A DNA stretch of 64,000 nt from Tubulanus polymorphus (taxonomy: Eukaryota; Nemertea; Palaeonemertea; Tubulaniformes; Tubulanidae): positions 23,472,153 to 23,536,152 of the forward strand of contig NC_134028.1 in the NCBI RefSeq assembly GCF_964204645.1, read 5' to 3'. A program made the position numbers and the translations under genes. Below are positions 1 to 64,000 of the stretch, one piece after another; position 1 is the stretch's first letter, and the number at the start of each line of letters is the position of its first letter. Under the pieces are notes generated by a model. That model saw only the letters and a program-made list of their open reading frames with translations. It was not told where the DNA came from and did no database searches.

Positions 1-766
1 ATAGGAGAGAAGAGAGAATGCACGAACGAGTTAGCGATGACACCGATTAGAAGTCATGTATCAATGAGATGTGTTTACTCAGGCGCAGTTCTCCAGGTGA
101 TCTCGGCACCAATATCAGTCTCGCAGGGGCTAGCGAAGATTTGTAAATAATCCTACGTTCATTTTTTCGATAGTCGATCGTTCGCGGCGAGTATCTTGTT
201 CAGCGTTTGTAATTCTGAGCTGGCAACGGGTCCATGTACCCTAATAAGTACTTTTCTCTAGAGACACGATGGATTTGTTCACTGACTCGCAAGACATCAA
301 AGTGAGAATAACTCACTCTGCACTAGTGAGTAGGGGTCGGTTTTTAAACTGGTATTTCTGTAAAACCTTTAGTTAAACCTTAAGCTGTAAGCAAATTACC
401 GAGGCAACTGTGGAGCTATCGTGGGTGCATAGTTACCACTTAGCTAAAAAAAAGTTTGTAGGGACAATCCCTTCTCTAAGATTTAAAAAAAAAGTTAGCG
501 CCCAAATGGCCGCTTGCCGGTTCAGACTGGATTGAAAATTCCTTACACGAACCGGACTGAATCTTACGATGTAAATCAGTAAATTTGACCGACCACCAAA
601 CTATATCTGCTGTACTTCAAACCCGATGCTTCGTTCCTTCCTCTATTTCAAGATCAAACAGATGTTTCGATCAACAATACGCCCAATTTGCTCGTTATAG
701 CCGGACAGTGCGGCCGACTTAATAGATGTGGAATCATCAGAATAGCAATTCTGGTGATTGTCTCAC

Positions 767-3700
767 CTGCGATCCGTTGTCGGTACGATAAACACTGTAA
801 ACATACTGCACTTGAAATGGAACCCAACAAACCATGAACACCACCAGCAAAATGAATAACATCCGAAGTACCTGCAGTGCACAGCAAAAAAAAAACATTA
901 AGACGGTGAGCGCATTGGAATTCTATTCAAAAATATATATCACTTGAATTGCTTAAAAGGCTCAAGAGGGAAGCTGAAAAGCTGATTAGTTTCATGGCTT
1001 TTCAGCAGAACTGTAAATGGGCATACTTAGCGTCTTAATCCTCGCCGGGAGAGTTACCGTTCAAAGGAATTTAACTCGTTGTTTAGGAATTCCTGGGGCA
1101 TTCCAACAGAAATTGCCTGTTTGAGCAGCGAAATGAAAATCAAATTTTATCGTTGATTGGGCAAAATGCGGACAGCAAGTTATCTAATCTGTTACAGGTG
1201 TTTATTGCTGATGAGAGCTCGTAAATTCGCTAGAGCTTTCGGAAAAAATTGATGAAATTGATAAAAATAAACATGTTATTACGATTGGACGCATTACAGC
1301 TCATCCGTTCGGGTAAATTCCTGAAGGCTTAAAGGTCGACCGAAGCAGAAATTCCGAATTGGCTTACCTTTTTCAGGGAGCGCTGTTGGACCGATGCTTG
1401 GCCATTATTACCGGATGAACTGTTAGGAACAATTCGATTTCGTCGGTACATGATGATGGCAATGGTCAAGTACCCAATATGCATGGTGACCATGGGTAGC
1501 CAGTTGGCAACTGCGCACACGAATGTCCAATAGGCCTTTCGATAAAGCTGTCGCAGACGTGTGTACTCGCACAGAGTTTGAACATCGCACAGCATCCACG
1601 AGAAATCTTCGTTACAGAACTGCTCGAAGTGGTCTTTCCATTGCCGCTCTCGGTACTGATACGCCAGAAATGCGGGCACGCCCAGCGCTATGGACATGGC
1701 CCAAATGATGGAAATGATGACCGCGACGTTTCGCGGAGTTGACCGAGACTTCAACGGGAAAACAACGGCGAAGAAACGATCGCACGCTATTGCCGTCATT
1801 GTAAATATACTACAGCACATCGTCGTAACTGAAAAAGTAAGAAAAAGGAGAAAAAGTTATTTTTAGAACGTAATTTTTGTATGCTGGCGACGTGAAACAA
1901 TAAATAATTTCTGGTATTATGATACTGTCGATAAATGGGAAACGTTAGGAATAAATGTATATAAATATGTAGTTTTTTCTCATGAGAACTATTCGGTCAC
2001 TGTGTCGTCGTATCCAGTATATTGTACATGTTTGTACGACGCGCAGGCATCTGTGTATACGATGCAACGCTATCTATAAATCATGGAAGTTGCTCTTTGA
2101 ATTACTTCAACAACGTCTTTCGTTTGTTGTTGAGAAAATCTACCGGGCGCATCATCGCGTACTACACACCGTCTCTTGGCTCCTTTAAATTCTTGATTTT
2201 ATGTGCGAAAAGCTTGCGGTGAGTTGTAATCTCGAATTATAGGACCCAGTCCCGCAGTAACGGGATAAATTAATTGAAAATGAATCGATTTCGATGGAAA
2301 TTTCTTACAGAATTCATTTCTTACAGGTCGATTTGCTTTGTAAAAAACAAAATAGCATTGATCATTCTGGAACTCCAGAACTCGTATCAACAATTGATTC
2401 TTTTTCTTCAGTCAGTCAACCCACTAGGTGGTGGTGTTGGTCAATACGACGAGTCTGTCCCTTATTAATGATATGCTCCAGCGCAGCGGCACGGTCGCAT
2501 AAACTCAGCTCCTCGTGGTATACAAAAAATCATGTTTTTTCTGATACTATAGATAGGTTCTGCCTGGTAAAGCTTGTCTAGAATGAATAATTGTCGGGCG
2601 CGTATAAATGGCTCGGTCGGACGAGATAAAATAATTGGTAGATGACTTACCCCACGCCGACGGCAGCGTTTATAGTAGATAGTCAAAAAGTGTGCAACGG
2701 ATAACTTATCCGGCGGCTTTGTGATGATACTTTAGTACGCGAAGGAAAGATAATTTGTTCCCATATCTTCAGGCGATTCCAGATATGTACTTATGACGAC
2801 AGTTTGAGATATGATGCATTTCCTGTCATCTCACGTCATGAAATAGACTACTGCATATTTCAGATTTTTCTTTAGAATATCTGACGAGGATTTTGATGAA
2901 TGACGATAGATTCTTAATGTCTATTATTTTGCGTGTGAGTTTAGCTATAAACGAACGATGATACGGAATTATCCCCAATTTTCGAATATTCTCAATTTCT
3001 GATTCCGACAGGCTTCGGTGATGCGGTCGTTAATCTGCGGTTCAACTTTCATTATGGATTCGGATTGCTATCGTATCGTCTCTAATTCACTTATGCAATT
3101 TCCACGACGACAATTGTCAAGCATCGGGAAATCGCGGTGCTTGAAGGCCGATGCTGAAAAAGTGGCGAGAAAATCTAACCAGAGCTCATACGTTCCGACT
3201 TCCTTTGCCTATTAGTATCCACAAAAAGCGAACCACTTTATGGTCGTTTTCGGCCTTTTGTTGCCAGTGGACAGAAGGTGATGGATGGCCCGCTATCTGT
3301 ATCAATAACGCAGTTTATGACATGGAAAATAGCGCCTGCGCGGTGATCACTTGAAGAAGATCATTCCGCAGAAAGGATTTAGCGAACTGATTGATACGCG
3401 ATTCACACATCGACGATATCGAAATTTCAAAAGTAGATAATTCACAAAGATTATATATGAGCTCGGTCGCTTCTCGTTCTCTTGAACAACGTAGTTATTT
3501 GATGAATCACGCATTTAAATCCGAGAGCTACACGGAAATAAACGAATGATTAATGCCGGTCCCCTTGGAAATTTCATCGAGGAATATGCAGAATTAGCTA
3601 TAGTTATCGATATGCAATGAATCTGGTTGCAATACAATAAACCACTGAAGATAATGCATCGCTGCATTCCAGTCAAATATCATCAATATGTTTTAGATTA

Positions 3701-6700
3701 CTTTTTTATCAACTCAATAGTTCTTCGCCATACATTCCACCTGATCGGCGACCTTTACAGGCCAGTTGCGCGAGGAAAGTGTGGGCGGGTTTGTTTTTTC
3801 ACTTGGTTAGAACTAGACAGGGGTCAGGGGCCCTGTGAAAAAATTTCGAAGCTTTACTGCTGAAGTATCTGCCCTTAGCGATCCCCGACGATCTTAAGAA
3901 GATCAAGATAGAAATGATAGATTTGAAATACATGTATTATGTTGTAATACTCGTAAGTGTCAGGTCAATACTATCTTCAAATCTAAAAAGCAACTGAACT
4001 AATTTTTTTGCGGTGGGGCATCGAACCCTCTTGGTCCGCAATAGAAGCGGCCGCCGCGCACGTGATGGCATCATCCGAGTTCTGGTAACTTGCCAACATA
4101 TGTAAAATCCATGCGTTCACGTCAACTGTGACGCTTTACTTCAATTAGCCGCTTTCGCGCTTGACAGCCAATAAAGACGAAGAACGTCACCTTCATAACC
4201 CCTACTTGTTGTCCGCAAATATGGCGTCCTTGCCTGGAGATAATTAGGTTATTTTTATGGAACCATACATTTTGGCAGTTCGTGCTACTTTTTTGTCATA
4301 GGAAAGTCAAAGCCAATTTCGGCAGCATTCTTGGATAGAATATAAGAGAAGATTTACGATAGAGCTACGACTACTGGTATAGCGTGCCTCCATGTCTCTC
4401 AATATTCCGAGAGGTGTAATTATGTAATATGAGCTCAGCCAGATTTACCATCGCAACGACCATCGTGTGGGTTAAATTATAAATGCGATTTACATTTTAT
4501 TTCCATCAATTTTTGCTTAATATTTTCGCGCGACGCAATTTGAAAGGCTGTCAGTTGATGGATGAAATAGAGAAACTTCTGACATTAAACATGATATAGC
4601 ATGTAGATAGCGGCATCGATAGCCCCACCAAGCGGAAATAACGTTCGCTACACTTAAACATTCTTATCCTAATCTGTTCGACCGGATAATAATACCGTCG
4701 TATAGTGCTCGAATCTTCACTTGAAAGCTTATCTGTATCTCTCCGACAACGGCGATATATTTTGTACACATAGTTTTGACGCCCAATAAAACAACTACAA
4801 AAGTATCTCCTATATATTTTTGATAACTATACTATACGTTGTTTGATAAGGGGTAGTGTGCGAGTCGATGTGCACTTCGTCATCACAATTGGCGTTTCAA
4901 ATTACAATCCGTGTTCTTTTAATTAGATAGATTAGATTTCATAACTCTTATTTTCTATCAAATAGATTCTAATGTCTTTTTCATGAAATTCAATGGCATT
5001 TAGTAATAAATGGATGATCAATCATAGAATAAGACAGAAAATGGGGAAAAGCCCGCATCCAAAATGAAAAACGAGTTTTCGTGTACTACATGTATTTATC
5101 TCAACGGTTCCATTATATCCTAATCGGCATCTCCAGGAAAGGGCTAGACTGGTTGCCGGGCAATGCAATTCAATTCTCGATTTATTCAAATTCAAAATAA
5201 CTTTATTGATCCTGAATGTTACATCATTTATATCATATAAATTCATGGGCGACAATATATCAAGCAATATACATACAATACGTTATTAATCAAGGAGTCA
5301 ATAATCTTCCAAGTTAGTTTCTTGTTCACTATCAGCCAACAGCCCGCGAGTGCGGATGAAACTGCTCAGAGGGCATTCGCATAAATGACACGAAGACATC
5401 ACGAGCGTTTACTGCGCAATACATCAGAATCGCATCTTACCCGTACATGATATGTCTTTTCTACTATATATCAAATCAGCCAGATTCCCATTCACCTTGT
5501 CGAACGAATGCGCGAGAGGTTAACAGACAGACGCATAATGCCGATATACAGATTGACTATCTTATTGAATTAGGCGAAAACCAAAGAGCTCCGTCTGTTG
5601 ATTCATAGCTGATGGCCATAGGTTGTAGCGCAAAATACAGACATTTTCGATTTTTTGCCTTTAATGCCTTGAAGGATATAAAATGCAATGTGTCGTAAAA
5701 TCATGAGATCGACCGGGAATCGAGGATAACACGTGAAAAAGATGATCGCTAAATTCTCGATAAACTTCATTGCTCGCGCCATATATTCTGTATTGTGAAT
5801 ATGAATTACCTTCCTCTTAGAAACTACCGTTACAACCTCAACATTTGAAATCCAATATCACCAGCCGACTTGAAATTCATCGGCTAATCTATCATACACA
5901 CAATAACGTATAAAAAACGCAGCCTTCTACGAAGTTCGAATTAATCATCTGGACAATGAGAAGTAAACTAACGCAATAAGCAAACAATTAAACTGCGTTA
6001 TCCATCAAAGAAGACAAACAATTTGGATGTTTGCATTTCGGAATAAGAACCGTTCAAAATATACATCGTTTAACAAGGAAGCAGTTAATCCTCTTATAGC
6101 TCAATGAAACGCTTACGTGACGGTTTTCCCTATAACCTTTTAGATTCACTCCATTTCGAAGACAATTCTTTTTCTCAATATGAAAGCATCTTTCGCCAGA
6201 GAGAAAGAATGTTAATATCAAACAACCTTCTCCCATTTCGAACCGATTAACGAGATTTCATCCCAGTTCGTTAAGTGATTTATGTCACGAATTTTCCGTG
6301 CAAATTCATCACGTGGAAATGTGGTACAATAATGATATTTTGCAGGAAAATCAAAATTGTTCTCTCGGTCTGTCTTGGCAAACACGACTCAATCATTTCA
6401 ATGGGCCATTTATAGAGACAAACTCGATGTGTCTCTGCAAACCATATCATTTGTGCACCTCTCAACCATATATCTTCCTTCACGTGATTTCCCACAACAG
6501 TACTTAAAGCCATTAAGTGACTTAATCTTAAGCCAGGCCGTCGTATATAAACCTGATCTGTCACGTCGGTGGATGAGAACTCGTAGCTGTAGCCTTAACA
6601 CGTACATCACGAAGCAATAGTTAAGGGAAAGTTATAAGCTTGTAGCTCATTATCTACCATCCGCCACATCGCATTATCGTTAAACATTGGTTTTAGCTTT

Positions 6701-9700
6701 CAAGTGTCGAAGTTTACCATCACAAATCTGAATTTTATGGACGCGAAACTCGTTATTCGAACCTAAACGACTGTTTACGAGGCTTAAAACAAATGGGATG
6801 ATATCAATAAAATCACAGGTGGTTATGATGTATTACGGTTGTAATTCGGATCATTTATTTTACTGGAAATAATCGCGAAATGTGCCATTCACAACACACG
6901 CTCTATCCATCGACTATCGAGTTGTGTCACGTTTTGAATTTCGAAACTTCATTCATATTTTCTCCACAAACAGGTAATTTTCACGATTCTTAAGTCGCGA
7001 TCACAAGGATACGATTTGGCCCGGGCCAAACTCGACCAAACCAGACCAGTGTAAAAATTTGGCCGGTGCCTTAGAGTGAGCTTTCAAATTTATCACTCGC
7101 TCGTTACTAAAATGCTATCGAAATAAGTTAGCATTCACAACCAGTTAGCATTCACACGCAATAATGAGACCCTTGCTTAATTTGGCTCGGACCTAGTGTG
7201 ATGTTTTTGGCCGGTTCAACTTTGGCCCATGTCATCAGGCACGAATCCATTTGGCACCAGCGGTTGGCCCGGGTCATAAAAAGCTCGTATGATCGCGGCC
7301 TATATGGATTTAAACTTCCGAAAGTTTAGCCACATAGAAGAAAGCATTTTCATCTTGCACGTAGATCTACTTGTAGATTTTCCTTAAGATGCGTGTGTAA
7401 TTGGTTGCACGTATCTTCCATTTTTTTACATTAGGCAATTCTATTCTTCCCTTGTCCCGTTATACGATACAAAAGCTCTCAGTGGTCTGTCAGAACCAGA
7501 TTAACCATTGAAACAAATTGCTTGACAACTTCATCCCGAAGGCTGAAACAAAGATAGATGTGCTTTGAGTGAAGTGAGACAGTGGAAAACTTGATAATTG
7601 TTTTGACCAGTAATCAATGTAATATGTTTCGCCTCTCGTCTCTCCGTCGGTTAGATTTCGATTATGTCTAGCGGGCATCGACGTAATAAGAAAGATCCTG
7701 AGAATATTGGCAATATATGTATATTCGTAATATCTAACGGCGTTTGGAATGGCCAGAGATCATCTGGGGAAATGTGGCACCGCCTGGACAATCTAACGAT
7801 TCGCATTTGCCGCTGCGAAAGAGAACTGTAGTCGTATAATGCATATACGACTTGTAAAAACTTCATCCCATCAATCTAACGAAGCGAGAAGGTAAAGTAT
7901 GGAGCTCCTCTCGTGGGATAGCCGAACAAGTGTTCGTTGACAAACGTCACGGAGTTGGGGCGCATTAGATAAATTAAGATGACACGTCTGCACACAACTG
8001 CTCGCAGACGACAGAAACTCTCTCCGAGATCATCGACCAGACGTCAGCAGACGAGTATCACGACAACATGGCTTTAAATCGGCAAACGCGACACGACAAA
8101 CGTTACTTAAGGTCAAATTGCACCTTGGTGTATTTTTCTTTTCGTTTTAATCGACTGTTAATCGGAATTTAGAGCAGTAATGCGGGATTTGGTCGAACAC
8201 AAATTCACAAACATGCGCCATTTCGCTTAAACATCGCTTGAGAATGTTATAAAATTGCGCGCTTACGCACGAAATACTATTGGACTATTTTCATCGTGGG
8301 CAAAGTTCCAACATTTCGATATTCACTTGTCAGAGTGCCATACGTAATTGATGACTCCAGTTTAGATAAAATTGATACATAGCTACTAAATCGAATTCAA
8401 CTTCGATTTCTATACTATACAGTGACATCCCGATAATATCTTTTGCGAATCGAATTAGAAATGTAGAGTAGTGTTCACGCCAGACTCAGTATTCGTCAAA
8501 CGGTACCGCAACCATAGGAAAAACCACGTTTAACAATGAACGTTAATTGAAGAATTCTCTCTTAAGATATTGCTATCACTTGAATTCAGTGAGCGAGGTG
8601 CAAGACGTAATGACTTCTGAGATAAAACCCCACCGCTTTTCGACGAAGCCGTGATCTAACTTTTAAATCTGTGGGCGCTCAGTGGGAATAGTCCACCACG
8701 GTATAGAAATATACCCTGCAACAGATTGTAAAAAAATCTTTCCTAGTAATTCGGAAACAGGCATCAGGTGACAGACAAATCCGTTGGTTAATTCAGGCTT
8801 GCACTGACGTATTCACGAACCTGCTTGGGTTTTATCTGATATATTCGGGTCCAAATTTCCTAATTTAACGATCGATTCTGTCTCGTCGTGTCATGAAACT
8901 GTCGAAATCGATCGCTTTTCGCAAAGACCTAGTGTGACAGGTGCGCGACGCCAATTTAAAGCTCACCGATGCGATCGCTGATAGGATAACAAAATGTAGG
9001 AATATTAACATGAAATTCGTATCTGATCCGAGATGTAGCTGCGCCACGGTATAACAAGTGATTTATTGGATTCGGTTTCCCGAGGCACCCAGCAAATAAA
9101 CAACTACATAACGCCCCTCGTGTTTTACGAGAAGGCCGAATTTTCCGCACTCGCCACCAGTGGCTCGAAGTATATCCGGTAGTTATTGACATGTTTGCAA
9201 TGTCAGGCGATGAAAACGAAACAGAAGAGGAAATAATCTCTTATTCAGCGTCCTGTCATCTGATATGTTAATTCCCTGGAAAGCTGGACAACTTTGATTC
9301 AGTCGAAAACTTAGAGCAGATTACGCAACGGTTCATGCTGGATTCGAGTATCAGCTATTTTGAACGTCCGAATATTGACATTCACACACGCTTAGAAGCT
9401 TCGATCCTTTGGAGTCACTTAACGGAGGTTTCTTTATTACATGGGTCGTGCATTGATCGATGATCTAGCATTTTCTTGCCATCTTTCACGGAACACGGGT
9501 TTTTTATTGTTTCTACTAATACCACGGTTGTTTCGCCATCGTTTTTGATGAGGCGAGCTGAAATGATAAAGCTAAAGGATTCTCGTTTGGTCTGGCCGAA
9601 TCCCCTTTAATGTCAACGTTGTGTTGTAATTAGGTACATGTTTTGTATGCATGATTTACGGCTGGTAAATGACAAATTACCGGCCAATGAGGTCAAATCT

Positions 9701-12700
9701 ACCGATAAAAAGGGACACGATGTAGGCTGTCATCATCATCAATATATGTTAGTATCCGTCGAAAATTGCCTGGTCGGTATCGATAATTCCAAATCGATGC
9801 CACGAAAATGGATCAAAACAATTTACATGTATAAAGTTATGCGTAGTTATGTGTATGTTTATGATCACATGCAGGTGGAAAACCGATGGAAAATGTAAAC
9901 TTTACAAGACTTTATCAGCGCCTGATGACTTGTGTGTATGCAGTATTCTTACGTAACAGCCTGAACGATTACTAATATTTCCCAGTAATGACCGACCAAG
10001 CCGATTCAGTAATGACCAAAGGTCCAGATGAATTCGATTTTGTCGATGCAAATCTATTGAATTAGGTTACTGAGATTTGAAGCTCAGACGAGTCACTGGA
10101 TGATGTCCTTTGGGTGAGCACGTTCCGCATCTGGGAAATTGTTAAATCGTCGAAATGTTTGTTGTTCGGTCGGCGAAAAAAACGAACTTAACATTCATAG
10201 TTCGTTTAGCTGTTCCGAAGTACCACCTGTGCATGGTTTACCTCGAACTCCCGCGAATAAAATATCCTTTAAACGTCTGGATATACAAAGGGTGCTGCAA
10301 AAGCCCCCGATAACGTTTTATGTTTACTATTATCTTATCTGCCTTTGTTGTTTGTAGCGAACGGATTGCCAGGTAAGTATAGTGTTCTCGTTGTAAATTG
10401 GACCCGACTGATAAAAAATGTAACACGCCGCACCGGTATCGAGATGGGTTTATTTCGACTTGTAACTTGTTTAAAGCAACGCGTAGTAAGAAACATATAC
10501 AAACTAAAACTAGCTTCTCGCCGAACGGGATGAGGGCCACTTAACACGGTAAACCTTTCCTTGGTTTTCCGTCACCACAAGATTGATCCGGCGTAGAAAT
10601 GTTTGCTGGCGATACTCACATCTATCAGAACATCAACTTTATCCAAAACAAAGACTCCGTCCCAATCAATGTCAATAGTAGACGCATCTATCATTCAAGT
10701 CAAGTTCCTCGATATTTTCTTTAAACGGATAACAAAGCTTCAGCAATTGATTCAGACACATCAACAACTGATTATTTTGGCCAACCAACGAGCAGAAAAT
10801 ACGACTGTCTAGAAAAGTCTAGATCAGTTATATCAATGGAGTCACATCCGTAACAAACTGGCGTGACCAAAAATATTTCACATTTCCACATTAATTTGGT
10901 ATCGGTTTTTTCTGTCGGCTAGGTTTTCTTGGAAGGGATTATACGGAAGAAAATTCCAGTGACACTCTTAACGTCGTTATCAACAGGACGAAACTGCAAT
11001 AATCGAGATTTAACGAGTTAGAGAATGAAACTAATGCCACGAGGCTATCGAGATGCATCGGAAATCTATCAGTCATCGCTCGTATGCAAATTGATTTCTC
11101 TTTCTGAGATAAAAAAAGAAATCAAGCGGATGTTTCTCGAATCGTCCGTTTCGGAGTCGATGACGAAAGTCGACGGAATACAACAGTACCCACAGTTACG
11201 ATGAGGCGACGTGACCCGAGCCGAATAAGTATGATTGATGTATACTTGGTCAGTATGAAAACATCACAATCCTCGTATGGAATACGTGAGCGTTCGCGGG
11301 TCCATTATCCACATTAGCATATCTATTATGAATGGTTATTTCCTTTCCAACCGTCTCGTAAATACCCGGAGTCGCCTTCAGTAAGAAACCAGATATACGA
11401 AGTCAGATAAAAACGCAATTGATAACGCGATTCCTGTGGTAATTGCGATAGTTTCATACGACTGGGCACATGCAATATCAACTAGATAGTTTAGTGAAGA
11501 AACTAAGCGGCATTTCAGGTTTTCGATGAAAAATGCAATGGATAACATTCCCCTGCTGATAAGAACACGTTCGCCCTATAGGAAATGTTGTCTTATCGTG
11601 AAATATTACAGCATAAGATGCGTTAAGTAGCACGGGGGGAATCGATAGCAAGTACAATCGTTTATGATATTAATTTTACGGCCCACTGGGTAATTTTCTT
11701 TTTATGGACATACCAGACTTGAGTGGTCATAAGTGATTTCTGTTGGCTTATACAGCTGGAGCCCAATTTTCTGTGAATTCACTCCGCAAGCATTTACCTC
11801 TACGCTCTAACATTATTACGTGGCTTTTATATATAACGGCTTTCGCCATGTGTCACGTTATTATATCGTAAACATTCCAATCGGCCCGATACGGTTCCAG
11901 AATATTCATTCGTTGTCGCATGTCATCGGGGATTCCAGCATCGAAATGACAACTTTTCAACTAGGATTTGCGAATAAAACAGTTTGCGTCGACGTAAACG
12001 TATCGAGGGCTGTTACGAACTATTTCATGACATACACAGCAACTCAATTACCTTTATTGAAATGCGCTGCACGGTCGTAAAAAAGCGTCTGGCACGTCTA
12101 CAATGATTGGCCCTGTTCGTTCTCGTTCAAAAATGCGTTTCCGTCGAGATAAATCCGTCTTACGTGACACCTTACACTCAGTAACATCGATAAGACTTTC
12201 TGTCACGTGTATATTATCACATTAAGTGATTTAAAAAAAACAACGCCATTTAAACATTTTATTCGCTTGCCAGGGTTTGGTTCCTCCCACCGAAGCTCAC
12301 GCCCATACAAAGCACCAAACCCTTGGCAATCTGTTTCGAAGACTTCTTCTTCTTTGTCCAAATGACCCCTGTTCCATGAAACACCACGGACACCGCGGGA
12401 CATAAAACTTGAAAATTACGTCATCATACCACCTATACGAACTACCGCTACTATCGATTGAATGATTCATCTGCCATTGAAAGTTTTAATAAGCTTTTTT
12501 TAACGAAATTCCGACTTGAACCCGTCCCGATTTTAAACCAAGACAATTACTTCCTAGAATAAATAGAATTAAATTCCGAGACTACTGGGTCGCATAACAG
12601 GTTCATCGGATTAAGTAAATATTCAAGGATTTTCCGTACGGTTCTCGGCGTTCTAATCAAATTTGACGAGTTCTAATCAGAATTGTGAGTTTACACAATA

Positions 12701-15700
12701 TGGAGCCGATGCAAATCATGAGCTATTCTCTACACAGTGTGTCACGATATTTGAAGATCTGAATGCAATCAACGAAGTGATCGCGGGTATTATTTTGGAT
12801 GGATTAAGATTCTTGATGCATGCTGCACACGTGGATAATGAATCAACAACCAGACGAGTAAATTAGGTTAAGCGACCGGAATAAAATGACATTTATGGCG
12901 GCATGCTGTGTACCAGGAAGTGACGCCATTTCGTGTACGGGTCACATCTACCATGGTTTCTATCGCAAATATCGCCTTAAATACAACTTGAATAGAAGAG
13001 AAGTCCAATCGAAGAAACAAATTTGACTATGGTCCCAGATATCTGACCAAGTCTACAGACCGGATTGACTGGGTTCAAATCGGTTACCTTTTATAACATT
13101 ACAAGAGTAATTTCTGAAAGAGATTTCCAGCGATTTGTTTGAATTATTTGTCAAAAATACAAGACCACGATTCATATATAATTCTATCTTTTTGAAGTTG
13201 TTTTGCAATTAAAAGTTCTAAATTTGCATCGGCAACTCTAGACGTCTTTTTTCAGTCAGTAAGACCTTATTCCAGTCAGGTGGTGTTGGTCACGACCCGG
13301 AGTTTTTTTCTCATCTCCCGCCGCATCGCTGTCGCAAGAAAAGATTGCCTGGTGAAGTTTTAGAAACCATGCTTACTAACGGCACCTTACCAGCTTAGAA
13401 TAACAGTTGCTAATCGGTTTTTGGAATTTGCGAAAAGCTTTTTAGCTGCTGGAAATAAGATTTTCGCTGGGGAAAAATGACCTACAGAAAGTGCATCCGA
13501 AGACACAGATATCGATTCAAACAAAGTGCGCTGCAGGCATACTGTGAAGAACTCATTTTTTTCTCAGAATTGCAGTCTTTTTCCTGTAGTTAACTTGATT
13601 AGTTCTGTCAACTAAACATACTTTTTGTTTTTTTTGAGACAGGAGACATTTAAATGGGCGTTGACTGAATATACTGGCAACTCAATCAGTACATACACCG
13701 TCTAATGAATCAGGTATAAAATGGAATGATTGTTTTTCTGTATTCCGTGTCATTGAAAGCAGACGGTAAATGTTTATATGTGTCGTTTTGAATGATAAGA
13801 AGAGCGATCAGACATCGTCGTTGCTGTAAAACCTGCTACCTGTGCAAGCAGACATCGCAAACAATCTCATCACCAAAGCATTTCGTTTCTTTTTAAGCTT
13901 TCTCGATCAAAAGGACATCAAGTATTCAGTATGACTTGAGTACGACGGGTTTTCTCTCGGCGAAGTGAATGCGTGCACAACCGTTCTACGTAATTACCGA
14001 GGATAATTCGAAAGCAACACGCAGAAAAACTTCCACCATAAAGAAAATTGTCAATTTCGGCACCGTCTCTCGTTAACTAACACCATACATGATTTATATC
14101 GCACAGGTTGCGAAATGAACAAGTTTTAAAAATACTATAATGAACAACCGTGCTACCCTACTACCCTAATCGCGCCGGCGCAGAAATTGAATGTGATTAG
14201 TCTTGTCATTTACGAAACCAATAGAGACTCCGAGAAATTAATAGCAGGTGATAGTGATATCATTAATTATATCCGTTCGTTCATACATCTTCAGGCACTT
14301 GAACAGTAGACGACTCAAATAGTGAGCGTTGCAAAACGTGCTTTGATAAAGACATTTTATGGTAATGAATATATCTTACTTATAGCAAGAGGCCACACAA
14401 GGTTCCATCAGAATATAGGTTACGATAAAAAGTAGGATTTTTTCATATTCATGAACGCATCTAAAGATATTCAAATGACAGATTTAACTACGATATTTTA
14501 GCCGTCTAATATACGTTTCTCATTTATTCATTCAAGTCGGATTATATCTGTCGGCATGTATAATTTATTGCGGATTTAGTTTAACGCTATGAAATGGTAA
14601 TATCGCGCGATATATTATTCTTACACACGTGGATATATAGACTGGGCGGTATAGGTGAAAAGTGAGACGGTCTAGTGACGAGTATGTCTACATTCTGTCC
14701 ACCTTATGAATCCGATCGAGCAAAGATGACAGAAGTTGAACAGACAGACGCTTCTTGCCTCCGGGCGTTCATATTAGGTGTCGCGACGAGTCAGGTACGA
14801 TATCGAACGCCTGACTCGACGATGGCACACGGAAACGTGACTTCAAGATATCGCCAAACGGTTTGCCCTCTCGATTTGCGATGTGGCAATTGGGATAAGT
14901 ATCTTCGCCATCGACTGCACTCGCAAAGCCGCACGGCCGAAATGGCCATAATTAAACCACGTCCGTGATTGCCTGAGACATTCAAGTGACCAATTTGGAT
15001 AATAAGAGCCACTGCTGATGGACGTAGACGCTACGTGGCGATTATCAACAGGCACCCTGAGCTCACAGGCTTCACCGAGTGGATTTACGAACAATTAAGT
15101 CTGCACTGAAACTGTTCAAGTGAGAATTAATGATTGAGCCGTCTAGCATTCGTCTAATATCGAATGTTGGGAAATTCGCATTTCGTCGATGTCTGTCAGG
15201 CTGACAATCTCTACAATGTAAATGATTTGATTCCAGGGTTAGATGTTTGACAACACTTTAAATGTATATATATATATATATATATGTACCTTGATATCTC
15301 TTTGTTTTAGGACTTATACCTCATACAATCTTACATTGGCGATATCCGCATTACCAAAACTATATATCCCTTCCACCAGCAGGACGGGTAGAAATCGCTA
15401 AATTACAGTGACGTCACCGAGGTAAAACATTTTTGAGTGCACATTGAAAAATACTGATCCTCTTCGGACATACTATATTCAGGTCATGTATGATCTGATT
15501 TGATCGACGCCTTGACTTACTACTTGAACAGTAGCGTAATTAAACATTTCGATCCTCGCCACCGTCAACCGATAGTAAGATTGGACCGATTAGCACAAAG
15601 GATTCGAATCCAATAAAGCCGCCAGAAGTGATGAGACTCGCCTATGAAGTATACGGTACTATACAAAAGTGCAGCGATGATTAAGAAGTTAAAATCTTGA

Positions 15701-18700
15701 CGTAATTAACAACATCGATGAAGAACATGCTGTTAAGGAAATGTTTACCATGTTTACTCGATAATCCCGATGTTGTTGCGAGTGGAATCACTCAAAATGA
15801 GTCAGTTTGTTTAAAGTTTACCGATACTGTTGGTTTTAAGTAATGACCTACGCTATTGCAATTGAGAGCAAATTATTTACTGGAAATCTTCACTGCTTTT
15901 AGGTTCTTATACCAAATTGTCCTTCGATCATCGAGTCCAAGGGTCATCTCGCAAAGTCATTAACCATCGGCATAGCTTTGAGATCCAATCACTCCAATTA
16001 TATATTTCCACTATACGGCGAGACCTCGGTTATTGATAAGTCTGCAACAACAAGTATGTGAGTTCAACAGCATCCTTAGTAACGTTCGCTCAGACCGGTG
16101 TAATGAAGATCAAACGATCAAAAGAAGTCTGCGCTTACTTTTTTAACAAGACGTCTTGCCATTCTCTCAAGCCGACAAAAGCCGACATTATTTACACGGA
16201 CGATAACTAGTAACGATACTTACTTCGTTTTAGTCCGGGAAAGTCGTTTGTACGGCTTATTGCTTCTCATCATTCACGTCACAGCACAAAACAAATATAC
16301 AATATCAGATTGGAGATAATCTCATTGGGACCTGAAGTGCCAGAGGGACCAAAACCGAGATAGATCGTCATGCAAACAGTGAACTGCAATCATTTCACAT
16401 CAAATTGCAGGACTTATCGTTTTCATAACGAAGTTTTTCCGAGCATGAAATTTGCTTATATCGAATTCATTTATTCATCAATTCCAACCGTATACGAATG
16501 AACATACAGCTAGATTATATACAATCTACATTTATGGTAATCATTCTATTTCATTAGAAACATTGCGAGATTTGAGTTCTGCAAAATCAGAGATGGAACG
16601 TTTCTCGAAAATGCGAGGGAATTGATATAGAAATATTTGATCCTCGTTATTAACTTTCACTCATTCGCCCTGGGGGAATTCATTCTTATTGAAGATAGTG
16701 GAAAGAAATGAAACCAGTCTCATATTTGCAAACTCCGAAGATTCTCTGCGATATTGCTGCATTTGCAATTTGATCCCTCCGAAACAAAGAGATCTGTCGT
16801 GAGAATGATTTTATAACGTTTACTCCCCGACGATTCGTGAACTTCAGCCGTTTAGAATTTTCCTAAAAGAATCCCACGTTGAAACGATCGACGAACACAA
16901 TCGGGCAGTTTTTCGAATCAACCCGATGAACTAATAATGAAACGTATCGGCGCATTTTGGTTGTTACATTATGAATGCGGGATTAATGTCTACAAGGCGT
17001 GTAATCTTCCGAGGGATGCCCCATCAATCAGAACACACACCGTCGTCACGAACAAACCCGATCCAGAGGAGTCCTATTCCCACTATTAACGTCAGTACTC
17101 GATACTTCCTGGACGAGGGGGTCAGGTAGACGTTTACATTTCCGGCGCATATATTTCACTGTAAATCGAGCTATTTCGTCACGTGACTGTCGCTAGATTG
17201 ACGTCACTAGCGACGGTCGTTTTAGACTTCAAACGCACCACACTTAATCAATTTTAGTTGTCGTTTCATTGTTCGAATAAAGCCGGATTCTTTTTTCAAG
17301 AGATGAGAATTTCCAAAAGCGAGGAACAAGTCTAATGAAGCATCCGTCTGTTTTTATCTTCTGTCGTTTATCGATGCCAGCACTGATATCCCCTTGCACA
17401 GAAGTCGCGTTGAATTCCTCGTCGATTAAACTTGAAGGCATCAAAAATAATTAAAAATGAACGTAAAAACGCAGAAAAAATGAACAAGCGAACTTCTAAA
17501 TTCGGCCAGGGCGGATTTAGAGGGTGTTCTCGGAGGTCCAGACACCTACCTTCTCGTTGAGATTGTCCTTTTCGTTAAGACAGAGATCATTAAAACCCGT
17601 AAATTTGATATGGTCTTCCTCTCGTAAATTGGAAACTTTCGAATGTATTCCTTCAAAAAAAAAACTTGATACCGAGGTAGGAACCAAAATAGAGGCCTTT
17701 TCCTAGGCAGCTTTATTCGAGAAATGCCTTTTCTTTTCTTCTCAACCCCACCTTACAATTTCCCAGATCTGGCCCCGATTTGGTCTGAAGTAAGAGGGCA
17801 TTTTGCTTCGAACGTCTTATAGAAGATGGATATCTTAATCACTTTCTATAAAATGCATTCTGGTCTTCATTTGAAGGTAAAATAGCTAGATCGATTACAA
17901 GCACTTGACATCGGTAAACCTCACAGTATAGCGAACGCGGCAAACCTTACTGTATTGAGAACGCGGCAAACCTCACTGTATAGAGAACGCGGCAAACCTC
18001 ACTGTATAGAAAACGCGGCAAACCTCACTGTATAGCGAACGCGGCAAACCTCACTGTATAGCGAACGCGGCAAACCTCACTGTATAGAGAACGCGGCAAA
18101 TCTCACTGTATAGAGAACGCGGCAAACCTCACTGTATAGAGAACGCGGCAAACCTCACTGTATAGAAAACGCGGCAAACCTCACTGTATAGCGAACGCGG
18201 CAAACCTCACTGTATAGCGAACGCGGCAAACCTCACTGTATAGAGAACGCGGCAAACCTCACTGTATAGAGAACGCGGCAAACCTCACTGTATAGCGAAC
18301 GCGGCAAACCTCACTGTATAGAGAACGCGGCAAACCTCACTGTATAGAAAACGCGGCAAACCTCACTGTATAGCGAACGCGGCAAACCTCACTGTATAGA
18401 GAACGCGGCAAACCTCACTGTATAGAGAACACGGCAAACCTCACTGTATAGAGAACGCGGCAAACCTCACTGTATAGAGAACACGGCAAACCTCACTGTA
18501 TAGAGAACGCGGCAAACCTCACTGTATAGAGAACACGGCAAACCTCACTATATAGAGAACGCGGCAAACCTCACTGTATAGAGAACACGGCAAACCTCAC
18601 TGTATAGAGAACACGGCAAACCTCACTGTATAGAGAACGCGGCAAACCTCACTGTATAGAGAACGCGGCAAACCTCACTGTATAGAGAACACGGCAAACC

Positions 18701-19920
18701 TCACTGTATAGAGAACACGGCAAACCTCGCTGTATAGAGAACACGGCAAACCTCACTATATAGAGAACGCGGCAAACCTCACTGTATAGCGAACGCGGCA
18801 AACCTCACTGTATAGAGAACACGGCAAACCTCACTGTATAGAGAACACGGCAAACCTCGCTGTATTGAGAACACGGCAAACCTCACTGTATAGAGAACGC
18901 GGCAAACCTCACTGTATTGAGAACGCGGCAAACCTCACTGTATAGCGAACGCGGCAAACCTCACTGTATAGAGAACGCGGCAAACCTCACTATATAGAGA
19001 ACGCGGCAAACCTCACTGTATAGAGAACACGGCAAACCTCACTATATAGAGAACGCGGCAAACCTCACTATATATAGAACGCGGCAAACCTCACTGTATT
19101 GAGAACGCGGCAAACCTCCCTACATAGAGAACGCGGCAAACCTCCAGTTCGTCGACCAGAAAAAGAGTAACGTCAAAGCGGAACGTTTAGTCGAAGATGA
19201 ATCACATATTAATGGTTAAAGTTTCCGATGCACGAAAACAACACAACTGAAGAATAACTGCTCGAGTCTTGAGTTTCAGCACAGTAAATCGTCAGGATAT
19301 TATAAGCTTAAACATCCGATTTTATGGGAACTAGAAATTCCATTGCTAGCCGTAAATATGCCGTCACTTCAGTACTGGCTTTTGATGACATCGTAAAATT
19401 CGGACGGATGGCAATTTACGGTATTGCTTTTATAGTCTTCCCGGTGGACTTAATGATTCCATATATCAAATAGTTGGCGAAAAGTATCTCGGAATACTTT
19501 ATTTTCCGTTCGATTTAATTCTAAGCAAAAAACCTGTTAAAGTAAATGCGACTCACCTTGAATAAACGGGTACATCTTACAAATGGCCGCTCCTAGGTAC
19601 CAAGTATGGGTTACTCCTTCTACCATTTGGACCCACATCGGGCAGCACGACATGAGGAAATCAGCTACGGCCAGATTAGCTATGTAAATGTTAGTCGTAC
19701 TTTTCATGTGTTTATTGAAGACGACCACACAAATGACGGCAATATTTCCGAAAAAGGCTACGATTATGATGACGACATAAACGATAATTTTCAAAGCGAT
19801 TTCCCAGGTCGGGATATCGGCCGGTTTTGTATATTTTATTTCGGACAGATTATACGTCGGTGAACAGCCTTCTCGCGCTAATGCCAACAAGTCCAGGTTA
19901 GAAGTGTTACAAGTAGCCAT
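767..19920 (-). CDS. Rhodopsin-class peptide GPCR, partial (TM7 exon off the left edge)
   Basis: Three coding exons on the minus strand: 19557..19920, 1368..1828 and 767..871, with GT-AG introns whose phases fit (1, then 0), giving about 310 residues. The start is the ATG at 19920 (good context, aaacgATGG). Exon 1 has sequons at N5 and N24, TM1 (about 41-68, with the GN of helix 1), TM2 with LAVAD, and the TM3-top cysteine C114. Exon 2 has the end of TM3 with a CDRF motif (DRY position), then FPLK, TM4, a cysteine-rich second extracellular loop and TM5. Exon 3 is TM6 with CWVP. No NPxxY exon was found down to base 1, so the 3' end is missing. The loop and TM6 pattern suits neuropeptide receptors (NPFF/QRFP/SIFamide/trissin-like), but I cannot name the ligand. 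It would act at the plasma membrane as a Gq/Gi-type peptide receptor. Confidence 0.85.
4848..5230 (+). repeat. Interspersed repeat A, copy 1
   Basis: Begins with gagtcgatgtgcacttcg and ends with gctagactggttgccggg followed by a CAAAATAACTTTATTGATC tail. Both ends match, in order, the element at 24536-24775 and, in the opposite orientation, elements in intron 1 of the S genes. The middle is longer and diverged here. No coding capacity was seen; it is a non-autonomous element of unknown class. Confidence 0.6.
15264..15287. repeat. (TA)n microsatellite
   Basis: About eleven uninterrupted TA units within the GPCR intron. Confidence 0.85.
17913..19145. repeat. 26-bp minisatellite, about 47 units
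   Basis: Tandem array with unit CGGCAAACCTCACTGTATAG + AGAACG, period exactly 26. Units differ at a few fixed positions: AGCG, AGAG or AGAA before AACG, and GCGG or ACGG after it. The AGAA and AGCG variants recur every 6-7 units in the first half (to about 18400), while ACGG variants appear only from about 18425 and tend to alternate with GCGG units. This points to local multi-unit amplification. It sits in GPCR intron 1, some 0.4 kb from the 5' splice site. Confidence 0.97.
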
Positions 19921-20270
19921 CGTTTTAATGTTTCTTAATAAAATCCCACTAATAAACAAACGTTAACGCACGCTTTATCGTTCAAACCGTAGTCGTCCAT
20001 TGAAGTACATAGCTGTATGTTGCTCCATCGATATCACAGAAAATCTGCCCATTAATTCAATCTATGAAATCCTTTATCGAAATTCTTATCGTCTTGTTTT
20101 TAATAAAACGTTTTATGCTTTTTATCGTCTCTGGCAAATCATTTTTTTTCGCAATAATTTCATAGCGTCGTTCGATAAATCATCACGTCGAAAATTCATA
20201 AATTCTCGATCGTCTTCGGACCTCTTTCGCCGAGTCGAGGAATAGCTGCAGATCACAAAGCGATTTACAC

Positions 20271-20278
20271 TTATATAG
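20271..20278 (-). promoter_or_regulatory. Candidate TATA box of the rhodopsin-class GPCR gene
   Basis: On the minus strand this reads CTATATAA. It would place transcription start near 20245 and give an unspliced 5' UTR of about 320 nt before the ATG at 19920. The upstream 200 bases (20400-20580) are richer in CG than their surroundings. This rests on motif and position only. Confidence 0.4.
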
Positions 20279-23200
20279 CGACGGAACGCGCTCATCTAGA
20301 AACACGGCATTAGCGCCATCATAATCGTTCACTGGTTGCCTAATCGGTCAAAACATCGCAAATATGTCCCCTCTTCTGAAATCCGAACTTCTCGATTCGA
20401 CTAATTCTCCCCGGGAATGGGAACCGAGCCTGGACCGTGTGTAAGACCGAGCACCGTCAGAGCGTCTGGAGCGATAACTGTTGGAAGAAAAATATCAGCA
20501 ACGGACGGCAGCTCTCACTCGCCTGCGTGATCCGCACGCGTTCACTGACAAGAGCGCGCTCTCTTACAATTTCACTCGCCACTTACTTAACCCCACAATT
20601 TAACCTTATAATTTAGATTTTCCCTGGACGACATTTTGCCGTTTGAAGACATCACAGTGTATGTTAGCCATTGTGGTTTGACCATTTTTGTACTTTATGT
20701 CCATCGCACACGTCGCAGGGAAACAGGAAAACACGGAATCACAGAAACACGGAATCGGATATGTTCAACCTCAGAAATATTGTTTTCCGAATCATGTGTG
20801 TATAGTGTGCGTTTGGCTTTAGGTTGACCTTGGCAAAACTTTTGGGTTTCGGAAGTTAAGTGGATTTGCGGTAGTAACGAAAGATAATCATAAGGCACAA
20901 ACAATAGTGCCGCATAATTTCATACTTTTATACATCGAGTCACGAACGTAATCTAGTATTAATCAATTTTCGAATATAAAAATTGTCGTCACTGGCATTA
21001 GCTTGAAAAACAACAAAAAGCAATTTCATCGCAACGATTACTCTTGAGACCGTGTTTATCAGATCAACAACTATCCAATCTAGGAGATCGATTTTCTCTA
21101 AACTGAATTCTCATACAATGAATTAGAATTGAATAGGTATTCGGAAACTAGACCTGTCTGCGCGAAAAAGATCTCGCGTTTGTTTTATTCAGAATGAAAT
21201 ATCCAGATGGAAATAATGTTCATAGGTTATTATTCAATAGTTCATAGGTTGCATTTAGATATGATGATAAACGAGTCTCGTATTCAAAATTAGAATTAGT
21301 TTGATCCATTAAATCATTTGCAATCCCAATTTCCATTCTCCCAAACATAGGCAATTTTGTTCTCTTTTTTTCACTATGAATATGCCTTCTGGGGGACGGA
21401 GTCGAACGCGTTTTAGACATTCAAAAGAATTTTCGTGGCTAAAAATGAACGCGTTTTCCTGGAATCGAAGCGCCTCTGAAACACTGGTTAGATAAACACA
21501 ATTAATCGTTTATCATTGACAAATGGCGATCGCATTGCAGTTTAAATACTGTGCTAAAAGTGTCCCTTAATGAGACGAGGGTATAGTGCCTGCAACGTAA
21601 ACATAGACAATGTATAGTCCTTTACGTGGAATATGTAACCAAAGATTTGCACTGACACTTAAAAGTGTGCTTTTCTTCGATAAATATTAACTATTAATAG
21701 AGCGATAATCATAACGGCGAATTCTACGTTCAGGTTGTCAGTTGAAGACTTTTTACTTAACAAGAAAAGCAAATGTCGTCTATTCATCTGAAGACCTCGT
21801 CTGACGCACGCATTGTTTCATGTAGCCAAAGCACTTGAACTGCCCTAGCAACTAGTTATTTCGTCGAAAGGCCAATAAAATGTTCACCTTGAACTTACGA
21901 TCAGATTTCCTCAAATTATCTAATATTTTATGAACATTAATGTCGCATATGATTAATGAAAATTCGTTTTCTGAATTTTGGCATAAGAAATTTTCATTCA
22001 ATAATAATAAAATGTTTACAGCGCGTTGACATCGACTTGACAGACTTATCACGCGAATAAATCATGGCTCAAAAACAATTTTGATACGTGTTATCGTGTA
22101 GTGAAATCTTTCATTCGTATCCCTTATATAATCCCTATATACCGCAGTCTTCATATAACGAAGGCGGAAATACCAGCCGATGGTGTCGTCACAGCAGAGA
22201 GGATGGATCAAACTTGTTGGTACAAGTGACGCGTAAGCCGGAATCGTAGGTCGTCGACTATGGAGAGGTCGTGGAAATCCGGACACAAATCTGGTCCATA
22301 TCAAACATTTGAGCCGCTGTCTGAATCTGCTCGAATATGAATTACCGGATTGCCGATGACACGCGTATTACTAAGGCTTATATGGCTGATTCTTAAACGC
22401 GTCAAGTCGAGTACAAGATGATTCTTTTTACTGAATATGGGCAGAACAGCCGAATTCCATTATCACAAAAAATATGAACTGCTGTCTGTAGCAAATAGAC
22501 TGAATAAATGAAAAATCTTAAAAATCAACTGAGGCAAGTTGCTCATAATAATGATAATTATAATAGTAATGATAATACAATAATATACTAATATGTGTCT
22601 TATATAGTGCTAAATCCATCGAAGCTGCTCAGAGCGCTTAAGTTGGTTGGAGTTAGCTGTGGACAAATGCTTCAACTTCAACTACTGTTACTGGCATATT
22701 TGTTACCATTATTCGAGCAACCATGACCTCTGGCGCTACCAAGAATAAGTATTAACTACAGGAGTTTGATCGGAACTCAAACACCAAAATGACTTTATTC
22801 TTGGATCTTGTTGATCTTTTTGATATTGAAATAACGACAAACTTCCCTATTATTGATTTGATGATTGATTTTTAGATTCAACTATACTTATTTGGTTTTT
22901 CCTATTTACAATACATTAAAGACGATTTGTTATGCACCTCAAGACCTTCCCCTACCCGGGAGTGCGCTCATGGATACAATTCACTTTGAGGACCTCTGTT
23001 ATCAAGCTTGTGTACTCTGGCTACTTTGTCCTTGTTTCTAGATTATTGCGCAGCTTACGTTTCGTCTCGTTTGACGATGATTTCACCAGACACTGGACCC
23101 GTGTATATAATACTTGTGACATTTATACCCGGTTTTTCTGCTGCTTCGGAACCGACGCCGGCGCGAATCGAAACCTCTCACAGGCTAATGACAGTTTATC

Positions 23201-24535
23201 TCTGCAACAAGTAGGATTTCGATACTATCATCATCTGCTGTCCACATCATTCGAAGAGACAAACCGAAACAAAGAGCTCGTGATAGGATAAAAAGTATTG
23301 ATAACTCTCGAAAATCTACAAAGTACATGATGCTGAACTTAATCCGTTGACGGCAGAAGCTTAGTTTAGTTTAGTTTATTTGACGAACCCATCAATTAGA
23401 TACAAGCAAGTTGCAAAGAAACAATATGAGCACGTCAGGGGTACACAAAATACTAAGGATTGTCAAAGTTGAACCCCTGCTGCATAGATGAATACAAATT
23501 CTAAAGTACAAAAAGCGGAAGAATGAGCGACAGTGACGAGGGTCTAGCAGTGACTATGATGATATCAAAAATAAAGAAGTATAAGTTGAGACATACATCT
23601 TGCTTACTTCAGGTGATAACAAGAAAGGAGGTTGAGTGTGGTTAATGCAGTTTTTGTGAGAAAGCTTCGCTGGAACCGAAAGCTATATCAACAGTGATTG
23701 TTTTATTCTAGTATGTGAAAGGCTGATTAAGGAATCGAAAAAAAGGCTAGCCGGAAACCGCTGCTCGCGAAAACCAGCCTTTTTCTTATTCGTAAGTCCT
23801 GTGGTGGAAAGTTAAGCCCGTGACAGACTAGACGAATCGGTTTCTGATTGATGATTACTCCATCAGATGATTACTCCAAGCACGAACCAAGCATGCTAGA
23901 TAGTATGACCGCGAGTTTTTAATCAGGGATTATTAATTTAGCTCAGTCTATCACCTGCAACGAATAAATTCAGTTACAATATGCTATGATTGATTTTAGT
24001 TCTAATAAATAGATTCGTTTGTCATCTGTTAAATTCTGTATAATAGTGGGTTTTAAACTTAAACCGTGAATGCTTCGTCGAAGAAATTCGCCTAGTCTGT
24101 CACGAGCTTTACTGTGACGTGGTTGTGTGTTTGTGTGTGTTGATGAAATTTAGCCGTTAGTAACGAGTGACATTTTTTGTGATTTCTTGTTTTAATTGAC
24201 ACGAATTACGAGTCGCGCGCGCGCTCGGATTTTAAGTCGTCCATGAAACTACAGCCGCGGTAAATATCGGTTGATGATGTTAATTATCCCCCGTGTACGC
24301 CTAGGCTGATTAATAACAATTTGTCGCCCGGAGAATATTTCTATTCGTGACCTAGTTTACCACTTCAGAAATACTCGCGTTCGATGCCGTCAGTCTAACA
24401 ACATAAGATTTTTTAGATGGACATTGATTGCTCTTAAAGGATGACACACCTAAACAATTTGTGCCAATAGTACATTTTAACGCCGTAAAAACCGTTACGA
24501 TAATGATAATGTACACGCGTATACATTGATGGCCA

Positions 24536-24775
24536 GTATGCATAGGGGTTCTGTGTGAGTCGATGTGCACTACGTCATCGATATTGGGGTTTAAAAATAG
24601 CAATTATAATTGCGAATTTTGGCATTTATTTTGATGATCATGATTATCGATTATTTTGGAGAGGGTGTGTACTACGTCATCAATATACCGGGCTAGACTG
24701 GTTGCCGGTCAATTCAATTCAATCATCGGTATCCAAATCAAAAGCAACTCTATTGATCTTTAATGTTATTTTTTT
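24536..24775 (+). repeat. Interspersed repeat A, copy 2
   Basis: The compact form of the element: gagtcgatgtgcactacgtc at the left, an internal near-copy of the same phrase around 24667, then gctagactggttgccggt and the CTTTATTGATC-type tail. The reverse complement aligns over about 200 bases with S2 intron 1 (41266-41462). Confidence 0.65.
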
Positions 24776-24804
24776 CATCGTCGACAGTATTGAGTGATAT
24801 ATGT

Positions 24805-24905
24805 GTTTAACGAATAAAACCCACAGTTACTTCTGTAAAAACAGTTTATTGCCTCACAGTTTCGAGGTTCAAACTAAACCTCATCTTCAGAGGAACAAAA
24901 AATAC
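24805..24905 (-). mobile_element. Repeat B copy with hammerhead-like motif (Penelope-like tail?)
   Basis: About 100 bases match 31252-31352 closely. On the minus strand 24890-24859 reads CTGAAGA, a GAGG/CCTC stem with an 11-base loop, then CGAAAC, which resembles the core of a hammerhead ribozyme. Penelope-like elements are known to carry such motifs in their terminal repeats. No reverse transcriptase was seen next to it. Confidence 0.45.
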
Positions 24906-26481
24906 AATAATGATGTTAAAAGTCAACTCTACGCTGAGATTTACATCAGTTCACTGCTGTCAATGTATGTGTTATTTTCAAGGCGTCGATAAACTTTCAA
25001 ATTAGTTTTTTTTTAATGTTAGAGCTCATTTCATCAAACCAACCAGCTAATACAGTCGCATTTCTATCGAGGGAAGGATAATTGTTTTTATAACGATTTC
25101 GCAGGCATGTCACCGAGAAGAGTTCAGGTATTTTAAGCACTCAGTGTTTGTTTGCTAAGAAATGACAAAACCGTGCTTCATGAAAACTAAATTGAAGTAT
25201 CTTGTCGATACCATTCCTTCGTGTATACACTAACCAAAGTACGTTGTTTGCTAAAACGTTGTTCAAGATAAAGCTTTGAACATCAGCCGTTCTAATGATA
25301 TCCTTGTTGGGCTGTGGCCTCTATTCCTGGAACCTCGGGCAACTGGACCCAGTTCCACAGTTGTGAGTTAGAGTTAACTCTGAGTTGAAATCAGTTTATT
25401 TTCAATGAGTCAACGAGTAAATCTTAACTCAGAAAACTTTGGAACTGGGCCCTGTAGTCTTTGGGCAGAATTGAGGAGTTTAAAAAATAGCGCTTCGTTC
25501 GTCCGATGCTAAAACGAAGATTATGTTCCTCGCCGTTATTTTTTCCCATGCTCGTCTGCCATAAAGATACCGTTATGTTTACCGACACGGATTCGTGGAG
25601 AATCGAAGCGGGGCAATTGTTTAAACACGTAAAACCGCTAAACAGATATTTACCACGGGAAAGAGCGCGTGATAGGATCGGTTTGAACACGGCAATTGAT
25701 GACATTTGCTAGCACTAAATTTCTGCGGGTCGAGGATCTTAGTGCGAAGAAGTTTGGATATTACCACATATCAATCATCAGTCGGACGCTCCGAAGATTC
25801 ATATTTCAGTACGACAGCGATCTATTTTGATTTACCCGAACTTCGCGTGTATCGGTACCATCGATTTCCCCTGAGGGAAAGTCGAGAATGACGGCGTACA
25901 TCATCTGCACTTAGCATTTTCTCCATTGTCAACTATCAATGCTATTACTCACTGAGTTTAATTCATTTCCGACGGCCCCGATACACTTTTAATTAAATAA
26001 GACCCAGTAAAATGTCGTTCGTTAAATAGAGAAGAAAGGCGAGTTGACGAGCAGCGATCGGATTGTTGCTATACCTTTCACATTTTCGCGATCGTTGCTC
26101 GATTTAATCAATGGATTTCTTTTTTCTTAACATCTTGCGATCCGACGTTCTGTGTGTTTAGTCGACGCGAGTTAATGCGCGATTACACGAATTTATTTCC
26201 ACTCCTGGAAAAAGTGAAAAGCTCTTTCAATGTCTAGAAGAATTGCCTTCTCAAATCGTTGTAATTGTAATGTATGTATTTGCATTTGAATTGTATACGC
26301 GGACTAGCTACGTTTTCTGATGTAAAACGTCATCGTGAATGTAGATTTTATTTCGTTGAGATAAACGACGATGTAAAGCCGAACGCACACGACGCAGGGA
26401 AACACAGAAACTCGGAAACAAACATTTCGAAAACATAGAAGTTTCCCGAAACCACGTTTCTCGTTTCTCGTGAACGCACAC

Positions 26482-26524
26482 GACACAGGGAAACATGTTT
26501 CTGTCTTGCGTGTTTCCCTGTGTC
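26482..26524. repeat. 14-bp inverted repeat (hairpin)
   Basis: Arms GACACAGGGAAACA (26482-26495) and TGTTTCCCTGTGTC (26511-26524) are perfect, with a 15-base spacer. The phrase CGCACACGACRCAGGGAAAC also occurs at about 26386 and, slightly changed, at about 20703, so it belongs to a dispersed repeat. Confidence 0.7.
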
Positions 26525-27355
26525 GAGTCACTTCATCGGCTTAATGAAAACCTTAAATGTAACGTAAAAAGGCTTTCTGATCACTGAAACATTTATTCCA
26601 TCCGACAATACTATCGAGTCGCCAGAACGTTGCATATATATCTTCGAAATACTTTTTTCTTTTTCTACGCAAGTAGGGGTAGATAACTCTTGTAAGCATC
26701 GATCAAGAACTATATCTTTATTGAGCTCATTACGGCCGCCGGTTTTCCATCGAACCGTGCATAAGTACTGACATAGCGGCCGAGGATTCACTCAGTAAGT
26801 TATGAGACGTTTTTATGAATTCAGACATGAAATCGGATTATCGCTGATGAGGGGTATGATTCTATTGCTACGGATTCGTCTATTTTCTCCGTGCACAGTT
26901 ATTTGGCTTTAGTTGGAAAATGAATCCCGAATTCAGGATTCCGATGATTGTAGAGATAATTGAAGGTTATTGGGCAATATACTATTTACTGGCTAGGAAA
27001 TTGATGACTGACATCCCGATATGTATTGGATTACAAGCGAATTTTGCACGATGCAGTCTCTCGAAGCAAAAGCGATTATACGAGAAAGGCTTGTCTACAT
27101 GCCATCTAACGGACAATAATCCACAATTTTCATTATGAGATTCTATACATTTATTGGGAGTCGAGACATAGATGTATAACTTACATATAAATAAATTCGA
27201 AAGTATCAAGTACAAAGTTTGTATATAAAAAGACCACATTATTAACGATCACCAAACAACCAAAACCCCGAGGTTTTCTAACAAATGTCTGAAGATGGAT
27301 ACATAGACCGACACTAGACTAATTGATAGCAATATCTAAAGTGAGCCGCATATAT

Positions 27356-30300
27356 TCAAAAATCCCCTTCGAAAATATCTAATAGCATGAGTTCAGCTGC
27401 ATACGGGTTATCTGCTGGAACCTATAAAACAAATATGAGAAAAAAATGTTAAAATCATTCTATTCATTCCAGAGGTTTTTGGTTACTGGACGTATTTATC
27501 ACTGACCTCGTGGCCTGAGTTCAGAATCCAGTACATAGACAGTTTATCATAGCGTCTGACGAAAGCTACAGGATTTGGAGTTTTCATCAACGGTTTTCTG
27601 GGTGTATTCAAGAAATTCGTAATGTTCGACCATTTCAAGGTACTCATCCATTTTTCTGTGCCTGTTCATCCATCAAGTTATCACATTTATATAGAAAACC
27701 ATAATATTAACGATGGACACCTTAAAAATCTGTTTCACTTAAGTTAAGTGATTTAGTCAATATAAGAAAGAAAGAAATCTCCGAAGCTGCAGAGAAGTAA
27801 TCTATCAAAAACTTCGGCGAAACAGATTATTACTAGTTGTTGTTCGCTACTAGTGTGGCTAGTCAATATATGGCTCAAAATTTATTTCAAGCAATCATGT
27901 TGCAGTCGCCAAACATACATTCAAATAAAAAGTTTTACTAAATTCACTTACCGAGGCAGGTTATGACAAAATCGAGTTGTCCGTTGTAAACGGTGACATT
28001 TACGTTTGTGTTATTCAGTAGGTATTCCACTGAAAACAAAGCGTAGCATTAAAGTGAAAAACCAACAATAAGATTTAAAAAACTAGGAGAATCTGACGAT
28101 TCGACGCGAATCTATAAGCCATTTTGTAGTTTTTAGTTTAGCAAAAGAGGCAATTATAGTAAAGAATCGATCAAGTACACATCGTCACTTCGTGGGCTCT
28201 TCCCAAGCTTCATTAATGGGTCGTCAATTCAACCAACAGTCGTACGATTTTCAAGAATAGATACCTTCGCCATCTACCGGTATCATGGTATCGCTGATAC
28301 TGAGTGCCAGATTTACAAACATTGTAGCTTCTGAAATATAAACAAGATGAATACCAATCTTTGGCCCAAAAATGACCTCACGAAACCATCCCCTTTTTAC
28401 CTACCGTTCCAGATTCCTGCTTGGTCCGGAATCTTCAACAAATGCTTGATCTTGTCGTTCATGAGTCTTCGCAAGGTTGGATACGTTTCTAAAATAGATA
28501 TTTCACAGTGAATTCTGATAGGCATTGAAGAATATTTATCGAAAATATTTTCATAAGCCACCTGTGAATAACATTTACTTTGTAAACATTACAAGGTGGC
28601 GTAATAGGATCAGATCCATTACGTACTTGTCCGTGAATCCCATGTTAGAATGTTGTACGCATCCATACCCGGGGGGTAACTTCCGAAAATAGGTGCGGTC
28701 AAATTTGACGCTAATTCCATCTCCCCATTATCATAAGCGGTTTTCACTTTCTGAAAATCTTCGGCAATGAACTGCTTTTGTTTTGCATCAATAATCGACT
28801 GCAAATGAACGGTTTAACGATTTTAAAGATAAAATGATGAAGCACGTCTTAATCCAGAGTTGATGCTTAACATTTCTGACTTACGGTTGCGTGAAGGAAA
28901 TCGCCATACGTCGAAAACGTATCGATGAGTTTAGCCGCTGGTCCTCCGAGCACTATTTCAACTAGATTACAATTCAAAACCCCCTTCTCAATCGCCTTCA
29001 ATGATGAAAGAAGATGCTCGACATCATTAAAAGGCCGGTTTGATCGATATCTTTTTCACTTCGTTTCATTCTTCACTGATTCCAGAGATATGAACGAAAT
29101 GAAAAAGTTAAATTGGAAAAAAATAGGGAATGTTAAGGAAACATGGCGTTTGGAAACTGTAAAAGGGCTTATTGATCATGAAACTATATGAAAACGTAAG
29201 CGTTGTGCGGAAAAACCTCGGCATATCAAAATATGCGATACTTGCCAGATGCATAGCTTTTGCTAGGAGAGGTACAACTTTACCACCATATGATTCCCCG
29301 AAAAGATACACAGGGACTGTCTGAAAGTGTGTATTGTTCGCAAAAAACTGTTTCAGCAGGACGAGTAGATCATCCACCATGTCGCTTGTCGTTTGCGCCA
29401 GAAGGCCGTTGTGGTTGACGTAGCTGAAGCCCGTTCCAGCCGGTTGATCGGTGAACAAAATATTCGCGTAGTTCACCTAGAAAAAAAATATCACGATTCT
29501 TCATACAAAACCATTTCAAACCTTATTCATTAATCAACTGTTGAACTGTTGCGATACTCAACCCAGGATGTTTTACGTTTACGCAAATGCATGTCGTACG
29601 GCCCGATTTCCACAAAGTTGCCAATACCTATACCGGATTCCCCGGGGCCTCCCTGTAAAACAAATATAAAACATCATTCAAGGCCGAGTAACCTTTAGGA
29701 AAACCGTTTTACCTAATTCTTAGTTAAGTTCACCATATTTGAATATAGAATATTGAGATATTCTTAAGCAATTGAACATTTTTAGGTTCTCTTCTTTTTG
29801 TGGTGGAAAATGATGCACCAAAACAGACGTCCCTGAATAGCGTTCATCTCACCTGGACCCATATTATCAAGGGTTGTTTATCGGCTGGACCGGACTTGGA
29901 AGTGCTATCATAGAGCCACCAAAATAGGAACGCACCCGGGCGAACTTCGGAGTAACCCCATTTAGAGTTCTTGATGGCCTCGCTCGCCGAAACCGGTTCA
30001 TTCGTTTGGAAACACAAATGAGGTTTCAATACTGAAATGAAGGCACGAGCTGAAAATCATTTATTTCTTAGTGTGATATCATAACAAAACCGTGGTGGAA
30101 TCCTTGGTGTTCGCACTTCTAAACCAACAAGGCGATATAAATTTGATTTGTATCGTAGAACGATTTGATTTTTCTGAAGAATGGCTATATATTCGTTTCT
30201 CGTTACCTAAAAAGTATAAACAAAGTGCAACAACGACAAATATCAATATGCTGAGGACAAGACCCGCAAAGAAACTGCAACAGCAACGCCACGGGCTCGA

Positions 30301-30523
30301 CTTTTTGTATCTTGTTCTAACGTCGATATCTTCACCTTGACCATCATTTTGAGACCCTCTTCCATCGCCCTGATATGCCAGATTATCAAATGCCCTGCCC
30401 TAAAAACGTACGTGTAGTTTACAACATTACAAACATCAATCGATCACTTAGAATATTTTGCTCAATCGAAAAAAAAGTTATTTTTTCAATAATCTACTCT
30501 GAAACGAAAATCCGACTTACCAT
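27356..30523 (-). CDS. Serine carboxypeptidase (S10, SCPEP1-like) with N-terminal membrane anchor
   Basis: Twelve coding exons, minus strand: 30521..30523, 30207..30399, 29853..30031, 29563..29652, 29246..29476, 28885..28995, 28627..28798, 28405..28488, 28265..28330, 27952..28029, 27507..27661, 27356..27421. They join in frame to 1428 nt, 475 residues, ending at TGA. Family landmarks in order: WGYSEVRPGAF and FWWLY, GGPGESG (substrate/oxyanion region), DQPAGTGFSYV, nucleophile Ser217 in GESYGGK, Asp396 in NGQLDF, His453 in SGHE. The order and spacing match retinoid-inducible serine carboxypeptidase (C-terminal residue removal, lysosomal or secreted). Odd points: residues 43-65 form one hydrophobic helix after a basic, cysteine-rich flank (KKSSPWRCCC), so this looks like a type II membrane protein rather than a signal-peptide form; exon 1 codes only the Met; the intron after 29246 is GC-AG. 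Confidence 0.92.
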
Positions 30524-31251
30524 GTTGCCTATATAGATTTATGTGTCTTGAGAATTGAATAGAAAATTACTAGTTTGTCTTTTATGAATTATTTGCGACA
30601 TTTATAGCCTACACGATCCCTCGAGGTATTTCATTACGTTCGCAAACTAAAAACCGGTTTCCTTTTATCTGCTTGATCCTGTAACATTACCATGCATTAC
30701 CAAATCGTTGGGCGAACGGTGAAATGCTATATTAATTGAACTTTCAATTCGGGGCCGATTATGACTTAGTCTTATTGTAAAACGTGGATGTACTTATTGG
30801 CATATTCTCTCCCGAGGAACGATGACCCAGTTCTGTAAGGGGCGTTTCCGCTAGTATATCCGGCATGAACCATACCTAGGTGGTCCATAACAACCCCGGC
30901 TCAGAAGCAACGTCCGACAAGTAAAACAAAAAAAAAACTAATTGGATGAGATAACTTTATTCATCCTGACGGTATAAATTATACATATATATAATAAAGA
31001 TATTTATTTTATTATCTATCTTTATTTTGTTTGCACTGAAACCCATAACAGGTGTTAGAGGGACAACACACAATTCACAGAGTTAATAACATGAATCCGA
31101 ATACGAATACGAATATTTATTACACTCCAACAATTTCCATGGTATATGGAGGAGAAACAATATTTACAATTATTTACAAAACGGGAAATAAAAGTGTTTT
31201 AAAACACAACAAACGTTATATACAACGTACTATTTACAAGTGCTAAATTCT

Positions 31252-31352
31252 AACAAATAAAACCCACAGTTACTTCTGTAAAAATAGTTTATTGCCGCTT
31301 ACAGTTTCGAGGGTCAAACTAAACCTCGTCATCAGAGGAACAAAAAAAACAC
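31252..31352 (-). mobile_element. Repeat B copy with hammerhead-like motif
   Basis: Second copy of the 24805-24905 repeat. The minus strand at 31335-31304 reads CTGATGA, then a GAGG/CCTC stem and CGAAAC, so the conserved core positions are all present. It is preceded by about 250 AT-rich bases (30950-31250) without a gene. Confidence 0.5.
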
Positions 31353-31530
31353 AAAAAATGCCTCATGCAGTTATGCTGCTATTTTAATTCGTATAAACGT
31401 TTAATAGATTTAATCAAGGCGATAAATGTATACATGCACGACCTTATCGATAGTTAATCAAATCATTAAGATTTATATCTATGAATGATATATACCTGAA
31501 GAGAGTTCGTAACTTGGGCACTCTACTCAC

Positions 31531-31783
31531 GGGGAGGCTATTACTGTTATTTTATTCCCGCATGTGATATCATTTGCCGATAAGCAGCAATAACAGTAGA
31601 TCGAATTGCAGTCTGAAAATTTAAAAAGAAACATATATTTAGGTCATGTATAAAAATATTTGGTCATCGATTACAAATAAAAGGTAAACATTATTAAAGA
31701 TGTTGCTGAATACTTACATTTTAGCAGATGAAGATTACGAAGCCAAGGATCAGATTTAAATTTCGACCAGTAAGATTCTGCAT
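31531..31783 (-). pseudogene. Broken copy of the Ly6-like gene
   Basis: Two segments match the intact gene at 32.2-32.9 kb. The first starts with ATG at 31783 (MQN and a hydrophobic run, like the signal exon next door) but reaches TAA after 20 codons, just before a GTAAGT donor. The second, 31531..31612, is open and shows the Ly6-type block CYCC...DITCGNKITVIAS, ending at a GTGAGT donor earlier than the intact copy's. No third exon was found downstream. A TATA box at 31850-31855 is kept at 67 nt from the ATG, the same distance as in the intact gene, so transcription may persist. Confidence 0.6.
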
Positions 31784-31849
31784 TCTGACAGTTGAACCTA
31801 GTCCGGGATTCACGACGCAATGATTGGGAAACGCGAAGGCCGTTCACGT

Positions 31850-31855
31850 TTTATA
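31850..31855 (-). promoter_or_regulatory. TATA box of the broken Ly6-like copy
   Basis: Minus-strand TATAAA, 67 nt upstream of the ATG at 31783. Confidence 0.5.
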
Positions 31856-32211
31856 AAGTCCGAAAATCATAGAACCATGAACTGATAATGGTGTCAGCTC
31901 TTCCATATTCTACTCATTTATCTGCACAGACTGAGAACTTATCTAACTTGTCTAATCCAAAAAACATCGCAAAATACAATTTCGAAAACAAGATTTGAAA
32001 ATGGACGAAGACTATCAAAATTTTTATTTATCTATTAAGCAAACAAGAATTTGCGCAACACAAAACATAAAACATATAAATTATAATTTCTATAAGAAAA
32101 CATAAAACAGCAATAATGATTTATTTCTTAATAACTCTTAAAAGCTAGGATTAATTCATTCTTTATTATAATCATCTGCAACTACAGGTTTTTTTGTGGT
32201 ACATATTTAGA

Positions 32212-32910
32212 TCAAAAGAAACGCAAATAAACAAATATGAATAGAATAAGAGACATGATGGTCGAGGCCGGTTTTAAGGATCTAGCATTGTTACATCTGT
32301 CCGCGTAATCGCAACATGATCCGCTCACCCAGTTTGATGCCAATGATTTCGCAGCAACCTCCGCCTCACATATCATCTTGTTACCAGTGCCGCAGCCCCT
32401 TGAAATGACCTCCTTGCCGCCAACCTTGCGAATATTGATCTACAAATTTAGAAAAACATTCGATGCAGTCATTTTCACTGATTTCCAATAAAGAGAGTTT
32501 CAATTTCAATATCAATTTATTTCATAAGAAAGCATGTTGTAAGAATATTTGCAAACAGAACAAAAATAAACTTAAGAAGGTTTATTAAGAATGATTTCGA
32601 GAGAGAGTGCGTTACGTTTCCGTATGTATGCATCTATTGGTCTCGTATTTACCTGACAGGAGAGTTGCAGGGCATTGCACGTCACTGTGTCAGACGCTAA
32701 CACCGTTATCTGATTTCCACACGCGATATCTGTATCCGATGAACATTTGTAGCATACAGTTCCATTCGAATCTGAAAATTCGACAGTAAAATTACGATTA
32801 AGATTTCCGATAGTCACAATTATGCTCAGTAATTAAACAAGGCTTTTTCTATTTTTACCTTGCACAAACGAACAGAAGATGAAAATTAACGCTAAGAAAA
32901 TATTCTGCAT
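32212..32910 (-). CDS. Ly6/uPAR-like GPI-anchored protein
   Basis: Three coding exons, minus strand: 32859..32910, 32653..32771, 32212..32439; phases 1 and 0 fit, giving 132 residues and a TGA stop. Residues 1-17 are a signal peptide (MQNIFLALIFIF...). The mature part has CYKC near its N-terminus, evenly spread cysteines and the closing CCDYADRCN, which is the CC-x5-CN signature of the three-finger Ly6 fold. The C-terminus is a hydrophobic run after a small-residue stretch (about 116-132), as expected for a GPI-anchor signal. The three-exon layout (signal / finger 1-2 / rest) is typical of Ly6 genes. It should sit on the outer face of the plasma membrane; the partner is unknown. Confidence 0.85.
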
Positions 32911-32976
32911 GATTCTCGCCTTAACCAACTCGCAAATACGACTGATCACTGATACCTTTTACGCAACCACGATATC

Positions 32977-32983
32977 TATATAT
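32977..32983 (-). promoter_or_regulatory. Candidate TATA element of the Ly6-like gene
   Basis: Minus-strand ATATATAG lies 67 nt before the ATG at 32910, matching the spacing in the broken copy. Confidence 0.4.
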
Positions 32984-32989
32984 CTATGT

Positions 32990-33895
32990 TAACAATGAGA
33001 ATCTCGAACTATTTACTTGCGTTTTACTTTCATATCAAATATTCTCGTGGATAGCTTGACCTCATTTATCGTACTAAGTATTTGCGCTAATTCCAGGTAT
33101 TGTAAAAACCTCGTACACGGTATGTTCAATAAGTTCATGTTTTAGTCTTTGAAAAATCCTTTATTCCCGTGTCTACGCAGTATCGGGGAGTTTTCTACTT
33201 GGCAAGCGAAAGTAGACACTCCTTTTGTTAAATTCCTAGACAAATCTAGACGTGGAATGATCAATCATTGAGAAATAAAAAATTTCAACTTGTTTCAAAA
33301 ATGTTTTTTATTGAATGTTTTTCTTTTCTATTCTTGCACTATTCCAAAGAGCTGCCTTTATTCCAAGAGAAACCACCGCCCCACGATACAAACGACACGT
33401 ATATATGATAAATCCTCACGAAAGTTCTCACGATTTTGCAGACGATACGTAATTATCAATTCACATTAAAGGCCACGAAAATTCTAGCTTACTTTTTCCT
33501 CTGCGTTATTATGGGCGGTAACTGGTACGAAAATATTTAACACGAAATAACAGCTAATAGCAATAAATAAGCGGACAATCTATGGGTTAGTGACCAAAAT
33601 TATTTGCTTTTGGTTATTCTATTTGGATTGAGGCTCAATCTTGAATGAAAATATCGTAATAGACATCATTACCATCTATCACCAAAGCAGCAGTTATGTA
33701 ATTACAGTCAGATATAATAAGTGTAATATATGATCCGCTAATAGAATAAGCCACGAATTTTCCTACGTATCTGTCATCTGATATTTAGGAATTGCAGGAC
33801 AAAGTACCAGGCTCGTGTAAGCTTAATGATCGCCTTTATCTAAGAAAATGTATGATGTCTTTATTTCTCGAAACAAAAAATTGTTCGCTTTCAGG
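32990..33895. other. Intergenic region before S1
   Basis: The part from about 33340 to 33895 aligns with the upstream regions of S2-S5 (shared phrases such as tttcaagagaaaccacc and accatctatcac), so it is the conserved 5' flank of the S duplication unit. The first 350 bases show nothing I can name. Confidence 0.5.
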
Positions 33896-36438
33896 ATGAT
33901 TCCTACATTGATAGCGTTCATTGCTGCGGCATTTGGAGTCTGTAATGCTTTCTATATAGAAAAGCGTGATGATGTTGGAGCCGAATGTGGCTGTCTTCCA
34001 CGTCAATTTGGTGGCAACTATGAATTCCGCTTTTTGGACTTCGGTCGCGAGAATCATCCCAACAAGGATTTGACGACTTTCATCCTCGAAGGACGGTATG
34101 TACTATCAAAGTATTGTTATTCAAGAGATCGAGAGGTTAAAAAAATCATTTATTATTTTCCTGCTATTATTCCTAATCTATTTTACTATCCGTTTTAACT
34201 AAATTGCTTTACGTTCCGATCATTTGGAATCTGTCAGTTCACCATGCTCAATCCAAAATAGATGGTTCTCCATGCCAGTTTACTCAATGGTCATATCTAT
34301 AGGTCTATCATAGATATTATATTTTCTGAGCGACCAGAGCATGGCCGCTCAGAAATGCGGCCATGCTCTGGTCGCAATAAACAATATGATGTAAATCACA
34401 TAATACCAAGGATCTATGAAGTTATTTCAAGTTTGCAAATATTGATAATTTTGAATTGGCCGATAACCAGTCAGGCCCCGATGTATTGATGACGTAGAGC
34501 ACATCTCAAAAATAACTATTAGAATTTATCAGAAATGAAATAAGAGTTATGAAATATATTTACTTACAAAGTAAGCGCCTAAGTTTACAATTGTGATTTT
34601 TAATTTTCGAACGCCAATATGGGTACTATATACGAGGTATCAATGTATGTAAACATGTACCGGTTTGTACGGCATCTAACAACCGCACAAGACACCGGTA
34701 AGTCACAAGGTCCAATTACCATACTCTTTATACGTATATCGTAAGACAATCAGTTATCGGATATGAATTATGTTTTATAGATTATGAACGTATCTAAGCG
34801 TTTTCTCCAAAATTAATAAATTAATGTATCAATATTATGTAGATCAACTTAATCTTTTGACAAGGGATCAGGGGCAACGAATTCCCAATTTTTCGGATGT
34901 TCCAATACTAGGTTTATTTCAGATTTGATAAACGTATATTCCATTTTTTTTATACAAATTTCTGTTCGTTTAGAATCGTGATAAATATGGACGAATTGAA
35001 ATACTACGTGACGATAGCGAACAGGAAAAGAGCAGCTGGGTTTGAAGGCAAGGATGAATATGGTTGGTATGGACCATTGAACTATGCCTTGATGGGTGAC
35101 CTTACCAAAGTAAGTACAACGTTTCAGTGTTTCAAAATTTCAAAGTTTATTTTCCTCCTTATTTTACAGAAAAAAAAATTTGAGCACTGCCTAGTCTATC
35201 CTACAATGAATATTACATAACACATGGTGGCCAGAAGATGGCAAAAAAACAAAACAAAATTATTTCGCAGGAGTTTTTGCATAAGTACATTCATTAATAT
35301 TGATCTGATACAATCACGCTTTTAAAAAATATTTATGAATCGCTATCAAAAAAGAGGAATATAGTGCATTGGGAGTATATTTGGTGAGTATTTCAGGGGG
35401 TAGTGTTATAACAGTTTATTTGTTTATAAAGTATAACGGGCAAGCCGTTTCTCGTACTTTGCCGTGTTAAAAAGTGCCTGAAGTGCGTATTGCCTTGATC
35501 GCCTGTAGTAGAACGCTGGTAAGTATTTATGTCTTAAATTTTGAAAAAAGTAACATTCTAAATTAGAATGGAACTCGTCACCGACGAGGTTCATAATGCA
35601 CTTATTTCCACGTTCATCCCTAGGGATATTATGGAAACGACCGGTCTCAATAATAGGTAGTTAGTGGTTCGAGCATTAGAATTTACATAGCATTATACAA
35701 ATAAATACTAAGTAACAATGCGGCATAAGTAGAGGTTTGTAATTTATATAATATTCAATTGTCACATCTTTACGTACAGAATAAGCTATCGATGAAAACA
35801 GGAAGTCATTGTATGAACGCACATTATGAAACGACCTTTCTTCGCGGGAAAAAAGTAGGGAAAAAACTTGATAGCATTCGCTGTTACGCAAGTGAGTAAA
35901 AATGATATAGCTCCATGCGCGATAAGGATGGGAACAGTAATTTGTAATGATTTTGATATTTTAGGAAATACAGACAGTTCTACCGTGTCGAACGGAACGG
36001 ACGATTCTGGAAAGGGAATGACATTCGTGATACGTGAAACGTTGAGTGAATTGAATTTGACCTACTCACTACCAGACTGCCATTTGAACGAAATTTCTGG
36101 AATAAAACTTGTACCACGTAGAGGTAAAAAAAGAAAAAAAATATCGGCTCACGCGGATAAGTATATGCACTTTTTAACGTCCATGCTTTCTACTATGAGG
36201 TGAGGCAGTGTATCCTAAGTTTGACATTAAGATTGACAAATTGGATGCAAAAGAACTTGACGGGGTAAAATTATGTGATAAACCGATGAAAGAAATAACC
36301 ACACACGTAAGTTCAACAAACAATGAGAAAATGTGTTCGTCCTCGTCGAATCGCTGAATACTTTTGAGTTTCTCTGGTTTTCTCTTTCAGCAAATACCAT
36401 CGCTCTTCCCCTATCCATTCAACACAGAGCTCGTCTGA
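33896..36438 (+). CDS. S1: secreted six-cysteine protein, orphan family
   Basis: Six coding exons: 33896..34095, 34974..35109, 35780..35891, 35965..36123, 36200..36306, 36391..36438 (phases 2,0,1,1,0), 253 residues. I chose the ATG at 33896 because a TTTCAG acceptor sits one base before it in all five copies, suggesting a 5' UTR intron. Residues 1-18 are a signal peptide (cleavage likely after CNA). KR at 23-24 lies just inside the mature end. Mature cysteines are C31, C33, C123, C147, C188 and C228; sequons lie near N159 and N180. The C-terminus ends FPYPFNTELV. I do not recognise the family; there is no membrane segment. Poly(A) signal at 36460. It lies 0.55 kb upstream of receptor R1 in the same direction. 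Intron 2 holds a retroelement scrap. Confidence 0.85.
34330..34375. repeat. 19-bp perfect inverted repeat in S1 intron 1
   Basis: Arms 34330-34348 and 34357-34375 are perfect complements with an 8-base loop, GC-rich in AT-rich surroundings. A second, shorter pairing (TTCTGAGCG with CGCTCAGAA) competes with it. Not present in the other S introns. Confidence 0.85.
34451..34640 (-). repeat. Interspersed repeat A in S1 intron 1
   Basis: Diverged reverse-orientation copy (ggccgataaccagtcaggc, then gatgacgtagagcacatc). The same element lies at the matching place in S2 (41266-41462), S3 (44408-44604) and S4 (47548-47720), so it entered before those copies split. Confidence 0.55.
35400..35710 (-). 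mobile_element. Non-LTR retrotransposon 3' scrap in S1 intron 2
   Basis: Aligns with 48406-48705 in S4 intron 2, where the minus strand still reads as the C-terminal part of a LINE polymerase. Here the frame is broken. Confidence 0.6.
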
Positions 36439-36644
36439 AGTAGACAGATATGAACTCAGAATAAAAAGCGATCAAACTTGTATTGATTATGCTTAACTGA
36501 CTATGTATTACAATAAACTGAATTATAAGTATTTATTGCTATTCTGTATTTCGTGTATACCTTTATTACCAATGAAACACTCTGCCGAGCTGTGAGGATA
36601 AACCTCATTTTCTAACAGTAAATAATCAATTCTAAAAAATATTA

Positions 36645-36715
36645 CTTAAGCTAATAGTTTATTCGACTTTTCAACTATAACCTAAAAATGATCATCTTCA
36701 GGAATACTGAATTGA
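36645..36715 (-). repeat. Repeat C downstream of S1
   Basis: Minus-strand CTGAAGATGA ... TTGAAAAGTC followed by GAATAAACTATTAG. Related copies follow S2 (43130-43215), S3 (46272-46357), S4 (49600-49690), S5 (53485-53545) and one at 63241-63290. The CTGAAGA / GAAA spacing again recalls a decayed hammerhead core. Confidence 0.45.
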
Positions 36716-36905
36716 AGCACAATTTTGAATACGTATATTCAAAAGATTGCCTTTTTTAAAAACGGGTAAACATTCATGAATATAAATGAACTATTTCTGA
36801 TGAGATTATATCGGTAATTTTTGCAATTCATTCAATTCTAAATTCCATTAGTGCATTAGCTTTTGCGCTATCTTCATTCATCATTTAAGAACCTAAATGT
36901 AGACG

Positions 36906-36917
36906 AGGCGTGGAATT
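36906..36917 (+). promoter_or_regulatory. Shared upstream motif AGGCGTGGAATT (R genes)
   Basis: Lies 85 nt before the R1 ATG. The same word is at 49834 (psiR2), 53691 (R3, 85 nt from ATG) and 57604 (R4, 81 nt). A nearly identical word is found upstream of the S genes. Confidence 0.4.
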
Positions 36918-36990
36918 CACGCTATTTGGAATATCATTACTTTAAGTATTTCATTTCAAATCCCGCCGTCGTCGACGCCAGTCAGAAAAC

Positions 36991-39662
36991 ATGTTCGCTA
37001 TCGTCACAGTTCTCGGCATCTTATTTCGAATAGCGACGCTTTGTTCGTCGAAGAAGATTTATAGCGGTAAGTTCATATCGATTCATTGTTTCTTCGACTC
37101 ATTAATATTGTAAAATCCTCATTCACTGTTGTTGTCTGTCATAATTTCAACGATATTTTGGATGCTGTTTTAGGTGCTTCGACGAATGTGTCCAGTTGTT
37201 ATAACGATGGCAGCTGGTGTTCCGAAACCGAATCCTGTTATCTAATGGGAACATGTTGTCCGAGTTATGAAACTAGTGAAAATAAGTCAATCGTGATAAG
37301 CGGGGATGAGAAATTGGAAAACGGTCGGTTTTCCTACTACGTCAGTTGCGTCAATTTCGACGTGCCATATTTTGAAATGTATGCCAAAGGACGTGACGAT
37401 CTTTGGGCAGTATCGATGTGTCCGCTGCAGTACCGCGATAACTCAATCCGTCAACTTTGCCAAAATCCTTCTAATATAGATGACAATTCACAACTCTCCG
37501 ACCTAATCCAATATACACCAGTCATTTACAGAAAAATTCTTTTTCGTAACTATTATTGCTTCAGTTGTCATATAGACGCCGTTCCGAATGATTTCGAATT
37601 GAAACAAGTCCAAATTGAGTTCGTCCATCCAGAATTTCCACGGCCAGAAGATAGTTCCGCCGTCAACATCAAACTGTTCCCACGATTGAAAAATCTGTAT
37701 GACGTAATCTTTAAATGGGACAGGTTACTGACGACGAAGTGTTTTAACGCGGATTTTCATCGACAGATTACGAGGTGTCCGAATCAGACGGATTCGTTAT
37801 GTCATCAATACGTGGAAACAGTGAGCCATACACGACTCAACATCATATTCAGGAACTACCACTGCGCTGTTTGCCACGGTTTCAACCTCGAAGAACTCGC
37901 CTGTCATCAGTCGTACGGCGCAACTTTCATGCGTGTATTCGCTAAATTATCGATCTTGTTTGATCTATCAAAACCAGATGTAACTGTAGCGCAACTGCGC
38001 CAATATGGGACATTAGTGGATTCATCGCTAGGGTGTAAAGTCCCGGGTATGATCTACAATACAATCACCAAAATGTGTCAAAATCGTTCTGACTTCGAGG
38101 AAATGTTTCCAGAATCGCATCTATATCGACAGGTCTACGTAAATTTGCGATTGCAGCATATATCTAAAACCATATACGCTCATTTTTTCGACAAGCTGAA
38201 AAATACGTTTAGCGTCTTCACGGGAGATTTTAATGCTAATATTTCCATCGTGACAAACTGGTGCAACCAATCGACGTGTTTACACGTGATCAGTTTCTCG
38301 CTGAAAGTTTTCACCGATTTGACCGAGAGTCAAATACACGACAAAATAACGATCTCCGCCGAAACACCGAATTCGGAACACGATATTTTCAAAATCGTAC
38401 AACTAACAGTCGCAAATTTTGAAAACCACCAACCGCAAAAAGATTGCGTCAAAAAACGATTCCCAGAACAAAACATATCATGGACGATACAGCATGGAAT
38501 TCAGTATATTCGACTAATTGATGAATCAAATAAGAATGCGACAGACATGCGATCTAGATGGTTACCAGTTCGACTTGATTCCGGGGTTCATATCAAATAC
38601 ATTCAACGAAATGGAAGAAAACGAAAAGAAATCTTCGTTTGCAAACGAGAGTTTTGTAAAAACGAAAGGATTTTCAGTCGTTCATTTGTGACCAATTCTA
38701 TAAGTGGTTTGAGCTTAGTAATTCCAGACGAATTAGATCTAACTCTAAGTAGAGACCAGGTGAGATTGATGGGTAATATCTCGGTCGTCTGTCTGGACGA
38801 GTTTCTAGAACGTCATTTCGCTGAATCTACGAACATCGAAGGTATTATAACTGTAGTCACGTGTTCCTTGTCCCTAGCAGGACTAACGTCGCTTCTACTG
38901 ACCTATTTTTTATTCTCAGCTTTGCGGACAGTTCCCGGTTTGACGCTGATGCATCTGTCCGCTTCGCTATTCCTCGTCGTACTTATTTTCAACGCAATCA
39001 TATCACGGGAATTTCTGACGCATTATTGGATGCTCTGTAATATCCTCGGTATTTCTACTCATTATCTTTGGTTCGTCGTTTTTTCTTGGACCACGGTGAT
39101 CAGTTACGATACGTTCCACGCGTTCAGCAATTCAACAGTCGCCGAGAACTCGCAGAAGCTCCTAAGATATCGCTATTATTGTTTATTCGCGTGGTTATTC
39201 CCGCTTTTCCCCATATTCGTATTCACCGCAATAACCTTCGCGTTACCCGACACTGGATTCAAATACGCCGACCAACGAAAGAGAATTTGTTGGATCTCGA
39301 ATCATCAGCAACTTGTGTTTACATTTCTGTCTCCGATTTTAATTCTATGTTTAATTAATTTGATCTACTATGTGTTAACTCTGCGGGCTATATTCAAGGC
39401 GAAGAAAGCCGCCAGTTCGGCTCGATCCAATCACGATAAAAGTTATCTATTCATCGTCAAACTTTCATTGATAATGGGTCTGACGTGGTGTCTCGGTTTA
39501 TTGGTATCGATGTTCGATTCTGAAATACTTCGTATTTTTTATACGACGTTCAACGGGTCCCAGGGATTCCTCATTTTTATTTGCTTCGTGTTGAGACCGA
39601 AAGTTTTTCGCTTGTATCGGCGACTTTTTGAAAAGTGTTGCAAATACAACGGTGTCAAGTAA
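36991..39662 (+). CDS. R1: adhesion/Methuselah-like 7TM receptor
   Basis: Two exons, 36991..37066 and 37174..39662 (phase 1), 854 residues. The short first exon gives a signal peptide (MFAIVTVLGILF...), conserved base for base around the splice site in R3 and R4. The ectodomain (about 27-575) starts with a cysteine-rich knot ending GTCCPSYE, somewhat like a somatomedin-B end, and has two copies of an FRNYxCxxCH motif (about 149 and 252) and many sequons. The 7TM part (about 582-831) has class B/adhesion features: a cysteine at the top of TM3 (WMLCNILG), CWIS in loop 2, GLTWCLGL in TM6 and NGSQGFLIFICFVL in TM7. I see no GPS cleavage motif. A short basic tail follows. AATAAA at 39726. Ligand unknown; the S proteins are candidates by position. 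Confidence 0.9.
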
Positions 39663-39731
39663 TATTGTAATAATAGTAAATAGACCAGATCGATATTAAA
39701 CAAAAAATTCAGTAAACAATATCCCAATAAA

Positions 39732-40755
39732 TTGATTTAGATTTTGAAGTATCTTTCTCTTTTTCCGGGCGTGAAAATTTGGTATATTCAAAAGAGGTTC
39801 GTCTTCAACAAGGCTTTGGGTGGTTGTTAATAAAGGATCGATGGTTCAGTGTCTCGCCAAACAACGCGAAGTAAAATGTTACACTATATAAACATTTAAT
39901 TGATTGAAAATTGACTCGATTTTGTTCAGTGTCAACTTTTAATGAAACAGTCGTTTATAAGAACGACCTGATACCCCGAGCGTTATCTATTACTGGTACA
40001 TACACGCAGTGAACGTGGAGTATAAGGCGACATGTTGCCTACGCGACTGTTATCAATGTTTTCGACGCGCATCACTGTGTCATAGTTAAAAAATAAACAC
40101 AGATAATCGCGCTCCCGGAGGTGATATGGTGAGAAATAGATATTTTTTCAGTCTTTTTGTATCCACGAAAAATATTTCGTTCGTTTTTATATTCAAATTT
40201 TTCAAAGATCTACCTTTATTTCAAGAGAAACCACCACATTATCACGATATAAACGATATACATGTATGATAAATGCTAACGAGAGGTTCTCACGATTTTG
40301 CAGACGACACGTTATTATCAGTTCACATTTTAGGCCACGGAATGACTTACTTTTTCCTCTGCGTTATCATGGGCGACGAGTGGGACGAAACATTACCAGG
40401 AAATAACTGATAATTACAATAGAGTGGGTAATCTTACGGGTTAGTGGTTAGAATTATTAGCTTTTGGTTATTTTATTTGGATTGGAGCTCAATCTTGAAC
40501 GAAAAGTTCGTTCAGTAATAGGCACCATTACCATCTATCACAAAACACCAGTTACATAATGACTGCCAAAATGTGATAACCTACAAATAGAATTACGTAG
40601 GCGTGGATTTCTTTACGTTTCATTTCATAGCAGCGAGGAATTGCGAGAAAAGGTACCACGCTCATATAAGCTTATAATGAACGACTTTATCTATACAATC
40701 TGTTAACCGTATATATGTCTTTTTAGCTCGAAACAAAAAATTGTTCACTTTCAGG
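39732..40755. other. Spacer R1-S2
   Basis: The first 250 bases resemble the 3' flanks of psiR2 and R4 (cgggcgtgaaaatttggtat); from about 40190 onward it aligns with other S upstream regions. No gene seen. Confidence 0.6.
40599..40610 (+). promoter_or_regulatory. Shared upstream motif AGGCGTGGATTT (S genes)
   Basis: 157 nt before the S2 ATG. Counterparts: 43737 (S3), 46879 (S4), 51442 (S5, first base pair changed) and 57021 (remnant psiS6). It differs from the R-gene word by one base. In S1 this position has diverged. Confidence 0.4.
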
Positions 40756-42974
40756 ATGATTCCTACATTGATAGCGTTCATTGCTGTGGCATTTGGAGTC
40801 AGTAATGCTTTCTATATAGAAAAGCGTGATGATGTTGGAGCCGAATGTGGCTGTCTTCCACGTCAATTCGGTGGCAACTATGAACTCCGATTTTTGGATT
40901 TGGGTGATGAATATAATCCCAACAAGGATTTGACGACTTTTATCCTCGAAGGACGGTATGTGCTATCAAGTATTGTTATTCAAGAGATTGAGAGGTTGAT
41001 GAAATCCGTTTATTGTACCTGGTCTAATATATTTCACTATCCGCTTTAACTAAATTGCTACGTTCCGATCATGTTGAATCTGTCAGTTAACCATGCTCAA
41101 TCCAAGGCAAGAAAATTAACTCGATAGTTTAATGACGCTTTGGAAAATATTATCGCATATTGCTTGATATTGTCGACAATGAACGATACAATATACATCA
41201 TATAATAATTAAGGATCTATGAAGTTGTTTCAGATTTGAAAATATCGATAATTGAATTTGAATTGGCCGGCAACCAGTCTAGCCCAGATATATTGACGAC
41301 GTAGTGCACATCTCCTCAAGAATAATTATCAAATTCTATCAAGAATGAAATAAGAGTTATGAAATATATCTAATTACAAAATTAACGCCAAAATTTTCAA
41401 TAGTTATCTTGAAACGCCAAGACGGGTGACGTAGGCGCGTCGACTCACACAGAACCCCCTAAAATAATACATAGTATCAATCTACATAAACATTATCGTA
41501 ACGGTTTGTACGGCACCAAACAACCGCGCTAAGAAACGTCACAAGAACCAATTACCATACTATTTATACGTTCATCGTAAGACTAGATATCGGACATGAT
41601 CTATGTTTTAGAATGTATCTAAGCGTTTTCTCCAAAATACATGTATCAATATAATGTAGATCAACTTTTCTCTTCTTAACAAGGGATCTATATACTTAAC
41701 ATGGGGCCATAATGTCCTAATTTTTCGGATGATACTAGGTTTATTTCATATTTTGATATACGCATATTCCAATTTTGATATACGCATATTCCATTTTTAT
41801 ACAAATTTCTATTCGTTTAGAATTGTGATAAATATGGACGAATTGAAATTCTACGTGACGATATCGAACAGGAAAAGACTAGCTGGGCGTGGAGGCAACG
41901 ATGATGCTGATTGGTACGGACCAATGAACTACGCCTTGATCGCTGACCTCACCAGAGTAAGTAAAAAGTTCCAAAGTTTCAAACCTTTTTTCATTCAAGT
42001 TTATTTCACTCCATACTATACAAAAAATAATTATGAGTACAGATTAGTCTGTTCTACAATACATATTACATTATTACATATTACAAGGTGGCCAGAAGAT
42101 GGGGCCAAAAAATCAAAAATGAAATAATTTTGCAGGAGTACATACATTGATACATAGAACTAATACAATCCAGCTTTTATAGAATACTTTTCAATCGCTA
42201 TCAAAAAAGAGGATTGTAGTGCGCTGTAAGTCTAACTGGTGAGGAATTCAGGGGGTAGTGTTAACAGTTTATTTGCCTCTTACAGAATATAATATCGAGG
42301 GAACAAGACAAATATTGTTTGAACGTACATTTTGAAGAGGCGTCTCGTCAGTGGAAAAAAGTAGGAAAAAGATTTGATAGCATTCGCTGTTATGCAAGTG
42401 AGTAAAAATGAAATAGCTCCGTGTATACGATAAGGATGGGAACAGCGATTTGTAATGATTTTGATATTCAAGGAAATACAGAAAGTTCTACCGTGTCGAA
42501 CAGAACGGACGATTCTGGCAAGAGAATGACATTCATGATACGTGAACTTTTCAGAGTATTCAATTTTACCTACTCGCTACCAGACTGCCATTTGAACGAA
42601 ATTTCAGGAATATTAGTTATGCCACGTAGAGGTAAAAAATAAAATATTCGCTTACGCTGATAAGTATATGCACCTTCTTTTACGTCAATGCTTTTCACTC
42701 TGTAGGTCGGGAAGCGTTTCCTAAGTTTGACATTAAGATTGACAAATTGGATGCAAAAGAACTTGAAGGGGTAAAATTATGTGATAAACAGACGAGAGAA
42801 ATTTCCGCATCCGTAAGTTCAACAAACAATGTAATGAGAAAATGTGTTCGTCCTCGTCGAATCGCTGAATACTTTCTGAGTTTCTCTGGTTTTTTATTAC
42901 AGTTTATACCATCACTCCTGCCCTATCCATTCAACAGCATCCTGGAGAGGATTGATATTTTTGATTATTTATAA
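40756..42974 (+). CDS. S2: secreted six-cysteine protein
   Basis: Exons 40756..40955, 41821..41956, 42286..42397, 42473..42631, 42706..42812, 42903..42974; 261 residues, same phases as S1. Compared with S1 it has ELRFLDLG in exon 1, a distinct exon 3 (NIISREQDKYC...) and a longer C-terminus ending IDIFDYL. The exon 4 acceptor is CAAG instead of TTTAG. All six cysteines and the KR site are kept. From the last part of exon 1 onward it is identical to S3. Poly(A) signal AATAAA at 42990. No receptor gene follows before S3. Confidence 0.85.
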
Positions 42975-45900
42975 ATGACTATGAATTACAATAAAGAGAA
43001 TAAACATTTATTGCTATTCAGTATTTCATGTATACCTTTATTACCAATGAAACCTCTGCCGAGCAGTGAGGATAGCATAGAACCTCCCGTTCCAACAGTG
43101 AATAATCAAGTCTGAAATCTTACTTAAGCTAATAGTTTATTCGACTATTCGACTATAACCTAAGAAAATCATCTCCAGGAATACTGAATTGAAGCAACAC
43201 TTTTGAATACATATATTCAAAAGAAGTTTTCGACGCGCATCACTGCGCCATGGTTAAAAAAGATAAATACAGATAATCGGGCGATAGAGATACGTAGTCC
43301 CGTAGGTGACATGGTGAGAAAAAGAATTTTTTTTTGTGGGAACAAAATAACCTTTTCGTAGCCACGAAACACGTTTCGTTCGTTTATTCTTCCAATATTT
43401 CAAAGATCTACCTTTATTTCAAGAGAAACCACCGAATCACGATATAAACGATACATATGATACTTTTATTTACGATACATATATTACTTTTTCCTTTGCT
43501 TTATTATGCGCGACGAGTGGGACGAAACATTAACAGAAATAAACGCTAATAGCAATACATAAATGGACGAGCTACGGGTAAGTGGTCAGTATTATTAGCT
43601 ATTGGTTATTTTATTTTGATTATAGCTCAATCTTGAATGAAAAGATCGTTCAATAATCGGCATCATTACCATCTATCACAAAACACCAATTACGTAATGA
43701 CTGCCAAAATGTAATAACCTACAAATAGAATTACGTAGGCGTGGATTTTTCTACGTATATGTCATTTCATAGCGAGGAAATGCGAGAAAATGTACTACGC
43801 TCATGTAAGCTTATAATGAATGACTATCTTTAAAATCTGCATATAAAACTGAATATATGGCTTTAAGGTTCAATACAAAACATTTTTCACTTTCAGGATG
43901 ATTTCTACATTGATAGCGTTCATTGCTGTGGCGTTTGGAGTCATTAATGCTTTCTATATAGAAAAGCGTAATGATGTTGGAGCCAAATGTGGCTGTCTTC
44001 CACGTCAATTCGGTGGCAACTATGAACTCCGATTTTTGAATATGGGTGGTAAATATGATCCCTACAAGGATTTGACGACTTTTATCCTCGAAGGACGGTA
44101 TGTGCTATCAAGTATTGTTATTCAAGAGATTGAGAGGTTGATGAAATCCGTTTATTGTACCTGGTCTAATATATTTCACTATCCGCTTTAACTAAATTGC
44201 TACGTTCCGATCATGTTGAATCTGTCAGTTAACCATGCTCAATCCAAGGCAAGAAAATTAACTCGATAGTTTAATGACGCTTTGGAAAATATTATCGCAT
44301 ATTGCTTGATATTGTCGACAATGAACGATACAATATACATCATATAATAATTAAGGATCTATGAAGTTGTTTCAGATTTGAAAATATCGATAATTGAATT
44401 TGAATTGGCCGGCAACCAGTCTAGCCCAGATATATTGACGACGTAGTGCACATCTCCTCAAGAATAATTATCAAATTCTATCAAGAATGAAATAAGAGTT
44501 ATGAAATATATCTAATTACAAAATTAACGCCAAAATTTTCAATAGTTATCTTGAAACGCCAAGACGGGTGACGTAGGCGCGTCGACTCACACAGAACCCC
44601 CTAAAATAATACATAGTATCAATCTACATAAACATTATCGTAACGGTTTGTACGGCACCAAACAACCGCGCTAAGAAACGTCACAAGAACCAATTACCAT
44701 ACTATTTATACGTTCATCGTAAGACTAGATATCGGACATGATCTATGTTTTAGAATGTATCTAAGCGTTTTCTCCAAAATACATGTATCAATATAATGTA
44801 GATCAACTTTTCTCTTCTTAACAAGGGATCTATATACTTAACATGGGGCCATAATGTCCTAATTTTTCGGATGATACTAGGTTTATTTCATATTTTGATA
44901 TACGCATATTCCAATTTTGATATACGCATATTCCATTTTTATACAAATTTCTATTCGTTTAGAATTGTGATAAATATGGACGAATTGAAATTCTACGTGA
45001 CGATATCGAACAGGAAAAGACTAGCTGGGCGTGGAGGCAACGATGATGCTGATTGGTACGGACCAATGAACTACGCCTTGATCGCTGACCTCACCAGAGT
45101 AAGTAAAAAGTTCCAAAGTTTCAAACCTTTTTTCATTCAAGTTTATTTCACTCCATACTATACAAAAAATAATTATGAGTACAGATTAGTCTGTTCTACA
45201 ATACATATTACATTATTACATATTACAAGGTGGCCAGAAGATGGGGCCAAAAAATCAAAAATGAAATAATTTTGCAGGAGTACATACATTGATACATAGA
45301 ACTAATACAATCCAGCTTTTATAGAATACTTTTCAATCGCTATCAAAAAAGAGGATTGTAGTGCGCTGTAAGTCTAACTGGTGAGGAATTCAGGGGGTAG
45401 TGTTAACAGTTTATTTGCCTCTTACAGAATATAATATCGAGGGAACAAGACAAATATTGTTTGAACGTACATTTTGAAGAGGCGTCTCGTCAGTGGAAAA
45501 AAGTAGGAAAAAGATTTGATAGCATTCGCTGTTATGCAAGTGAGTAAAAATGAAATAGCTCCGTGTATACGATAAGGATGGGAACAGCGATTTGTAATGA
45601 TTTTGATATTCAAGGAAATACAGAAAGTTCTACCGTGTCGAACAGAACGGACGATTCTGGCAAGAGAATGACATTCATGATACGTGAACTTTTCAGAGTA
45701 TTCAATTTTACCTACTCGCTACCAGACTGCCATTTGAACGAAATTTCAGGAATATTAGTTATGCCACGTAGAGGTAAAAAATAAAATATTCGCTTACGCT
45801 GATAAGTATATGCACCTTCTTTTACGTCAATGCTTTTCACTCTGTAGGTCGGGAAGCGTTTCCTAAGTTTGACATTAAGATTGACAAATTGGATGCAAAA

Positions 45901-47298
45901 GAACTTGAAGGGGTAAAATTATGTGATAAACAGACGAGAGAAATTTCCGCATCCGTAAGTTCAACAAACAATGTAATGAGAAAATGTGTTCGTCCTCGTC
46001 GAATCGCTGAATACTTTCTGAGTTTCTCTGGTTTTTTATTACAGTTTATACCATCACTCCTGCCCTATCCATTCAACAGCATCCTGGAGAGGATTGATAT
46101 TTTTGATTATTTATAAATGACTATGAATTACAATAAAGAGAATAAACATTTATTGCTATTCAGTATTTCATGTATACCTTTATTACCAATGAAACCTCTG
46201 CCGAGCAGTGAGGATAGCATAGAACCTCCCGTTCCAACAGTGAATAATCAAGTCTGAAATCTTACTTAAGCTAATAGTTTATTCGACTATTCGACTATAA
46301 CCTAAGAAAATCATCTCCAGGAATACTGAATTGAAGCAACACTTTTGAATACATATATTCAAAAGAAGTTTTCGACGCGCATCACTGCGCCATGGTTAAA
46401 AAAGATAAATACAGATAATCGGGCGATAGAGATACGTAGTCCCGTAGGTGACATGGTGAGAAAAAGAATTTTTTTTTGTGGGAACAAAATAACCTTTTCG
46501 TAGCCACGAAACACGTTTCGTTCGTTTATTCTTCCAATATTTCAAAGATCTACCTTTATTTCAAGAGAAACCACCGAATCACGATATAAACGATACATAT
46601 GATACTTTTATTTACGATACATATATTACTTTTTCCTTTGCTTTATTATGCGCGACGAGTGGGACGAAACATTAACAGAAATAAACGCTAATAGCAATAC
46701 ATAAATGGACGAGCTACGGGTAAGTGGTCAGTATTATTAGCTATTGGTTATTTTATTTTGATTATAGCTCAATCTTGAATGAAAAGATCGTTCAATAATC
46801 GGCATCATTACCATCTATCACAAAACACCAATTACGTAATGACTGCCAAAATGTAATAACCTACAAATAGAATTACGTAGGCGTGGATTTTTCTACGTAT
46901 ATGTCATTTCATAGCGAGGAAATGCGAGAAAATGTACTACGCTCATGTAAGCTTATAATGAATGACTATCTTTAAAATCTGCATATAAAACTGAATATAT
47001 GGCTTTAAGGTTCAATACAAAACATTTTTCACTTTCAGGATGATTTCTACATTGATAGCGTTCATTGCTGTGGCGTTTGGAGTCATTAATGCTTTCTATA
47101 TAGAAAAGCGTAATGATGTTGGAGCCAAATGTGGCTGTCTTCCACGTCAATTCGGTGGCAACTATGAACTCCGATTTTTGAATATGGGTGGTAAATATGA
47201 TCCCTACAAGGATTTGACGACTTTTATCCTCGAAGGACGGTATGTGCTATCAAGTATTGTTATTCAAGAGATTGAGAGGTTGATGAAATCCGTTTATC
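40925..47298 (+). repeat. 3142-bp near-exact tandem duplication across S2-S4
   Basis: Every exon, intron and spacer from late exon 1 of S2 recurs 3142 bases later, and the match runs on into exon 1 and the start of intron 1 of S4 until about 47298, where bases begin to differ. The open frames on both strands are identical in the two units. It is either very recent or an assembly duplicate. Confidence 0.9.
43898..46116 (+). CDS. S3: secreted six-cysteine protein, S4/S2 hybrid
   Basis: Exons 43898..44097, 44963..45098, 45428..45539, 45615..45773, 45848..45954, 46045..46116; 261 residues. The start of exon 1 (MISTLIAFIAVAFGVINAF, EKRNDVGAKCGC, LNMGGKYDPYKDL) is that of S4, while exons 2-6 are those of S2. 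The acidic-to-basic change E-to-K before CGC alters the charge at the mature N-terminus relative to S1, S2 and S5. Confidence 0.85.
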
Positions 47299-49457
47299 AT
47301 ACCTGGTCTAATCTATTTCACTATCCGCTTTAACTAAATTGCTACGTTCCGATCACGTGGAATCTGTCAGTTAACCATGCTCAATCCAAGGCAAGAAAAT
47401 TAACTCGATAGTTTAATGAAGCTTTGGAAAATATTATCGCATATTGCTTGATATTGTCGACAATGAACGATACAATATACATCATTTGATAATTAAGGAT
47501 CTATGAAGTTGTTTCAGATTTGAAAATATCGATAATTGAATTTGAATTGGCCGGCAACCAGTCTAGCCCAGATATATTGACGACGTAGTGCACATCTCCT
47601 CAAAAATAATTTTCAAATTTCATCAGAAATAAAATTAGAGTTATGAAATATATCTAATTACAAAATGAACGCCAAAATTCTCAATAGTCATTTTGAAACT
47701 CTCAAGATGGATGACATAAGCACTATCGTAAGACTAGATATCGGATATGAATTATGTTTTATAGATTATGAACGTATCTAAGCGTTTTCCAGAATAAATG
47801 TATCAATATAATGTAGATCAACTTATCTCTTCTTGACAAGGGATCTATATACTTAACAGGGTGCCATAATTTCCAAATTTTTCGGATGATACTAGGTTTA
47901 TTTCATATTTTATATGCGTACATTCCATTTCTTATACAAATTTCTATTTGTTTAGAATCGTGATAAATATGGACGAATTAAAATTCTATGTGACGCTAAC
48001 GAACAGGAAAAGACTAGCTGGGCGTGGAGGCAACGATGAAGCTGGTTGGTACGGACCAATGAACTACGCCTTGATGGCTGACCTCACCAAAGTAAGTACC
48101 AAGTTCCGAAGTTTCAAACCTCTTTTCATTCCAGTTCATTTTGATCCATATTTTACAAAAAAAAATTCTGAGCACATATAAGTCCGTCCTACAATACATA
48201 TTAAATATTACATATCACATGGTGGCCAGAAGATGACCAAAAAAATTAAATAAAACAATTTCGCAGGAGTTTTTGTAAGTACATACATTGATATAGATCT
48301 GATACAATAAATAACGCTTTTTAAAGAATACTTATGAATCGCTATCGCTAAAAGAGGAATATAGTGCACTGTAAGCCTAACTGGTGAGGAATTCAGGGGG
48401 TAGTGTTATAACAGTTTATTTGCCTCTTTAATATAACGGGCAAGCCGTTTCTTGTACTTTGCCGTGTTAAAAAGTGCCTGAGGTGCGTATAGATTTGATC
48501 GCCTGTTTTTAGTAATTGTGTAAATAAAGTTACATTCTAGAATGAAATGGAACTCGTTACCGACGAGGTTCATAATGCACTTATCGCATATGCGTTCATC
48601 CCTAGGGATATTATAGAAACGACCGGTCTCAATTGGTAGTTTGTGATTTGAGCATCTTAATCTACATATCATTATACAAATACATACTGAGTAACTTTGC
48701 GGCATTAGTGGAGTTTGCGAGGTTTGTAATCTAAATAATGATATTCAGATATCACATTTTTACAGAATATAATATCGAGTAAAACAGGCAATCGTTGTGC
48801 GAACGCATATTTTAAATGGGCGAATCGTCAGTGGAAGAACATAGGAACAAATTTTGAAATCATTCGCTGTTACCCAAGTGAGTAAAAATGACATAGCTTC
48901 ACATATGCGATAAGGATGAGAACAGCGATTTGTAATGATTTTGTTATTTTAGGATATACAGAAAGTTCTACCGTGTCGAACAGAACGGACGATTCTGGAA
49001 TGAGAATGACATTCATGTTACGTAGAATGTTCAGTGCATTCAATTTGACCTACTCACTAGCAGACTGTCAATTGATCGAAATTTCTGGATTTAAATTCAT
49101 GCCACGTGGAGGTAAAAAAAAACAAAATATTCGCTAACGCTGATAAGTATATGCACCTTCTTTTACGTCAATGCTTTTCACTATGTAGGTAAAGTAGTGT
49201 ATCCTAAGTTTGACATAAAGATTGACAAATTGGATGCAAAAGAACTTGACGGGGTAAAACCATGTGATGGACCGATGAGAGTAATTCCCGCATACGTAAG
49301 TTCAAGAAACAGTGCAATGAGAAAATGGGTTCGGTCCCCGTCGAATCGCTGAATACTTTTGAGTTTCTGTGGTTTTTTCTTTCAGGAAATACCATCACTC
49401 CTGCCCTATCCATTCGACGATCTGCCTGGAGAAGATATTGTCTTTGACTTTTTATAA
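47040..49457 (+). CDS. S4: secreted six-cysteine protein
   Basis: Exons 47040..47239, 47956..48091, 48766..48877, 48953..49111, 49189..49295, 49386..49457; 261 residues. Exon 1 equals that of S3; the body is distinct. Exon 3 reads NIISSKTGNRC...IIRCYP and is the most changed of the set, exon 4 has PRGG in place of PRRG, exon 5 has KPCDG, and the tail ends GEDIVFDFL. Intron 2 keeps a LINE fragment. The next gene downstream is the deleted receptor psiR2. Confidence 0.85.
48406..48705 (-). mobile_element. LINE polymerase C-terminal fragment in S4 intron 2
   Basis: About 99 open codons on the minus strand, including LPIETGRFYNIPRDER, a CDKC, EFHFILEC and a basic YKKRLARYIKEA end. This is the usual C-terminal zinc-knuckle pattern of animal LINE-type reverse transcriptases (ETGR..N.PR.ER.C..C, E.HF...C). 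The rest of the element is missing. The matching S1 scrap is at 35400-35710; S2 and S3 keep only the left border and S5 has none. Confidence 0.75.
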
Positions 49458-49901
49458 CTGACTATGTATTACAATAAACAGAATCATCAGTATTTATTGC
49501 TGTTCTGTATTTCATGTAACCAATGAAACACTATCGCCGAGCTGTGAGGATAATATGGAACCTCCCTTTCTAATAGTGAATAATCAAGTCTGAAATCTTA
49601 CTTAAGCTAATAGTTTATTCGGATTTTCAACTATAACCTAAAAATAATCATCTTCAAGAATACTGAATTGAAGCAACACTTTTGAATACGTATTTTCAAA
49701 AGATTGTTAAATCTATATATTATTATAATAAGATTATATCGGTAATTTTTTAAATTCATCTAATTCTAAATTCCATTAGTGCATTAGCTTATGCACTATC
49801 TTCAATCATCATTAAAGAACCTAAATATACACGAGGCGTGGAATTCACGCTATCTAAAATATCATTACTTTACGTTTTTCTTGATGAAATTCCATCGTCG
49901 T

Positions 49902-50381
49902 CGAAACCACCAACTGGCTAAAGATTTTGTCAAAAAAAAAGATTCCCAGAACACAACATAATCGTCGACGTTACAACAAGGAATTCAAAATGCGACGAAC
50001 ATCAGATATAAATGGTTACCAGTTCGACTTGATTATTATCTTGATTTGATCTACTATGTCTCAACTCTGCGGTCTATATTCAAGGCGAAGAAGGCCGCCA
50101 GTTCGGCTCGATCCAATCACGACAAAAGTTATCTATTCATCGTCAAACTTTCATTGATAATGGGTCTGACGTGGTGTCTCGGTTTATTCGTTTCGATGTT
50201 CGATTCTGATATACTTCGTATTTTTTATACGACGTTCAACGGGTCCCAGGGATTCCTCATTTTTGTTTGCTTCGTGTTGAGGCCAAAAGTTTTTCGCTTG
50301 TATCGGCGACTTTTTGAAACGTGTTGCAATAACAACGGTGTTGACATTGTTATAATAGTGTTTAGGCCAGATCGATACTAA
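49902..50381 (+). pseudogene. psiR2: receptor gene with two large deletions
   Basis: An R-type promoter (motif at 49834) runs directly into sequence matching the late ectodomain (parent R1 near 38420) at about 49900, so the signal exon and most of the ectodomain are gone. At about 50035-50046 a second junction jumps from the pre-TM1 region (parent 38580) to late TM5 (parent 39357). The remaining TM6-TM7 part is open and well conserved, with one change GLFVSMFDSD, but the normal stop is lost through a small deletion and the frame runs on to 50381. No functional receptor can be made. Confidence 0.85.
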
Positions 50382-50604
50382 ACGAAAAAACAGTAAACAA
50401 TATCCAAATAAATTGATTTAGATTTTGAAGTATCTTCATCTCTTTCCGGGCGTGAAAATTTGGTATATTCAAAGACGTTCGTCGTCAACAAGGCTTTGAG
50501 TAGTTGTTAATAAAAGACTTATGGCTCCAGTGTTTTACCAAACAATGCGAAGTAAAACATTACACTCATGAAAAATTTATCAAAATTTACTTATCTTTGT
50601 TCAG

Positions 50605-50769
50605 CGTCATACGGATGCCTACGGAAGCCCCTTGGTGACATATGAGATAATCTTTTTCACAATTTCGACTTATTATGTCTAAATTCGACTTAATACGAAA
50701 TTCGACATCAAAAGTCGAAGTCGAAATTATGAGAACATTATCTCGTCCGTCACCTAGAGGCTTCCGTAG
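50605..50769. mobile_element. MITE-like insertion with 33-base inverted ends
   Basis: Imperfect inverted ends 50619-50651 and 50737-50769 (CTACGGAAGCC ... GGCTTCCGTAG). The same flank downstream of R1 lacks it: there TTTGTTCAG joins directly to TGTCAACTTTTAATG, which fixes the empty site. The inside is rich in TTCGACTT repeats. Confidence 0.75.
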
Positions 50770-51599
50770 TGTCAACTTTTAATGAAACAGTCTTTCTATA
50801 TAACTACCTACTCTTAACGTTATCTATTACTGGTACATACACGCACCGAACGCGGAAGGCGACATATTTCCGACGCGACTATTCTTAATGTTTTTTGACG
50901 CGCATCACTATGCCAAAGTTTAAAGAAAAATCAATACAGATAATCGGGCGCCAGAAATACGGAGAGAAATAGATATTTTTTCGTGGGAACGAAATAATCT
51001 TTTCGTTGCCACGAAAAACATTTCGTTCGTTCATTCTTCAACTATTTCAAAGATTTACCTTTATTTCAAGAGAAACCACCATATTGTCACGATATAAACG
51101 ATATATATGATAAATGCCCACGAGAGGTTCTCACGATTTTGCAGACGTTACGTAATCATCAATTCACATTTCAGGCCACGAAATGCCAACTAACTTTTTC
51201 CTCTGCGTTATTACGGGCGAAGACTGGGACAAAAATATTTAACAGGAAATAACAGCTAATACAATAAATAAGTGGACAATCTACGGGTTAGTGGTTAGAA
51301 TTATTAGCTTATGGTTATTTTATTTGGATTGGAGCTCAATCTTGAATGCAAAGTTCGTTCAGTAATAGGCATCATTACCATCTATCACAAAACACCAGTT
51401 ACGTAGTGACTGCCAAAATGTAATAACCTATAAATAGAATTAAGCGTGGATTTTTCTACGTATATGTCATTTCATAGCGAGAAATTGCGAGAAAAGGTAC
51501 CACGCTCATGTAAGCTTATAATGAACGACTTTATCTATACAATCTGTTAACCGTATATATGTCTTGAAGGCTCGAAACAAAACGTTGTTCACTTTCAGG

Positions 51600-53269
51600 A
51601 TGATTCCTACATTGATAGCGTTCATTGCTGCGGCGTTTGGAGTCAGTAATGCTTTCTATATAGAAAAGCGTGATGATGTTGGAGCCGAATGTGGCTGTGT
51701 TCCACGTCAATTTGGTGGCAACTATGAATTCCGTATTGTGGATACTGGTCGCAAGAATGATCCTAATAAGGAATTGACAACTTTCATCCTCGAAGGACGG
51801 TATGTGCTATCGAGTATTATGATAAAAAATTGGGAAGTTAGAGAAATCCATTTATCATATCTGCTATTTTCCGATATCACACATCTGTTTCACTATTTGC
51901 TTTAAGTACGTAGAATTTTACGTTCAGGTCATGCGGAATTTGTCAATTGACCATGCTTAACACGACGTATTTAGCTCTGCATGTCAGTCATCTCAGTGGT
52001 CCTATCTATAGGTCATTATAGATATTATATAAGTTGTTGATATATCCAGGGATGAAAAATTGACTCGGAAGGTAAAAGGTTAATCGCATTCTAGTCTAGC
52101 CCAACCCTTTACCCAACCATTCATCGTATTTAAGTCGTTTAGATAATTTTTCATCCCTGGCCTATTTTACCTTACCCTTGTAAATAGATTGTTAGACAAT
52201 TCGATGTCGGGTACGAATTCTATTTCATATTATATATCTAAGCGTTTTTCCCAAGAATTAAGGTCAGATGAGTTTAAGAGTGTCTCGAAGGAAGAAGCAA
52301 CGGATCTACGAACTTAACAACGGGCGATAAATTTCAATTTGTCTTTCGGAGGTTCTTTGAGATTCGAAAGATTTCATTTTTCATACGATATTGTTATTCG
52401 TTTAGAATCGTGATAGACATGGACGTAAAGAAATTATACGTGGCGATAACGAACAGGAAAAAACCAGCTGGAATTGAAGGCAACAATGAAGCTGGTTGGT
52501 ATGGACCGTTGGACTATGCCTTCATGGGTGACTTCACCAAAGTAAGTACACATACTTGAACTAAATGAAACTTCGCAATTCTTAATTCAAATTTGATCCA
52601 ATTGTCACATTTTTACAGAATATACTATCAATGAAAACAGGAAGTTTTTGTATAAACGCACATTATGAATCGGCCTTTCTTCGAAGGAAAAAATTGGGGG
52701 AAAAGCTTGATAGCATTCGCTGTTTCCTAAGTGAGTAAAAATGAAATAGCTCCATGTATACGAAAAGGATGTAAACAGCGATTTGTAATGATTTTGATGT
52801 TTTAGGAAATACAGACAGTTCTACCGTGTCGAACAGAACGGACGATTCTGGAAAGGGAATGACATTCATGTTACGTGAAATGTTCAGTGAATTCAATTTG
52901 ACCTACTCGCTACCAGACTGCCATTTGAACGAAATTTCTGGATTATATTTGTTACCGCGTAGAGGTAAAAACAAATAAATATTCGCTTACGCTGATAAGT
53001 ATATGCACCTTCTTATCCGTAAATGCTTTTCACTATGTAGGTGAGGCGGTCTTTCCTAAGTTTGACATAAGCATTGACAAATTTGATGCGAAGGAACTTG
53101 ACGGGGTAACATTATGTGATAAACCGATCAAAGAAATATCTACACACGTAAGTTACACATGAGCAAATGTGGACCCCTTCGTCGAATCGATGAAATATTT
53201 TTAAGCTTCTCTGCTTTTATCTTTTAGCAAATACCATCACTCTTCTTACCCTATCCGTTCAACACATGA
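51600..53269 (+). CDS. S5: secreted six-cysteine protein
   Basis: Exons 51600..51799, 52406..52541, 52619..52730, 52806..52964, 53041..53147, 53228..53269; 251 residues, the shortest member, with compact introns. Exon 1 is close to S1 but has CGCVPRQ and RIVDTGRKNDP. Exon 2 differs most here (MDVKKLYVAITNRKKPAG). The C-terminus ends LPYPFNT, without the tail of S2-S4. Cysteines and KR site are kept. It lies 0.5 kb upstream of receptor R3, the same spacing as S1-R1. Confidence 0.85.
52046..52160. mobile_element. Small MITE-like element in S5 intron 1
   Basis: Perfect 16-bp inverted ends CCAGGGATGAAAAATT (52046-52061) and AATTTTTCATCCCTGG (52145-52160) around 83 bases. Absent from the other S introns. 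No clear target duplication. Confidence 0.6.
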
Positions 53270-53775
53270 TTGGCCTAAAGTAGTTCCGCGAATGAACTGA
53301 GAATGAAAACAATTGAACTCGTATGGATTATGAATAACTGACTACGTATTACAATAAACAGAATCATCAGTATTTATTGCTATTCTGTATTTCATCTATA
53401 CCTTTATAACCATTTAAACACTCTGTATGATATAGAGAATGCAGTCACGCTATCTTGTGAAAATAAAATCCGAAATGTTTCTTGAGCTCATGGTCTATGC
53501 GACCTTTCGACTTTAACCTAATAGTCACCTTTAGTCGTTTGAGACACGTATATTCTATCGATTGCCTGTTTTTCACAACAATCACATGTATATTTTAAAA
53601 AGAATGTTTTAAAGGCGTTTTATTCGTAAGTCCATTAGTGCATTAGCTTCTGCGCGATCTTCAATCAACATTAAAGAACCTAAATGTATAAGGCGTGGAA
53701 TTCACGCTATTTAGATATCCATTACTTCGAATATTTCTTTTGAAATTCCGCCGTCGTCGACACCAGTCAGAAAAC

Positions 53776-56439
53776 ATGTTCGCTATCGTCACAGTTCTCG
53801 GCATCTTATCTCAAATAGCGACGCTTTGTTCGTCGAAGAAGATTTATAGCGGTAAGTTCATATCGATTCAGTGTTCGACTCGGCTTTAAAATCATCATTC
53901 ACGCTGTTGTTGTCTGTCATGATTCTACGATATTTTGGATGCTGTTTTAGGTGCTTCGACGAATGTGTCCAATTGTAATAACGGTGGCAACTGGTGTTCC
54001 GAAACCGAATTCTGTCATTCAATGGGAACATGTTGTCCGAGTTATGAAACTAGTGAAAATAAGTCAATCGTGATGGGCGGGGATGAGAAATTGGAAAGCG
54101 ATCAGTTTTCCTACTACACCAGTTGCGTCAATTTCGACGTGCCATATTTTGAAATGCATGCCAAAGGACGTGACGATCTTTGGGCAGTATCGATGTGTCC
54201 GCTGCAGTACCGCGATAACTCAATCCGTCAACTTTGCCAAAATCCTTCTGACATAGATGACAATTCGCAACTCTCCGACCTAATCCAATATACACCAGTC
54301 ATTTACAAAAAAGTGCTCTTTCGAAACTTTTATTGCTTTAGTTGTCATATAGACATCGTTCCAGATAATTTCGAATTGAAACAAATCCAAATTGAGTTCG
54401 TCAAACCGGAAATTTCACGGCTAAAAGATAGTCCCACCGTTGACATCAAACTGTTCCCACGATTGAAAAATTCGTACGACGTAAAATTCAAATGGGACAC
54501 TTATCTGACGACGAGATGTTTTAACGCGGATGTTCATCGACAGATTACGAGGTGTCCGAATCATACGGATTCGTTATGTCATCATTACGTGGAAACAGTG
54601 AGCCATACACGACTCAACATCATGTTCAGGAACTACCACTGCGCTGTTTGCCACGGTTTTAACCTCGAAGAACTCGCCTGTCATCAATCGTACCGGGCTG
54701 ACTTCGCGCGTGCATTTGCCAGATTATCGATCTTGTTTGACCTATCAAAACCAGATGTAACTGTAGCGCAACTGCGCCAATTTGGGACATTAGTGGACTC
54801 GTCGCTAGGGTGTAAAGTCCCGGGTATGATCTACAATACAATCACCAAAATGTGTCAAAATCGTTCTGACTTCGAGGAAATGTTTCCAGAATCACATCTA
54901 TATCGACAGGTCTACGTAAATTTGCGATTGCAGCACATATCTAAAACAAAATACGCTCATTTTTTCGACAAGCTGAAAAATACATTTAGCGTCTTCACGG
55001 GCGATTTTAATGCTAATATTTCTATAGTGACAAACTGGTGCAACGAATCGACGTGTTTACATGTGATCAGTTTCACGCTGAAAGTTTTCACCGATTTGAC
55101 CGAGAGTCAAATACACGACAAAATAACGATCTCCGCCGAAACACCGAATTCGGAACACGATATTTTCAAAATCGTACAACTAACAGTCGCAAACTTTGAA
55201 AACCACCAACCGCAAAAAGATTGCGTCAAAAAACGATTCCCAGAACAAAACATATCGTCGGCGATACAACAAGGAATTCAGTATATTCGACTAGTCGATG
55301 AATCAAATAAGAATGCGACAGACATGCGATCTAGATGGTTACCAGTTCGACTTGATTCCGGGGTTCATATCAAATACATTCAACGAAATGGAAGAAAACG
55401 AAAAGAAATCTTCGTTTGCAAACGAAAGTTTTGTAAAACCGAAAGGATTTTCAGTCGTTCATTTTTTACCAATTCGACAAGTGGATTGAGCTTAGTAATT
55501 CCAGGCGATTTGGATCTAACTCTAAATAGAGATCAGGTGATATTGATGGGTAATATCTCGGTCGTCTGTCTGGACGAATTTCTAGCACGTCATTTGACTG
55601 ACTCTACGAACATCGAAGGTATTATAACTGTAGTCACGTGTTCCTTGTCCCTAGCAGGACTAATGTCGCTTCTACTGACCTATTCTTTATTCTCAGCTTT
55701 GCGGACAGTCCCCGGTTTGACGCTGATGCATCTGTCCGCTTCGCTATTCCTCGTCGTACTTATTTTCAACGCGATCATATCACGGGAATTCCTGACGCAT
55801 TATTGGATGCTCTGTAATATCCTCGGTATTTCTACTCATTATCTCTGGTTCGTCGTTTTCTCTTGGACCACTGTGATCAGTTACGATACGTTCCACGCGT
55901 TCAGCAATTCAACAGTCGCCGAGAACTCGCAGAAGCTCCTAAGATATCGCTATTATTGTTTATTCGCGTGGTTATTCCCGCTTTTCCCCATATTCATATT
56001 CACCGCAATAACCTTCGCGTTACCCGATACTGGATTCAAATACGCCGACCAACGAAAGAAAATTTGTTGGATCTCAAATCGGCTGCAACTTGTGTGTACA
56101 TTTCTGTCTCCGATTTTAATTCTATGTTTAACTAATTTGATCTACTATGTCTTAACTCTGCGGGCTATATTCGAGGCGAAGAAGGCCGCCAGTTCGGCAC
56201 GATCCAATCGCGACAAAAGTTATCTATTCATCGTCAAACTTTCATTGATAATGGGTCTGACGTGGTGTCTTGGTTTATTGGTTTCGATGTTCGATTCTGA
56301 AATACTTCGTATTTTCTACACGACGTTCAACGGGTCCCAGGGATTCCTCATTTTTATTTGCTTCGTGTTGAGACCGAAGGTTTTTCGTTTGTATCGACGA
56401 CTTTTTGAAACGTGTTGCAATAACAACGGTGTCAAGTAA
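53776..56439 (+). CDS. R3: adhesion/Methuselah-like 7TM receptor
   Basis: Exons 53776..53851 and 53951..56439, 854 residues, same length as R1. The signal exon has LSQIATLC in place of LFRIATLC, giving a cleaner hydrophobic core. The 7TM part starts at about 582 and is nearly identical to R1 and R4, while the ectodomain differs in patches (IEFVKPEISRLKDSPTVD; YRADFARAFARL; loss of one W near the late ectodomain, SSAIQQG). AATAAA at 56535. Its 3' flank resembles that of the scrap psiR5, not those of R1 and R4. A shift in loop 3 (IFEAKKA for IFKAKKA) changes charge. Confidence 0.9.
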
Positions 56440-56479
56440 TATTGTAATAATAGTGTTTAGACCAGATCGATATTAAACA

Positions 56480-56870
56480 GAAAATATGTAAACGATTCCA
56501 AAACTACGAAAAATCAGCGATGGAATAATATCTCAATAAAAATGATTTCATTTTTGAAAAATATCTTTGTCTTTTCCCGGGTGTGGAGAATTCTGTGTGT
56601 GGCATATTCTAACGAGGACTTTTAGTGGTCGTTAAAAATGTACTGTCCAAAGCGATAGACAACAAACGGGTGACATGCCAGTAATGAGACAGAATATTAG
56701 AAATTGGTTCGAACAAGAAATCATTTAATCATGAAGTAGACAATTAAAAGAATGTACAATATTGATAAAAAATATGCGCTTAACCGTTTCGTCGATGCTT
56801 GAAACGAACTTGATTTTTCAGCGAATCATTTTCAATATCCAGCTTCGCCATGTGACTAATGATTATGGGC
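56480..56870. repeat. Segmental copy of 60715-61265
   Basis: Phrases such as atgagacagaa, attagaaattggttcgaaca and atcagcgatg recur in the same order in both places. The copy carries the R-type 3' flank together with the end of the RRNAL gene. Confidence 0.75.
56770..56857 (-). pseudogene. Fragment of the RRNAL-repeat gene's last exon
   Basis: The minus strand matches the intact gene's SHMAKLDIEN...RFKHRRNG segment, with several substitutions and a stop codon directly after RRNG. No other part of the gene is present. It marks the segmental duplication that extended the cluster. Confidence 0.75.
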
Positions 56871-57235
56871 GAGAACTAGAACGAAAATATCTTACAGGTA
56901 ATAACAGCTGATAGTAATAAATAAGGGGACGATCTACGTGTATGAATTTAAATGTCGTCTTCAATATGCGTCATAACCATTTCAAAACAATGACGGACAA
57001 AAGTTGATCACCTACAAGTAAGGCGTGGATTTTCCTGCGTATGTTCAATTTAATTCAACGATCTCTTTATTGTACTGAATACACCACTTTCTGGCCGAGA
57101 TGTACAGAGTGATATCTACAAAATAGTATTTTACAAACCATAGACGCGAAAATCTACGCGCTAAATGCAACAAACAATATGAAGAAGGGGTCGAGTCACA
57201 AGAATTCTTTGGAGTAAATCTAATTTTTTCTTTCA

Positions 57236-57284
57236 GAACATACCGTTACTCTTACCCTACGACTTTATACTCTGCAGCCCTTAA
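57236..57284 (+). pseudogene. psiS6: remnant of an S gene last exon
   Basis: A TTTCAG acceptor followed by codons for NIPLLLPY, matching the IPSLLPYPF start of S exon 6, then an unrelated tail and TAA. Upstream (56950-57030) part of the S promoter flank survives, including the AGGCGTGGATTT motif at 57021. Exons 1-5 are gone. It takes the place of an S gene before R4. Confidence 0.65.
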
Positions 57285-57684
57285 ACCTAGAATTCGCTAG
57301 TGATTCTAGAATCCCATGAATAATAACTGAAGATAAAAGAAATTAAACTCGTGTAGATTATGTATTACACGTGCTACTGACATGATCACAAGTATGCATC
57401 GTTATTCTGCCGTTATTTTTGCCATACGTGTATTCAGATGCCCACTTTTTACAACGGCGAAATTCACGGGTATACAAATTGCCTACTATTTTTAATAAGA
57501 TTATATCAGCCACTTTTATACGCGTCTAACTCTAAACGCCATTAGTGCATTAGCTTTTGCGCTATCTTCAATCATCATTTAAAAAAAAAACTAAATGTAG
57601 ACGAGGCGTGGAATTCGCGCTAATATCATTACTTTAAATATTCCTTATGAAATTCTTTATCGTCGTCGACGCCAGTCAGAAAAC

Positions 57685-60355
57685 ATGTTCGCTATCGTCA
57701 CAGTTCTCGGCATCTTATCTCAAATAGCGACGCTTTGTTCGTCGAAGAAGATTTATAGCGGTAAGTTCATATCGATTCAGTGTTTCATCGACTCAGCTTT
57801 AAAATCATCATTCACGCTGTTCTTGTCTGTCATAATTCTACGATATTTTGGATGCTGTTTTAGGTCCTTCGACGAATGTGTCCAAATGTAATAACGGTGG
57901 CAACTGGTGTTCCGAAACCGAATTCTGTTATCTAATGGGAACATGTTGTCCGAGTTATGAAACTAGTGAAAATAAGTCAATCGTGATGGGCGGGGATGAG
58001 AAATTGGAAAGCGATCGGTTTTCCTACTACACCAGTTGCGTCAATTTCGACGTGCCATATTTTGAAATGTATGGCGACGTACGTGACGATCTTTGGGCAG
58101 TATCGATGTGTCCGCTGCAGTACCGCGATAACTCAATCCGTCAACTTTGCCAAAATCCTTCTGATATAGATGACAATTCCCAACTCTCCGACCTCATCCA
58201 ATATACACCAGTCATTTACAAAAAAGTGCTCTTTCGAAACTTTTATTGCTTTAGTTGTCATATAGACATCGTTCCAGATAATTTCGAATTGAAACAAGTC
58301 CAAATTAAGTTTGTCACTCCGATGATTCCACGGCTAGCAGATAGTCCCACCGTTGACATCAAACTGTTCCCACGATTAAGAAATTTGTATGACGTAATAT
58401 TTGAATGGGACAGTTATGTGACGACGAGATGTTTTAACGCGGATGTTCATCGACAGATTACGAGGTGTCCGAATCAGACGGATTCGTTATGTCATCATTA
58501 CGTGGAAACAGTGAGCCATACACGACTCAATATCATGTTCAGGAACTACCACTGCGCTGTTTGCCACGGTTTCAACCTCGAAGAACTCGCCTGTCATCAA
58601 TCGGACAACACATTTTTAATGAATGTATTCGCTAAATTATCGATCTTGTTTGACCTATCAAAACCAGATGTAACTGTAGCGCAACTGCGCCAATATGGGA
58701 AATTAGTCGACTCGTCGCTAGGGTGTAAAGTCCCGGGTATGATCTACAATACAATCACCAAAATGTGTCAAAATCGTTCTGACTTCGAGGAAATGTTTCC
58801 AGAATCACATCTATATCGTCCCCTGTACGTATATTTGCGAGTACAGCATATATTATCTAAAACCAAATACGCTCCTTTTTTCGACAAGCTGAAAAATACA
58901 TTTAGCGTCTTCGCGGGGGATTTTAATGCTAATATTTCAATCGTGACAAACTGGTGCAACGAATCGACGTGTTTACACGTGATCAGTTTCACGCTGAAAG
59001 TTTTCACCGATTTGACCGAGAGTCAAATACACGACAAAATAACGATCTCCGCCGAAACACCGAATTCGGAACACGATATTTTCAAAATCGTACAACTTAC
59101 AGTCGCAAACTTTGAAAACCACCAACCGCAAAAAGATTGCGTCAAAAAACGATTCCCAGAACAAAACATATCATGGACGATACAACAAGGAATTCAGTAT
59201 ATTCGACTAGTCGATGAATCAAATGAAAATGCGACAGACATTCGATCTAGATGGTTACCAGTTCGACTTAATTCCGGGGTTCACATCAAATACATTCAAC
59301 GAAATGGAAGAAAACGAAAAGAAATCTTCGTTTGCAGACGAGAGTTTTGTAAAAACGAAAGGATTTTCAGTCGTTCATTTTTTACCAATTCGACAAGTGG
59401 TTTGAGCTTAGTAATTCCAGGCGATTTGGATCTAACTCTAAATAGAGACCAGGTGAGATTGATGGGTAATATCTCGGTCGTCTGTCTGGATGAGTTTCTA
59501 GAGCGTCATTTCGCTGAATCTACGAACATCGAAGGTATTATAACTGTAGTCACGTGTTCCTTGTCCCTAGCAGGACTAACGTCGCTTCTACTGACCTATT
59601 CTTTATTCTCAGCTTTGCGGACAGTCCCCGGTTTGACGCTGATGCATCTGTCCGCTTCGCTATTCCTCGTCGTACTTATTTTCAACGCGATCATATCACG
59701 GGAATTTCTGACGCATTATTGGATGCTCTGTAATATCCTCGGTATTTCTACTCATTATCTCTGGTTCGTCGTGTTCTCTTGGACCACTGTGATCAGTTAC
59801 GATACGTTCCACGCGTTCAGCAATTCAACAGTCGCCGAGAACTCGCAGAAGCTCCTAAGATATCGCTACTATTGTATATTTGCGTGGTTATTCCCGCTTT
59901 TCCCCATATTCATATTCTCCGCAATAACCTTCGCGTTACCCGATACTGGATTCAAATACGCCGACCAACGAAAGAGAATTTGTTGGATCTCAAATCGGCT
60001 GCAACTTGTGTGTACATTTCTGTCTCCGATTTTAATTCTATGTTTAATTAATTTGATCTACTATGTGTTAACTCTGCGGGCTATATTCAAGGCGAAGAAA
60101 GCCGCCAGTTCGGCTCGATCCAATCGCGATAAAAGTTATTTATTCATCGTCAAACTTTCATTGATAATGGGTCTGACGTGGTGTCTCGGTTTATTGGTTT
60201 CGATGTTCGATTCTGAAATACTTCGTATTTTCTATACGACGTTCAACGGGTCCCAGGGATTCCTCATTTTTGCTTGCTTCGTGTTGAGACCGAAGGTTTT
60301 TCGCTTGTATCGACGACTTTTTGAAACGTGTTGCAATAACAACGGTGTCAAGTAA
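57685..60355 (+). CDS. R4: adhesion/Methuselah-like 7TM receptor
   Basis: Exons 57685..57760 and 57864..60355, 855 residues; one extra residue relative to R1/R3 lies at QHILSKTKYAPFF in the middle ectodomain. Other changes gather at MYGDVRDD, IKFVTPMIPRLADSP, FEWDSYVTTRC and DNTFLMNVF. The two FRN(Y/F)xCxxCH motifs, the GTCCPSYE start and the 7TM part are kept. AATAAA at 60374. The 3' flank is of the R1/psiR2 type. Confidence 0.9.
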
Positions 60356-60635
60356 CATTGTTATAATAGTCCCAATAAATTGATTTAGATTTTGAAGCAT
60401 CTTCATCTTTTTCCGGGCGTGAAAATTTGGTATATTTAAAGAGGTTCGTCTTCAACAAGGCTTTGAGTAGTTGTTTATAAAGGATCAATGGTTCAATGTC
60501 TCGCCAAACAACGCGAAGTAAAATGTTACACTATATAAACATTTAATTGATAGAAAATTGTCTCGATTTTATTCAGTGTAAACCTTTAATGTCTTTTATT
60601 AAAACGACCTCATACCTCGACTAAGTCTTAAGACG

Positions 60636-60695
60636 CCAAGGTTTTCGCTTGTATCGGCAACTTCTTGAAACGTGTTTGAACAACGGCGTTAATTA
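60636..60695 (+). pseudogene. psiR5: last 60 bases of a receptor gene
   Basis: Matches the end of the R coding region (AAGGTTTTTCGCTTGTATCG onward, to the stop) with a missing T that breaks the frame and an altered ending. The bases after it resemble the R3 3' flank. It is a left-over of an additional receptor copy next to the RRNAL gene. Confidence 0.75.
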
Positions 60696-60699
60696 ATGT

Positions 60700-61091
60700 T
60701 TTTATAATAGTGTTTAGTTTGGAACGATATGAAAAAGAATAACGATAAACAATTTCAAAACTACGACTAATCAGCGATGTAATAAAATCTCGTTAAAACG
60801 ATTTCATTTTCAAGTATATCCTTATCTTTTCCGGGCTTTAGATTGACATATTCTAACGAGGACTTTGAGTAGTTGTTAAAAAATGTACTGTTCAAAGTGA
60901 TAGACAACAAACAGAATATGACATGCCAGTAATGAGACAGAACATTAGAAATTGGTTCGAACAAAAAGGCATTTATTTGTGAACAAGATAGTTAGAAAAA
61001 TGTACAGTATAAAATCTGTGTGGCAGTTACAATAAAAAATCTACAATGCATGAATATTATGTACACGGGGGAGGGGCGTGTAGGTCTTATT
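60700..61091. other. Spacer between psiR5 and the RRNAL gene
   Basis: The parent of the copy at 56480-56760. It contains a minus-strand poly(A) signal (about 60972) suited to the RRNAL gene. No gene seen. Confidence 0.6.
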
Positions 61092-63776
<2,685 letters not shown>

Positions 63777-64000
63777 CTGATAAAGCGACTGCGCGCTGAG
63801 TGCTATGTGTTGTACACAGTGGACACCAGTTTGAATGGCTCTCTAAGTCGCTCAGTTGATTTGTTGATATCGTCCAGTCAGCGGTCGTTGACACGATACA
63901 AACTGTAAATCGACCTTGAAACTCACCTGAATTAGTTGACGAATGTGACCTCTGAGGCGGAATTAGTAGTTTGTCATGTGTTATGTAAATGACGTAGACG
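63777..64000. other. Right edge, upstream of the RRNAL exon
   Basis: The frame stays open upstream of 63776 for a short way (to a TAG near 63846), without an ATG. No further exon could be supported. Confidence 0.4.

Follow-up and report, generated by a model that had tools for sequence, protein, structure and literature searches.

Between 33.9 and 61.0 kb of the window, a 64,000-nt stretch of contig NC_134028.1 from the 268-Mb genome (77 contigs) of Tubulanus polymorphus, genes for a predicted secreted protein (S) alternate with genes for seven-transmembrane (7TM) receptors (R) in an array of tandem origin. With a probability of about 0.6, S acts on a target of its own, and its adjacency to R is a single inherited neighbourhood that was copied together and not the sign of a cognate pair. 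The array, all of it on the + strand, comprises S in five intact genes and R in three, plus three remnants:

33896..36438, + strand: S1, 253 aa, six coding exons in the splice model (33896-34095, 34974-35109, 35780-35891, 35965-36123, 36200-36306, 36391-36438), GT/AG at every junction, open frame, signal peptide by eye
36991..39662, + strand: R1, adhesion-like 7TM receptor of 854 aa, exons 36991-37066 and 37174-39662, open frame, PF00002 at E 9.2e-21
40756..42974, + strand: S2, 261 aa, six coding exons (splice model)
43898..46116, + strand: S3, 261 aa, six coding exons, recombinant of S4 and S2
47040..49457, + strand: S4, 261 aa, six coding exons (splice model)
49902..50342, + strand: psiR2, remnant of a receptor, a large part of its interior deleted, tblastn E 1.7e-52 to 1.4e-51
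51600..53269, + strand: S5, 251 aa, six coding exons (splice model)
53776..56439, + strand: R3, receptor of 854 aa, exons 53776-53851 and 53951-56439, open frame, 7tm_2
56862..57433, + strand: psiS6, pieces left over from an S unit, scattered and found by DNA similarity only
57685..60355, + strand: R4, receptor of 855 aa, exons 57685-57760 and 57864-60355, open frame, 7tm_2
60625..61010, + strand: psiR5, the last 21 receptor codons (60625-60687) and 3′ flank, found by tblastn and blastn

The order along the + strand is S1-R1, S2, S3, S4-psiR2, S5-R3, psiS6-R4 and the psiR5 tail. The first-pass annotation of this DNA had described this order on a single strand, and both are borne out by the splice models, the open frames and the tblastn and blastn matches of the remnants; the S1 start codon at 33896 is at the position that it gave. 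It had also placed an S gene or S remnant about 0.5 kb upstream of each intact receptor. The distance from the S coding end to the R start codon is 552 bp in S1-R1 and 506 bp in S5-R3, and psiS6 precedes R4, so the observation holds, as does the proposal that the ancestral duplication unit was S+R, which is seen as S1-R1, S4-psiR2, S5-R3 and psiS6-R4.

The five S genes are alike in structure: six coding exons, bounded by consensus splice sites, form an intact frame for 251-261 residues, with a signal peptide by eye. Six cysteines (31, 33, 123, 147, 188 and 228) and two NxS/T sites (159 and 180) are shared by 5/5 copies; the protein is probably disulphide-stabilised and glycosylated. An AATAAA follows the stop codon in each of the five S genes, and R also has poly(A) signals. 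TTTCAG stands one base upstream of every S start codon (33896, 40756, 43898, 47040, 51600), which suggests a 5′-UTR intron, or a leader exon outside the located parts. These signals point to separate transcripts for S and R; a joint S and R transcript was rejected because S has poly(A) signals of its own.

S had been called an orphan protein, and the searches agree. No Pfam match at E<=10 was obtained for S1, S2, S4 or S5, the four sequences scanned. Of the genome-wide tblastn matches at E<=10, all 27 to S2 and all 25 to S5 fall inside the array, and no copy was detected elsewhere in the 268 Mb. Against solved structures the best match was at E 1.3, with lipocalins at 1.6-1.8, which is chance level. 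That S might be a shed part or a decoy of R was considered and rejected: S matches no R gene genome-wide, and the profile comparison gave a probability of 0.1%. S thus appears to be a lineage-specific protein, presumably secreted.

S may, though this is doubtful, itself be a very divergent ependymin-related protein (EPDR), and such an ancestry would be compatible with either reading of the linkage. EPDRs are a fast-evolving secreted family with lineage expansions (PMC6280359) and have been proposed as conspecific signals in starfish (PMC9759900). Like them, S is presumably secreted, expanded in its lineage and fast evolving, and the order of its six cysteines resembles, by eye, EPDR cysteine profile 2 of PMC6280359. 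By eye, too, the C-x-C-x-P-x-Q-F start and the C-terminal FDIKI...C block look EPDR-like, and a phase-0 intron lies 11-13 residues ahead of the presumed equivalent cysteine (C123 in S, C92 in the host EPDR). The host genome has two EPDR genes above the Pfam cut-off, one of them modelled with six exons. On the other side, S has no statistically supported similarity to the family, its 251-261 aa exceed the 190 aa of the host EPDR, and most of its introns differ. Neither the EPDR family profile nor members of the family gave a significant match to S, and in the profile tests the reversed S profile outscored the real one in 6/6 settings. A forced alignment to a mixed EPDR set places three S cysteines on EPDR cysteines, a placement that 57 of 250 shuffles equal. 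Two residues past the pocket cysteine, where EPDRs have the proline of C-x-P, S has C-H-L or C-Q-L. The EPDR origin is therefore a lead and not a classification.

Each intact receptor (R1, R3 and R4; 854, 854 and 855 aa) is encoded by a short first exon, with a signal peptide by eye, followed by one long exon. The 7tm_2 domain (PF00002) was found in all three at 68.8-74.6 bits, against a cut-off of 20.6, and in 11/11 aligned family members (three from the window and eight from outside). Somatomedin B (SMB, PF01033) was detected in 6/11 aligned members, that is in 6/8 outside the window, with a best E of 1.7e-5; R1, R3 and R4 gave no SMB match at E<=1 but keep the alignment core CS-x(4)-C-x(2)-MGTCC. 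The best PDB folds for the R3 model are adhesion and class B 7TM structures (ADGRL2, ADGRG2 and ADGRD1), and by sequence and fold the solved relatives of R are adhesion GPCRs. The full receptor model has a mean pLDDT of 59.8 and its ectodomain was left uninterpreted; a fold search with the membrane-proximal ectodomain named no family. The class B/adhesion-like assignment made at first reading therefore stands.

Judged by domain make-up and not by a tree, R would belong with the SMB-bearing adhesion-like receptors of the kind of planarian PARF1 and Nematostella NvX (PMC3261222); an expansion of SMB/Kringle adhesion receptors is described from amphioxus (PMC2246102). R shares with them the class B/adhesion 7TM domain, SMB in near relatives and lineage-specific expansion. 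It differs from the PARF1/NvX kind in that the window copies have no SMB match at E<=1, and no S-like partner of the PARF1, NvX or amphioxus receptors is described in the parts of these papers available to us, which report lineage-specific expansions and name no ligand.

The R family spreads well beyond the array. A genome-wide search, in which 54 of 76 candidates were scored, located R at no fewer than 54 places, 4 in the array and at least 50 outside it. Ten of these outside places match the ectodomain as well and 40 match only the 7TM part; the latter may be other class B receptors.

The remnants record the history of the array, and psiR2, psiS6 and psiR5 are real pseudogene remnants, as first described, by tblastn, DNA similarity or both. 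The tail of psiR2 shares 86-87% identity with R3 and R4, and its 7tm_2 fragment scores 18.2 bits, under the Pfam cut-off of 20.6. In psiS6, the DNA matches at 57122-57259 (64.9% over 148 columns, E 6e-10) and 57190-57433 (60.5% over 253 columns, E 8.5e-8) make 57122-57433 the last exons and 3′ end of an S unit, and 56862-56941 is a piece of S upstream DNA (82.5% over 80 columns, E 6e-16); tblastn of the S proteins on this region gave just one 11-residue match (E 0.9). The 21-codon psiR5 tail at 60625-60687 was found by tblastn at E 0.006, and its 3′ flank is 77.7% identical over 403 columns by blastn.

Protein identity to S2 is 69-96% among the S copies, and R1 and R4 are 91% and 93% identical to R3, a likeness beyond chance. 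S3 is a recombinant, with its 5′ end from S4 and the rest, from intron 1 onward, from S2: it has 0/600 differences from S4 over 400 bp upstream plus exon 1, and none from S2 over 1433 aligned intron bases and exons 2-6. It could stem from a very recent unequal crossover or be an assembly artefact. Between S1-R1 and S5-R3, the six 200-bp steps over the S part and the S-R gap (35700-36900) differ by 8-27%, and those over the long R exon (37300-39700) by 2-13%. The R coding sequences are thus more alike than the adjoining S genes, which indicates that, once the S copies had parted, the R genes underwent homogenisation or a further duplication. The copy numbers are unequal as well, five S genes against three intact R genes: S2 and S3 have no adjoining R, and S4 has psiR2 only.

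Behind R3, at 56762-56864, lies a fragment of a minus-strand gene from the far end of the array, so the duplicated block once extended into that gene. The gene has a 271-aa frame at 61095-61907, with a possible first exon near 63760, and repeats a motif like A-x-A-D-I-Y-x-G-L-S-x-x-E-I-x-Y-L (by eye). The frame matches Pfam TC1 at E 0.0034, under the cut-off. We considered it as a peptide precursor and set this aside, as the likely first exon has no signal peptide by eye and the Pfam match is weakly to TC1.

Taken together, these observations would fit a history in which one two-gene unit, S then R, was amplified to a 27-kb tandem array by unequal crossing-over. The array would then have lost some R and S copies and gained the recombinant S3, and gene conversion probably kept the receptor genes closer to one another than the S genes are. 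R would be an SMB adhesion-like GPCR that senses some extracellular cue through its large, cysteine-rich ectodomain, and S would be an extracellular protein with a target of its own, active for instance in mucus or in gamete or defence secretions. This reading is favoured by the restriction of S to the array while the R family spreads over at least 50 places outside it, from the homogenised R beside diverging S, from S2 and S3 that have no R, and from the separate poly(A) signals. Two observations run against it: S and R are paired in four unit copies, and amino-acid change is high in parts of S and of R, as could happen between co-evolving partners.

The first-pass annotation had drawn another inference from the same array, that the S proteins may be ligands or co-factors of the R ectodomains. 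In this alternative, S would be a ligand, antagonist or co-factor, and the adjacency would be kept for joint inheritance of matching alleles, as in s-Themis and v-Themis of Ciona. The ancestral S+R unit at four places favours it; these repeats stem from one adjacency and are therefore not independent evidence for a ligand-receptor pair. Of the 50 outside places, the eight whose sequences are closest to R were examined for an adjoining S, by tblastn and exon profiles on 15 flanks totalling about 143 kb; the sensitivity of this search is given here without a positive control. S was found within 10 kb of 0/8. The best S-like matches in those flanks cover short stretches (tblastn E 0.39, exon profile E 0.073), and weak S-like exons near other R genes (L040, L013 and L047; E 0.19, 0.073 and 0.73) are matches of 9-18 residues that we read as chance. 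The remaining 42 outside places were covered for S just by the genome-wide tblastn, and an S next to a distant R gene may have diverged beyond detection.

Neighbours were named for three of the eight relatives. L014 and L016 (contig C6; pieces L037-L039) adjoin repeated genes of ASC (DEG/ENaC-type) channels, with matches in 4/4 frames tested in L038, two of them over the cut-off. L017 (contig C11; L044-L045) adjoins repeated genes with Sugar_tr/MFS matches, found in 2/3 frames tested in L045, one over the cut-off. The R family thus can lie in tandem blocks with differing neighbours, as an incidental adjacency of S and R predicts. Among the nine R loci examined, the array is the one with a secreted protein as constant neighbour of the receptor. 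With one adjacency copied, no S at eight loci, channel or transporter arrays beside three of them and S outnumbering intact R, the ligand inference gained no direct support.

The rates of change were compared between copies. Outside S2-S3, the S pairs have dN/dS of 0.55-1.13. Pooling the six pairs that S1, S2, S4 and S5 form gives 0.41 for the conserved mature exon 1, against 1.15 for exon 3 and 1.10 for exon 4, neither of them conserved. Values near 1 in several pairs are what decaying, functionless S duplicates would give. Such decay is highly improbable, as 5/5 S genes keep intact frames, splice sites, the six cysteines and both NxS/T sites. Moreover, 4.6% of single changes in S2 create a stop codon, so that about 250 changes over the tree (hand arithmetic) would be expected to give about 11 stops, and 0 are seen.

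In three of five S pairs tested, change is faster in exons 3-6 than in the short introns 3-5, which counts in favour of a ligand: S2-S4 (92/450 vs 21/238, p 6e-5), S1-S4 (85/426 vs 24/231, p 0.0014) and S1-S2 (77/426 vs 23/228, p 0.006). These pairs are non-independent, and splice signals in short introns depress the intron rate. Against a ligand, exons are slower than introns in S1-S5 (46/417 vs 38/225, p 0.04) and do not differ in S4-S5 (87/417 vs 36/230, p 0.12). Over whole genes the exons are slower than introns and than flanks in S1-S2 (0.162 in exons, 0.219 in introns, 0.268 in flanks), S1-S4 (0.185, 0.204 and 0.250), S1-S5 (0.121 in exons vs 0.481) and S4-S5 (0.207 vs 0.437). Only in the pair S2-S4 do the exons, at 0.158, exceed the introns (0.097), and the flanks there are equally fast (0.171). 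Better conservation of S beside an intact R was considered and dropped: by hand arithmetic, branch dN/dS is about 1.0 for S1, 0.4 for S5, 1.0 for S2 and 1.3 for S4, with no consistent link.

The first 330 residues of R have a dN/dS of 0.61-0.76 and the 7TM part one of 0.20-0.26, so the distal ectodomain changes its amino acids faster than the 7TM part. In codons 1-100, the SMB-like end, amino-acid changes number about 23.5 and silent ones about 0.5; the remainder of the ectodomain has 85:59 (p 1.4e-5). At first sight this speaks for a ligand pair. However, the amino-acid rate of codons 1-100, 0.098 per site, is no higher than that of codons 101-330 (0.103). The extreme ratio stems from a deficit of silent changes, at 0 or 1 of 61 sites vs 59 of 302 (p 1e-5 to 1e-4), and we make no claim of positive selection; the intron within this stretch does differ between copies. 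As a sign of pairing, the S and R rates are suggestive, not decisive. The whole-gene rates lowered slightly the odds that we give to a functional S-R pair, which, with the homogenised R and the diverging S also against it, we regard as unlikely.

Narrower, and a shade less likely again, is a linked recognition locus in which a secreted ligand and an SMB-adhesion receptor co-diversify. It would provide a protein ligand for SMB-adhesion receptors and a new haplotype-type system of self or gamete recognition in animals. In Ciona, Themis combines a polycystin-1-like with a fibrinogen-like protein, v-Themis lies in an s-Themis intron in the opposite direction, and the system is multi-allelic and tested (PMC7018956). 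As far as that source describes it, the Ciona pair resembles the S-R array in the close linkage of a gene for an extracellular protein to one for a membrane protein, with variable parts; it differs in that the array is a same-strand tandem array, known here from the genes of one sequence alone. Our literature search found no paper on S-R pairing, a statement confined to that search. The array offers a small testable set of candidates, five S proteins by three R. If S does not bind R, as the preferred reading of an inherited neighbourhood would have it, the array is still a clear case of neighbourhood duplication that mimics a ligand-receptor cluster.

Other features of the window were recorded. 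A serine carboxypeptidase exon (Peptidase_S10, E 9e-21) lies upstream of the array at 29111-29476 on the - strand. Intron 1 of S2-S4 holds a 130-bp element (41157-41285, 44299-44427, 47441-47569) with an inverted copy, about 79% identical, at 5141-5270, and is probably host there to a dispersed repeat. A 26-bp minisatellite occupies 17912-19144 (47.4 copies, 94% matches), and a TA dinucleotide array of 108 units runs from 62544 to 62755.
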